Below are positions 1 to 48,857 of a stretch of 48,857 nucleotides of DNA, piece after piece; the first letter of the stretch is position 1, and each line of letters starts with the position of its first letter. The stretch is from contig JAJONO010000030.1 of assembly GCA_021323535.1 (NCBI GenBank), positions 1 to 48,857 on the forward strand, given 5' to 3'. The translations under genes and the position numbers were made by a program. The notes under the pieces were generated by a model. It worked only from the letters and a program-made list of their open reading frames with translations. It was not told where the DNA came from and ran no database searches. Source of the stretch: Bacteroidota bacterium (GTDB taxonomy: Bacteria > Bacteroidota > Bacteroidia > B-17B0 > Aurantibacillaceae).

Positions 1-74
1 ACTGTAAACTGCGCCTTCACAGAAACTGCATAGAAAAGCAAACAGAGGGCGAAAAAAAGTTTTAATGGCTTCAT
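1..74 (-). CDS. N-terminus of an exported protein (partial, runs off the window)
   Basis: Reading the minus strand from an ATG at 74 gives 24 codons beginning MKPLKLFFALCLLFYAVSVKAQ. This is a typical Bacteroidota signal peptide: two lysines, a hydrophobic core, and an A-Q cleavage region. Only the leader is inside the window, so the mature protein is unknown. It starts 9 bp after the stop of the 142-residue exported protein upstream, so the two are probably cotranscribed. The start is chosen because the ATG directly begins the signal peptide. Export is a confident reading; nothing can be said about function. Confidence 0.6.
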   Translation of the reverse strand, partial: MKPLKLFFALCLLFYAVSVKAQFT

Positions 75-83
75 ACCCTTTGG

Positions 84-512
84 TTATTTAATTTCTGTAA
101 AAGCTGCGGTGATCTCGCCCTGACTATTTTCGGTTTTTACTTCGTAGAGATAGGGCTTTAAAACAATTGCCGAGCCGTTCGAAATAAAAATGGTTCCGCT
201 ATTATTCTCGAACAGTTTTTTTCCGGCGCCATTTGAAACAGACGAAGAATTAAGTACATGACTGGCTTCGTAGATAACCGACTGATCGGTGGGATTCTTT
301 ATTTTAACATGAATTTTCGTTGCACCTGAGCCTGATTTTAATACCACGGAACATTCGGGAATGACCATTACCTCTGGTTCGGTTGATCCATACTGTTCGG
401 TAGCTTTATAGATTGCAGAAACACCGGTTACGCTTGGATGATCAATATTTGATACCTGGGCATTTAAGCTGGTGCAAAATAGCACAGCCAAAAACAAAAA
501 AAGTTTGTTCAT
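84..512 (-). CDS. small exported protein of unknown function
   Basis: The 142-residue product begins MNKLFLFLAVLFCTSLNAQ, a clear signal peptide with cleavage expected after A18. The mature part is polar and rich in Ser, Asn and Val, with no cysteine cluster or transmembrane segment. It looks like one small beta-rich periplasmic or secreted domain. I do not recognise a family. It is followed after 9 bp by another signal-peptide gene that leaves the window, so this is probably the first gene of an operon of exported proteins. The 636 bp upstream carry no gene and could hold its promoter, but I found no convincing -33/-7 pair. Confidence 0.65.
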   Translation of the reverse strand: MNKLFLFLAVLFCTSLNAQVSNIDHPSVTGVSAIYKATEQYGSTEPEVMVIPECSVVLKSGSGATKIHVKIKNPTDQSVIYEASHVLNSSSVSNGAGKKLFENNSGTIFISNGSAIVLKPYLYEVKTENSQGEITAAFTEIK

Positions 513-1148
513 GTTGGTTTAATTTAAAGTGAATGATATAAGATCCTAAAGAAGAGTAGTTTGGAAATTAAACGGACTCAGGCGAAGGAAATCGGAATTT
601 AAATGATAGTGTTTCATGATAGGGGGTAGGAGTTTGTAATTGATTTACAATGATAACGCAGATTAATATTTTTAGTTGGTTCAGGTTATTAACAGCATAA
701 CGGTTTTCAACAAACGATCAATTTAGATTTCGCCTTAATTTTTCAGAGGGTTGTTTCTCTGTTTAAAAATAAATTTTGTGGATTAAAGTACATCACGAAA
801 ACTCCCGACAGAAAGGATTTCAAGGATTTATATTTTTTTGTAATGTCGATTTTTTCGACCAAGATTCAACAACTTATCAAATATTTTTGAAGAGTTTTAT
901 CCGTGTTTTTACGTAGTGAAAACTTGTTAGTAGCATCGATTTTATAGCTGATGCCGTTAATAACTTAGGTTCTAAATGATAATTTAGAATTACATCAGGT
1001 GATCGCATCCAGATTTAATTAAAGAATTTTAATCTTGTCTTAATGTATTTCTTGGATTTTTCTATTTAGAGTCACAAAATGTAATAAAAGTCAATGAGGT
1101 AATGAACTTTGTTTTATCAGTAAAGTTCCATTTTAAAGATAACCTGGT
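513..1148. other. AT-rich intergenic stretch without a recognisable gene
   Basis: There are 636 bp with frequent stops in all frames and no convincing coding, tRNA or repeat signal. It separates the exported-protein operon on the left from the decayed small gene on the right. I saw no strong terminator hairpin and no insertion-sequence ends. It may hold the upstream promoter of the minus-strand operon, but I could not place one. Confidence 0.4.
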
Positions 1149-1503
1149 CTATTCATTATAGTTTAATTCCTTAAAACTTTGTTTAGGTATGCCGCATATC
1201 GTCATTTCATAGCGAGTGGCAATTAATTTTTTCTTGTTCTCCGGCTGAAATCTGAATCGGATCCATTCGTCTTCTCCGGAATTCTGACAAAGGATCTTTA
1301 ATGCTTCTTTCAATTCCAGGATCTCATTGATATAAGGATAATCTTCTGGCAATGTTTAAAATACTTTGACCGCATCAAAATAATAAAAGCATTACATATT
1401 TCTTTTATAGCACCTTTGGCTTTACCATTGATAAGGATCTGGCCATGTATGCCGTAATAAAAACTTATAAACGTGGCAAAAAGAAACAGCTTTTTTTGAT
1501 CAT
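1149..1503 (-). pseudogene. remnant of a small exported protein, frameshifted
   Basis: On the minus strand an ATG at 1503 starts MIKK and is followed by a run of seven A residues (1491-1497 as T). One base off that frame, the DNA reads KLFLFATFISFYYGIHGQ, an evident signal peptide. One extra A in the run would join ATG and leader. Further on the frame shifts again. The last 67 codons (1149-1352, from a TTG) read PEDYPYINEILELKEALKIL and onward, a credible charged domain preceded in frame by a stop within FDAVKVF. Three coding-like pieces in different frames point to a decayed gene. Sequencing error in the homopolymer is the main alternative. The family is not recognised. Confidence 0.4.
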
Positions 1504-1528
1504 GATAGTTTTTTGAATGATGAAAAAA

Positions 1529-1852
1529 TTAAATCACGTGTGCAAAGGCTATTACGAAACTCATAACTCCCACTATAATTCCTGCCAATACAGGTATCCA
1601 CCCTTTTTTGTTTTTACCCTTGATGATCACCATCAAACCAAGGATCAATCCAAGTGCGGCCAGCACTGTGCCAATTAAGCCGCACCAATCACTTATTTGG
1701 CGGTACTGCGTCTGCAATTCATAATCAAAACCCTGAGTATAATCTTCACCGCCAGGATCAGACAAATAAGGTTGAACTATAAAGAAGTTATATACCACTA
1801 CGACGATGGCGACACTTACAAAAATGATCGCGGCTAAATTCAATTTTTTCAT
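1529..1852 (-). CDS. small integral membrane protein of unknown function
   Basis: The 107-residue protein has a first membrane helix at about residues 6-27. A polar, acidic loop with a PGGEDYTQGFDYELQ stretch follows (about 30-55). Two more hydrophobic segments lie at about 57-77 and 84-105, separated by a short KGKNKKG turn. No catalytic motif is visible. The gene starts 4 bp after the stop of the 545-residue exported protein, so the two are very likely cotranscribed and perhaps act together at the envelope. Family not recognised. Confidence 0.7.
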   Translation of the reverse strand: MKKLNLAAIIFVSVAIVVVVYNFFIVQPYLSDPGGEDYTQGFDYELQTQYRQISDWCGLIGTVLAALGLILGLMVIIKGKNKKGWIPVLAGIIVGVMSFVIAFAHVI

Positions 1853-1856
1853 GAGT

Positions 1857-3494
1857 TTATTTTTTTACTTTACCGGCATCAAAAAAGAAAACTGTCTCAT
1901 AGCCTTTTTTCCAGCGCTCATTGTCGAATGGAAATTTAGGATCGCCTTCCTGAATTGGTGTCCATGCCAATAAAATGGGCGCGCCGTATTTACCCCCGCC
2001 TTCATATGGCATACTTAACACACCTCCGCTGAATTTGTAATATCCATCGGTATCCTTGAACACGAAATAAAAGTAATGATGCCCTCGTTTTTCGGTTGGA
2101 TATCCGCTGTTATCTTTCCATACCGTGAAATCGCCCGCTGCAGTTGGTTCAGCAAAAGTGAGCATGAATACTTCTGCAACTTTGTATCTGGCTTTAATGA
2201 TATTTAAAAGCTGAGGCTTGCTAACGGTTGAATATCCTGCATGAGAAGGACGTGTAAATACAATTGGCATGGGCATAGCCTTTAAAGCCTCTGCGCTCTC
2301 TTTAGCAAACAATGCCGATGCATTTTTTTCAGCGGCCTGCAGGGCTTTTTCTGCCTGACCAGCAAACGCCTGAATTTGCAGGTGTGTTAACCCGCTGTAA
2401 TCTACTTCCATTTCACCAAAAGCTTCCATTTTCTTAAAGCCTTTGTAATTTATATTTGTTTCGTTGGCTAAAGATATTTCGAACTTCAATACACGACCCG
2501 GTTCAAGGCTGGAAGAATAAAATGTACGGTAAAATCCAAGGTTATTACTATAAACGTCGATAGCCTTATCGGTTGCAGGTAATATGTCGAAATTAAGATA
2601 GGGCTGTTCTAACTCACTCGCTCGTATAAACTTCTCTACTGAAATTCCGTATAAATTATCATTCAGACATTTAATATCGATCTGCAAATCCTTCACCTCC
2701 TGTTTACCATTAAGGTATTCTTTTAAAGGTTTTTCAAGTACGACTCTCCCGTAAATTGGATTTCCCGCCTTAAAACCTGTTGAAATAGCAGGAGAATCAG
2801 TAAATGGTGAAGAAGAAAATTGTATGCTTGTTTTAACTGATTTTTTCTTGATGTTGGTTTTAACCTGTTCCTCATCCGAGGCCTGGTTTATCATCTGCTC
2901 CCATTTACTTATTTTGTCGGTGCCTGCGTCACCATCGGGCAGATTAGAGTAATCGATCGTTAAGATGGTTGCAAATCCTCCACTGTACATTTTCTCTTCC
3001 CGCTTATCAAGACTTACATAGAAGGCAGCGGGTTCACGCTTTCTAAAATGCTCGTTCCCGTAAGAAGCGATCTGGCTGGCAAAATTTCTGCTGATGGCAT
3101 CGCGTGACCGGTTTAATGCCGGAGCAATATCAAAATCCACATAGCTTTTTTCAGCTTCCTCCCTCGTTATTTTCTTCTCTACCTGGTAAGGATACTTGTC
3201 ATCCTGTTTTTCGGATATGCCTATCGCTATAGTCAGTTTCCCATCGGACATTACGTTATCTAAACTTCCGGTAAGCAGGTCTTTGATAGGCTTTCCAAAA
3301 TTTATCCGGCCATAAATTTCATCCCAGGCTTTAAACGTAGTTTGTGTTTTGTTGGTGGGGTTATCTCCTTCAAAAGGATCTTTCGAAAAAATTATTTCTA
3401 TTTTCCCGGCGGGAGTTGAATTGGCGTAGCTTGCTAAAGGCTGAACCAACGTACAGGCAACCAACATCGCTATTCTATAAATTAAAGTTTTCAT
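1857..3494 (-). CDS. exported protein with two copies of an unknown domain
   Basis: The 545-residue protein starts with a signal peptide (MKTLIYRIAMLVACTLVQPLASYA). Two related segments follow, at about residues 30-200 and 220-375. Both contain FKAxxxIYGRxxxxKPLK-like cores (FKAWDEIYGRINFGKPIK and FKAGNPIYGRVVLEKPLK). Both then have an acidic/aromatic F-D-I-x-P-A patch (YVDFDIAPA and YLNFDILPA) and end near a D-Y-S-x-L motif. The C-terminal 140 residues are a different, aromatic-rich domain. The order suggests a gene-internal duplication. No enzyme motif is recognised. The small membrane protein follows 4 bp after its stop. It is probably periplasmic or surface exposed; the function is unknown. 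Confidence 0.75.
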   Translation of the reverse strand: MKTLIYRIAMLVACTLVQPLASYANSTPAGKIEIIFSKDPFEGDNPTNKTQTTFKAWDEIYGRINFGKPIKDLLTGSLDNVMSDGKLTIAIGISEKQDDKYPYQVEKKITREEAEKSYVDFDIAPALNRSRDAISRNFASQIASYGNEHFRKREPAAFYVSLDKREEKMYSGGFATILTIDYSNLPDGDAGTDKISKWEQMINQASDEEQVKTNIKKKSVKTSIQFSSSPFTDSPAISTGFKAGNPIYGRVVLEKPLKEYLNGKQEVKDLQIDIKCLNDNLYGISVEKFIRASELEQPYLNFDILPATDKAIDVYSNNLGFYRTFYSSSLEPGRVLKFEISLANETNINYKGFKKMEAFGEMEVDYSGLTHLQIQAFAGQAEKALQAAEKNASALFAKESAEALKAMPMPIVFTRPSHAGYSTVSKPQLLNIIKARYKVAEVFMLTFAEPTAAGDFTVWKDNSGYPTEKRGHHYFYFVFKDTDGYYKFSGGVLSMPYEGGGKYGAPILLAWTPIQEGDPKFPFDNERWKKGYETVFFFDAGKVKK

Positions 3495-3803
3495 ATTGAC
3501 CTATTTTACACCTATAAATTTCGCTCACAACCGCTCTTTATGTGAATCAGTTTAACCTTCGTGGTGAATAAAGGAACCAACGCTGAGAAACTCAGGAATA
3601 ACGCAAAGGAAGATTCATGACCATTGGTTTTTAAGATTCTTATCAGTTTTTACACTTCCCGACATATTCGAAGGCTTCAATCCTGCCAATTTTCATCCAA
3701 ATAATGAGATCATAAAGGATAATCCTCAATTACGCTTTGAATTTTCCGAGAACCATGCACCTGTCTTTACATTCAGGTCGCAATTTCTTATCTTCACAAA
3801 ACA
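3495..3803. other. divergent intergenic region, no gene seen
   Basis: These 309 bp separate the minus-strand 545-residue gene from the plus-strand DUF2007 gene, so both promoters should lie here. No perfect TAnnTTTG element with a suitably spaced upstream TTG was found. No RNA gene or repeat was recognised. Confidence 0.4.
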
Positions 3804-4187
3804 ATGGCTGATACATTTATTACTCTTGTAACCTACACTTACAACACAGAAGCGGTTGTACTGGTTGCCAAACTCGAAGCAGAAGGAATAAAATGTTTTC
3901 TTAAAAACGAACATCTTCTTTCTACACAACAGTTTTTATCCAATGCCGTGGGCGGGCTGGATGTGCAGGTAAGCCAGGAAGATTTTGAAAAAGCGAAACA
4001 AATTTTAGAAGAGCATAATAACTCTTCTGCCGTTACTTCTAACGACATGGGTAAAGATTACGAAAAGGTGCTCGTTTATTGCCCGCAATGCGAATCTACC
4101 AACGTTTATAAGAAAAAGAGCTCGCTATTTTCATTCGGGGCTAAAGAGCACGTATGCGTGGATTGCCAGTATACCTGGAAGCAATAG
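3804..4187 (+). CDS. DUF2007-type protein with C-terminal zinc ribbon
   Basis: In the 127-residue protein, residues 1-70 match the DUF2007 pattern. They have a beta start (FITLVTYTYNTEA), a helix with L-x-A-E-G-I and an L-K-N-E-H turn, a G-G-L-D-V-Q-V strand, and a final helix DFEKAKQILEEH. Residues about 90-127 form a zinc ribbon with CPQC and CVDC pairs. DUF2007 proteins are small cytosolic proteins sometimes called putative signal transducers, and the real role is unknown. The ATG start gives a full-length domain. The gene runs convergently into the small membrane protein, 4 bp apart. Confidence 0.8.
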   Translation: MADTFITLVTYTYNTEAVVLVAKLEAEGIKCFLKNEHLLSTQQFLSNAVGGLDVQVSQEDFEKAKQILEEHNNSSAVTSNDMGKDYEKVLVYCPQCESTNVYKKKSSLFSFGAKEHVCVDCQYTWKQ

Positions 4188-4191
4188 TTGC

Positions 4192-4530
4192 TTAAAAAAT
4201 ATTTACCAGGATAAGAACTGTATTCACAACCAGACTAGTGAAGAAAAAGTTAAGCACCCATTTTGCCGGCGCCTGCCCTATTCCAGCCACATTGTTTCCC
4301 ATTGATACGGCCGCACAAGCCGCCAGCTGCCATACAGGCGCATGGTTTTTAAGAATGTACATAGAGGCAATTCCGCCAACCATGCTTCCCACAAGAATAG
4401 TTACAACAATAAGCCCGAAATAACTGAATTCAAGTTTAGTTACCAGCTTTTCATAAGCCGATACGGTTCCTGCTTTAATAACATTCTGTTTTAATTGTTT
4501 GCCGACTACGGGATGAAGTGTTGTTTCCAT
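4192..4530 (-). CDS. small membrane protein of unknown function
   Basis: In the 112-residue protein the first 30 residues are polar (VVGKQLKQNVIKAGTVSAYEKL). Three hydrophobic segments follow at about residues 35-58, 65-82 and 92-111. The glycine- and alanine-rich second segment reads AACAAVSMGNNVAGIG. No family is recognised. It ends 4 bp from the convergent DUF2007 gene, and its start region faces the sensor-kinase promoter at 4624-4666. It may share divergent control with that operon, but its own -7 element was not found. Confidence 0.65.
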   Translation of the reverse strand: METTLHPVVGKQLKQNVIKAGTVSAYEKLVTKLEFSYFGLIVVTILVGSMVGGIASMYILKNHAPVWQLAACAAVSMGNNVAGIGQAPAKWVLNFFFTSLVVNTVLILVNIF

Positions 4531-4623
4531 TTTTTGTAATTTAAATTGTTAGTGATCTTGTTTTACACTACAAATGTCCTCACTTAATCACCCAAACGCG
4601 ATGACGGCAATCAGAACCCAACA

Positions 4624-4666
4624 TGATTTTGGTCAGGTTTTAATCTTTTGACAGGCTTTAATTTTG
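4624..4666 (+). promoter_or_regulatory. FNR/Crp-like box plus -7 element upstream of the PAS kinase
   Basis: TGAT-TTTG-GTCA occupies 4624-4635, one mismatch from the FNR core TGAT-N4-ATCA. A perfect Bacteroidota -7 element TAATTTTG lies at 4659-4666. The box centre (4629.5) is 29.5 bp upstream of the first base of the -7 element, or roughly -41 from the expected transcription start. That is the classical class II activator position. The regulator is probably the REC-FNR hybrid encoded in the same operon, which implies autoregulation. The site is read from sequence; occupancy is inferred. Confidence 0.5.
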
Positions 4667-4693
4667 TAATCTGCACAAAACACATTTAAAAAA

Positions 4694-5914
4694 TTGACTA
4701 CTTTAGATACTGCATTCACAAAACAAAGTATGGAAGGAAAAGAAGGCCTCGATGCGCTATTTAAATATGCGAATGAAGGAATTGTGATTACCGACAAAAA
4801 AGGCGAACTGGTAAGAGTAAATCCAGCCGCCGAAAAAATGTTTGGGTATAATGAAGGAGAACTTATTGGAAAAAAAGTAGAGGCGCTTGTACCTGATCGT
4901 TTTACGCACCGCCACGAAACTCACCGCGATAATTTTAATCACAATCCTCATCCCCGTTCTATGGGTGCCGGATTCGATCTTTTTGCAAAACGCAAAGATG
5001 GAACTGAATTTCCGGTTGAGATTAGTTTAAGTCCTTATAGTTTTGAGGGAAACAGTTTCGTGATTGGCTTTATCATTGATGTTACGCTTCGTAAACAAGC
5101 CGAAGAACGTTTAAAAAATTATTCACACGAACTCGAGCAACAGGTCGAAAAACGCACGCTCATAATGAGTGAAGCCATTGAAGAACTTGAAAAAACAAGG
5201 GACGAACTTCATAAAGCCCTTGGAAAGGAAAAAGAACTTAACGAGCTAAAATCGCGTTTTGTTTCCATGGCATCCCATGAATTCAGAACGCCGCTGGCAA
5301 CAGTTCTTTCATCGCTTGCACTTGTTCAGAAATACGGTGAACAAGGCGATAAAGAAAAACAGAGCAAACACATGCTCAGGATCAAAAGTTCCATTACACA
5401 CTTAACGGATATTTTAAACGACATGCTCTCTATCAGCAAACTTGAGGAAGGTGTGATAACTGTTTCAAGAGAGAACTTTAATATCCGTGAATTTACCATT
5501 GAGCTCATTGGCGAAATGAGAACAGTGTGTAAAGAAGGTCAAACGCTCAACTATGAACATAATGGCAGTTCTTCAGAAGTTTATCTCGATAAAAAGATCA
5601 TCAGGCATATTTTGTTTAATCTCATTTCCAATGCCATTAAATTTTCGCCAGAAAACAAGCCCGTTGAAATAAGAACGGAAATCACCGGTGGAAAACTGAG
5701 CATTTGTATAAAAGATAATGGCATTGGTATTTCGCAGGAAGACCGACAGCATTTATTCGAACGTTTTTTCCGCGGTCAGAACGCGGCAAACATCCAGGGT
5801 ACAGGATTAGGCTTAAACATTGTGGCCAGGTATGTTGAAATTCTGGATGGTACCATAGAATGTGAAAGTGAACTTGAAAAAGGAACCACTTTCAGAATTA
5901 AATTCATGATATAA
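4694..5914 (+). CDS. FixL-like PAS sensor histidine kinase
   Basis: The 406-residue soluble kinase has a PAS domain at about residues 20-135, a coiled linker to about 185, a HisKA domain with SHEFRTPL (His near 194) and an HATPase domain with DNGIGI and GTGLGLNI. The PAS core resembles FixL: it has an RHETHRDNF segment where FixL has its haem-ligand RHD, and the KRKDGTEFPVEISLSP strand. The distal FixL arginine is not matched (GAGF here). It has no transmembrane helix. The gene is 1 bp from the REC-FNR hybrid, its likely partner. The start is uncertain: TTG at 4694, or ATG at 4730 giving 394 residues. Kinase identity is sure; gas sensing is an inference. Confidence 0.9.
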   Translation: MTTLDTAFTKQSMEGKEGLDALFKYANEGIVITDKKGELVRVNPAAEKMFGYNEGELIGKKVEALVPDRFTHRHETHRDNFNHNPHPRSMGAGFDLFAKRKDGTEFPVEISLSPYSFEGNSFVIGFIIDVTLRKQAEERLKNYSHELEQQVEKRTLIMSEAIEELEKTRDELHKALGKEKELNELKSRFVSMASHEFRTPLATVLSSLALVQKYGEQGDKEKQSKHMLRIKSSITHLTDILNDMLSISKLEEGVITVSRENFNIREFTIELIGEMRTVCKEGQTLNYEHNGSSSEVYLDKKIIRHILFNLISNAIKFSPENKPVEIRTEITGGKLSICIKDNGIGISQEDRQHLFERFFRGQNAANIQGTGLGLNIVARYVEILDGTIECESELEKGTTFRIKFMI

Positions 5915-5915
5915 G

Positions 5916-6977
5916 ATGAATAAAAAAATCCTTCTCATAGAAGACAATAAAGAAATGCGGGAGAACACTTCTGAAATTCTTGAGCTTTCGAATTACAAGG
6001 TGTTCACCGCCGAAAACGGGAAAGCCGGAGTTGAACTTGCACAGAAAGAAAAACCTGATCTGATCATTTGTGATATTATGATGCCCGTTCTGGATGGTTA
6101 TGGTGTTCTGCATCTCCTTTCCAGAAATAAAGAAACAGCGAACATCCCCTTTATTTTTCTTTCCGCCAGAGCCGAACGCAGCGATTTCAGAAAAGGGATG
6201 GAGATGGGCGCCGACGATTATGTGACAAAACCTTTTGATGATGTTGAGTTGCTAAGCGCTATTGAGAGCCGCCTGAAAAAATCCGAATTGCTGAAAAAAG
6301 AATATGATAAGAGCCAGGAAGGATTTGACAGTTTTATTAAAGAAGTAAAAAGTATAGAACCCCTTAAAAAACTTTCTGAAAAACATAACACAAGCATTTT
6401 CAAAAAAAAGCAATTGGTGTATAATGAGGGAAATAGCCCGAAGGCCATTTATTTCATTAAAAAAGGAAAAGTAAAAACCTTTCGCACAAACGAAATGGGA
6501 AAAGAACTTATTAATGGTTTATATAATGAAGGCGACTTTTTCGGATATCTTTCATTGCTGGAAGATGGAAAATATTCAGACACAGCTTCTACACTCGAGG
6601 ACTCGGAAATAACCATGATCCCTAAAGATGATTTTTTTGCATTAGTGTATAAAAGCCCTGAAGTATCACGCAAATTCATAAACATTCTTTCCAATAATAT
6701 TCTTGAGCGTGAAGAACAGCTCATTAAACTTGCCTACAATTCGGTAAGAAAACGCGTAGCTGAAGCTTTACTTACACTTTACAGTAAATACAAAAAAGAT
6801 AACGAAGAAAAATTCAGCATGGCCATTACCCGCGAGGATCTTGCCACGCTGGTCGGTACCGCCACTGAAACGGTTATACGCACGCTAAGCGATTTTAAAG
6901 ACGAAAAACTCATTGAGATCTCAGGTGGAACCGTTTCTATTATCAATCCTGATAAACTTTCGAAACTTAAAAACTAA
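5916..6977 (+). CDS. response regulator with FNR/Crp-type output domain
   Basis: The 353-residue protein has a receiver domain at residues 1-120, with acidic pocket ED at 9-10, phosphoacceptor D53 in CDIMMP, and K in DYVTKPF. A short linker leads to a cyclic-nucleotide-binding fold at about 150-250 and a Crp-type winged helix at about 275-345. The recognition helix reads TATETVIRTL. It keeps the E-T-V-x-R pattern that FNR and Crp use to read TGA. There is no iron-sulfur cysteine set, so the receiver replaces the usual sensory input. It pairs with the kinase 1 bp upstream. Likely targets are the TGAT-N4-RTCA boxes before the kinase and doxX. Confidence 0.92.
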   Translation: MNKKILLIEDNKEMRENTSEILELSNYKVFTAENGKAGVELAQKEKPDLIICDIMMPVLDGYGVLHLLSRNKETANIPFIFLSARAERSDFRKGMEMGADDYVTKPFDDVELLSAIESRLKKSELLKKEYDKSQEGFDSFIKEVKSIEPLKKLSEKHNTSIFKKKQLVYNEGNSPKAIYFIKKGKVKTFRTNEMGKELINGLYNEGDFFGYLSLLEDGKYSDTASTLEDSEITMIPKDDFFALVYKSPEVSRKFINILSNNILEREEQLIKLAYNSVRKRVAEALLTLYSKYKKDNEEKFSMAITREDLATLVGTATETVIRTLSDFKDEKLIEISGGTVSIINPDKLSKLKN

Positions 6978-6980
6978 ACA

Positions 6981-7045
6981 TGATCAGGATCATGTTTTGG
7001 TCTGACGGCTCTCATTCGTAACCCGTTATAGCGAGCATACCTTTG
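6981..7045 (+). promoter_or_regulatory. tandem FNR-like boxes and promoter upstream of doxX
   Basis: A perfect FNR-like palindrome TGAT-CAGG-ATCA (6981-6992) sits inside CATGATC-AG-GATCATG (6979-6994). A weaker box TGAC-GGCT-CTCA is at 7003-7014. A perfect -7 element TACCTTTG is at 7038-7045. The weaker box is centred 29.5 bp upstream of the -7 element, exactly as at the kinase promoter. The strong box is 22 bp (two turns) further up. This fits cooperative class I plus class II activation by an FNR-type regulator. Confidence 0.55.
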
Positions 7046-7064
7046 TTTTATAATATTAAAGCAA

Positions 7065-7493
7065 ATGGACACACTCGACCAACACCACTACACTGCAGCC
7101 ACATTACTTGCAAGGATTTTTCTAGGACTTTTATTCCTTCACCAGGGTTACGACGCCGTTTTCAGAGTTAAAATGAGAAACATCGTAAGCACTTACGACG
7201 ATATGTTTGCCGAACATGGAATTTCGCCTGTTTTAACCCGCGTGGGTGTTCTTTATACTTCCATTACTGAGTTGATATGCGGATTTTTACTGATTCCGGG
7301 CCTTTTTATTCATGAAGCCCTGTATCTCCTGGGAATAAATATTCTTGTAACAGCCTTCGCTTTTGGATTAAACACACCTATGTGGGATACCAGACATGTA
7401 TGGCCACGCCTGGTACTCATTGTTTTTCTTTTGATCGCGCCATTATCATGGCATGGTTTATCACTTGACACAATTCTTTTTAATCTTAAATAA
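7065..7493 (+). CDS. DoxX-family membrane protein
   Basis: The 142-residue protein has four membrane helices, at about residues 14-34, 57-78, 84-104 and 115-137. The N-terminal LLARIFLGLLFLHQGYDAVF is typical of the DoxX family (helix with an R-x-x-x-G-x-x-F-x-x-H/Q-G core). DoxX-like proteins are inner-membrane proteins linked to quinone or thiol redox balance, with no settled single reaction. It is the first gene after the FNR-box promoter and is followed by a conserved unknown and a universal stress protein. A redox or low-oxygen role is likely from context. Confidence 0.8.
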   Translation: MDTLDQHHYTAATLLARIFLGLLFLHQGYDAVFRVKMRNIVSTYDDMFAEHGISPVLTRVGVLYTSITELICGFLLIPGLFIHEALYLLGINILVTAFAFGLNTPMWDTRHVWPRLVLIVFLLIAPLSWHGLSLDTILFNLK

Positions 7494-7586
7494 GCATGTA
7501 GACCCTGGAACAAATCACCTCGCGTTCAACACATTTGTTCATCTATGACACATTCACAATTTCATTTAACCCTCAAACACTATATT

Positions 7587-7958
7587 ATGAAACTATTAAT
7601 CAATGACAGAAGAAAAGTATTCGCGATACAGGAATCATTTAATGCAGCGTTTCCGTATCTGAAACTTGAATTTTTTTCGAAACCACATCAGCGTGGAGGA
7701 GCCACATCCAAAAAACTAATAAAAGTAAGTAGTAAAACTCTTGGAGAGTGCCGCGTGATACACAATTCAGGATCCATTACTATTATGCCTTCTATGACTG
7801 TTTCTGAACTTGAGCAACATTTCAATGACATTTACGGACTCAGCGTTCAGGTATTCAGGAAATCAGGAAAAGTATGGCTGGAAACAACTGTAACAGATGG
7901 CTGGACGCTCCAGGAACAAAACACACAGGGAGAAGCCCTGAGTAAAGTAAACATATAA
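7587..7958 (+). CDS. conserved protein of unknown function in redox/stress operon
   Basis: The 123-residue cytosolic protein starts at the ATG at 7587 (MKLLINDRRKVF). An upstream in-frame start at 7545 would add 14 residues that look unlike a protein N-terminus. The central motifs are FPYLKLEFFSKPH, KTLGECR and LEQHFNDIYGLSVQVFRKSG. It ends with the strongly patterned WLETTVTDGWTLQEQNTQGE. I have no functional family for it. It sits between DoxX and the tandem Usp, 19 bp before the latter, so it probably belongs to the same stress-induced operon. Confidence 0.75.
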   Translation: MKLLINDRRKVFAIQESFNAAFPYLKLEFFSKPHQRGGATSKKLIKVSSKTLGECRVIHNSGSITIMPSMTVSELEQHFNDIYGLSVQVFRKSGKVWLETTVTDGWTLQEQNTQGEALSKVNI

Positions 7959-7977
7959 CATATTTAAAACTAAAAAC

Positions 7978-8781
7978 ATGAAAACCATAATTGCCGCAAC
8001 CGATTTTACATCTTCATCCGTTAACGCCTGCAGATATGCTGCCATGCTGGCCGAAAGACTGAACTGCAAACTTGTTCTTTTTAATTTATTCGAAGCCCCT
8101 GTCATTCATTCAAACATGGGGCTTTACGGAATCTCTTACACAGCGCAAAGGCAATCCAGTCAGTTGAAGGCTCAAAAACTGGAAAATGATCTCAACCGGC
8201 TTTTTCCAAAAGTAAAAACAGATTTCTTTGTGACCAGTGGATCATTTAAAGAAGAACTTGAGTATTTCACTTCAAGTCATCTTGTAGAAGCCGCCGTAAT
8301 GGGTCTAAAAACCAAGAACTCTATTTCTAAATTCATTTATGGAAGTCACGGTGTGAACATTGCAGGAAAAATAAACACCCCGGTAATTATTGTTCCCGAA
8401 AATTACAAATCACATAAAATCTCTAAAATAGCGCTTGGTGTAGATAACAATGAAAAACTCTACAAAACCTCACTTCTTGAACTTGAGCACATCGTAAAAG
8501 GTTTAAACGCAAAGTTAAAACCAGTTCATGTAAGAACAGAGGATGAATTGTTTAAGCCCATGCAGAATGACATAAAATTTAACGGAGCAATTATTCCTAT
8601 CAAAACCATGGAGTCCAAAAATATTGAAACCGGGATTAAAAGATACTGCAGTCTCAATTCCATTGATATGATTGTTACCCTAAGCAAATCACATTCGGTG
8701 TTTTATAATCTCTTCTCTGAATCATTCACCAGGAGAATTGCCTATGCAACAAAAATACCAGTAATGGCGTTGCATGATTAA
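7978..8781 (+). CDS. tandem universal stress protein (UspA family)
   Basis: The 267-residue protein has two Usp folds. The first, at about residues 1-142, starts with the standard strand KTIIAATDFTSSSVNACRYA. It ends with GSHGVNIAGKINTPVIIVP, close to the G-x2-G-x9-G-S/T nucleotide motif but weak at the last glycine/serine. The second, at about 150-267, is degenerate (KIALGVDNN near its start) and ends SFTRRIAYATKIPVMAL. Such two-domain Usps are common in Bacteroidota stress and low-oxygen clusters. It is the last gene of the doxX operon and stops 27 bp before the convergent PhzF-like gene. Confidence 0.88.
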   Translation: MKTIIAATDFTSSSVNACRYAAMLAERLNCKLVLFNLFEAPVIHSNMGLYGISYTAQRQSSQLKAQKLENDLNRLFPKVKTDFFVTSGSFKEELEYFTSSHLVEAAVMGLKTKNSISKFIYGSHGVNIAGKINTPVIIVPENYKSHKISKIALGVDNNEKLYKTSLLELEHIVKGLNAKLKPVHVRTEDELFKPMQNDIKFNGAIIPIKTMESKNIETGIKRYCSLNSIDMIVTLSKSHSVFYNLFSESFTRRIAYATKIPVMALHD

Positions 8782-8808
8782 AAGAGTTACTTACTCTGAA
8801 GGCTTTAT

Positions 8809-9693
8809 TCATATATTAATCATCATCTCCCTCTCTGTTTTCGCCGACCCCCCGATAACGGTTTCAAATCTTCCGCCAATATTTCTGACCTTTACTTTTA
8901 CAATTCCATCGCGGTTAAATTTTTGTCCCTGGCCAACACATAGGTCAAGACTGTCTGCCGGATTTAATTTCAGTAAATAGGCGCCAAGACATCCACTGCT
9001 ATCGCCATTAACAACATCTTCATTTACTCCTATGTTTGGTGAAAACATTCTTGCTACAGCCCGGATTTTCTTTTCGGATTTTTTTACAGCATAAATAAGG
9101 CAGCCTATGCTGTTATAAGTAAAACAGACATGTTTCAGTTTTTCAAAATCCGGTTTTGCGCCGTACACACAGTCATCTGATTTTAATCCGATAAGAAAGC
9201 GGTTAGAGCCCGGTGACGCGTTGATCACTTTAAAATTTTCGGCAAGATCGTCGTCACTAAGATTTAAAGCTTCCAGTAATTCTTCGGTCATTGCCCTGCT
9301 CACATCAGAAAATACTGTTTCTTTCTGTAAAACATATACTCCATAATCGACATTCCGCTTTACAACTTCCACCGATTGCTTTCCTTCCTTTAGTTCCTGG
9401 AAAACAAGTTTGTTATATTTAAATCCCGAATGCTTAGCCCGAAGATAATTTGCGGCAATGGAGCCATGTATACAACTGGCAATTTCTCCGCTCCGTGTAA
9501 AAAAACGGATCTTGATGGTTTCGTTTTCATTTGTGGTTTCAAAAACGAATGCTGTATGAGAAACGGGTAGGTTAGCGGCCACTTTTCTCATCTGGCTGTC
9601 GGATAATCCGTAAGCATTTAACACAACTCCAACCGCACTGCCACCTTCATCCATATAAGTAAATGCGCTAACAATATGTACTTTTAAGTTCAT
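8809..9693 (-). CDS. PhzF-family protein, catalytic glutamate apparently replaced
   Basis: The 294-residue PhzF/diaminopimelate-epimerase-fold protein shows the N-terminal strand VHIVSAFT, GLSDSQMRKVAANL, then IRFFTRSGEIASCIHG, equivalent to the family's RFFTPxxEVxxCGHA. The second half carries the family's ARMFxPxxGVxEDxxxG pattern as ARMFSPNIGVNEDVVNGDSSG. The family usually has S-E-T after the A-x-x-x-x-L-S stretch, with that Glu as general acid/base. Here the text is VSHTAF, so the Glu position reads His. It may act by another residue or bind rather than isomerise. It lies 59 bp downstream of the permease gene on the same strand and could be cotranscribed. Confidence 0.85.
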   Translation of the reverse strand: MNLKVHIVSAFTYMDEGGSAVGVVLNAYGLSDSQMRKVAANLPVSHTAFVFETTNENETIKIRFFTRSGEIASCIHGSIAANYLRAKHSGFKYNKLVFQELKEGKQSVEVVKRNVDYGVYVLQKETVFSDVSRAMTEELLEALNLSDDDLAENFKVINASPGSNRFLIGLKSDDCVYGAKPDFEKLKHVCFTYNSIGCLIYAVKKSEKKIRAVARMFSPNIGVNEDVVNGDSSGCLGAYLLKLNPADSLDLCVGQGQKFNRDGIVKVKVRNIGGRFETVIGGSAKTEREMMINI

Positions 9694-9752
9694 AGGGGAA
9701 CAATGTTTATTATTAAATAAATAATATGTTTAATTGGTAAAAAAGTTCAGTT

Positions 9753-12137
9753 CTACTCGTATTTTAACACCGAGGCAAGATCGCGGTTAGCTGCCTTTAT
9801 TGTATGAAAGCTGATGGTAACCAGAGCAATTATGATAGCCACTAAACAAGAAAGCGCCGGTATGCCCCATCCTATTGTGGTGTGATAAGCAAAATTCTGC
9901 AACCATTCGTTCATTAAATACCAGGCCACAGGCAAGGCTATTCCCAGAGCTATTATAACCAATACAATAAAATCTTTAGAAAGCAGAACAATAATATCGG
10001 TTACTGTGGCGCCGGAAATTTTTCTCACACCAATTTCCTTTGTACGCTGCAGGGTTGAGAAAGACGCGAGTCCCATAAGGCCAAGACAGGAAATAAATAC
10101 ACAGAGCGCGGCGAGACAGGTAAACAGAGTGCCGCGTTTTTCTTCTTCTTCATATTGCTTATTAAAATTCTCGTCGAGAAAAGAGTATTCGAAAGGATAA
10201 CCCTGGCTCATAGAGCCCAATAGTTTTTTTACGGCATCTACTGTTTTAGGAATATTGTTTCCGCGTATTTTTATCGATAACCATGAGAAGGATTTTCTTC
10301 CAAGAGAAAATACAACAGGTTTAATACTTTCATGAAGCGAGGCCACGTGAAAATCTTTAACCACACCAATACACCTTCCTTTTCTTAATTTATACAAACT
10401 GGATGAGTGCATAATTTTGCCAACCGCATTCTGTTCCGTCCAGCCAACAAACTTTACTGCTTCTTCGTTAGCAATAACAAAAATAGACGAGTCGAGCGCC
10501 GGGATCATTTCTTTAGAAAATAATTCTCCCTGAAGAAGTTTGAATCCCATCATTTGCATGTAATCATGATCCACAAACATGGTATTTACAAGATTTGGTT
10601 CCAGTCCTGTAGGTTGCTCGAATTTAAAATAAATGTGATTCATTGGCTTGCCTGGAATGTTGTTGGAGCCCGCCACTTGTATCACCGATGGATTTTTGAG
10701 CAACTCTGTTTTAATTATTTCGCATTTCTTTTTCAAATAAGGATCGGCTAACTCAACAAGCAGGATCTGGTCCTTATTAAAACCGAGATCGCTGCTTTTT
10801 ACATAATTGAGTTGTTTTGAAACAACCATAGTGGCAATTATCATTATGACCGAAAGCGCAAACTGCGTTACAACAAGTCCTTTTCTTAATCCTGGTTTGT
10901 TTTTTACTGTATCCGTTGTTCCTTTCAAAGCCTTCACCGGCATAAAAGAAGAAATAAAGAAGGCAGGATAAATTCCGGAGACAACCCCTACTCCGGTTGC
11001 CAGAAGCAGAACATAAATGATCGTGATTGGATTAAGCAGGCCAAGAGAAATATCTTTCCCTGTAAATTTATTAAAGAAAGGAATTAAGATTTCGATAAAG
11101 GCAAGCGCAATGATAAGAGATAATACACTCAGGCAAACCGATTCTATCAGGAACTGCAGAATAAGTTGCCCTCTCGAAGACCCCAGTACTTTTCGCACGC
11201 CTACCTCTCTTGAACGGTCAAACGATCTTGCCGTAGCAAGGTTCATATAATTGATCGCGGCTATAACAAGAATGAACAGCGCCACCATTGAGAAAATGTA
11301 AACATGTGTGCGGTTTCCATTGGGCTCGAGCTCGTATCGTACATCCGAATCAAGGTGAATGTCTTTTAGCGAATGATAGATCAAACCCAGGTATTGATTG
11401 TCGGGCGCGTAATCTTTTTTCCAGTGTTCGAATAAAGTTGGCCAGATGTGCGTAGGGAAACGTTTCGGGTCGTAATCTTTTCTGAAAAGCACATACATGA
11501 ACTCAAATGTTTCACGTTGTTTAAATTTTGGCAACCATATCTCAGGATTAAAATGCTGTTTACCTGTTGGATTTTTTACGATCCCGGTTACAATCCGTGC
11601 CCGCGCAGTATCCTTTGTTTTATAATTGCTCAGCATTACGGTTTTTCCCATAGGGTCTTCTGAACCAAATAACTTCTCTGCAATTTTTTCCGTAAGAATC
11701 ACCCCGTCCATGTTATGAAACGAGTTTACCGGATTTCCTTTTACAAATTCATAATCAAACACGCTGAAAAAAGTCGTGTCGGCGTAAAATGAATTTTCTT
11801 CAAATGTTTCTTTGTCTTTATAGAAAAGAAGTGTAGGGCTCCTGAAAATACGCGTCACGTTTTCCACTTCGGGATAATCTTTAAGCAGCTGGTCGCCTAT
11901 GCGTGGCTCAGCTGCCGCCATTGGACTTGATTGTCCTTTTGTAACAAGATCATTAGCGAGGCGATAAATGCGATCGGCATTTTTAAAATGACTGTCATAC
12001 GAAAGTTCATCCATTACCCAAAGGGAAATAAGTAGAAAGCCTGTTAAACCAATTGCTAATCCAAGAATGTTAATTGCAGAATAAAACCTGTTACGAAGAA
12101 GATTCCTGATAGCGATTTTAAAATAATTCTTAAACAT
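9753..12137 (-). CDS. MacB/FtsX-type ABC permease, two FtsX modules (satellite permease)
   Basis: The 794-residue permease has membrane helix 1 at about residues 20-42, a periplasmic MacB-type core at 50-270, and a first FtsX bundle from about 277 with RSREVGVRKVLGSS. The helix that opens the second half is near 416-440, the second periplasmic domain at 450-660, and the last FtsX bundle from about 667 with RTKEIGVRKISGA. The motif AAINYMNLATA places it in the subclass called A here. Unlike the seven array permeases it ends ASVLKYE, not NPVKSLRTE. It overlaps the ATPase gene by 8 bp. It should act with that ATPase; any adaptor must come from elsewhere, perhaps the one at 19565. Confidence 0.92.
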   Translation of the reverse strand: MFKNYFKIAIRNLLRNRFYSAINILGLAIGLTGFLLISLWVMDELSYDSHFKNADRIYRLANDLVTKGQSSPMAAAEPRIGDQLLKDYPEVENVTRIFRSPTLLFYKDKETFEENSFYADTTFFSVFDYEFVKGNPVNSFHNMDGVILTEKIAEKLFGSEDPMGKTVMLSNYKTKDTARARIVTGIVKNPTGKQHFNPEIWLPKFKQRETFEFMYVLFRKDYDPKRFPTHIWPTLFEHWKKDYAPDNQYLGLIYHSLKDIHLDSDVRYELEPNGNRTHVYIFSMVALFILVIAAINYMNLATARSFDRSREVGVRKVLGSSRGQLILQFLIESVCLSVLSLIIALAFIEILIPFFNKFTGKDISLGLLNPITIIYVLLLATGVGVVSGIYPAFFISSFMPVKALKGTTDTVKNKPGLRKGLVVTQFALSVIMIIATMVVSKQLNYVKSSDLGFNKDQILLVELADPYLKKKCEIIKTELLKNPSVIQVAGSNNIPGKPMNHIYFKFEQPTGLEPNLVNTMFVDHDYMQMMGFKLLQGELFSKEMIPALDSSIFVIANEEAVKFVGWTEQNAVGKIMHSSSLYKLRKGRCIGVVKDFHVASLHESIKPVVFSLGRKSFSWLSIKIRGNNIPKTVDAVKKLLGSMSQGYPFEYSFLDENFNKQYEEEEKRGTLFTCLAALCVFISCLGLMGLASFSTLQRTKEIGVRKISGATVTDIIVLLSKDFIVLVIIALGIALPVAWYLMNEWLQNFAYHTTIGWGIPALSCLVAIIIALVTISFHTIKAANRDLASVLKYE

Positions 12138-12819
12138 GGCTCGTCTCGTTAATTTTTTCCATAATTACGTTTCCATCCAGCAACCTGATAACGCGATTGC
12201 AAAAGCCGGCGTAATGTTCAGAGTGTGTTACCATGATGATGGAAGTGCCGCGGGAATTCAGCTCCATTAAAAGGTTCATGACCTCATCCCCATGTTTCGA
12301 ATCCAGGTTACCTGTTGGCTCATCGGCCAGAATTATTTTTGGTTCGTTGCTAAGGGCCCTTGCAATGGCAACACGCTGTTGTTGTCCGCCCGATAATTGC
12401 TGCGGATAATGTTTCATGCGATGCGACATTTTCATAAGGTCAAGCAATTCTTCAACACGTTTTTTGCGTTCAGCTTTACCAAGTCCGATATACAACAGGG
12501 GAAGTTCCACGTTTTCAAAAACAGTAAGTTCGTTCACAAGATTAAAATTCTGGAAAATAAATCCAATATTATTTTTCCGTAGTTGCGCACGTTGCTTTTC
12601 AGAGTACCCCGCTATTTGTTCACCACAAAAATAATACTCACCTTCATCAGGTTTATCAATCATTCCAATAAGATTTAGTAGCGTAGACTTGCCGCAACCC
12701 GAGGGGCCAGTAACGGCAATAAGCTCGGCCGGAAGAATTTCGAGGTCAACTCCCGATAAAGCTGTTGTTTCTATATCGCTTGTGCGGTAAATTTTTTTCA
12801 AGCCAACTGTTTTGATCAT
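12130..12819 (-). CDS. LolD/MacB-type ABC transporter ATPase (satellite pair)
   Basis: The 229-residue ATPase has Walker [10 protein letters not shown] near residue 38, signature LSGGQQQR near 141, Walker [14 protein letters not shown] near 161, and the switch histidine in VTHSEH. All motifs are canonical. It belongs to the family that drives FtsX-type permeases such as MacB and LolCE, and its stop overlaps the following permease by 8 bp. Upstream on the minus strand is a sigma-54-like -24/-12 pair at 12891-12905, about 60 bp of leader. The divergent NtrC-like regulator gene begins 188 bp away and is the likely controller. Confidence 0.94.
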
Positions 12820-12890
12820 TGTTTAAATGTTTTTATGCGTGACGGCACTAATCTAAAACCATACCACTTGTTCACATAATTCAGGCTAAA

Positions 12891-12905
12891 GCAGTTATGT
12901 AGCCG
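12891..12905 (-). promoter_or_regulatory. candidate sigma-54 promoter for the satellite ATPase/permease operon
   Basis: The minus strand reads CGGCTACATAACTGC followed by T. It has GG and GC exactly 10 bp apart and resembles the consensus TGGCAC-N5-TTGCA. The expected start of transcription is near 12879, leaving about 60 nt before the ATG at 12819. The adjacent divergent gene encodes a sigma-54 activator, which supports the call. Single -24/-12 matches occur by chance, so this is tentative. Confidence 0.4.
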
Positions 12906-12915
12906 TTCTAAAATG

Positions 12916-12946
12916 CACAAAGTGTATTATTTCCAACACTTGTGTT
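12916..12946. promoter_or_regulatory. pair of CAC/GTG dyads, possible activator sites
   Basis: CAC-AAA-GTG is at 12916-12924. The perfect dyad AACAC-TT-GTGTT is at 12935-12946. Their centres are about 20.5 bp apart, two helical turns. They lie between the candidate sigma-54 promoter (minus) and the regulator gene promoter (plus). They could be binding sites for the neighbouring NtrC-like regulator and could also serve autoregulation. Confidence 0.3.
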
Positions 12947-12973
12947 ATTAAACCAACAGTTTTCACTTTGTTT

Positions 12974-13003
12974 TTGCTTTCGTACAACAACACTTTATCT
13001 TTG
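12974..13003 (+). promoter_or_regulatory. housekeeping promoter of the NtrC-like regulator, predicted leaderless
   Basis: TTG (12974-12976) and a perfect -7 element TATCTTTG (12996-13003) are separated by exactly 19 bp, the Bacteroidota consensus spacing. The gene's ATG is at 13008, only 5 bases beyond the -7 element. Transcription should therefore start at or next to the initiation codon, which implies a leaderless mRNA. Confidence 0.5.
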
Positions 13004-13007
13004 AAGT

Positions 13008-14381
13008 ATGAAACCAGCCGACGCGAACATTCTCATTATCGACGATAACGAAGATGTTTTGTTTACTGCAAGGATGCTTCTGAAAGATTACTACAAAAAT
13101 GTAAGAGCGATCAGTGATCCTGTGAGCATTCCCTATCATATCAGTCATGATAGTTACGACCTTGTTCTTCTGGATATGAATTATACAGGAGGAGACATTT
13201 CCGGAAAGGAAGGTTTGCGCTGGCTCAGGGAAATAAAACGCATGGACCCTTCGGTTCTTGTTGTGATGATGACTGCTTACGGCACTCTTGACATTGCGGT
13301 ACAGGCCCTGAAGGAAGGCGCCACTGATTTTGTGGTAAAACCCTGGGACAATCGTAAACTGTTAAGCACCATTTCTACCGCTTACGAATTAAGAAAAACA
13401 AAAAAAGAAACTGAAAAGCTGGAGCTAACCCGTAAGATACTTAATGAGGACGCTGATAAACCTTTCTCAGAATTTATCGGTGAATCCCGGCAAATGAAAG
13501 AGATCTATCACATCATTGAAAAAACTGCAGGAACCGATGCCAGCATTTTAATTCTTGGAGAAAACGGAACCGGGAAAGAACTTGTGGCCCGTTGCATTCA
13601 CAAGCAATCGCTTCGCTCGCACAAAAGCATGATCAGCGTGGACCTTGGTTCCATCAATGAAAATTTATTCGAGAGCGAATTGTTTGGTCATACCAAAGGT
13701 GCTTTTACCGATGCAAAAGAGAACCGTGCCGGAAGATTTGAAGCTGCCAATGGAAGCACCCTGTTCTTTGATGAAATAGGAAACATTCCTCCCACATTGC
13801 AGGCTAAACTTTTAACGGTTCTTCAGAACCGCGAAGTAACCCGCATGGGATCAAACAAAGCTACGTCCATTGATATCCGCCTGATCTGTGCTACTAACAT
13901 TTCCATTCACGAAAAAGTAGATTCAGGAGAATTTCGCGAAGATCTGCTTTACCGCATTAATACCATAGAAATTAAAGTTCCGCCTCTTCGTGAACGCGAA
14001 GGCGACATTCCTTTGCTCGCAGAACACTTTATGAAGTTATACGGCAAAAAATACAGGAAATTATCCCTGAAAATAAGTGCCGAAGCCATGGAGAAACTTG
14101 AAAATTATTCCTGGCCCGGAAATGTACGTGAACTGCAACATGTCATGGAGAGAGCTGTGATCATGGGTAATTCAAGAATACTTAAACCGTCGGATTTTCT
14201 TTTGAAGGAACACCATAAAAAATCTTCGTCAAAAGACGTTGTTAATCTCGAGGAACTAAAACTGATAACCATAAAAAAAGTACTTGAAAAAAACGGCGGT
14301 AACATTAGTAAAACAGCCCGCGAATTAGGGATCAGTCGCGCCGCGCTTTACAGCAGCATGGAAAAATATGGGCTTACGTAA
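13008..14381 (+). CDS. NtrC-family sigma-54 activator, response regulator (pair 1)
   Basis: The 457-residue protein has a receiver domain at residues 1-125 with DD at 12-13, D56 in LLDMN, and K in FVVKPWD. The AAA+ domain lies at about 150-385 with Walker A GENGTGKE and Walker B LFFDEIG. The sigma-54-contact loop reads GAFTDA instead of the usual GAFTGA. A Fis-type HTH closes the protein (NISKTARELGISRAALYSSM). The next gene, an NtrY-like kinase, overlaps it by 14 bp and is the likely partner. It is divergent from the satellite ATPase/permease operon, its likely target. The start matches the paralogue at 19252. Confidence 0.95.
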   Translation: MKPADANILIIDDNEDVLFTARMLLKDYYKNVRAISDPVSIPYHISHDSYDLVLLDMNYTGGDISGKEGLRWLREIKRMDPSVLVVMMTAYGTLDIAVQALKEGATDFVVKPWDNRKLLSTISTAYELRKTKKETEKLELTRKILNEDADKPFSEFIGESRQMKEIYHIIEKTAGTDASILILGENGTGKELVARCIHKQSLRSHKSMISVDLGSINENLFESELFGHTKGAFTDAKENRAGRFEAANGSTLFFDEIGNIPPTLQAKLLTVLQNREVTRMGSNKATSIDIRLICATNISIHEKVDSGEFREDLLYRINTIEIKVPPLREREGDIPLLAEHFMKLYGKKYRKLSLKISAEAMEKLENYSWPGNVRELQHVMERAVIMGNSRILKPSDFLLKEHHKKSSSKDVVNLEELKLITIKKVLEKNGGNISKTARELGISRAALYSSMEKYGLT

Positions 14382-15705
14382 TTTCAAAATAAAAATTATT
14401 CTCCGGGTAATTGTCCTGTCACTGCTGGTCGCCGTCTTTATGTACTGCCTGTTCAAAACAGCCTGGATCATTGTTCCTGTTATTGCGTTCGGATGTATTG
14501 CTATTAGTATTATTGAATTGATCGCGTACATTGACAGAACCAACCTTGATTTTACCGATTTTTTACTGGCCATTAAAAATTCAGATTTCTCTAAAAGAAA
14601 CATTCAGGATAAACGTGGCAAAACTTTTTCGGGGCTTAAAAATGCACAGAACATTATTCTTGAAGAATTTCAACGCACCAGGATCGATAAGGAAACGCAT
14701 TATTTCCTTCTTCAGAATGTTGTTGAATATACCGACACCGCCATTTTGTTGTTCAATAAGCGGGGCGAAATTGTTCTGATGAACAGAGCTGCTGAAAAAT
14801 TACTGAATGTTCCTTACTTAAAAAATATTTCATCCTTTAAATCCGGGTTCCCTAAACTTCACAAGCTCATTCTCGATGAAAAACCTGAAAATAATCCCGT
14901 GATAGAGTACGAAAGAAACAATGAAAAACTGATGCTTCATGTAAGAATTGCAAGATTTCAGATTGAAGGAGTTGATAACACTCTTGTGTGTTTAAACAAT
15001 ATTAAAAATGAACTCGAAGATTCGGAAATACAGGCCTGGGAAAAACTCATCAGCGTACTTACACACGAGATCATGAATTCAATAACCCCGGTGGCGTCTC
15101 TATCCTCTATTCTTAAAAACAAGGCCGATGAGCTGGTAGAACAGAAAAAGGAAAATGAAAAAATACATGACATTGCCGAAGGTTTAAACGTAATTGAACG
15201 GAGAAGTCTGGGGCTCATGAGTTTTGTAGATAGTTATAAAACACTGGCCGTATTACCTAAACCTGAATTTAAGAATGTAAACCTTAAAGAGCTTTTTAAA
15301 AGAATAAATACCCTGAAGCACGAAGAGCTTTCAAAAAAAGGAATCGTGTTCAAAGTTAACTATGGACCCGACAGCTTACACGCGTTTCTTGATCCGGATC
15401 TTATAGAACAGGTGCTTATCAATCTCATTAATAATTCGGCCGATGCCTGCTCGGGTGTAACGTCTCCCATTATTGAATTGTGGTGCGAAACGCAGGATGA
15501 CAAACTCATTATCCTTATAAAAGACAATGGTTCGGGAATAGACAAGGAATTAACCGGGAAAATATTCGTTCCCTTTTTTACTACCAGGAGGAACGGAACC
15601 GGTGTTGGTTTAAGTTTTTCTAAACAGGTATTACGAATGCATGGGGGCACTATTCACGTTGAATCGGAATTGCACAAGGGCACTACATTCAGTCTAAGAT
15701 TCTAA
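14368..15705 (+). CDS. NtrY-like membrane sensor histidine kinase (pair 1)
   Basis: The 445-residue protein has two membrane helices at about residues 9-29 and 31-51 with almost no periplasmic loop. A PAS-like region with YTDTAILLFNKRGEIVLMN follows at about 110-190. The HisKA motif is LTHEIMNSITPVASL (His near 232). The HATPase domain shows NLINNSADAC, DNGSGI and GTGVGLSFSKQV. The lack of a sensory loop suggests that it detects a membrane or cytosolic cue, or a partner such as the transporter itself. It overlaps the NtrC-like regulator by 14 bp, so translation is coupled. A paralogue lies at 16564-17910. Confidence 0.93.
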   Translation: MGLRNFKIKIILRVIVLSLLVAVFMYCLFKTAWIIVPVIAFGCIAISIIELIAYIDRTNLDFTDFLLAIKNSDFSKRNIQDKRGKTFSGLKNAQNIILEEFQRTRIDKETHYFLLQNVVEYTDTAILLFNKRGEIVLMNRAAEKLLNVPYLKNISSFKSGFPKLHKLILDEKPENNPVIEYERNNEKLMLHVRIARFQIEGVDNTLVCLNNIKNELEDSEIQAWEKLISVLTHEIMNSITPVASLSSILKNKADELVEQKKENEKIHDIAEGLNVIERRSLGLMSFVDSYKTLAVLPKPEFKNVNLKELFKRINTLKHEELSKKGIVFKVNYGPDSLHAFLDPDLIEQVLINLINNSADACSGVTSPIIELWCETQDDKLIILIKDNGSGIDKELTGKIFVPFFTTRRNGTGVGLSFSKQVLRMHGGTIHVESELHKGTTFSLRF

Positions 15706-15842
15706 ATACTGAATCATTCTGTTACCAACTCCGAACTCAAACATCGCTTTTTGTAACATGTGGTTGCTTTGACGTAAACAACGGTGCCATATCCCGCGGT
15801 ATAAAGCCTATCTTAATCTAATAAATTTATTCCTGCGGTGAG

Positions 15843-16556
15843 ATGAAACTAAAATGTGTGATAGTAGATGATGAACCCGATGCAATTGAAGCGTTGACGA
15901 TCCTGATCGATGATTTTTCGGGAGATATAGCGGAAATCAGCGGTACTGCATCAACCATAAAATCTGCGGTAAGTATCATTGAAAATACCAAGCCCGATAT
16001 TGTATTTATGGATGTTCAAATGCCCGGTGGTACAGGCTTTAATGTAGCGGAAGCTTTTCCGGCAAAGAATTTTAAACTTGTTTTTGTAACCGCGCATGAT
16101 AACTATGCTATCCAGGCACTGAAAATAAAAGCCGAAGATTATCTTCTTAAACCTGTTAACCAGGATGAACTTCATAAGGTATTGTCGCGCCTGTGGGATA
16201 GTAAGTTCAAGTCCCATAACAACGTCGCTTTAACAAAAGTAAAAGTTCCTACGCGTAATTCCATTTTGTTCATCGATCCATCGGACATATTTTATATTAA
16301 AGGCGATGGAAGGTATTCAGAAATTTACCTGAAGAATTCGGTCAGTCATGTAGTAACCCGGAATATTGGTCTTTTTGAAAACGACCTTGAAAAAAATAAT
16401 TTTCTACGCACACATAATTCTTATCTCGTAAATCTGAATCATGTAAGTAAGCTTCTTTCTAATGATAAGATCGTTCTTAAGGACGGTTCAGAGATCGGGA
16501 TTTCGAGACGAAAAAAGCAGGAATTAAAATCTGTTTTAAGTTCCCTGAGTTGTTGA
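15843..16556 (+). CDS. LytTR-family response regulator
   Basis: The 237-residue protein has a receiver at residues 1-120 (DD at 9-10, D57 in FMDVQMP, K in YLLKPV) and a LytTR DNA-binding domain at about 130-235 with IFYIKGDGRYSEIYL and FLRTHNSYLVNLNHV. No LytS-type kinase is nearby. It lies 137 bp after kinase 1 and ends 7 bp from the convergent kinase 2, so it sits between two NtrY/NtrC pairs. It may be an extra output of one of those kinases or an orphan. Its promoter was not found. Confidence 0.93.
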   Translation: MKLKCVIVDDEPDAIEALTILIDDFSGDIAEISGTASTIKSAVSIIENTKPDIVFMDVQMPGGTGFNVAEAFPAKNFKLVFVTAHDNYAIQALKIKAEDYLLKPVNQDELHKVLSRLWDSKFKSHNNVALTKVKVPTRNSILFIDPSDIFYIKGDGRYSEIYLKNSVSHVVTRNIGLFENDLEKNNFLRTHNSYLVNLNHVSKLLSNDKIVLKDGSEIGISRRKKQELKSVLSSLSC

Positions 16557-16563
16557 AAGGCAA

Positions 16564-17910
16564 TTAATGAAACGCAAGGCTAAAAATTGTTCCCTCTCCT
16601 TCCTTCGACTGAACCCTGATATTTCCTTTGTGAAGCATCATCACCTGCTTACATAAACTCAATCCCACACCACTTCCGGATTTTTTTGTGCTGAAGAACG
16701 GGATGAAGATCTTATCAAGTAATTCCTGATTGATACCAACTCCATTATCCATTACTTTAATAGTGATGCGACCATTGAGCGCGGCGTCTCCCGAAATAAC
16801 AATTTTTGGTTGTTCAACTTCTTTCACTGCGTCAATAGCGTTAAGAAGAAGATTAATGAGTACCTGCTCCAGCAGATTAGAATCCGCTTCGAGTGTGAGG
16901 AAAGGATCGCGCAAAACGATCTCGAGGTTTATCTTTTTCTTTTCTAATGTTGGCGCCATTAATTGCTGAACGTGGTCGAATAATTCTATGAGTAATACTT
17001 TAGATACATTAGCTTTTGTGATCTTACTCAGGCTCCGGTAAGTCTCTGTAAATTTTAAAAGTCCTTCGCTTCTTTTCTGAATCGTGCTTATTCCCGTTTC
17101 AATATCACTGAGCGCTTCGGCCGAAGTTCCTGATTTGTCCATTGACTCAGAGATCCTTCCCTTAAGTGTTTCGGCAAGCGAAGAAATAGGCGCCACTGAG
17201 TTCATGATCTCATGCGTCATTACACTCAGAAGCTTCTGCCAGGCTTTTGACTCGCTTTCATCCAGGGCTTCATTAATATTCTGAAAGGCAACCAGTTTAA
17301 ATGTTTTGCCTTCATTCTCAAAAGTTGTTGCCGACAATAAAATTTTATAGTCATTTTTATCGCGTGAAACCGAACTTACCACATTGTTACCAGCTTCAAG
17401 ATTTAAAACCTGTTCGTACAGTTCCTTGTTTCGTTTCTCCATCGAATGAACGGTTTTAAGATAAGGGATCTGCAATAAATTTTTGAGGGATTCGTTCATC
17501 CATAGAATTTCTCCGCTTTCGGTTTCATACGATAAAATTCCTGTGTCAACAATTTCAAGAATGGTTTTGAGATGAAGGTATTGCGTTTCTTTTTCTTTAC
17601 TGATGACTTTAAACGTAGAATTAATTTCGTTAAAACCCGAACGGAAAGGTTGTAATTCTTTTGGGGCGCGTTTTACTTCAAAATGGCGGGAGAAATCTCT
17701 GTAATGTACCGACTCTACAAATTGTTCGATCTCGCTCTGCGCTTTTTTATGAAAACGGTAATAATCGTAGAATTGAAAAATGATTACCGGAATAATTAAT
17801 GCTTCAAGCCAGTACCATTGTTTCAGAATACAGAATGAAGCCGCGAACATTGTTATAAAAACAAGAATGGCCCTGATAAGTATGTTCCACCCCGAGTTTT
17901 TAAATTTCAT
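16564..17910 (-). CDS. NtrY-like membrane sensor histidine kinase (pair 2)
   Basis: The 448-residue protein has two membrane helices at about residues 10-28 and 30-48 with a very short loop. A PAS-like domain containing IVDTGILSYETESGEILWMN follows. The HisKA motif is MTHEIMNSVAPISSL (His near 232). The HATPase domain shows NLLLNAIDAV, DNGVGI and GSGVGLSLCKQV. It is a clear paralogue of kinase 1: same length, same position of the histidine, same HEIMNS text. It overlaps its regulator gene by 11 bp, mirroring pair 1. The duplication and inversion of the whole pair suggests related but distinct inputs. Confidence 0.93.
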   Translation of the reverse strand: MKFKNSGWNILIRAILVFITMFAASFCILKQWYWLEALIIPVIIFQFYDYYRFHKKAQSEIEQFVESVHYRDFSRHFEVKRAPKELQPFRSGFNEINSTFKVISKEKETQYLHLKTILEIVDTGILSYETESGEILWMNESLKNLLQIPYLKTVHSMEKRNKELYEQVLNLEAGNNVVSSVSRDKNDYKILLSATTFENEGKTFKLVAFQNINEALDESESKAWQKLLSVMTHEIMNSVAPISSLAETLKGRISESMDKSGTSAEALSDIETGISTIQKRSEGLLKFTETYRSLSKITKANVSKVLLIELFDHVQQLMAPTLEKKKINLEIVLRDPFLTLEADSNLLEQVLINLLLNAIDAVKEVEQPKIVISGDAALNGRITIKVMDNGVGINQELLDKIFIPFFSTKKSGSGVGLSLCKQVMMLHKGNIRVQSKEGEGTIFSLAFH

Positions 17911-19252
17911 ATTTGCTCAGTCTTCTATAGAGCGCCGTCCGGGTAATGCCAAGTTCCTTCGCGGCTTTTGTGATATTACCGTTATTTTTTTCGATCACAC
18001 GAAGAATGGTTTGTTTTTCGATGGTACTCAATTTCGTCTCACTTTCTTCTTCCGTCATTATTTTTGTTCCTGTTTCAAGAGGAGAAAAAATCAGGTCGCC
18101 CGGTTGGAGTGTTTCCGAATCGGCCATGATCACCGCGCGTTCAATAATGTATTGCAGTTCGCGTACGTTTCCGGGGAAGTGATAATCATTTAACCTGGCA
18201 ATGGCTTTTTCGCTGAGTGTTGCTTCCGGTTTAAAATATTTATTGCCGTAAAAATTCAGAAAATGCTTGGCGAGTAAAGCAATATCGCTTTTTCTTGAAC
18301 GTAATGGCGGCACAATGATCTCTACCGTATTTATCCTGTAAATTAAATCCTTTCTGAATTTATTTTCGTTGGCGAGTTCTGTCAGCGGTAAATTCGTTGC
18401 GCAGATAAGACGTATATCAATAGGAATGTTTGTGTTGGTTCCTAATCGTGTTACTTGCCTGTTCTGAAGCACAGTCAACAATTTGGCTTGTTGCTGCAAG
18501 GAGATATTTCCGATCTCATCCATAAAAAGTGTTCCGCCATTGACCGCTTCAAACCTTCCTTGTCGGTCCTCTCTCGCGTCGGTAAAGGCGCCTTTTTTAT
18601 GTCCGAATAATTCACTCTCGAATAAACTTTCTGTCAGGGCCCCCACATCTACTTTTACATAAGGTTGTTTGGAGCGTAATGATTTATGGTGAATCGCTTT
18701 TGCGATCAGATCTTTTCCCGTTCCATTTTCTCCAAGAATAAGAATGTTGGCGTCGGTTGGCGCTACTTTCTCAATCTTGCTGAAAATATCTTTCATAACA
18801 TCGCTATCACCAATGAGACCAAGTTCGTCGTAATTCTTAGCAGTAATAGAAGTAGTCTGAGAATCTTTTTTTTCGAGAATAACTTCAATGGCGTCGACAA
18901 GCTTTTGGTTGTTCCACGGCTTCACAATAAAATCGCTGGCCCCTTCTTTCAATGAACGAATGGCAAGATCAATATCTGCGTAGGCGGTGATCATGATTAC
19001 CGACACGGATGGTTTTGTTTCCTTGATCTTTCTTAGCCAGTAAATTCCTTCGTTACCCGTATTAATGGACGCGTTGAAATTCATGTCGAGCAGAATAAGA
19101 TCGAACGAATATTTTTTCAGTAACGATAAAAGGTTCTCAGGATTTTTTTCGGTGATGACTTCCTTCGCTTCCTTCTTTAAAAGTAAACTGATGGCCGTGA
19201 GAACATCTTTATCATCATCGAGTACAAGTATAGAAGCCTGTTTTAAATTCAC
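17900..19252 (-). CDS. NtrC-family sigma-54 activator, response regulator (pair 2)
   Basis: The 450-residue protein starts with GTG at 19252. Its receiver has DD at 12-13, D56 and K in FIVKPWN. The AAA+ domain has GENGTGKD, Walker B LFMDEIG and the variant loop GAFTDA. The C-terminal Fis HTH reads NITKAAKELGITRTALYRRL. It is the paralogue of the regulator at 13008. Its gene diverges from the seven-permease operon across 312 bp, so that operon is the likely target. A strong sigma-54-like site lies just upstream of its own start, which suggests autoregulation. Confidence 0.95.
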   Translation of the reverse strand: MNLKQASILVLDDDKDVLTAISLLLKKEAKEVITEKNPENLLSLLKKYSFDLILLDMNFNASINTGNEGIYWLRKIKETKPSVSVIMITAYADIDLAIRSLKEGASDFIVKPWNNQKLVDAIEVILEKKDSQTTSITAKNYDELGLIGDSDVMKDIFSKIEKVAPTDANILILGENGTGKDLIAKAIHHKSLRSKQPYVKVDVGALTESLFESELFGHKKGAFTDAREDRQGRFEAVNGGTLFMDEIGNISLQQQAKLLTVLQNRQVTRLGTNTNIPIDIRLICATNLPLTELANENKFRKDLIYRINTVEIIVPPLRSRKSDIALLAKHFLNFYGNKYFKPEATLSEKAIARLNDYHFPGNVRELQYIIERAVIMADSETLQPGDLIFSPLETGTKIMTEEESETKLSTIEKQTILRVIEKNNGNITKAAKELGITRTALYRRLSKYEI

Positions 19253-19266
19253 TTATTTAATTTTAT

Positions 19267-19282
19267 TGCAATACACTAACCA
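19267..19282 (-). promoter_or_regulatory. candidate sigma-54 promoter of regulator/kinase pair 2
   Basis: The minus strand reads TGGTTAGTGTATTGCA. It has TGG at -24 and a perfect TTGCA at -12, with GG and GC 10 bp apart. Predicted transcription starts near 19256, only about 4 nt before the GTG at 19252, so the mRNA would be almost leaderless or the true start codon lies further in. The site supports self-activation by the encoded sigma-54 activator. Confidence 0.45.
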
Positions 19283-19355
19283 GTATTGTACCGAAAGTTA
19301 ATTATTTGAGAGAAAACTATTTATATAAAACGATAATATTAAAGTGTATCAAAAG

Positions 19356-19389
19356 CGGACAGTTTACGTTCACCACCGGACAATTCCCG
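19356..19389. promoter_or_regulatory. direct repeat CGGACARTT, 21-bp period, possible activator sites
   Basis: CGGACAGTTTACG (19356-19368) and CGGACAATTCCCG (19377-19389) repeat with a 21-bp period, two helical turns. They lie 100-135 bp upstream of the minus sigma-54-like promoter and a similar distance upstream of the plus-strand exporter leader. That is a usual distance for sigma-54 activator sites. Binding by regulator 2 is an inference. Confidence 0.35.
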
Positions 19390-19448
19390 TGCTGCCTAAT
19401 AATCCTAACATGCTGGTTTTTAGATAGTAAGAATAATGGCACAATATT

Positions 19449-19460
19449 CTCCTATAGGAG
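19449..19460. repeat. 12-bp perfect palindrome in the exporter leader
   Basis: CTCCTATAGGAG is its own reverse complement. It stands 3 bp before a longer nested inverted repeat in the leader of the exporter operon. It may be an operator or part of the same structured element. Confidence 0.4.
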
Positions 19461-19463
19461 CCG

Positions 19464-19554
19464 ATTTCATGTTAATTCTTCATTGGGCATGGTTCTGTTA
19501 AAGCTGCAACATACAGAACCATGCTTTTTTGAAATCCTTAACTTAACATGAAAT
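19464..19554 (+). repeat. nested inverted repeats in the exporter leader (outer arms)
   Basis: ATTTCATGTTAA (19464-19475) is repeated in perfect inverse as TTAACATGAAAT (19543-19554), only 10 bp before the ATG of the fusion-protein gene. The pair encloses a second perfect 12-bp hairpin. The right arm would hide the translation start region if the outer stem forms in RNA. It may be a conditional leader or a small mobile palindromic element. Confidence 0.5.
19487..19530 (+). terminator. intrinsic terminator-like hairpin inside the exporter leader
   Basis: A perfect 12-bp stem GCATGGTTCTGT / ACAGAACCATGC (19487-19498 and 19513-19524) with a 14-nt loop is followed directly by six T residues. This is the form of a rho-independent terminator. 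It lies upstream of the exporter's first gene and downstream of no credible plus-strand gene, so it looks like an attenuator. A TGG-N11-GC sigma-54-like match (19490-19504) overlaps it. Confidence 0.5.
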
Positions 19555-19564
19555 ACAATACAGT

Positions 19565-20827
19565 ATGGACAGAGCCATTGAAAAGAAAAAGTGGAACAGT
19601 AAAAAAATTATGATCATCGGAATTGCTTCCGGTATTGTTCTCTTGATTGCACTTAGTATTTATTTTACCTCGGGAGGTTCAAAATTAAATGTAAACACCG
19701 AACGATTAACCATCAGTGAAGTTAAGAAAGGACCATTCAAAGAATTTATTCCTGTGAATGGAATAGTACTTCCTCTCACAACCATTTATCTCGATGCTAT
19801 GGAAGGCGGAAGAGTGGAAGAGAAATTTGTAGAAGACGGAGCCATGATGAAACAAGGCGATCCTATTTTAAAATTATCTAATACTGATCTTGAACTCAGC
19901 CTCGCCAACCAGGAAACGTCTGTATTCAATCTCTTAACACAGATGCAGATCTCCAGAAACGCCGCCAAGCAAAATACCATTATGAAACTTAACCAGGGAA
20001 CTGATGTTGAAAGTTCATATAAAGAAGCGGAACGCATTTATTTTCTTAACAAAAAACTTTACGAAGACAAAGCCATCTCGCAACAGGAGTTTAAGCAATC
20101 TGAAAATAATTTCAATTATTATGTCCAGAAGAAAAAACTCACGGAACAGATCCTTAAATCCGATTCTCTTTCTACAAAAGAGGAAATGAGCCAGGCCCAG
20201 GAATCCTATAAACGAACTCAGGAAGCATTGAGGATCATGCGTAAAAAAGTAGAAGATCTTATTGTGCGCGCGCCAATAGACGGGCAATTAACTTCACTGG
20301 ATGCTGAAATCGGTCAGAATAAAAACAAAGGCGAACGTTTAGGGCAAATTGATGTGACCACCGGGTTTAAAGTAAGAGTAGAAATTGATGAGCATTATAT
20401 TTCAAGAATTTTCAGCGGTCTGGTTGGCGAATTTACTTTCGCGGGTAAGGATTACAAACTGGCCATTCATAAAGTGTATTCACAGGTGAAGAACGGAAAG
20501 TTTCAGGTGGATATGAAATTTGAAGGCGACGTGCCTAAGGAGATCCGTCGCGGACAAACCTTACAGATACGCCTTGCGCTCAGTGACGAAACACAGGCAT
20601 TACTTCTTGCAAAGGGAGGATTTTATCAGCAAACCGGAGGCAACTGGGTATTTAAATTAAATGATGATGGATCGGTTGCTTATAAAGTAGATGTTCAGCT
20701 TGGTCGTCAGAATCCGGAATATTACGAAGTTATTTCAGGTTTGGAGCCCGGAGACAAAGTCATCACTTCCGGTTACGATAATTATGAAAATACGCAAGAG
20801 CTGATTTTAAAAGAAACAGCGAAGTAA
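19565..20827 (+). CDS. HlyD/MacA-type membrane fusion protein (periplasmic adaptor)
   Basis: The 420-residue protein has a cytosolic tail KKKWNSKK and one membrane helix at about residues 15-35. A first beta/lipoyl half follows (VNGIVLPLTTIYLDAMEGGRV), then a long alpha-helical hairpin at about 110-235 rich in Q, E and K. A second lipoyl half (VEDLIVRAPIDGQL), a beta-barrel and a membrane-proximal domain (VISGLEPGDKVITSG) end it. It bridges an inner-membrane ABC permease and TolC. It is the first gene of the operon and the only adaptor in the window, so all seven permeases presumably share it. Its leader is highly structured. Confidence 0.93.
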   Translation: MDRAIEKKKWNSKKIMIIGIASGIVLLIALSIYFTSGGSKLNVNTERLTISEVKKGPFKEFIPVNGIVLPLTTIYLDAMEGGRVEEKFVEDGAMMKQGDPILKLSNTDLELSLANQETSVFNLLTQMQISRNAAKQNTIMKLNQGTDVESSYKEAERIYFLNKKLYEDKAISQQEFKQSENNFNYYVQKKKLTEQILKSDSLSTKEEMSQAQESYKRTQEALRIMRKKVEDLIVRAPIDGQLTSLDAEIGQNKNKGERLGQIDVTTGFKVRVEIDEHYISRIFSGLVGEFTFAGKDYKLAIHKVYSQVKNGKFQVDMKFEGDVPKEIRRGQTLQIRLALSDETQALLLAKGGFYQQTGGNWVFKLNDDGSVAYKVDVQLGRQNPEYYEVISGLEPGDKVITSGYDNYENTQELILKETAK

Positions 20828-20868
20828 TATTAATAACTAAAAATTGAGAACTAAAAACTATTTAAAGT

Positions 20869-21546
20869 ATGATAAAAGTAAATAACCTCGAAAAAATCTA
20901 CCGCACCGAAGACATTGAAACCGTGGCGCTGAATAATATTTCTTTCGAAATTAAAGAAGGAGAATTTGTTGCCATCATGGGCCCTTCGGGTTGTGGAAAA
21001 TCAACCCTGCTAAACATTATTGGTCTGCTCGATGATCTCGACGCGGGAAGTTTTATGTTCAATGGAACAGAGGTCGCAAAGTTCAGGGAACGTCAGCGTG
21101 CCGAAATGCGTAAACACAACATCGGGTTTGTATTTCAGAGTTTCAATCTTATTGATGAGCTCACTGTATTTGAAAATGTAGAGCTGCCATTGATCTATAC
21201 CGGCGTTGGCACTTCAGAGCGTAAAAAGATTGTTGACGAAGTGTTGGATAAAATTCAGATCGCGCATCGCCGTAACCATTACCCTCAGCAACTTTCCGGC
21301 GGTCAGCAACAACGTGTAGCTGTGGCAAGGGCCGTAGTTAACAAACCGAAGCTGATCCTCGCCGATGAGCCAACAGGAAATCTCGATTCGCGTAATGGCA
21401 ATGATGTTATGCAGTTACTTACTGATTTAAATGAGCAGGGAACCACCATTATCATGGTAACTCACTCCGAGCACGACGCACGTTACACACACCGCATCAT
21501 TAATATGCTCGATGGACAAATTGTTACGCAGAACATAAAAGTGTAA
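20869..21546 (+). CDS. LolD/MacB-type ABC transporter ATPase 1
   Basis: The 225-residue ATPase has Walker [10 protein letters not shown] near residue 38, signature [14 protein letters not shown] near 141, Walker [14 protein letters not shown] and the VTHSEH switch histidine. All catalytic motifs are intact. It closely resembles the satellite ATPase at 12130 (for example YRTEDIETVAL against [11 protein letters not shown]), so the two probably arose by duplication. It starts 41 bp after the adaptor gene and ends 2 bp before permease 1, so it belongs to the exporter operon and should energise the permeases. Confidence 0.95.
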   Translation: MIKVNNLEKIYRTEDIETVALNNISFEIKEGEFVAIMGPSGCGKSTLLNIIGLLDDLDAGSFMFNGTEVAKFRERQRAEMRKHNIGFVFQSFNLIDELTVFENVELPLIYTGVGTSERKKIVDEVLDKIQIAHRRNHYPQQLSGGQQQRVAVARAVVNKPKLILADEPTGNLDSRNGNDVMQLLTDLNEQGTTIIMVTHSEHDARYTHRIINMLDGQIVTQNIKV

Positions 21547-21548
21547 GG

Positions 21549-23948
21549 ATGTTTAAGAATTACATAAAAATTGCATGGCGTAACATTGGAAAAAACAAGT
21601 TATTCTCTGCTATAAATATCGCAGGACTTTCAGTAGGAATTACCTGCTGCATACTTATTTTCCTTTACGTACAAAATGAATTGAGTTTTGATAAATTTCA
21701 TGAGAAAGCGGATAGAATTGTACGTCTCACTCCATTGGCGCACCAACCCAAAAGCACAGAGCATTTCTCGTCCTCTTCACCCATTATGTCACAGAAACTA
21801 CATGCTGCTTTTCCAAGTATTGAGAACACTGTACGTTTTATAGGTTCAGGAAGGCCTTTATCCTATAACAATAAGAAGTTATACGAAACAAAAATAATTT
21901 TTGCCGACTCCACTTTCTTTGATGTATTTACATTTCCAATGATTGAAGGCGAGCCTTCAAAAGCCCTCACTGCGCCTTACAGCATTGTTATCACAGAATC
22001 TACCGCGAAGAAATATTTCGGGAATGAAAACGCCTTCGGTAAAATGATGCAGCTTTCAGATACACTGAATGTGATGGTAAAAGGAATCATTAAAGATGTG
22101 CCGCAGAATTCACATTTTACGTTTGACTGTGTTGTTTCAAGAAGCACGCTGGCGGACATGAGGAAGGCAGACATTGAAGGCTGGAAAGAAAATGAAGAAA
22201 GTTGGTTTAATTGTGATTCTTATTCGTATTTATTGATACGTGAAGATGTGAACATTCAGGCGCTGGAAGACAGAGCCAATAAATTCATGGAGCGCGAAAT
22301 GACAAACATCAAAAAAGAGGTTGGTATATGGTTTACGGTGGATTTTCAGCCTTTAACCGATATTCATTTAAAGTCCGACTTTGACGCAGAAACAAAAGGA
22401 ACAAACAACAGTGATATAACCTATGTGTACATTTTTTCGGGAACAGCAATTCTGATCCTGTTAATTGCCTGTTGCAACTTTATTAATTTATCTACTGCAA
22501 AATCATTGAACCGTTCCAAGGAAATTGGTTTACGAAAAGTAATAGGAGCGAGACGAATACAACTCATCATGCAGTTTCTTGGGGAATCACTTGTGTTCTC
22601 AGCAATTGCCAGTGTACTCTCCCTCATCCTGCTTCTGGTATTCATTCCGGTATTCAATTCTTTTATAGGCACTGAACTCTCTATGAATGTGAGCGTCATC
22701 TGGATTTATCTTGCCATTGTATTTTGTGTTGGTTTACTGGCAGGATTGTATCCGGCTCTTTTAATGTCGTCGTTCGCTCCTATCCGTTCATTAAAAGGAA
22801 ATATCACACATGGAATAGCCGATATTATTTTCCGGAAGGGACTCGTTGTGTTCCAGTTTTCAATTGCCGTTATTCTCATTATCTGCACTTCCCTGATTCT
22901 CGATCAGCTAAGTTTCATGCAAAACAGAAAAATAGGAATTAATAAAGAACAGGTACTCGCCATACAACTAAGCGTGAAAGATCATAACAAAGCCAAAGTA
23001 ATACTAGAGGAGTTAAAACGCAATCCGAAAATTGTAGCCGGGACCCTGAACAGTTTCAATTTTAAATCAATGGCGTATATCACTCTTTTACCCGAAGGCG
23101 CCGCACAGAATGAACTCACGGCATGCAATGTATTTTCCTGCGATGAAGATTTTCTGAAAACCATGAATATCAAAATCGTGAGCGGACGCGATTTTTCCAG
23201 AGATTTTCCAAGCGACGAGAAAGAAGCGTTTATTGTGAATGAAGCGGCTGTAAAAGAATTCGGATGGAAAACGCCAAAGGAGGCCCTTGGAAAAAAAATC
23301 GAATGGGCCTATGGTAAAACGGGACAAGTGATTGGTGTTACAGAAGACTTCAACTATAAGTCGCTGCACGAAAATGTGGCCCCTGTGCTTATTCATATTT
23401 TTAAGCCCTGGTACAGTAATGTGACGCTGCGTTTAAAAACCGACAATCTTACTCAAACCATGCAGGAACTTGAAACCACCTGGAAAAAAACCGCGATTGA
23501 AAGTCCCTTTAAATATTCTTTCCTTGAGGATGATTTCAACAGCCTGTATCGCTCCGAACAAAATCTGCGCTCTGTTCTCGGCGGCTTTACTTTTCTTTCT
23601 ATCGTAGTGGCTTGTTTAGGATTGTTTGGACTTGCCGCGTTTACCATTAAACAACGCTACAAGGAAATAGGTATCAGAAAAGTACTTGGCTCCAGCGTAA
23701 CAGGAATTGTACAACTATTGTCGAAGGATTTTTTAAAACTGGTTGTGATTTCCGTAGTGATAGCTGCTCCTGTTGCATGGTACGCCATGCATAAATGGCT
23801 GCAGGATTTCGCCTACAGAACCAATATCAGTTTATGGGTTTTTGTTGTTGCGGGAGCGCTTGCCATTCTCATTGCCTTTGGAACGGTTTGTTTCCAGGCA
23901 ATTCGTGCCGCTGTTGCAAATCCTGTTAAGAGTTTAAGAACGGAATAG
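21549..23948 (+). CDS. MacB/FtsX-type permease 1 of the array (subclass A)
   Basis: The 799-residue protein has helix 1 at about residues 19-41 (GLSVGITCCILIFLYVQNEL) and the first periplasmic domain with PLTDIHLKS. FtsX bundle 1 runs from about 285 with CCNFINLSTAKS and RSKEIGLRKVIGA. The mid helix is near 430-450, the second periplasmic domain at 455-670, and FtsX bundle 2 from about 677 with YKEIGIRKVLGSS. The C-terminal tail is NPVKSLRTE. Two FtsX modules in one chain mean that one polypeptide could form a complete pseudo-dimeric permease. The gene is 2 bp after ATPase 1 and 4 bp before permease 2, so it is the best candidate core partner of both. Confidence 0.94.
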   Translation: MFKNYIKIAWRNIGKNKLFSAINIAGLSVGITCCILIFLYVQNELSFDKFHEKADRIVRLTPLAHQPKSTEHFSSSSPIMSQKLHAAFPSIENTVRFIGSGRPLSYNNKKLYETKIIFADSTFFDVFTFPMIEGEPSKALTAPYSIVITESTAKKYFGNENAFGKMMQLSDTLNVMVKGIIKDVPQNSHFTFDCVVSRSTLADMRKADIEGWKENEESWFNCDSYSYLLIREDVNIQALEDRANKFMEREMTNIKKEVGIWFTVDFQPLTDIHLKSDFDAETKGTNNSDITYVYIFSGTAILILLIACCNFINLSTAKSLNRSKEIGLRKVIGARRIQLIMQFLGESLVFSAIASVLSLILLLVFIPVFNSFIGTELSMNVSVIWIYLAIVFCVGLLAGLYPALLMSSFAPIRSLKGNITHGIADIIFRKGLVVFQFSIAVILIICTSLILDQLSFMQNRKIGINKEQVLAIQLSVKDHNKAKVILEELKRNPKIVAGTLNSFNFKSMAYITLLPEGAAQNELTACNVFSCDEDFLKTMNIKIVSGRDFSRDFPSDEKEAFIVNEAAVKEFGWKTPKEALGKKIEWAYGKTGQVIGVTEDFNYKSLHENVAPVLIHIFKPWYSNVTLRLKTDNLTQTMQELETTWKKTAIESPFKYSFLEDDFNSLYRSEQNLRSVLGGFTFLSIVVACLGLFGLAAFTIKQRYKEIGIRKVLGSSVTGIVQLLSKDFLKLVVISVVIAAPVAWYAMHKWLQDFAYRTNISLWVFVVAGALAILIAFGTVCFQAIRAAVANPVKSLRTE

Positions 23949-23952
23949 ATCC

Positions 23953-26373
23953 ATGAGGAATCATTTTAAAATAGCGTTACGCAACCTTTTTAAAAGAAAG
24001 GGATATTCTGCATTAAACATTCTTGGGTTGACGCTGGGAATGACCAGCTGCCTGCTTATCTTTCATTACTCCTCTTACGAACAAAGCTATGATAGTCATG
24101 TTCATGATGCTGAAAACATCTACAGGCTTGAAATGGACAATTTTGAAAATGGAGAACTAACAGAAAAATGGGCAACTACATTTCCAGCCATTGCGCCAAT
24201 CTTAAAAAAAGAATATGCCAGTGTAAGTGAATCGGGTCGTTTATATCACGCGAAATTTTTAATAGCCAACGACGACCAAAATAAAAAGTTCCATGAAACA
24301 AAAGGTTATTTTGCTGACCCCTCTATCATTGATCTTTTTAATATTCAGCTTGTTTCCGGAGATCGGTCAAGCGCTTTAAATAGTCCTGATAAAATCATCA
24401 TTTCTGAACAAATGGCCGAAAAATATTTCGGTAAAGAAACAGCGATTGGAAAAAAACTCACCGTGAAGAATGTTCCCTTCAATTCATTCGAAGTAAGCGG
24501 AGTATTTAAGGCGCACCCGAAAAACTCACATCTCGTTGTTGAATATCTTATTTCCTTTCAAACATTCAGTAATTGGTATCGTACCTGGCGTGAAGGTTTT
24601 AATACGGAGACCGGCTTTGAGATCATTGACTTTTTTACTTACGTCAAACTGCAAAAGGGTGTCAGCCCGAAAAAATTTGAAAAGGAGCTTGTTCTTTTCA
24701 GTGATAAATATCTTAAACCCGATAAAATAAATAAAAGCCGGATCGAATTCAAACTCATTAACATCCGTGACATTCATCTTTATTCTAATAGCAACCAGGA
24801 GGCAGAGACGAACGGAAATGGTCAGCGGATAAAGTATCTTTTTATCATAGCCATTTTTATTATCTGTATTGCATGGATCAATTATATCAATCTTACCACC
24901 GCGCGATCAGTAGAAAGAGCAAAAGAAGTGGGTGTAAAAAAAGTACTGGGGGCATTAAGAAAAGATCTCTTTAAACAATTTACCCTGGAAAATTGCATTC
25001 TTAATTCTGTTTCCCTGATCTTGTCCATCGTCTTATTTTATTGCTCTCTCACTTACTTCGATCTGTTCACAGGAAGAGATGCATACACAGACCTTACTCT
25101 TTCAGCGAAAAACTGGTTCGTTTTCAGCGCCATCTTCCTTGTGGGTACTTTTCTGTCCGGAATTTATCCTGCAGTGGTACTTTCTTCATTTCTACCCGTT
25201 AAAGTTCTTAAAGGAGCCTTTAAAAATTCAACGAGTGGACTCTTTCTGCGAAAATCACTGATAGTAACGCAATTCGCTATAACAGTTATGCTTATCAGTG
25301 GAACTATAGTAGTGTATGAGCAATTGCAATACATGCGAAACAAAGATCTCGGGATAGATATAAAACAGACTTTAATACTGCGGGGTTCGGCATCAACAAA
25401 AAGAGATGTGTACCCGCTGAAATTCACTTCCTTTAAGAATGAATTGTTGAGCCACTCCGACATAAAAAGTGTAACCGCATCAAATCATGTTCTGGCACAG
25501 GAAATTTTTGAAGGTGGGGGAGCAGAAAGACTTGATGGAAATCAAAAAAAAGTTCCTTACATGTCAATACTCCGAGGCGACAAAGACTTCACGAATGCTT
25601 ACGGTCTTAAAATTATAAACGGCAGGGATTTTCTGAATGATACCGAAACAAAAACAGTCATTATCAATGAAAGTTCAGTCGAAGCTTTGGAATTTAGTTC
25701 TCCTCAGGAAGCTCTGAATCATAAACTGATCCTGGATATAGATACTTTAACTATTGTAGGCGTGATGGCGGATTATCACCAGGAAGGACTGCAAAAACCC
25801 ATTATACCTATTCTACTCCGCCTTACTCCACAGATAAGAAATTATTACTCCATAAAAATAAGCTCTGAAAATGTTCACGCCACAATCGACAAAATCAACG
25901 CGACCTGGAAAAATTATTTCCCTGACGAGCCCTTCAATTATTTTTTCCTTGATGAATCGTTTGATCAGCAATACAAAACAGATCTCTTATTCGGGAAGGT
26001 TTTCGGACTATTTGCATTCCTGGCCATATTCATTGCTTGTTCGGGCTTACTTGGATTATCCTCTTACAACATTTTACAACGTACAAAAGAAATAGGGATC
26101 CGCCAGGTATTGGGTGCTTCCGCTAAAAGAATAGTGGTGTTACTATTAAAGGATTTTATTGCTCCGGTTTTAACGGCCCTGGTTATAGCTCTGCCGCTCG
26201 GATGGATTCTCATGCATTATTGGCTACAGGATTATGCATATCGTATCACGCTTTCAGCCTGGATGTTTGCTTTCGCCAGTCTGGTGGCTATTTCTATCGC
26301 GCTACTTACAATTTATTTCCAGGCAATGCGGGCGGCTGTTGCTAACCCGGTTAAAAGTTTAAGAACTGAATAG
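23953..26373 (+). CDS. MacB/FtsX-type permease 2 of the array (subclass B)
   Basis: The 806-residue protein has the same two-module layout. Helix 1 reads LNILGLTLGMTSCLLIFHY, FtsX bundle 1 begins near 292, the mid helix is near 432-452, and FtsX bundle 2 begins near 679 with RTKEIGIRQVLGAS. The signature AWINYINLTTARS and RAKEVGVKKVLG mark subclass B, shared with permeases 5 and 7. It is closest to permease 7 (both have MTSCLLIFHY and FLAIFIACSGLLGLS). It begins 4 bp after permease 1, so the A-B pair is translationally linked. A palindromic repeat follows its stop. Confidence 0.93.
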   Translation: MRNHFKIALRNLFKRKGYSALNILGLTLGMTSCLLIFHYSSYEQSYDSHVHDAENIYRLEMDNFENGELTEKWATTFPAIAPILKKEYASVSESGRLYHAKFLIANDDQNKKFHETKGYFADPSIIDLFNIQLVSGDRSSALNSPDKIIISEQMAEKYFGKETAIGKKLTVKNVPFNSFEVSGVFKAHPKNSHLVVEYLISFQTFSNWYRTWREGFNTETGFEIIDFFTYVKLQKGVSPKKFEKELVLFSDKYLKPDKINKSRIEFKLINIRDIHLYSNSNQEAETNGNGQRIKYLFIIAIFIICIAWINYINLTTARSVERAKEVGVKKVLGALRKDLFKQFTLENCILNSVSLILSIVLFYCSLTYFDLFTGRDAYTDLTLSAKNWFVFSAIFLVGTFLSGIYPAVVLSSFLPVKVLKGAFKNSTSGLFLRKSLIVTQFAITVMLISGTIVVYEQLQYMRNKDLGIDIKQTLILRGSASTKRDVYPLKFTSFKNELLSHSDIKSVTASNHVLAQEIFEGGGAERLDGNQKKVPYMSILRGDKDFTNAYGLKIINGRDFLNDTETKTVIINESSVEALEFSSPQEALNHKLILDIDTLTIVGVMADYHQEGLQKPIIPILLRLTPQIRNYYSIKISSENVHATIDKINATWKNYFPDEPFNYFFLDESFDQQYKTDLLFGKVFGLFAFLAIFIACSGLLGLSSYNILQRTKEIGIRQVLGASAKRIVVLLLKDFIAPVLTALVIALPLGWILMHYWLQDYAYRITLSAWMFAFASLVAISIALLTIYFQAMRAAVANPVKSLRTE

Positions 26374-26375
26374 AG

Positions 26376-26414
26376 CCGCGAAGCAGTCCCACTTCAAATT
26401 GGGACGCTTCACGG
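26376..26414. repeat. palindromic intergenic repeat, copy 1
   Basis: An imperfect hairpin in the gap between permeases 2 and 3. The left arm CCGCGAAGCAGTCCCA pairs with TGGGACGCTTCACGG, with one mismatch and one bulge. It shares the GTGAAGC/GCTTCAC ends and a TCCC...GGGA core with three other gaps in this operon. There is no T tract, so it is not a simple terminator. Confidence 0.6.
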
Positions 26415-26436
26415 TAATTAATATAAAAAAAGAAGA

Positions 26437-28815
26437 ATGCTTAAAAATTATTTTATAACTGCCTTTCGGAACCTCTGGAGAAATAAATTTTTCTCTGTCA
26501 TTAATATTTTTGGATTGAGTGTAGGAATTTCCTGCTGCATGCTCATTTTTTTATACGCGAAAGACGAAACCAGTTTTGACAGATTTCACGAAAACAAGGA
26601 GAACATTTATCGTCTCACTGCCGATCTAATTGGGAAAGAGGTAAGCAAATGCGGAAGCACAGGCATGATGCCGGGTCCCGCCTTTAAAAGCAATCTTCCT
26701 GAAGTAGCAGAATTTGTGAGGATACAATCTGCTTTCTATAATATTAAAAATGGTCCGCAAATTCTGGAACAGGATGCCATTTATGCCGACGATAATTTTT
26801 TCTCCGTATTCTCCTTTCCACTGATCTATGGAAATCCAAAAACAGCACTGAGTAATCTTCATTCCATTGTTATTTCAGAAAACACTGCTAAAAAGTATTT
26901 TGGAAAAACCGATGTCATGGGACAGATCATGCAGGTAAACGTGGATGAAAAATGGATACCATTTGTTGTGTCAGGCATCGCGAAAAACGCGCCGCAAAAC
27001 TCATCCATTAAACTAGACATGGTTTTACCAATGAAATTTACCCAATCCATTTATGACGATACACATTGGGCCAATTTCTTCCTGAACACATTTGTTGTTA
27101 TGAAACCCGGCGTAAATGTTGCCCAGGCAGAACTTAAAATGAACAGCGTTTATGCTACAGAAGCTGCCGAACAAATAATAAAGGACGAAGCAAACTACGG
27201 GCCGCAGGATAAAGTTGTTTATCATTTACAACCCATGTCAGACATTCATCTCAATACCGAATATAATGGCGGGAACGGATTAAAGGAAGGAAGCAACCCC
27301 ATGTACTCATATATTTTATGCGGAATCGCTATTTTTATTCTCATCATCGCCTGCATCAATTTTGTGAATCTCACTGTTGCCCGTTCTCTAAAACGCGCTA
27401 AAGAAATAGGAATTCGAAAAGTAGTAGGTAGTCATAAAAAACAATTGGTCATTCAATTCATGGGAGAGTCCTTCATTCTTAGTTTTCTTTCATTCAGTCT
27501 CGCCATTGCATTAACTTCTCTTTCACTTCCATTTTTCAACTCCTTAGCTGAAAAGGCACTTTCGTTTTCATATCTGCTCGATACAAAACTTATCGCGGGT
27601 TACATTCTTTTATTTTTAGTGACCGGTTTCCTTGCTGGGTTTTATCCGGCTCTGGTGCTTTCAGGTTTTAATCCTGTAGAAACATTGTATGGCAGATTCA
27701 GATTTACCGGAAAAAATTATTTATCAAAAGGATTGATCGTCTTTCAATTTACATTGGCCACATTTCTTATCATTGCTACAGTTACCATCTACTCTCAATT
27801 CACTTTTCTTATTAATTACGATCTGGGCATCAATACAGATAATGTTATCCGCACAAAAACCCCACCAATAGACGCGGCGCATTTTGAAATTTTTAAGCGC
27901 GAGTTAAAAAAAGACCCTTCCATTCTACTTGTTACAGGCGAGCAAGGTGGCACGTGGGGAACCATGGCGCATATCAATGGTGACAAAAACATAGATTTTA
28001 ATTACAGGCTCGTGGACGAAAACTTTCTTAGTCTCTTTCAGATACCAATCGCGTTTGGGAGAAGCTTCATTAAAGAAAGTTCAGACACCATAGAATCTGT
28101 AATGGTAAACGAAACGTTTGTGAAAACAGCAGGATGGAGAAATCCGATTGGCGAGACAGTTGATTTCTTTTACAATAAGCAAAAATTCAAAGTCATTGGT
28201 GTGGTTAAAGATTATCACTTCGCCGCGCTTACGGAAACCATAAAGCCGCAGTTATTTACCATCAGTAAGAGGCACAAATACGGCACCATTTTTATTAAAG
28301 TTGCCGAAGGGTCCAAGGGCCGTGCCATTCATCATATTGAAAAAACCTACAAAACACTTTACACGATGCAGCCCACGAATTATGTATGGCTAAAAGAAGA
28401 CAGGGATAGTCAATATAACCGTGAAGCCAAATGGAAACAGATCATTACGTTCTCCACTTTTCTTACTGTATTTATTTCCTGTATTGGTTTATTTGGCCTT
28501 GCTGCTTTATCGGCCGAAAAACGCGCAAAAGAAATTGGTATTCGAAAAGTATTGGGCGCTTCGGTAACTACGATCGTGCAAAAATTATCCACTGACTTTT
28601 TAAAGCTGGTGCTTCTTGCCGGAATTATTGCTTCGCCTCTTGCCTGGTGGGTGATGAACAAATGGCTGCAGGATTATCCTTATCGTATTGAAATGAAGAC
28701 CACTATTTTTGGACTTGCTATTGTTACTGTTGTACTGGTATCGTTGATCACTGTTTTATTTCAGTCGCTCAAAGCTGCTGTAGCTAACCCTGTAAAAAGT
28801 TTAAGAACTGAGTAA
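26437..28815 (+). CDS. MacB/FtsX-type permease 3 of the array (subclass A)
   Basis: The 792-residue protein has helix 1 (FGLSVGISCCMLIFLY), a periplasmic domain with PMSDIHLNT, and FtsX bundle 1 from about 291 with ACINFVNLTVARS and RAKEIGIRKVVGS. The mid helix is near 430, FtsX bundle 2 starts near 668 with RAKEIGIRKVLGAS, and the tail is NPVKSLRTE. The helix 1 text is very close to permease 1, pointing to a tandem duplication. It is isolated by palindromic repeats on both sides, so unlike permeases 1 and 6 it has no closely coupled B-type partner. Confidence 0.93.
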   Translation: MLKNYFITAFRNLWRNKFFSVINIFGLSVGISCCMLIFLYAKDETSFDRFHENKENIYRLTADLIGKEVSKCGSTGMMPGPAFKSNLPEVAEFVRIQSAFYNIKNGPQILEQDAIYADDNFFSVFSFPLIYGNPKTALSNLHSIVISENTAKKYFGKTDVMGQIMQVNVDEKWIPFVVSGIAKNAPQNSSIKLDMVLPMKFTQSIYDDTHWANFFLNTFVVMKPGVNVAQAELKMNSVYATEAAEQIIKDEANYGPQDKVVYHLQPMSDIHLNTEYNGGNGLKEGSNPMYSYILCGIAIFILIIACINFVNLTVARSLKRAKEIGIRKVVGSHKKQLVIQFMGESFILSFLSFSLAIALTSLSLPFFNSLAEKALSFSYLLDTKLIAGYILLFLVTGFLAGFYPALVLSGFNPVETLYGRFRFTGKNYLSKGLIVFQFTLATFLIIATVTIYSQFTFLINYDLGINTDNVIRTKTPPIDAAHFEIFKRELKKDPSILLVTGEQGGTWGTMAHINGDKNIDFNYRLVDENFLSLFQIPIAFGRSFIKESSDTIESVMVNETFVKTAGWRNPIGETVDFFYNKQKFKVIGVVKDYHFAALTETIKPQLFTISKRHKYGTIFIKVAEGSKGRAIHHIEKTYKTLYTMQPTNYVWLKEDRDSQYNREAKWKQIITFSTFLTVFISCIGLFGLAALSAEKRAKEIGIRKVLGASVTTIVQKLSTDFLKLVLLAGIIASPLAWWVMNKWLQDYPYRIEMKTTIFGLAIVTVVLVSLITVLFQSLKAAVANPVKSLRTE

Positions 28816-28818
28816 CGG

Positions 28819-28859
28819 CGCGAAGTAGAACAACCTGATAACTATCGGGACACTTCACG
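28819..28859. repeat. palindromic intergenic repeat, copy 2
   Basis: Between permeases 3 and 4. The outer arms CGCGAAGT and ACTTCACG flank an inner CCTGATA-ACTATCGGGA core. It is related to the other copies but degraded in the stem next to the core. It has no T tract. Confidence 0.55.
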
Positions 28860-28887
28860 ATTATTAACTCCAACAAAAAAAGAAAAA

Positions 28888-31296
28888 ATGTTTAAGAATT
28901 ATTTTAAAACCGCGCTCCGTAATTTAAAGCATCGTAAAGCTTATGCTCTGATCAACATCATCGGATTAGCCATTGGCATTGCATCCTGCCTGTTGATCTA
29001 TATGGTGGTAAAGTATGAGTTAAGTTACGACAAATTTCAGCCTGACTACGCCAGAATTTACCATGTAGTGAAAGCAAATAAATATGCTGAGGGAATTAAC
29101 TATAATCCGGGCACACCTTATCCTGCAGTTGACGGGCTCCGCCAGGACTTCCCGGAAACAACCGTTGGATCTATTTATGCTACATATGGAAGTCAGATAG
29201 CCATACCAGACGAAAAACCGAACAGCGCACCGAAAAAATTCATTGAAGAAGAAGGATTGTTTTTTGCTGATCCGGAATTCTTTAAAGTATTTCACTTCAA
29301 GTGGCTCATTGGAAACGAATCCATACTTAAAGAACCGAACACGATTGCGCTTTCAAAAACGATTGCTGAAAAATATTATGGAGACTGGAAAAAAGCTATT
29401 GGGAAAATGATCAGGCTTAACAATGCCATGGACCTGAAAGTTTCGGGAATTCTCGAAGACGTTCCCAATAACACTAATTTTCCTATCACCCTCGTTGGCT
29501 CATTTATTACGATTAAAAATAATGGTTATTATGGTTATAATGCTGATTTTGGAAGCAACACAAGCAACTACCAGGCGTTTATGCTCATTCCTGAAAATGT
29601 TCCGCTTACCAATATTAATACGCGATTGGAAGAATTCTCGAAAAAAAATTACAGGAAAAGTCTGACTATTTCAAAGGGTCATGAATTACAACCATTAAGT
29701 GAACTTCATTTCGACACAAGAATATCCGCACTTGGAGGCTCCGTAACGCCCTACTCTGTTCTTACTACATTGTCATTCATTGCCATTCTTATCATTACAA
29801 TGGCATGCATTAACTTTATCAATCTGTCCACTGCACAGGCAGTAACACGATCGAAGGAGGTAGGCGTGAGAAAAGTCATGGGAAGCAACCGTCTCCAGTT
29901 ATTCTGGCAAATGATGGGAGAAACAAAGCTACTGGTAATTATTTCGGTATTGCTGGCGATTATCCTTGCAAAAATAGCCCTGCCGTATTTAAAACATGTG
30001 GTTTCTATTCAGGAAGAACTAACGTTATTCACATTGACGAATTTTCTATTCCTGGCAGGTATTATGTTTCTCACTACTCTGCTCTCCGGCTTGTATCCTT
30101 CCCTCATTCTGTCGGGATTCAAACCAGTGGTTGCTCTTAAAAACAAGGTTAGTTCAGCAAGCATCGGTGGCATTTCCCTGCGCCGCGGGCTGGTGGTGAC
30201 GCAATTTGCCATTTCACAGATCCTCATCATTGGAACCATCGTAGCGCTGAGTCAGATGAACTTTATCAGGGAAGCTGACCTTGGCTTCAACAAAGAGGCC
30301 GTTCTTATGCTTTCGAGCAATACCGATAGCGCCGTTCTTGCCAGGAACCGTGCTTTTAAAAACCATCTTCTCTCCATAAAGGGCGTACAAAATGTTTCTT
30401 TCACAAGCGATGTTCCGTCTTCCGACAACACCTGGGATACAAATTTTTCTTTTGATCGTAAAAAAGATGAAGATTATAATCTCTCGCTAAAATTCGGCGA
30501 TGAAGATTATTTTAAAACTTTCGGGCTCGAATTTGCTGCCGGCACGGGGTACAAAAAAAGCGATACAATCACAGACGTTGTAGTAAATGAAACCTTCGTA
30601 AAAAAACTCAACATTTCCGACCCTGAAAAAGTGATCGGTAAGCAGGTCAGAATGGGTGGTGGCAGATGGAACACGATAACAGGAGTGGTTAAAGACTTTA
30701 AAACAAAATCACTCAGGGAGGAAATCAGTCCGATTCTGATCGGTTCCCATAAAATCAAGAGTGATAAAATTGCTGTGAAATTAAATTCAGGCAATCTTAG
30801 TACCACCCTCAAAGAAATTGAGAAGGGCTGGAACGCTTTCTATCCTGAATATGCGTACAGCAGTTTCTTTGTTGACGAAAGCATTGAAAATTTTTACAGG
30901 CAGGAAACACAGCTTTCTCTCATGTACAGGGTCTTCGCCATCATTGCCATAGCTATTTCGTGTTTAGGATTATACGGGCTTGTTTCGTTTATGGTGGCAC
31001 AAAAAACAAAAGAAGTTGGAATAAGAAAAGTTCTTGGAGCAAGCGCCATCAACATCGTTTATCTCTTCTCAAAAGAATTTACATTGCTTATCGGAATCGC
31101 GTTTTTAATCGCGGCGCCGATTGCCTGGTATTTTATGCATGACTGGCTCAATAATTTTGCTTTTCATATCAGTATTGGAGCCGGTGTATTTATAATTGCC
31201 GCGGTTACTTCTGTTTCGGTTGCCTGGTTATCTGTTGGGTACAAGGCATTCAAAGCAGCGATCTCAAATCCGGTTAAAAGTTTAAGAACAGAATGA
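28888..31296 (+). CDS. MacB/FtsX-type permease 4 of the array (subclass A)
   Basis: The 802-residue protein has helix 1 (IIGLAIGIASCLLIYMVV) and a periplasmic domain rich in Asn and Tyr at about 190-220. The family's D-I-H-L motif is altered here to ELHF. FtsX bundle 1 starts near 289 with ACINFINLSTAQA and RSKEVGVRKVMGS, the mid helix is near 431, and FtsX bundle 2 starts near 681 with TKEVGIRKVLGAS. The tail is NPVKSLRTE. The deviating periplasmic motif suggests a separate partner or cargo. Palindromic repeats lie on both sides, and the next gene is the B-type permease 5. Confidence 0.93.
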   Translation: MFKNYFKTALRNLKHRKAYALINIIGLAIGIASCLLIYMVVKYELSYDKFQPDYARIYHVVKANKYAEGINYNPGTPYPAVDGLRQDFPETTVGSIYATYGSQIAIPDEKPNSAPKKFIEEEGLFFADPEFFKVFHFKWLIGNESILKEPNTIALSKTIAEKYYGDWKKAIGKMIRLNNAMDLKVSGILEDVPNNTNFPITLVGSFITIKNNGYYGYNADFGSNTSNYQAFMLIPENVPLTNINTRLEEFSKKNYRKSLTISKGHELQPLSELHFDTRISALGGSVTPYSVLTTLSFIAILIITMACINFINLSTAQAVTRSKEVGVRKVMGSNRLQLFWQMMGETKLLVIISVLLAIILAKIALPYLKHVVSIQEELTLFTLTNFLFLAGIMFLTTLLSGLYPSLILSGFKPVVALKNKVSSASIGGISLRRGLVVTQFAISQILIIGTIVALSQMNFIREADLGFNKEAVLMLSSNTDSAVLARNRAFKNHLLSIKGVQNVSFTSDVPSSDNTWDTNFSFDRKKDEDYNLSLKFGDEDYFKTFGLEFAAGTGYKKSDTITDVVVNETFVKKLNISDPEKVIGKQVRMGGGRWNTITGVVKDFKTKSLREEISPILIGSHKIKSDKIAVKLNSGNLSTTLKEIEKGWNAFYPEYAYSSFFVDESIENFYRQETQLSLMYRVFAIIAIAISCLGLYGLVSFMVAQKTKEVGIRKVLGASAINIVYLFSKEFTLLIGIAFLIAAPIAWYFMHDWLNNFAFHISIGAGVFIIAAVTSVSVAWLSVGYKAFKAAISNPVKSLRTE

Positions 31297-31302
31297 AGCA
31301 AT

Positions 31303-31347
31303 CGTGAAGCATTCAGTAATTATCCGGACTGCTTTACGACGCTTCAC
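31303..31347. repeat. palindromic intergenic repeat, copy 3
   Basis: Between permeases 4 and 5. The arms CGTGAAGC (31303-31310) and GCTTCAC (31341-31347) enclose an alternative inner pairing with ACTGCTTTACG. The sequence order CGTGAAGC...CTGCTTTAC...GCTTCAC is shared with copy 4. No T tract. Confidence 0.55.
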
Positions 31348-31362
31348 TCCAAAAAATAAAAT

Positions 31363-33789
31363 ATGATAAAGAATCACTTCATATTATTTCTCAGAAACTT
31401 ATTTAAGTATAAGCTGTTCTCAGCTATTAATATTTTTGGTTTATCGGCAGGCATCGGGGCGAGTTTGTTACTTTTCCTCTATATAGGGAACGAACTGAGT
31501 TATGACGACTTTCTTGAAAATAAAGAAAATATTTACCGGTTAAGATGCGACAACCTTAATAATGGTGTCTATGCAGAACGCATGGCTGTTACCAATGGTC
31601 CTATCGCCAGGGCTTCTAAAGCTGCCTTTCCGCAAATAGAGGAATATGTTCAGATGAATAATGCCTACCTCGAAGGTGTTGTTTCCACTGGCAATTACAA
31701 ATTCAGGCTGAAGAATAGTTTTTATGCATCTGAGGCGTTCTTTAAAGTGTTCTCATACAAATTACTTAAGGGCGACAGGAACACAGCTTTAAAAGAAATC
31801 CAGTCCATAGTTTTATCGGAAAGCATGGCAAAAAAATTCTTTGGGAATGAAGACCCGATGGGTAAAATAATCAAATACAACGATCGCTTTCCATTGAAGG
31901 TAACCGGTGTTTTTGAAGATGTTCCACCAAACACCCATATGAAATTTGAAATACTTGTTTCTTACGCAACATTGCTTCGCAACTTTAATAATTATGTTGA
32001 AACAGAGCAGGCGTGGATTTCCGACGAAACACATTACACTTATCTGAAATTAAAGCCCGGAACTGATATTCCGAAACTTGAGGCCGCATTTGCAGGATTG
32101 GTTCAGAAAAAGATCGGGCACCTTTTAAAAGCAAAGAACCAGGATAAAGTATTTTCCCTGATGCCAATCAAGGACATTCACCTGAACTCTGACTTTGATA
32201 GTGAAATAGAAGAGAATGGCAATAAGCAAACCGTTATATTCTTTGCAATTATCGCTGTAATCATTCTCGTTATCGGGTGGGTGAATTATATTAATCTTTC
32301 TATTGCCACCAGCTTTAACCGTTACAAAGAAATCGGGATGAGGCTGGTTCATGGCGCTACAAAAAAGCAACTTAAATACCAGTTTATGATCGAAGCTATT
32401 ATGATCAACCTGATAGCAATCGTCATTTCAATAATTACCATCAAATTAATATATCCCCTATTCAGCTCTTATACCGGAATGGAAATTAATTCAACCGCTT
32501 TAAAAAATACGAAGATCTGGTTTGTATTCCTTGGAATCATTTTGCTGGGTTCCTTTTTTTCGAGTATTTATCCTTCCTATATTCTCTCGTCGTTAAATCC
32601 TGTTCAGGTATTAAAAGGTAAAAATCAAAAAACGATCGGAGGTTTTTCATTCAGGAAAATACTTATCGGGACTCAGTTCGCCATTTCAGTTTCTCTTGTC
32701 ATAGGAACAATTATTGTTTTAAAGCAGGTTTCCTTCATGAAAATGGAAGATCCTGGTATAACCATTGAGGAAACTGTGATTGTACAGCGGCCTGATGTTA
32801 TTGACTCCACATGGTCAGCCAAACACGAGAGTTTTAAAAACGAACTAAAAAGTCTCGCCTTTGTAGAACAGGTTTGCTTTTCGCGACAAACTCCGGGTGA
32901 ACTCATTAATTACACTCAAGGATTTATTAAAGACATTAACGATATAAAAAATCCTTCGTTCCTGATGTATAATAACTTCGTTGATCATGATTTTCTTAAG
33001 CTATACAATCTGAAACTAATTGCAGGTAATGATTTTATGAACGGGAACAAAGACCTTAATGTGATCATTAGCAGAAGAGCATTGAAAACACTCAGTTATA
33101 AAACTCCCGAAGAGGCTATTGGCAAGATCATACTTAACGAAGGATGGAATGTTAAACATAAAATAGTTGGAGTTATAGAAGATTTCCGTCAGCAATCACC
33201 CAAAGAAGAATATCTTCCAATGGTCTTCATGCACTGCCCTAACCCCCGCGTTGCCGCAAAATATTCAATAAAAATTAAAACCAATGACATGAAATCAGCA
33301 CTTACGGGGATTGAAGCAAAATGGAAATCCATATTTCATGACGAGGTTTTTGAATATTTCTTTTTAAATGAAAAATATGATAATCAATATAAATCCGACA
33401 TACAATTCGGCCGGATATTTCTTCTCTTTTCAATCATAGCTATTAGCATTGCTTGTGTTGGGCTTTTTGCTCTGACCCTCTTTACAATTTTATTAAGAAA
33501 AAAAGAGATCAGCATCCGGAAAGTTATCGGTGCTTCTGTAAATGACATCTTTATGATCTTTGCTAAAGATTATATGATCCTTGTTTTAATCGCCTCTGTT
33601 ATTGCGATACCATTTATGTATTTTGTGATGAATAAATGGCTGCAGGATTATGCGGTAAAAATTCCGCTTAGTATCTGGTTCTTTTTATTTCCGGTTTTTC
33701 TGCTTGTTCTCATTGTTGGAATATCCATTTCCTCACTAGTACTTAAAACCACGTCTGCTAACCCATCAAAAAATTTAAGAACAGAGTAA
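31363..33789 (+). CDS. MacB/FtsX-type permease 5 of the array (subclass B, divergent)
   Basis: The 808-residue protein has helix 1 (IFGLSAGIGASLLLFLYIG) and a periplasmic domain with PIKDIHLNS. FtsX bundle 1 starts near 288 with GWVNYINLSIATS, where the next motif is RYKEIGMRLVHGA rather than KEVGVRKVLGA. The mid helix is near 429. FtsX bundle 2 starts near 686 with KKEISIRKVIGAS, in which the usual glycine is serine. The tail is NPSKNLRTE. The W-V-N-Y-I-N-L text places it in subclass B, but it is the most divergent member, with changes in both cytosolic loops thought to contact the ATPase. Confidence 0.92.
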   Translation: MIKNHFILFLRNLFKYKLFSAINIFGLSAGIGASLLLFLYIGNELSYDDFLENKENIYRLRCDNLNNGVYAERMAVTNGPIARASKAAFPQIEEYVQMNNAYLEGVVSTGNYKFRLKNSFYASEAFFKVFSYKLLKGDRNTALKEIQSIVLSESMAKKFFGNEDPMGKIIKYNDRFPLKVTGVFEDVPPNTHMKFEILVSYATLLRNFNNYVETEQAWISDETHYTYLKLKPGTDIPKLEAAFAGLVQKKIGHLLKAKNQDKVFSLMPIKDIHLNSDFDSEIEENGNKQTVIFFAIIAVIILVIGWVNYINLSIATSFNRYKEIGMRLVHGATKKQLKYQFMIEAIMINLIAIVISIITIKLIYPLFSSYTGMEINSTALKNTKIWFVFLGIILLGSFFSSIYPSYILSSLNPVQVLKGKNQKTIGGFSFRKILIGTQFAISVSLVIGTIIVLKQVSFMKMEDPGITIEETVIVQRPDVIDSTWSAKHESFKNELKSLAFVEQVCFSRQTPGELINYTQGFIKDINDIKNPSFLMYNNFVDHDFLKLYNLKLIAGNDFMNGNKDLNVIISRRALKTLSYKTPEEAIGKIILNEGWNVKHKIVGVIEDFRQQSPKEEYLPMVFMHCPNPRVAAKYSIKIKTNDMKSALTGIEAKWKSIFHDEVFEYFFLNEKYDNQYKSDIQFGRIFLLFSIIAISIACVGLFALTLFTILLRKKEISIRKVIGASVNDIFMIFAKDYMILVLIASVIAIPFMYFVMNKWLQDYAVKIPLSIWFFLFPVFLLVLIVGISISSLVLKTTSANPSKNLRTE

Positions 33790-33823
33790 ATCCTTTAATA
33801 TTAAACCATAAATTAAATTTAAA

Positions 33824-36298
33824 ATGATACAGACTTATTTTAAAATGACATGGCGGAAGTTGTCGCGTAATAAAACGAGCAGCTTTATAAATATTTCTGG
33901 TCTCGCTATTGGCATGGCGTCATTCATTATGATCCTGTTATATGTTCAGGATGAGCTGAAGTATGATAAATTTTTAAATAATCATGATAAAATATACCAG
34001 GTTACTTTGAATGGAAATTCAGGAGAACAAGAATTTTTCATAGGGAAAACACCAGCCTCGGTAAGTTCGGCGCTGATGAGAAATTTTCCTGAAATAGAAA
34101 GCGCTGTGAGAATATACAAGCCTGGTGATATGATTGTAAGATCGGAATCGTCGCTTCACAAAGAAAGTTTTACTGAAAGTTCTGTCCTTGCTGTCGATTC
34201 CTGTTTTTTCAATGTCTTTCCGTTTGAATTAAAAAAAGGAAATGCGGCAAATTGTCTCATGGATCCAGGGTCTGTAGTGATAACGGAAAACATAGCCGAT
34301 AAATATTTCGGGAGCGCTGATCCCCTGGGAAAAATTCTTTTAATGGATAAGGACCAGAAACCATTCAAGATAACAGCGGTTCTGAAAAATCTTCCTGAAC
34401 AATCTACACTGCGATTTGATATGCTTACTTCTACCGAAGCTTTTCCTGTTGTAAAAAGGATGAGTTGGAGCTGGGTGTGGTTACAGGTATGTACTTATAT
34501 CCGTCTGAAAGATAAAACAGCAACCGATCCGGCAAGCATTCAGAAGCTGGATGAGAAATTTCCGGCCATGGTGAAACTTGAATCGGGTCCGGCATTTAAA
34601 CGTGTTGGGCAATCGCTCGACGACATGATAAAGAAAGGAGGTAAATGGGATCTTCATCTTCTGCCATATACAAAAATACATTTATACTCAGGAGAGATCG
34701 GACAGATCCTCGACACGGTGAGTGATATTAAATACGTTTATACTTTTTCGATCATTGCTTTCTTCATTATTTTACTGGCCTGCGTTAATTTCATGAATCT
34801 GTCCACAGCACAGGCTTCCTCAAGAGCTAAAGAAGTTGGCGTAAGAAAAGTACTAGGCTCAGAAAAAAATCAGCTTATACGGCAGTTTCTCGCGGAAGCT
34901 TTGCTTTTTAGTTCTATCGCTGCAATCATATCAATTATCCTTGTTATCATTCTTCTGAATCCTTTCAATTCAATTTCCGGAAAAAATCTTAGTCCTCAGC
35001 TGATTTTTTCAGGCGAAGTTCTTTTATATACTGTCGGATTAATTGTTTTAACAGGATTTCTTGCGGGAATTTATCCTGCTTTTTATTTATCATCGTTTCA
35101 GCCCGCCGCAGTTATCAAAGGAATAAAACAGATCAGTTCCGGTTTAGGAAGCAGGTTCATAAGAAATGGGCTCGTTGTTTTCCAGTTCAGCGTATCAACC
35201 GCTATGATCATTTGCACCGTAATTGTATTCAAGCAACTCGATTATATGCAAACCACCGACATAGGTTTAAATAAAGAACAGATCATCGTTATAAAAAACA
35301 GCGACAGGTTAGGCAATAAAGAAACAGCCTTTAAAAATCTCTTAGCACAATCTTCAGAAATTAAAAAAGTAAGTATTGCTTCGGGGGTTCCAACACGTGA
35401 AAATTTTGGCGACGGATATGTTCCTGAAGTTTCAACAGCAGGCGACCAGTTAGTTCCGGATATCAGCCTTTCATCTTTTATTGTGGATGACGATTTTATT
35501 CCTTCGCTGGATATAAAAATTCTTAAGGGTAGAAATTTCTCAAAAGAGTTTTCAGATTCAGGCTCTGTTATTCTTAATGAAAAGGCAGTAAAAGACGTTG
35601 GCTGGAAAAACCCTGTAGGAAGTTACATGACGTATCCGGGAAACGCCAACCAGAGATTTAAAGTGATTGGTGTTGTAAAAGATTTTAATATCAATTCGCT
35701 TCATTCACCGGTAACACCATTTGCACTGTTCCATAAATCCTCCAACACCTATAATGTAGGCTCAGGTTATACTATTGTAAAATGTAAAGAGAATTCGGTT
35801 GCCGCAACAATAGAAATCATAAAAGAAAAATGGAAGCAATTTTCACCGTCATTACCTCTCGATCTTATGTTCCTTGATGAAGAGTTTGAAGCTTTGTATA
35901 AAGCGGAAAAACGTGTGAGCCAGGTGTTCTTTATTTTTACAGGGCTTTCTATTTTTGTTGCCTGCCTCGGACTCTTTGGACTTGCTATTTACAATACGGA
36001 ACGTCGTACTAAAGAAATCGGTGTGAGAAAAGTTCTTGGCGCTTCGGTGAGCCGGCTTGTTACATTATTATCAGGAGAGTTTATAAAACTGATCGCGGTA
36101 TCTGTGTTCATAGCGTTCCCGGTTGCATGGTGGGCAATGAATAAATGGCTGGAAAACTTTGCATATCGAACAACGCTTGATTGGTGGATCTTTGCTGGAG
36201 CGGCGTTCGTGTCGGTTTCATTAACCTTATTCACAGTGGGCTTTCATATTATTAAAGCGGCGGTAACAAACCCGGTAAAAAGCCTGAGGACAGAATAA
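33824..36298 (+). CDS. MacB/FtsX-type permease 6 of the array (subclass A, longest)
   Basis: At 824 residues this is the longest permease. Helix 1 reads ISGLAIGMASFIMILLYVQDEL. The first periplasmic domain carries an insertion (about residues 235-280, charged, DDMIKKGGKWDLHLLPYTKIHL). FtsX bundle 1 starts near 304 with ACVNFMNLSTAQA and RAKEVGVRKVLGS, the mid helix is near 446, and FtsX bundle 2 starts near 702 with RTKEIGVRKVLGAS. The tail is NPVKSLRTE. It is only 2 bp before permease 7, so it forms a tightly coupled A-B pair, as permeases 1 and 2 do. Confidence 0.93.
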   Translation: MIQTYFKMTWRKLSRNKTSSFINISGLAIGMASFIMILLYVQDELKYDKFLNNHDKIYQVTLNGNSGEQEFFIGKTPASVSSALMRNFPEIESAVRIYKPGDMIVRSESSLHKESFTESSVLAVDSCFFNVFPFELKKGNAANCLMDPGSVVITENIADKYFGSADPLGKILLMDKDQKPFKITAVLKNLPEQSTLRFDMLTSTEAFPVVKRMSWSWVWLQVCTYIRLKDKTATDPASIQKLDEKFPAMVKLESGPAFKRVGQSLDDMIKKGGKWDLHLLPYTKIHLYSGEIGQILDTVSDIKYVYTFSIIAFFIILLACVNFMNLSTAQASSRAKEVGVRKVLGSEKNQLIRQFLAEALLFSSIAAIISIILVIILLNPFNSISGKNLSPQLIFSGEVLLYTVGLIVLTGFLAGIYPAFYLSSFQPAAVIKGIKQISSGLGSRFIRNGLVVFQFSVSTAMIICTVIVFKQLDYMQTTDIGLNKEQIIVIKNSDRLGNKETAFKNLLAQSSEIKKVSIASGVPTRENFGDGYVPEVSTAGDQLVPDISLSSFIVDDDFIPSLDIKILKGRNFSKEFSDSGSVILNEKAVKDVGWKNPVGSYMTYPGNANQRFKVIGVVKDFNINSLHSPVTPFALFHKSSNTYNVGSGYTIVKCKENSVAATIEIIKEKWKQFSPSLPLDLMFLDEEFEALYKAEKRVSQVFFIFTGLSIFVACLGLFGLAIYNTERRTKEIGVRKVLGASVSRLVTLLSGEFIKLIAVSVFIAFPVAWWAMNKWLENFAYRTTLDWWIFAGAAFVSVSLTLFTVGFHIIKAAVTNPVKSLRTE

Positions 36299-36300
36299 TC

Positions 36301-38736
36301 ATGTGGTATTTCAATTTTAAAATAGCCTATCGCAATCTTCTTAACCGAAAAGGATTTTCGCTCCTGAATATTCTTGGGCTCACTATTGGAATGACAAGCT
36401 GCCTGCTGATCTTTCATTATGTTTCCAATGAAAAGAGTTTCGACAATTTTGTTTCTGAAGATACTTATCGTATCCGACTTGATTATTACCAGGAAGGAAA
36501 ACTCGAATGGCAATCTGCTACTTCTTATCCGGGAATAGCTCCCGCTTTGAAAGTGGATTTTCCAGAGGTAAAATCAACGTGCCGTTTAATAGATGCCGAT
36601 GTTGTTCTCATCAATAAAAATTCGAACACTAAGTTTCACGAAAAGCAGGGATATTTTGGCGATACTACCTTCTTTTCAATGTTCAATGTAAATCTCATTG
36701 AAGGAAACAAGCAAACTGCTTTAAATGGTCCTTCTAAAATTATATTGTCTTCTGTTACTGCAAAAAAGTATTTCGGAAACAGTCCTGCCGTTGGAAAAAC
36801 CATTACTGTAAAACATGCCTCGCTGGAATCTGATTCATTAGGGATGCCATTTGAAGTTACAGGGGTTTTTGATTTTCCAAAAAATTCACATCTTGATATT
36901 CAATACCTGTTTCCTTTATCCACTTTAAAGAGCATGATAAAAGATACTGCCAATTCTATTGAAAAACTATTCGACTGGTATGACTATTACACTTACATTA
37001 AACTGGCTCCGGGTTCTGATCCCAAAAAACTGGAAGCGGCGTTTCCTGCCTTCTGCAAAAAATACATGGTCGAAAATCAAGAGGGTGGAAACATGTATAA
37101 TGTATTGTCGTTAATCCCAGTGAAAGATATTCATCTCCACTCAAATTATAACCAGGAAGCCGAAGTGAATGGCAGCGGACGAATGGTTTACTTTTTGTTT
37201 CTGATTGCCATTTTCATTATTGTTATCGCCTGGATCAATTACATTAATCTTACCACTGCCCGCTCTGCCGAACGCGCAAAAGAAGTTGGTGTAAAAAAAG
37301 TGGTTGGAGCCGGCCGCTCCGATCTCATTAAACAGTTTTTTGCTGAAAACATTCTTCTTAACTCCACGTCACTTGTAATATCTGTCATATTGTTCTTATC
37401 ACTATCCAATACATTTGATCATTTTACACAACGTTCAGATTATAGTGTCACGGTGCTTTCGTCGTCTTACTGGATGTGGTTCATTCTGTTATTCGCTTTC
37501 GGAACTTTTATTTCCGGAATTTATCCCGCTTTTGTGCTTTCGGGATTTCAGCCTGTAAAAGTTCTTAAAGGCGCCTTTAAAAATACGGCAAGCGGCAACT
37601 GGCTAAGAAAGGGGCTAACGGTGAGTCAGTTTGTTGTTTCGGTTGTTCTGATCGCCGGAACCATCATCGTTTTTCAGCAGGTACAGTTTATGCGTAAAAA
37701 AGAACTTGGCGCTAACATTAACCAAACTCTTGTGCTTGAAGGCGCAGGCACAGCAAGTCCTTCGCGTTACATGAAACTTTATCAACCATTTAAAACCGAA
37801 GTTCTGCAATTACCAGGAATAAAAAGTCTGGCTGCCTCAAGCAATGTGATGGGACAGGAAATTTACTGGACCAATGCAGCGAAGCTCTTTGGCGCAAACG
37901 ATAAAAGTTATATTACAGCCTATAATCTTGGTGTTGATTATGATTTTGTTCCGGCTTATGAATTGAAAATGGTAGCCGGAAGAAATTTTTCACCATCGTT
38001 TAAGTCAGATGAAAAAGGCGTTCTTTTAAATGAACACGCCGTACGTCTTCTTAATGCAAAAAGTGCTGCTGATATTATCAATAAAAAAATAGCTAATGGC
38101 AATGATACCCTGGCTGTAATTGGTGTAATTGCGGATTATCATCATGAAGGTGTTCACAAGGCCGTGAATCCTCTCCTGATAAAACTAACACCCGACATCA
38201 GGCGATATTACTCTATCAAGATGACCGGTTCCAATCCGCAGGAAACAATCGCTTCCCTTAAAAAAATATGGGACAGAAATTTTCCGGATGACGAATTCAA
38301 ATATTTTTTCCTGGACGAAACGTTTCAGGCACAATATACAGCCGATGAATTATTCGGAAAAGTATTCAGCATTTTTGCTTTTCTTGCCATATTCATTGCC
38401 TGTTCGGGGCTCTTAGGTTTATCAGCTTATAGCATTTCTCAAAGAAGTAAGGAAATAGGGATCCGGAAAGTTCTGGGTGCTTCCGTAAAAAGCATATTGG
38501 TTCTTTTGTCCCGCGATTTTATGTTACTGGTACTCGTTGCGTTTCTGGTTGCAATTCCTCTAAGCTGGTATTTAATGAACTCCTGGTTACAGGATTTCGC
38601 ATACCGTGTCAGCATCAGCTGGTGGGTATTTGTTACTGCCGGGGGTATTGCATTCTTCATGGCTCTTCTTACCATTACTACACAAACATTAAAAGCAGTT
38701 AAAGAAAATCCCATAAAAAATTTAAAAACAGAGTAG
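36301..38736 (+). CDS. MacB/FtsX-type permease 7 of the array (subclass B)
   Basis: The 811-residue protein is closest to permease 2: helix 1 LNILGLTIGMTSCLLIFHY, AWINYINLTTARS, RAKEVGVKKVVGA, then FLAIFIACSGLLGLS and RSKEIGIRKVLGAS. The mid helix is near 433 and FtsX bundle 2 starts near 685. The tail is NPIKNLKTE, a conservative variant of the shared NPVKSLRTE. The start ATG is 2 bp after the stop of permease 6, so translation is coupled. ATPase 2 follows after a 71-bp gap that holds a palindromic repeat. Confidence 0.93.
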   Translation: MWYFNFKIAYRNLLNRKGFSLLNILGLTIGMTSCLLIFHYVSNEKSFDNFVSEDTYRIRLDYYQEGKLEWQSATSYPGIAPALKVDFPEVKSTCRLIDADVVLINKNSNTKFHEKQGYFGDTTFFSMFNVNLIEGNKQTALNGPSKIILSSVTAKKYFGNSPAVGKTITVKHASLESDSLGMPFEVTGVFDFPKNSHLDIQYLFPLSTLKSMIKDTANSIEKLFDWYDYYTYIKLAPGSDPKKLEAAFPAFCKKYMVENQEGGNMYNVLSLIPVKDIHLHSNYNQEAEVNGSGRMVYFLFLIAIFIIVIAWINYINLTTARSAERAKEVGVKKVVGAGRSDLIKQFFAENILLNSTSLVISVILFLSLSNTFDHFTQRSDYSVTVLSSSYWMWFILLFAFGTFISGIYPAFVLSGFQPVKVLKGAFKNTASGNWLRKGLTVSQFVVSVVLIAGTIIVFQQVQFMRKKELGANINQTLVLEGAGTASPSRYMKLYQPFKTEVLQLPGIKSLAASSNVMGQEIYWTNAAKLFGANDKSYITAYNLGVDYDFVPAYELKMVAGRNFSPSFKSDEKGVLLNEHAVRLLNAKSAADIINKKIANGNDTLAVIGVIADYHHEGVHKAVNPLLIKLTPDIRRYYSIKMTGSNPQETIASLKKIWDRNFPDDEFKYFFLDETFQAQYTADELFGKVFSIFAFLAIFIACSGLLGLSAYSISQRSKEIGIRKVLGASVKSILVLLSRDFMLLVLVAFLVAIPLSWYLMNSWLQDFAYRVSISWWVFVTAGGIAFFMALLTITTQTLKAVKENPIKNLKTE

Positions 38737-38745
38737 ATGACAATG

Positions 38746-38789
38746 GTGAAGCGTCCTGATAGATTATCGGCTGCTTTACAATGCTTCAC
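38746..38789. repeat. palindromic intergenic repeat, copy 4
   Basis: Between permease 7 and ATPase 2. GTGAAGC (38746-38752) and GCTTCAC (38783-38789) frame CCTGATAGATTATCGG and CTGCTTTAC. The spurious ATG at 38781 lies inside the repeat, which is one reason the downstream ATPase start is placed at 38808. Confidence 0.55.
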
Positions 38790-38807
38790 TTTATAAAAAT
38801 AAAATAT

Positions 38808-39473
38808 ATGATAGAGTTAAAGAACATTTATAAGTACGTAACAGTTGGTGGAAACAAAACATTTTTGCTAAAGGATCTTAACCTCACGTTTAACGAAGGA
38901 GAATTTGTTTCTATTATGGGACCATCGGGATCTGGGAAATCAACTTTACTGAACGTGATAGGAATGCTGGACGGTTTTGATGAAGGCGAATATTTTTTCC
39001 TTCATGAGTCTGTTCATAAAATGAAAGAAAAACAACGCTCGCAATTATACAAACAATACATTGGTTTTGTTTTCCAGGCTTATCATCTCATTGACGAATT
39101 AACCGTGTACGAAAATATTGAAACTCCCCTGCTCTACCAGGATTATTCGGCCGGCGAAAGAAAAGCTATGGTATCGGATATGCTCGACCGTTTTAATATT
39201 GTAGGAAAGAAAGATCTTTTCCCGGAACAACTTTCGGGCGGACAACAACAATTGGTTGGTATCGCGCGCGCCCTTATTGCAAAACCGAAATTATTGCTGG
39301 CCGATGAACCAACCGGAAATCTGAATTCGAAACAAGGCCAGGAAATTATGGAGCTATTTAAAAAACTAAATCAGGAAGACGGTGTCACCATCATACAGGT
39401 AACACACTCCGAAAAAAACGCCGAATACGGCTCACGCATTATTAATTTACTCGACGGAAGAATTGACAAATAA
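38808..39473 (+). CDS. LolD/MacB-type ABC transporter ATPase 2, variant D-loop
   Basis: The start is set at ATG 38808 ([11 protein letters not shown]); the in-frame ATG at 38781 lies inside a palindromic repeat. The 221-residue ATPase has Walker [10 protein letters not shown] near residue 38, signature [14 protein letters not shown], Walker [14 protein letters not shown] and the VTHSE switch histidine. Two features differ from ATPase 1 and the satellite ATPase: QQQL instead of QQQR after the signature, and NLNS instead of NLDS in the D-loop. The Walker B glutamate is kept, so hydrolysis may persist. It could form a heterodimer with ATPase 1 or serve only some permeases. TolC follows 4 bp after its stop. 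Confidence 0.93.
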
Positions 39474-39477
39474 ACCT

Positions 39478-40899
39478 ATGAAAAAATTTCTTATTCCACT
39501 ATTCGTTTCTCTTTTGTTTCCTTCTCTAAAAGCGCAGGACTCGGTTGTTTATACACTTAAACAATGTATCGACATTGCAGTAAAGAACAACATCACTGTA
39601 AAAACTTCAGAATCCCAAGCACAAACTGCCAATGCTTTGTTGCAACAATCACGCGCCTCTAATCTTCCTTCTGTTTCCGCCTATATTAACCAGGGAATGA
39701 GCCAGGGAAAGAGTATCAATCCTTTTACGAATACATTCATTAATCAACAGGTTATGACAGGACAGTACGGCATCAACGGCAGTCTCTTGTTGTTTGGAGG
39801 TTTTAGCACTTATAATTCGATGAGACAAAGCGCCTATAATTATCAGGCCGGGAAAATGGATCTTGAACAGGCAAAAACAGATATTACCATGAATGTGATG
39901 CTGGCCTATCTTCTTGTATTAAGCAATGAAGAACAACTCAACCAGGCCGCTTCACAGGTGGAGGTAAGCAAAGCTCAGGCCGAACGACTGACGGTTCTCG
40001 AAAAGAACAACGCGGTTTCTCCTTCGGTATTGTATGATACAAAAGGACAACTTGCCAATGACAAACTCAGTTACATCAATGCAAAAAATACTTTGGTCAC
40101 CGCCAAAAATACATTGTTTCAATTAATGAACATGAATCTTGTTTCCAATGCAAAATTTGAAAAAATAAACGCGCCTGCGGAATTAAAAAAATATGGATCC
40201 ACTTCTGAAGCAGTTTTTTCTGTTGCATCAAAAGATTTTCCGCTTATCAAAGCGGCGGAATACAGGCGAATGAGTGCCACGAAAGCCTTACATTCTGCAA
40301 GGGGACAATTATTCCCAAGCCTTTCATTGGTGGGAAGTGTTGGAACAAATTATTCCGATGCCGCCACAACGCAAAAACTTATTGGTGTTTCTGATGCGAG
40401 CACAGATGCCTATGTTACCGTTAATAATTCCAATGTGCCCGTATATGCTCCACAATACAATTACAGCAGTGAAAAAATTAATTTTAACGATCAGTTTAAA
40501 AACAATCTTAATTCTTATGTTGGTGTCAGCTTAAGGTTATCGCTTTTTAATTCGTTGCAGACAAAAACACAAATGAGCATCGCAAAAATCAACAAGCATC
40601 AATCCGAAAATCTAAAACAAACAACAAGCGTAAGATTAAAATCATCCATCGATCAGGCCCACTCCGATATGACCGCCGCTTACGAACGATATGAAATTCT
40701 CCAGGAACAAGTTGGTTTTTATTCTGAGTCGTTCAAGATCGCGACTTCCAAGTTTGAAAAAGGCGCCATTGGTACCGTTGAATATACCGTATCTAAAAGT
40801 AATACCGATAGAGCTTCCATGAATCTTATCGCCGCTAAATACGACTACATTCTCAAATGTAAAATACTCGATTATTATTCGGGGAAAATTCCGTTGTAG
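39478..40899 (+). CDS. TolC-family outer-membrane efflux protein
   Basis: The start is set at ATG 39478; the TTG 15 bp earlier overlaps the ATPase gene. The 473-residue protein has signal peptide MKKFLIPLFVSLLFPSLKAQ. It then has the two OEP repeats at about residues 25-230 and 250-470, with long Gln- and Ala-rich helices (for example LAYLLVLSNEEQLNQAASQVEVSKAQAERL and NLIAAKYDYILKCKILDYYSG as helix segments). A variable Asn/Tyr-rich insertion at about 300-345 is probably a loop. It forms the outer-membrane duct of the tripartite system. It is the last gene of the operon and ends 3 bp from the convergent GlxA-type regulator. Confidence 0.94.
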   Translation: MKKFLIPLFVSLLFPSLKAQDSVVYTLKQCIDIAVKNNITVKTSESQAQTANALLQQSRASNLPSVSAYINQGMSQGKSINPFTNTFINQQVMTGQYGINGSLLLFGGFSTYNSMRQSAYNYQAGKMDLEQAKTDITMNVMLAYLLVLSNEEQLNQAASQVEVSKAQAERLTVLEKNNAVSPSVLYDTKGQLANDKLSYINAKNTLVTAKNTLFQLMNMNLVSNAKFEKINAPAELKKYGSTSEAVFSVASKDFPLIKAAEYRRMSATKALHSARGQLFPSLSLVGSVGTNYSDAATTQKLIGVSDASTDAYVTVNNSNVPVYAPQYNYSSEKINFNDQFKNNLNSYVGVSLRLSLFNSLQTKTQMSIAKINKHQSENLKQTTSVRLKSSIDQAHSDMTAAYERYEILQEQVGFYSESFKIATSKFEKGAIGTVEYTVSKSNTDRASMNLIAAKYDYILKCKILDYYSGKIPL

Positions 40900-40902
40900 A
40901 TT

Positions 40903-41883
40903 TCAGGAGCCACCTTCCATCTTATTGTACTTGTTCCTGTACTCAATTGGCGTGAGTCCTGTAATTTTTTTGAAAATAGTTCTGAAAGCTTTGGTATCGG
41001 TGTAACCAACATCGAACATTACCTCGTTGATATTCTTCCTGCTGCTTTCGAAACTTCTTTTGGCCGCCTCGATCTTAACACGCTGCATGTATTCCAACAC
41101 TGTATTTCCTGTTGCTTTTTTAAATCTTCTTTCAAAACTTCTTCTTCCTACCGCGAATTTATCGGCCAGTTCATCTACCGAAATTTTCTCCTGGTAATTT
41201 TCTTCAATGAATTCCTGTGCCTTTAAAATTTCCTGGTCCTCATGTCCCTTTTGTCCTTTAAACATCATGAACGCCGCCTGGCTGTCGCGGTCAATATCCA
41301 CAGCAAAATATTTCGAGGCAAGGATAGCCGTATCTCTGTCGGTATATTTTTCTACAAGATATAACAGCAAACTCCAGTATGAATTAGCGCCTCCGCTTGA
41401 ATAAATTCCGTTTTCCTCGGTAATAATACTTCCATCAACAAATTCCACATCGGGAAACATGGTTCTGAATTCGTTGGCCGCGTTCCAGTGTGACGAACAT
41501 TTTTTTCCGCTCAGCAATCCTGTATCGGCCAGTAAAAAGGCTCCAATGCAAAGCGAAGCCACTTCCGCGCCGTTTTTATGCTGATCCACAATCCATGGAA
41601 GAAAAGCCTTGTTAAGATCCAGCGCCTTTTTAATATCACCGCTGATGGCGGGTATAATAATAAGATCGGTTTTCCTGACTTCATTCACGAGCTTTTCGGA
41701 ATGTACGGTATAAAGACTGTTCTCCAGTTTTATTTCTTTAGTCAGGCCCACAAGCTGTACATTAAACAAAGACTGTTTACCCGAGGCTATTAAGAACTGG
41801 TTCACCGCCTTAAACATATAATGCGGGTCGGCCACCGCTTCTATAACGGCTGTTTCAGGAATGATAATGGATACATTTTTCAT
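40903..41883 (-). CDS. GlxA-family transcriptional regulator (DJ-1/PfpI plus AraC HTH)
   Basis: The start is set at ATG 41883 (MKNVSIIIPE). An in-frame start 48 bp upstream adds a peptide without domain character. The 326-residue protein has a DJ-1/PfpI-like fold at residues 1-180 with the nucleophile-elbow cysteine in SLCIGAFLLAD. A C-terminal AraC HTH lies at about 220-318 (SVDELADKFAVGRRSFERRFKKATG and DVGYTDTKAFRTIFKKITGLTP as the two HTH segments). It diverges from the SRPBCC/VOC cassette, which it probably controls. The ligand is unknown. Confidence 0.9.
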   Translation of the reverse strand: MKNVSIIIPETAVIEAVADPHYMFKAVNQFLIASGKQSLFNVQLVGLTKEIKLENSLYTVHSEKLVNEVRKTDLIIIPAISGDIKKALDLNKAFLPWIVDQHKNGAEVASLCIGAFLLADTGLLSGKKCSSHWNAANEFRTMFPDVEFVDGSIITEENGIYSSGGANSYWSLLLYLVEKYTDRDTAILASKYFAVDIDRDSQAAFMMFKGQKGHEDQEILKAQEFIEENYQEKISVDELADKFAVGRRSFERRFKKATGNTVLEYMQRVKIEAAKRSFESSRKNINEVMFDVGYTDTKAFRTIFKKITGLTPIEYRNKYNKMEGGS

Positions 41884-42027
41884 TGGCATGTTTTGTGTGA
41901 TAAAGATATACAGAATGTGTGTCGCAATCAACCCCTAGATATGTCGTTTTTCCACATCCGGTATTTCCTTAACTTGATGCATCTTTGTAATATCAAATTG
42001 AAAATAATAATTATAAAAACATAAAAC

Positions 42028-42450
42028 ATGGAAAAACAAGCAACACAAATTACAGTAGAGAGCAGCATTAATGCTCCGGTTGAAAAAGTATGGAAATTAT
42101 GGAACGCTCCTGAGCACATTACCAAATGGTGTACCGCCACACCGGAGTGGCACACGCCGCGTTCTGAAAATGATCTTCGTGTTGGCGGATCCTTTTCTTC
42201 AAGAATGGAAGCAAAAGACGGCAGCTTCGGTTTCGATTTCGGCGGCATATACGACGAAGTTAAAACCAACGAGAAAATTGCTTATACAATGAGCGACGGA
42301 CGTAAAGTAAAGATTATTTTTTCGTCAAATGGAAATGAAACAAAAGTTACCGAAACATTCGATTCCGAAAATCAAAATCCGATCGATATGCAAAAAGCAG
42401 GTTGGCAGGCAATCCTCGATAATTTCAAAAAATATACCGAATCGAACTAA
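42028..42450 (+). CDS. SRPBCC/AHSA1-domain protein 1
   Basis: The 140-residue protein has one START-like (SRPBCC) fold of the AHSA1 type. It opens with the ligand-pocket motif SSINAPVEKVWKLWNAPEHITKW and ends with the long helix DMQKAGWQAILDNFKKY. There are no catalytic residues I can point to. Members bind hydrophobic ligands or serve as small stress or chaperone-linked proteins. It is the first gene of a five-gene cassette with alternating SRPBCC and VOC genes and lies divergent to the GlxA-type regulator. Confidence 0.88.
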   Translation: MEKQATQITVESSINAPVEKVWKLWNAPEHITKWCTATPEWHTPRSENDLRVGGSFSSRMEAKDGSFGFDFGGIYDEVKTNEKIAYTMSDGRKVKIIFSSNGNETKVTETFDSENQNPIDMQKAGWQAILDNFKKYTESN

Positions 42451-42476
42451 CTATAAACCATTGACTATAGACTATT

Positions 42477-42905
42477 ATGAAATTACAAAAAATAACACCC
42501 TTTCTCTGGTTTGAAAAAGGAGGAGAAGACGCTGCGAAGTTTTATACAACCGTCTTTAAAAATTCGAAAATAATCACAAGTAATCCTATGGTGACATCCT
42601 TTGAGCTGGAAGGTTTAAACATCAGTATTCTTAATGGCGGCCCGCACTTTAAACTCAGTGAAGCATTTTCACTTTGTATTTCATGCGATTCACAGGAAGA
42701 AATTGATTATTACTGGAACACTTTCACTGCTGATGGCGGACAGGAATCCATGTGCGGCTGGCTCAAAGATAAATTCGGTGTTTCGTGGCAGGTAATTCCT
42801 TCCATTCTTCCGCAATTAATGAGTGATCCGCAAAAAGGCCCTAGAGTGATTGAGGCATTTATGAAAATGAAAAAATTTGATATTGAAACTTTAAAAAACG
42901 CGTAA
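42477..42905 (+). CDS. VOC-family protein, 3-dmu-9_3-mt/PhnB-like
   Basis: The 142-residue protein has one glyoxalase/VOC fold. It starts KITPFLWFEKGGEDAAKFY, as in the PhnB-like or 3-demethylubiquinone-9 methyltransferase-like group. It has a GGQESMCGWLKDKFGVSWQVIP stretch in which the final strand carries GVSWQ, standard for the group. The annotation as a methyltransferase is historical; most members have no proven reaction. It lies 2 bp before SRPBCC protein 2, so it is operonic. Confidence 0.88.
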   Translation: MKLQKITPFLWFEKGGEDAAKFYTTVFKNSKIITSNPMVTSFELEGLNISILNGGPHFKLSEAFSLCISCDSQEEIDYYWNTFTADGGQESMCGWLKDKFGVSWQVIPSILPQLMSDPQKGPRVIEAFMKMKKFDIETLKNA

Positions 42906-42907
42906 TC

Positions 42908-43330
42908 ATGGAAAAATTAAATTTCAGTGTGGAGATCAATGCTCCGAAAGAAAAAGTATGGAAAACACTTTGGGAAGACGCTACATATCGCGAATGGACC
43001 TCTGTGTTCACTCCTGGCTCTTATGCCAAAAGCGATTGGAACGAAGGAAGTAAAATTTTATTCCTTAGCCCGGAAGGCAGCGGCATGCATTCTATTATCG
43101 AAAAGAAAATACCAAACACGCAAATGAGTTTTCTTCATAAAGGTGAAATAAAAGACGGCGTTGAAGTAGATGCCGATTGGGGCGACGCGCGTGAACAATA
43201 TTTCCTGGATGAAAAAAACGGAAAAACAACTTTACGTGTCGAACTGGATATTGTAGAAGAGTTTAAGAAACATTTCAATGAAGTGTTTCCAAAAGCGCTT
43301 GATCTTGTAAAACAAATTTCTGAGCGATGA
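42908..43330 (+). CDS. SRPBCC-domain protein 2
   Basis: The 140-residue protein has one SRPBCC fold with the opening VEINAPKEKVWKTLWEDATYREW, a central SKILFLSPEG strand pair and a C-terminal helix EVFPKALDLVKQI. It is related to the SRPBCC protein at 42028 but not closely. Its last codon overlaps the next VOC gene by 4 bp (ATGA), so translation is coupled. Confidence 0.88.
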   Translation: MEKLNFSVEINAPKEKVWKTLWEDATYREWTSVFTPGSYAKSDWNEGSKILFLSPEGSGMHSIIEKKIPNTQMSFLHKGEIKDGVEVDADWGDAREQYFLDEKNGKTTLRVELDIVEEFKKHFNEVFPKALDLVKQISER

Positions 43331-43743
43331 CCATTCATAGCTACTTAACCTTTAACGGCAATTGCCGTGAGGCCATGAACTTTTATAAAGATTGCCTGGG
43401 AGGGGAGTTAACGTTCCAAACAATTGGAGAAACTCCCCTTGCAGATAAAATGCCTGAAAAAATGAAGGGTTACATTCTGCACGCTTCTCTTACCAATGGA
43501 AACTTTAACCTGATGGGGTCAGACATGGTGCCCCAGGAAGGACTCATCAAAGGCAACTCGGTTTCTCTTTCTCTCATGTGCAGCAGTGAAGATGAAATCA
43601 ATTCATGTTTTAAGAAATTATGTTATGGTGGCCAGCCTACTCATCCGTTGGAGGTTACTTTCTGGGGAGCAACGTTGGGCGGACTAACCGACCGTTACGG
43701 ACACCATTGGTTGTTACACTACGACAAAAATCTGAAAAACTAA
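43327..43743 (+). CDS. VOC-family (PhnB-like) protein
   Basis: The 138-residue VOC fold protein starts HSYLTFNGNCREAMNFYKDCLGG, typical of the PhnB/glyoxalase group. It has a GNFNLMGSDM strand and ends FWGATLGGLTDRYGHHWLLHY, the family's metal-side strand. It overlaps the previous gene by 4 bp. Function unproven; a role in binding or detoxifying a small molecule is the usual guess. Confidence 0.88.
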   Translation: MTIHSYLTFNGNCREAMNFYKDCLGGELTFQTIGETPLADKMPEKMKGYILHASLTNGNFNLMGSDMVPQEGLIKGNSVSLSLMCSSEDEINSCFKKLCYGGQPTHPLEVTFWGATLGGLTDRYGHHWLLHYDKNLKN

Positions 43744-43748
43744 AACTC

Positions 43749-43964
43749 ATGCTCCAGGTAGAAGTATTCAGAACAAACGTTGTAGAAAAATGGCAGGCTG
43801 AAAGAATTGCCTGCAAGCTGATCGAAAAATTCCCTGACCACTCTATTCACTTCGATCTTGAGGATAGGGAGAAAATCCTCAGGGTAGAAGCGAAAGGAAT
43901 TAACCAGGAAAAAATAATTTCTGTTTTAGCAGATTCAGGATTTAGTTGCGAAGTGCTGGATTAA
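43749..43964 (+). CDS. small ferredoxin-fold-like protein of unknown function
   Basis: The 71-residue protein has its start at ATG 43749, 5 bp after the VOC gene stop. A longer reading from 43620 would overlap that gene and is not needed. The pattern is beta (MLQVEVFRTNVV), helix (ERIACKLIEKFP), two beta strands (SIHFDL and ILRVEAKG), helix (QEKIISVLADSG), beta (CEVLD). This resembles a heavy-metal-associated domain without its C-x-x-C site. It closes the cassette; the role is unknown. Confidence 0.7.
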   Translation: MLQVEVFRTNVVEKWQAERIACKLIEKFPDHSIHFDLEDREKILRVEAKGINQEKIISVLADSGFSCEVLD

Positions 43965-43973
43965 TTCGCCAAA

Positions 43974-46730
43974 CTATTTCGAGATAATAATCTTTTTGTG
44001 AACCGAGCTATTTTTATCATAGGCCTTAATGATAACAAAGTTATTTTCTGTAATCCTTTGTGTAAAATCTATTTTTACTGTATTATCAGATCCATTATAA
44101 GCTCTCGTATCGATGACTTTTCCTAGCATATCATACATCTCAACTGTAAATTCTCCTTTAAAATTATGATCGATGATGATGTGATTGCTTGCCGGGTTAG
44201 GATAAACATCCATCTGTGAAACTTCCTTATTTTTTGGCTCTGATATTGAATTAACCATTCGCATGTTGGAAGACATGGTGCAACCGACAAAGTAAAGAGG
44301 CACATCGCCCGTGTTAAAAACAAAAGGATTAGGGTAAGCCATGCCTCTCCCTATTGATGAAATTCGGATTGCATCGACGGTAATATTAGAGCATATTTTA
44401 AATGTTCCGTCAAGCTTGGATAAGGTTGAGTGCCACTTGCCATTTACATCGTGAAAAAATACATAAGCATCTTTAATCGGAACAACGCCGCTGTGACCAT
44501 CTACAACTTTACCAATAATTGTTACAGGATAACTTATTAATGGATCGTATCCATAGTAATCTTTGTCGGAAGGCGTGGCAGAGTTATTACAAGGTTGGCT
44601 GATCCAGTTGTGTGTGTTCTCGTTAAATTCATCAGCAACAGGTTTTTTTCTGTCGCACAAAGTATACACACCTTCAAACGCTTCACTTGGAGAGCTTCCG
44701 TCATGTACAACATCTTTATAAGACCACCACGAGTATCCACTTCCACCAAAACCTCTCGTTTGTTGCTGAGTAAACTGAGCGAAATCACGTTGATTTTCTT
44801 CCGTACCCCAACCCAGAGCTGTGTTGTTGCCACAAGGATACAAGTCATCTATTCCATTATCAATTGCCGAGTAAGATGTTTCTCCGACTATCCAGGGAAG
44901 TTTAACGTTATTTTGTATCCACTTTTCCTGAGCTGCGATTCCTCCCTTATAATCTGTTGGATTAAAAATATTATCCCAACTGTATAAATGAAAGGAATGA
45001 AAATCAACTGACATCATTGTAGGATCCCAAACCTGCACATCATTACGTCCATAAGTTCCCATTGTTACCAGATGATTTGGGTCTGCTGCTCTGATAGCGT
45101 CATACCAGATTTTTGTACGTGAACAGTTGGTTGTTTTATCATAAGTAACCTGCCATGTGTTACTCGGCTCATTACAAAGGTCATAAGCGAGTAACGACTC
45201 TGCACTTTGACAATGATTTGAAAGCTCGCTTAAAAAAGTAGCGTAGTTCTGATATGCGCTGCCATGGGCTTGATCAGGATCTCCATTATAGGTTTCTTTA
45301 TAGATGTATTGTTGTCCACTCAGTAATATCACATTTAATCCTGCATTTTTCGCCAATGTAAGTATACTGGAAACTGCCGCGAAAAGTTTTGGTTTGGTAT
45401 TGGCATCATAGTTAGCGTCAAATAAGAAGTCTGCAGGTGCTTTCATTACACATATTTTTGTGTTTTGAGGACCGGGATGGCGATACACTGCTTCAAGTCC
45501 ACAGATCCTTAAGGTGTTAAATCCCAATGCTTTTATTTTTGCAAAATCGCTTGCAAGAAGAACATTCGCAGACGGCTGGTCGGTAGCAGGGCAAATATTG
45601 TTTGTGAAGATCCTGTGATCCGGCCCAACCCATAAATCAGGGATAGATGTGTTGGAACTCATGAGATTTACGGGGTAATTCATAACAACCGGATAAAACG
45701 GCTGGTTATTCTTATAAAATGTTTTTCCTTTAAGATAAACTGTTGTCTGAGTAGGAGAAACCTTGGTTTTTGCAGAGTGTACCACATTGTTACCAGAATT
45801 TCTATAAAACACCTGGTTTGCGCCAAAAGCTATTGCTTCAGCCTTTGGTGAATTAGTTTCAACAACTCTCTTGCCGAACCAATCACAATTGTCATAAACA
45901 AGTGTGCATAGGTATCCTTCAAGATTTACATAATACAATGTGTTTTGGTCACAAAGAAGTTTTGATCCCACTTTAGGTATCATCGAATTGTATAATGTAT
46001 TAAAGTTCCAGCCTCCATTATAAAACACATTGCAGATATGTCCACCAGATGTTGTATAATACAGATTACTATTGGCTCCGAATACCAACCCATCTCCCCT
46101 TGCCGGCAATGTGCTTAAATTCAATTCGCTATTCAACCAGGTTGAACCGCTTTTATAAACATTTTTCAAACGTGATGTTGTGCTAATATAAAACAACTTA
46201 CCATCTCCATATGCAAGACGGCTGTTTGATTTCGCAGTTACGCCGGTGTATTCCCAGTTCCACGTTGGTCCGTTTACATAATTAATTTTATAGACCTGAT
46301 ATGGGTAATTCGCCCCTGTATAATAAAGTGTGCTGTTATCCGCAAAAACCAATCCCGTACCGCTTGCAGCAGGTGCACCCGGGTTTAACTCATAATTGAG
46401 CCAGCCTTCAGTTGAAGACCAGTAGAGCATTCTCAGCCTGTTAGCCGCATCAACATAAAACACTTTGTTATCACCATATACAATTTCAGTGATGTTTTTA
46501 GCGGGTACCGAACTCCAGACAATATTCACATTAGAATAGTTGCTTCCGTTTGCCGCACACATGTATCCATATACAGATTTATAGAAAAGCTCATTCTGTG
46601 GCGTTAATACTAATCCATCTCCATCGCTGGTAATGGTATTTAAAGGGTTAGATGCAAACGTAAAATAGTTATGCTGGGCGTAAAGACCTGACCAGAATAA
46701 AATAGATAAAATTGAGATTATTTTTTTCAT
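43974..46730 (-). CDS. secreted GH5-like glycoside hydrolase with N-terminal propeller and T9SS tail
   Basis: The start is set at ATG 46730, which begins the signal peptide MKKIISILSILFWSGLYAQ. The product is about 918 residues. Residues about 25-330 hold seven repeats of about 45 residues with the text L-x-F/Y-G-x-N-x-L-F/Y-Y, which fits a seven-bladed propeller. Residues about 340-720 are a GH5-like barrel with the acid/base Glu in AYDLCNEPSN and the likely nucleophile Glu in WIVGETSYSA. A carboxypeptidase-regulatory-like beta domain follows at about 735-820. The end (VYPNPASNHIIID and onward) is a type A T9SS sorting domain. It acts outside the cell on an unknown glycan. Confidence 0.85.
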   Translation of the reverse strand: MKKIISILSILFWSGLYAQHNYFTFASNPLNTITSDGDGLVLTPQNELFYKSVYGYMCAANGSNYSNVNIVWSSVPAKNITEIVYGDNKVFYVDAANRLRMLYWSSTEGWLNYELNPGAPAASGTGLVFADNSTLYYTGANYPYQVYKINYVNGPTWNWEYTGVTAKSNSRLAYGDGKLFYISTTSRLKNVYKSGSTWLNSELNLSTLPARGDGLVFGANSNLYYTTSGGHICNVFYNGGWNFNTLYNSMIPKVGSKLLCDQNTLYYVNLEGYLCTLVYDNCDWFGKRVVETNSPKAEAIAFGANQVFYRNSGNNVVHSAKTKVSPTQTTVYLKGKTFYKNNQPFYPVVMNYPVNLMSSNTSIPDLWVGPDHRIFTNNICPATDQPSANVLLASDFAKIKALGFNTLRICGLEAVYRHPGPQNTKICVMKAPADFLFDANYDANTKPKLFAAVSSILTLAKNAGLNVILLSGQQYIYKETYNGDPDQAHGSAYQNYATFLSELSNHCQSAESLLAYDLCNEPSNTWQVTYDKTTNCSRTKIWYDAIRAADPNHLVTMGTYGRNDVQVWDPTMMSVDFHSFHLYSWDNIFNPTDYKGGIAAQEKWIQNNVKLPWIVGETSYSAIDNGIDDLYPCGNNTALGWGTEENQRDFAQFTQQQTRGFGGSGYSWWSYKDVVHDGSSPSEAFEGVYTLCDRKKPVADEFNENTHNWISQPCNNSATPSDKDYYGYDPLISYPVTIIGKVVDGHSGVVPIKDAYVFFHDVNGKWHSTLSKLDGTFKICSNITVDAIRISSIGRGMAYPNPFVFNTGDVPLYFVGCTMSSNMRMVNSISEPKNKEVSQMDVYPNPASNHIIIDHNFKGEFTVEMYDMLGKVIDTRAYNGSDNTVKIDFTQRITENNFVIIKAYDKNSSVHKKIIISK

Positions 46731-46748
46731 AAAAATAAGTTTTGTAGA

Positions 46749-46778
46749 CAAAACTACTTTTATCTGGTAACTACAAAA
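46749..46778 (-). promoter_or_regulatory. promoter of the secreted GH5-like gene
   Basis: On the minus strand TTTTG (46774-46778) and the perfect -7 element TAGTTTTG (46749-46756) are 17 bp apart. The ATG at 46730 follows about 18 nt later. A GTTTTG-TAGA-CAAAAC hairpin (46739-46754) overlaps the -7 element and could be an operator. This supports placing the start at 46730, not at the in-frame ATG at 46751, which lies inside the promoter. Confidence 0.4.
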
Positions 46779-46837
46779 TATCTAATTAGAATTTACGGGG
46801 AATAATTTGATAAGTGGTATAAGCTATTGAGAATTTA

Positions 46838-47308
46838 TTATCTCATCCTATAAACCGATTTCATGATTCGCGGCAATTCTCTTTCTGCAGGATTCAGAAA
46901 AATTTCAAACTGTTCTTTCGAACGGAATTCTTTTCCAAGGCTTTTCTTTACAGCTTCCGTATGATTGAACAATCCTCCTTTTGTCCTTATAACAATACCA
47001 TAGTCAGTGTTTTTATTTTTACTTCGTCCAACCAGAATTTCTGTAATTCCGTATTCTTCATAATCCAAAGTATCTAACGCTTTGTGGAAAGATTCCTTTT
47101 CGTTTTCAGTAAGTTTGTCTGGATTGTTTTCATCTTCAAGTCCTGGTTCCATGGATTTTAATTTGCGATATACATAAGCTGTAGAGGCAAAAATAAGTGT
47201 GATAAGCAATGTTTGAACCAGGATTCCACGGATCAAAAATGTAGTTATCATGACTAGCCCAATGAATCCCGCAATAAAAGTCAGAGTAGCAAAAATGTAT
47301 TTTTTCAT
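46838..47308 (-). CDS. small membrane protein of unknown function
   Basis: The 156-residue protein has two adjacent membrane helices at about residues 5-25 and 28-48. A cytosolic or periplasmic polar domain follows with an acidic EPGLEDENNPDKLTENEKE linker and a TLDYEEYGITEILVG strand. The end is basic (IMKSVYRMR). No family is recognised. It stands alone between the GH5-like gene downstream and a divergent aminotransferase 118 bp away. Confidence 0.65.
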   Translation of the reverse strand: MKKYIFATLTFIAGFIGLVMITTFLIRGILVQTLLITLIFASTAYVYRKLKSMEPGLEDENNPDKLTENEKESFHKALDTLDYEEYGITEILVGRSKNKNTDYGIVIRTKGGLFNHTEAVKKSLGKEFRSKEQFEIFLNPAERELPRIMKSVYRMR

Positions 47309-47426
47309 CCCTGGCGAATATAATTGAATTAGTTAGATTGATATACTCAGATTGGGATAAATTTTGAGTTTTGGCCTGAAAAATCCATCAATAAATCGTA
47401 CTTTTACATCACCAAAAAATACTACT

Positions 47427-48581
47427 ATGGCAGGAACAGAATTATTCGGCGCCGAAGAGCGTAAAGAAATAAACGACGTAATGGAAACAGGAATTTTATT
47501 CCGTTATGGTCATGATGCTCAACGCAACAATCACTGGAAAGCAAAAGATTTTGAAGCGGAAGTGAAGAAGATCACCAATGCAAAATTCGCGCATGCCATG
47601 AGCAGCGGTTCCACAGCCATTGCCACAGCCCTTGCAGCAAGCGGATTAGGAGCAGGCGACGAGATCATCGTTCCTCCGTTCACATTCATTGCCAGTGTAG
47701 AAGCTGTTCTTTTTATCGGCGCTATTCCGATCTTTGCCGAGATCGATGAAACGCTTTGCTTAAGCGCTTCAGGAATTGAAAAGGCCCTTACGCCAAAAAC
47801 AAAAGGTGTTTGCCTTGTTCACATGTGCGGCGGAAATGCCAATATGGACGAGATTATGGCCGTTATCAAAAAACATAATTTAATTTTAGTGGAAGACGCG
47901 GGACAGGCTTTCGCTTCTTCATATAAAGGAACTTTTACCGGACTTTTCGGAAAAGCCGGAAGTTATTCGTTCGACTTTTTTAAGATCGCTACTGCAGGTG
48001 AAGGTGGTGTTCTTGTTACAAATGACGAAGAGACTTACAAAAAAGCCGATGTTTATTCCGATCATGGACATAATCACGTTGGCGCTAAGCGCGGAATGGA
48101 AGATCATCCTTTCCTTGGCTTCAATTACAGGATCTCTGAATTACACGCCGCCATTGGTGTTGCGCAAACACGTCGTGTTCCTTCTATTAAAAAGAAAAAT
48201 CAATTCAATAAAAAATTCATGCAGGATCTTTTATCGAAAAATAAAAACATCTCCTTCGCTAAATTGGGCGATCCGGATGGAGACTCTGCAACACATTTAA
48301 ATATTTTTCTGCCTGATACCGCTGCCGCGCAACGTGTGGTGGACGAGTTCAACGCTGCAGGAGTTGCCGGTTTTGATTACTGGTTCAAAAACATGTACCA
48401 CTTCATTAACCAGTGGGATCATATGAAAAATCTTCAAACCGTTTCTAAACTTCCGGTTGAGCTTTTTGACAAACCACAGGATTATGTGAAAATGCAGTTG
48501 CCAAAATCACAGGAAGTGGTTGGACGTTTAATTACATTAGCTTCTTCTCTCCAAGAAAATTTCCGTTGTTACAGGCAATGA
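47427..48581 (+). CDS. kdnA: DegT/DnrJ/EryC1/StrS aminotransferase, KdnA-like
   Basis: The start is set at ATG 47427 (AGTELFGAEERKE); a TTG at 47364 would add 21 residues. The 384-residue PLP enzyme matches the KdnA pattern I know from Shewanella: FGxEE at the start, FRYGHDAQRN, PPFTFIASVEA, FAEIDETLCLS, LVHMCGGNANMDE, the PLP lysine in SFDFFKIATAGEGG, and SDHGHNHVGAKRG. KdnA makes 8-amino-8-deoxy-Kdo for lipopolysaccharide. KdnB (the alcohol dehydrogenase partner) is not in the window. The C-terminus seems about 20 residues shorter than usual. Fold sure, exact substrate likely. Confidence 0.85.
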   Translation: MAGTELFGAEERKEINDVMETGILFRYGHDAQRNNHWKAKDFEAEVKKITNAKFAHAMSSGSTAIATALAASGLGAGDEIIVPPFTFIASVEAVLFIGAIPIFAEIDETLCLSASGIEKALTPKTKGVCLVHMCGGNANMDEIMAVIKKHNLILVEDAGQAFASSYKGTFTGLFGKAGSYSFDFFKIATAGEGGVLVTNDEETYKKADVYSDHGHNHVGAKRGMEDHPFLGFNYRISELHAAIGVAQTRRVPSIKKKNQFNKKFMQDLLSKNKNISFAKLGDPDGDSATHLNIFLPDTAAAQRVVDEFNAAGVAGFDYWFKNMYHFINQWDHMKNLQTVSKLPVELFDKPQDYVKMQLPKSQEVVGRLITLASSLQENFRCYRQ

Positions 48582-48857
48582 AGAATTTATCTGTACTAAC
48601 GGGAAAAAGAAATATATTCTGCCTCTCACCATTTTTAATCATTCGCTTATTGCTCACTCTCCCGAAAAATTTGTTTCGCTTATACAATCCAAATTAGGAT
48701 TAAACAAAACTGTTTTTGCAAGAAATTGTGTTGTTAGTAAGTTAGACAAAACAACAGCCGAAGAATTCCTGGAAGAGTATCACCTCATGAACTCCACCCA
48801 AAGCGCCTTTAATTACGGATTGTATTGTAAAAATGAGCTTCTTGCCGTGGCCTCTTT
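48559..48857 (+). CDS. partial gene of unknown function, weak Mom/GNAT-like similarity
   Basis: An open frame runs to the window end, opening after a TAG at 48538-48540. It reads KKISVVTGNEEFICTN, then KYILPLTIFNHSLIAHS, FARNCVVSKLD, and EEFLEEYHLMNST followed by YGLYCKNELLAVAS. There is no ATG or GTG before the conserved part. The ATT at 48559 is the only near-start, and it overlaps the aminotransferase by 23 bp. The FLEEYH and GLYxxxELLAVAS text recalls Mom-like or GNAT-type proteins, but I am not sure. The frame is clearly coding in style; the start is unresolved. Confidence 0.45.
   Translation, partial: MSVVTGNEEFICTNGKKKYILPLTIFNHSLIAHSPEKFVSLIQSKLGLNKTVFARNCVVSKLDKTTAEEFLEEYHLMNSTQSAFNYGLYCKNELLAVAS

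Follow-up and report, generated by a model that had tools for sequence, protein, structure and literature searches.

What would an exporter operon with one periplasmic adaptor, one outer-membrane duct and two ATPases do with seven permeases in tandem, and how would they all be powered? The operon lies in a stretch of Bacteroidota DNA of 48,857 nucleotides (the window; contig JAJONO010000030.1), where eleven plus-strand open reading frames follow one another over 19565-40899 (420, 225, 799, 806, 792, 802, 808, 824, 811, 230 and 478 amino acids in operon order). Because the intergenic gaps are 2-72 bases and the ATPase 2 (ATP2) and TolC reading frames overlap by 11 bases, there is no room for any other gene. 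The features, with the annotation supporting each, are as follows.

16564..17910, minus strand: histidine kinase (Pfam HATPase_c; conserved neighbour in relatives)
17900..19252, minus strand: NtrC-type sigma-54 activator with receiver domain, facing the operon (Pfam Response_reg, Sigma54_activat, HTH_8)
19437..19442, plus strand: TGGCAC, a candidate sigma-54 promoter element (-24), 128 bases ahead of the adaptor
19565..20827, plus strand: periplasmic adaptor, HlyD/MacA type, DarC-like (HlyD_3; TIGR01730)
20869..21546, plus strand: ATPase 1 (ATP1), DarD/LolD-like, canonical motifs (ABC_tran)
21549..23948, plus strand: permease 1, double FtsX/MacB_PCD, eight transmembrane (TM) helices (Pfam; predicted model)
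23953..26373, plus strand: permease 2 (Pfam; sister of permease 7)
26437..28815, plus strand: permease 3 (Pfam; same-genus orthologues)
28888..31296, plus strand: permease 4 (Pfam; clade support 0.966)
31363..33789, plus strand: permease 5 (Pfam; clade support 0.897)
33824..36298, plus strand: permease 6 (Pfam; clade support 0.98)
36301..38736, plus strand: permease 7 (Pfam; sister of permease 2)
38781..39473, plus strand: ATP2, diverged (ABC_tran; D-loop Asp to Asn)
39463..40899, plus strand: TolC-type outer-membrane duct (Pfam OEP, two stretches)

These coordinates and Pfam matches agree with the gene order given by an earlier, sequence-only reading of the window (adaptor, ATPase, seven permeases, ATPase and TolC, with nothing else between). 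A consensus scan of the gaps between permease genes found no terminator-like plus-strand site, totals being near those of its shuffles. The window also holds an additional permease-ATPase pair at 9753-12819.

The permeases were classified by domain and by predicted fold. Pfam MacB_PCD and two FtsX matches were present in 7/7, and two MacB_PCD stretches were scored in 6/7, the remaining permease (31363-33789) having one over threshold. The predicted model of permease 1 (mean pLDDT 87.3) has eight long TM helices and aligned over its whole length with the pseudo-symmetric E. coli YbbP (Z 25.7, the best whole-length match), followed by BceB, and its halves matched MacB (5nik, 5gko, 5lil), LolC and LolE. 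The earlier suggestion that each permease is a complete pseudo-dimer thus gains support from the modelled fold of permease 1. Since a HlyD/MacA-type adaptor and a TolC duct share one operon with FtsX-type four-TM units bearing a MacB-type periplasmic domain (Pfam in 7/7; fold in permease 1), the operon is best read as a variant MacAB-TolC (type VII ABC) system, a tripartite apparatus with a putative role in export. It differs from MacAB-TolC in that the ATPase is separate from the permease (no MacB-like fusion was found, and the MacB equivalog NF007826 scored far below cut-off), the permease is duplicated within one chain, and there are seven permeases and two ATPases.

Three further systems were compared with the operon. 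The darobactin exporter DarBCD has the same kinds of adaptor, ATPase and double permease, with NCBIfam matches that extend over almost the whole length (DarC, 173 bits; DarD, 311 bits for ATP1; DarB, 121-165 bits for the four permeases given) that nevertheless missed the cut-offs of NF038007, NF038008 and NF038010 (311 of 375, 165 of 700 and 173 of 450 bits at best); the adaptor scored above cut-off with TIGR01730 and matched the DarC model over its whole length. DarBCD differs in having one permease and one ATPase (PMC9055067, excerpt), and single-permease arrays lacking ATP2 contain the same gene kinds as DarBCD. No peptide-maturation gene was found among the scanned neighbour genes of the operon. 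Heterologous hosts did not need DarBCD, the named exporter closest to this operon, in order to produce darobactin (PMC9055067, excerpt). The acidobacterial duplicated orphan permease (ADOP, TIGR03434) matched the four permeases given over their whole length (308, 268, 309 and 244 bits, against a cut-off of 622.3). ADOP genes are described as not adjacent to an ATPase gene, whereas the permeases described here are no orphans and sit with an adaptor, a duct and ATPases at both array ends. For YbbAP we know of no adaptor or TolC; the permease 1 model has eight TM helices rather than ten, and NF041854 gave 18-20 bits against 999 where reported. E. coli YbbAP shares a pseudo-symmetric duplicated permease and two separate ATPase subunits per permease but differs in the two extra linking helices of YbbP, its two copies of one ATPase and its TesA partner (PMC12646458, excerpt).

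The YbbP and BceB fold matches raise the alternative of envelope defence or sensing, by which the permeases would strip lipids and peptides, antimicrobial or stray, from the inner membrane in a Bce- or YbbAP-like manner and signal to the kinase. Bce-type modules pair a 10-TM permease carrying one large extracellular domain with an adjacent intramembrane-sensing kinase, and such kinases have almost no periplasmic loop. The window's kinase, the one examined by hydropathy and N-terminal sequence, likewise has two N-terminal TM helices joined by hardly any periplasmic loop, and genes with DUF4097 and DUF2807 (Toastrack-type) lie inside several arrays, a Toastrack-type domain having been tied to membrane stress (PMC11237479, excerpt). 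The two MacB-type periplasmic domains and the eight helices of the permease 1 model are nonetheless unlike BceB, the regulator is of the NtrC type, and the dedicated adaptor together with TolC (in most arrays) points to passage across the outer membrane. We regard this alternative as unlikely.

The layout recurs across Bacteroidota: adaptor-ATP1-[permease]n-ATP2-TolC, with genes for NtrC and a histidine kinase facing it. Relatives' loci were taken as the best 80 of 576, with downstream stretches added for 31 and ten more read within the flank, and array sizes are manual counts from locus maps. Phylum-scale loci were first read only downstream of the adaptor; an upstream check added two permeases, the one in G325 lying immediately before the adaptor and the one in G337 divergent, and left range, median and p unchanged. 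Left out of the sizes were loci cut by contig ends, several re-ordered loci (G338, G314, G155, G373, G230, G432, G376, G389 and L090) and G454. The 51 arrays from ATP2-bearing genomes had an n of 2-19 (median 5) and the 21 adaptor loci lacking ATP2 one of 0-3 (median 1), a difference (Mann-Whitney p 1e-10) that is not corrected for kinship and may reflect lineage. Four adaptor loci had no neighbouring permease (G288, G396, G404, G451). ATP2 was missing from 27/92 adaptor-bearing genomes, 19 of whose loci were counted; seven of the 27 lay outside the counts (G349, G380, G411, G419, G435, G441, G455), and in four of these seven the TIGR03434 table places a permease immediately before the adaptor. 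Seven permeases is therefore an ordinary number for a family of one to about nineteen. In two ATP2-bearing genomes (G030, G001) a search with the window's TolC found no TolC-like gene beside ATP2.

Exactly one adaptor at E ≤ 1e-80 was found in 91/92 sampled adaptor-bearing genomes (five candidates scored per genome), most of which have strong duplicated-permease matches, and this lends indirect, sequence-based support to the earlier proposal that one adaptor may serve all permeases; adjacency and co-occurrence are themselves no proof of sharing. At E ≤ 1e-78 the best TIGR03434 match was present in 84/92 adaptor-bearing and 1/253 other genomes (Fisher-tested; two candidates scored per genome, table read by eye, threshold picked afterwards). 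The contrast depends on the threshold, because E ≤ 1e-60 (by eye) gave 89/92 against 28/253 adaptor-less genomes and a loose E ≤ 1e-20 matched 342/345 genomes and 9/14 control genomes. Loose per-genome permease candidates, a proxy that includes other MacB/LolC-type genes, had medians of 23 and 13 (within families, p 0.0025 for f45 and p 0.06 for f27). Among the matches listed, the named record with the highest adaptor identity was the MAG JAEUTP01 (82%). A close adaptor was present in only 7/36 same-genus genomes; the system is thus dispensable.

Are the permeases recent copies? At 30-51% pairwise identity, the seven are not. Within the window only permeases 2 and 7 are sisters (51%). Orthologues in the same genus are 54-66% identical for permease 1 and, in three genomes, 54-59% for permease 3. 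In the permease tree, the clade of permease 4 (support 0.966) takes in 62 permeases and 38 genomes, that of permease 6 (0.98) 53 permeases and 41 genomes, and the small clade of permease 5 (0.897) 6 genomes. Sister pairs inside one genome numbered 6/127, and recent tandem amplification was rejected on this count and on the identities. Ratios of dN/dS, as whole-domain averages over 25 of 59 pairs, were 0.03-0.13 where computable, saturated synonymous sites having left several without a value. Positive selection in the periplasmic domains, which the sequence-only reading had proposed to look for, was not seen at this level (maximum ratio 0.13). On these sequence comparisons the permeases are subfamilies of old standing that have diverged and are strongly constrained by purifying selection.

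Such conservation bears on the possibility that the extra permeases are accumulated, parked paralogues that do not use the adaptor and have little function. The same layout exists with 0-3 permeases, unrelated genes are inserted in some arrays and fragments make up 8 of the 292 permease ORFs, as accumulation would allow; the remaining 97% are full length, however, the dN/dS ratios are low, and four orthologous permeases keep an identical order in L098 and L103. That the best conserved parts of the seven are the C-tail (73% identity) and coupling helices (54 and 63%), likely the ATPase-docking segments, also argues against accumulation; the periplasmic domains are variable (29%). Low periplasmic-domain identity is usual across the type VII superfamily (PMC5985334, excerpt) and so is no proof of different cargo. 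The mostly single-permease relatives with decayed extras that would have favoured accumulation were not found: among listed close relatives with the array end read, single-permease arrays occurred only in L111 and L112. We judge accumulation improbable.

Across the phylum, loci that lack ATP2 and carry 0-3 permeases do exist as a minority. Unrelated inserts include PIN toxin-antitoxin-like pairs and, in L094, recR-, glycosyltransferase- and Trp-biosynthesis-like genes. A candidate small-protein partner between L081 permeases was rejected, as its frames were the reverse strand of PIN toxin-antitoxin-like genes in the two places checked.

The two ATPases differ in a constant way. The window's ATP2 retains Walker A, the Walker B Glu, the signature and the H-loop, whereas its D-loop Asp is replaced by Asn and the Arg after LSGGQQQ by Leu. 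The D-loop Asp was present in 50/50 ATP1-type copies (kept in all ATP1 copies read) and missing from 54/54 ATP2 copies read (Asn in 40/40 of a first set; of 14 further readable copies, 6 have Asn and 8 have His); one more ATP2-like sequence (G230), whose residue the pattern could not read, stands outside the count. An ATP2 orthologue was found in 35/35 genomes (one partial copy) and in 18/20 of a second set, and at ≥300 bits in 65/92 adaptor-bearing against 1/253 other genomes (eight candidates scored per genome). We tried the idea that one permease type requires ATP2 and rejected it: permeases at loci without ATP2 fall in several of the same clades, so ATP2 is not bound to one type, and ATP1 alone must suffice at those loci. 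Two transporters merged in one operon, ATP1 serving some permeases and an ATP2 homodimer others, would fit the position of the ATPases at opposite array ends in the window and the Walker A, Walker B and signature motifs that both keep, but this is very doubtful given the single adaptor, ATP2 directly behind ATP1 in G338, G314 and G373, and the lost D-loop Asp, from which an ATP2 homodimer would be expected to suffer by analogy with TAP, where loss of one D-loop Asp is tolerated and of both is not (PMC4242082, excerpt).

Regulation was examined upstream of the adaptor. An NtrC gene, 57-84% identical, occupies the same place at most, though not all, of the best 80 of 576 loci. TGGCAC was found on the plus strand of 19/36 upstream regions (window included) and on the other strand in 1, against a mean of 1.7 and a maximum of 7 in 300 shuffles. 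The -12 part of the candidate promoter is degenerate, and a full sigma-54 consensus was not found in these regions, the 16-base score being weakly above shuffles and the -24 hexamer alone enriched.

The reading that we favour, and hold to be somewhat probable, is that a shared base of one adaptor and an ATP1:ATP2 heterodimer drives alternative pseudo-dimeric permeases of differing specificity under sigma-54/NtrC control; the sharing, the heterodimer, the specificity of each permease, the regulation and the cargo are what we infer. The conserved base would consist of the adaptor, the TolC duct and the ATPase pair, and the seven permeases would be alternative, self-contained pseudo-dimers, each with two four-TM halves and two periplasmic domains. 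Each would use its pair of conserved coupling helices to bind two ATPase subunits and, by MacB-like mechanotransmission, may pass a periplasmic substrate to the common adaptor and duct. The variable periplasmic domains would set the substrate of each permease, the likeliest cargo being peptides or other amphipathic, membrane-active compounds. In multi-permease arrays ATP1 and the diverged ATP2 would form an asymmetric heterodimer, and at the ATP2-less loci, with their 0-3 permeases, ATP1 would do the work by itself. The kinase, with its near-absent periplasmic loop, and the NtrC activator would switch the operon on through sigma-54. To our knowledge, known type VII ABC systems use two copies of one ATPase.

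For a shared base with a permease array, the literature searched yielded only remarks on copy number: 28 and 33 ADOP copies in two Dyadobacter strains (PMC11573002, excerpt) and 102 in an acidobacterial MAG (PMC10564751, excerpt). More tentatively, and as a conjecture that we think could well be wrong, the operon may represent a plug-in platform in many Bacteroidota, in which one adaptor and an asymmetric ATP1:ATP2 heterodimer, its ATP2 fixed in a form that lacks the D-loop Asp, power tens of interchangeable pseudo-dimeric permeases, arrayed and scattered. Such a platform would give ADOP-like 'orphan' permeases the partners they lack, and ATP2 would have arisen, or been kept, as permeases multiplied. 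In Bacteroidota and Acidobacteria a single genome can encode dozens of long duplicated permeases of obscure function, and a single adaptor with a conserved, motif-altered ATP2 offers a concrete hypothesis for how they could be powered and how many specificities might share one way out of the cell. Should the heterodimer prove true, it would be a natural asymmetric ATPase pair within the type VII ABC superfamily.

ORF reading of the window placed eleven plus-strand ORFs in a row, separated by gaps of at most 72 bases. The Pfam matches along the row (HlyD_3 for the adaptor, ABC_tran for ATPase 1, MacB_PCD with FtsX for the permeases, ABC_tran for ATPase 2 and OEP for TolC) agree with the gene order given in the sequence-only reading, which was right. 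The array and its neighbouring regulators are as follows:

16564-17910, opposite strand to the operon: histidine kinase, upstream of the array
17900-19252, opposite strand to the operon: NtrC-type activator, upstream of the array
19565-40899, plus strand: adaptor, ATPase 1 (ATP1), seven permeases, ATPase 2 (ATP2) and TolC, from ORFs and Pfam

The seven permeases are 792-824 residues long, and NCBIfam gave long matches, all below cut-off, to darobactin exporter and ADOP permeases for the 4 of 7 reported. No terminator-like plus-strand site was found by window scan in the gaps between permease genes. Two TM helices stand at the N-terminus of the histidine kinase, with nearly no loop separating them. 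The -24 half of a sigma-54 promoter, TGGCAC, is present in 19 of 36 regions upstream of adaptors faced by an NtrC gene (including the window, at 19437), whereas shuffled regions gave 1.7 on average and 7 at most; the -12 half of this candidate promoter is degenerate. Farther off, the window encodes a LytTR regulator and a second NtrC-kinase pair (13008-15705). The latter is faced by a lone permease-ATPase pair (9753-12819, minus strand), made up of a separate double permease, 30-36% identical to the seven array permeases, and its own canonical ATPase, with no adaptor of its own; a similar permease-ATPase pair adjoins the array in genomes G001 and G032. The window also holds four genes alternating between AHSA1-type and 3-dmu-9_3-mt/glyoxalase-type (42028-43743, plus strand) and a glycosyl hydrolase family 5 protein that ends in a sorting tail for type IX secretion (43974-46751, minus strand).

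Within the genus, the adaptor was found at 79-83% identity in 7 of 36 genomes and at 33-34% in 2 more, with weak matches only in the remainder. Where the contig permits, arrays in the seven carry 5, 5, 4 and 4 permeases; identity is 89-94% for ATP1, 54-66% for orthologous permeases and 33-41% for other permeases. Loci of wider relatives were collected by a profile scan of named genomes (best 80 of 576 relatives), with downstream stretches added. We take the named genera among these 80 to belong to Chitinophagaceae, Sphingobacteriaceae and Flavobacteriaceae, except for a MAG titled Williamsia, presumably wrongly. Among the loci so extended, a kinase-NtrC pair facing adaptor-ATP1-[permease]n-ATP2-TolC recurs, partly re-ordered, with n from 1 (loci L111 and L112, both without ATP2) to 16 in Niabella pedocola (L107) and 19 in Sphingobacterium athyrii (L132), and seven is therefore an ordinary number. 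The idea of a multi-permease exporter holds in part, and the arrangement is much more general than had been supposed; shared use and transport are what we infer. At some adaptor loci without ATP2 (in genomes G325, G337 (L227, L228), G349, G380, G419 and G455) a permease immediately precedes the adaptor gene instead of following it.

In a tree of 392 permease sequences, window permease 4 falls in a clade of 62 members from 38 genomes (support 0.97), permease 6 in one of 53 members from 41 genomes (0.98) and permease 3 in one of 41 members from 32 genomes (0.75). Because just 6 of 127 sister pairs share a genome (window permeases 2 and 7 among them), the arrays are collections of old permease subfamilies in changing combinations. 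Fragments make up 8 of 292 permease ORFs, and dN/dS is 0.03-0.13, alike in periplasmic and membrane parts (25 pairs listed, where computable). Identity among the seven paralogues is 73% in the C-tail, 63% and 54% in the second and first coupling helices, 52% in TM1 and 29% in the periplasmic domains. The predicted model of permease 1 (mean pLDDT 87.3) shows eight long TM helices plus two periplasmic domains; over its whole length it is matched best by YbbP (Z 25.7, rmsd 8.8, 672 residues), and MacB, LolC and LolE match its halves. Since the pseudo-dimeric YbbP binds two ATPase subunits, according to the available text of PMC12646458, a single array chain can by analogy be a whole permease, as had been proposed for each of the seven.

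The D-loop Asp and the Arg after LSGGQQQ are kept in 50 of 50 ATP1-type copies and, in a second set, in every listed ATP1- or ATP0-type copy. In ATP2 the Asp is replaced by Asn in 40 of 40 copies, and by Asn (6) or His (8) in 14 further readable ones; these 54 copies all carry Leu or Ile in place of the Arg. Walker B Glu, LSGGQ and the H-loop His are invariant in the 40, and Walker A shows two single conservative changes. A single high-scoring ATP2 copy occurs in 35 of 35 genomes (one copy partial), and ATP2 is present in 18 of 20 of a further set, missing from the two single-permease ones. In a phylum sample of 345 genomes, 66 carry ATP2 (at least 300 bits), 65 of them with the adaptor. With kinship uncorrected, genomes with ATP2 have 2-19 permeases per array (51 arrays) and loci without it 0-3 (21 loci). 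In the peptide transporter TAP, losing the D-loop Asp in TAP2 has little effect, while loss in the other subunit uncouples transport and loss in both abolishes it (available text of PMC4242082); the same change in ABCG5/G8 was without effect (available text of PMC7756269). By analogy with TAP, a member of another ABC family, an ATP1:ATP2 heterodimer is likelier than ATP2 homodimers.

The adaptor is present in 92 of the 345 genomes, in exactly one copy in 91 (E ≤ 1e-80). A best match to TIGR03434, the ADOP model, at E ≤ 1e-78 was seen in 84 of 92 adaptor-bearing versus 1 of 253 other genomes (counted by eye, threshold chosen afterwards, Fisher's test with kinship uncorrected), and at 1e-60 in 89 of 92 versus 28 of 253. 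Four of the adaptor loci examined have no adjoining permease; all four genomes contain TIGR03434 matches, which suggests, without proof, that the adaptor may also serve scattered permeases.

Some arrays contain other genes. At L081:15281-15911 and L081:18483-19134, toxin-antitoxin-like PIN-domain genes with a small partner are inserted among the permease genes in reverse orientation. L109 and L127 have comparable frames on the reverse strand, which suggests inserts of the same kind there; such inserts might stabilise arrays against deletion. Two further kinds of insert recur within arrays, and Pfam was run on one gene of each. The first is a DUF2807 gene (L165:3587-4330, Winogradskyella), which has relatives in L127 and G418; the second is a Toastrack DUF4097 gene (L138:8498-9532, Flavisolibacter), related to genes in L094 and L107. 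The L094 array (Mucilaginibacter) holds a block including recR-, glycosyltransferase- and Trp-biosynthesis-like genes, with ORFs of like lengths at that position in L100 and L105.

Kinship with the darobactin exporter, together with the Toastrack-type domains, S41 proteases, beta-lactamase-fold enzyme and Rce1-like protease encoded within some arrays, hints at peptides or membrane-active compounds as cargo; heterologous hosts, for their part, did not need DarBCD to produce darobactin (available text of PMC9055067). The papers searched offered only copy-number remarks on such permeases. Each permease would use its two coupling helices to dock a pair of ATPases, pick up its own substrate on the periplasmic side and hand it to the common adaptor and then the duct. 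The operon is a predicted tripartite type VII ABC exporter in which a single base would be shared by many permeases.
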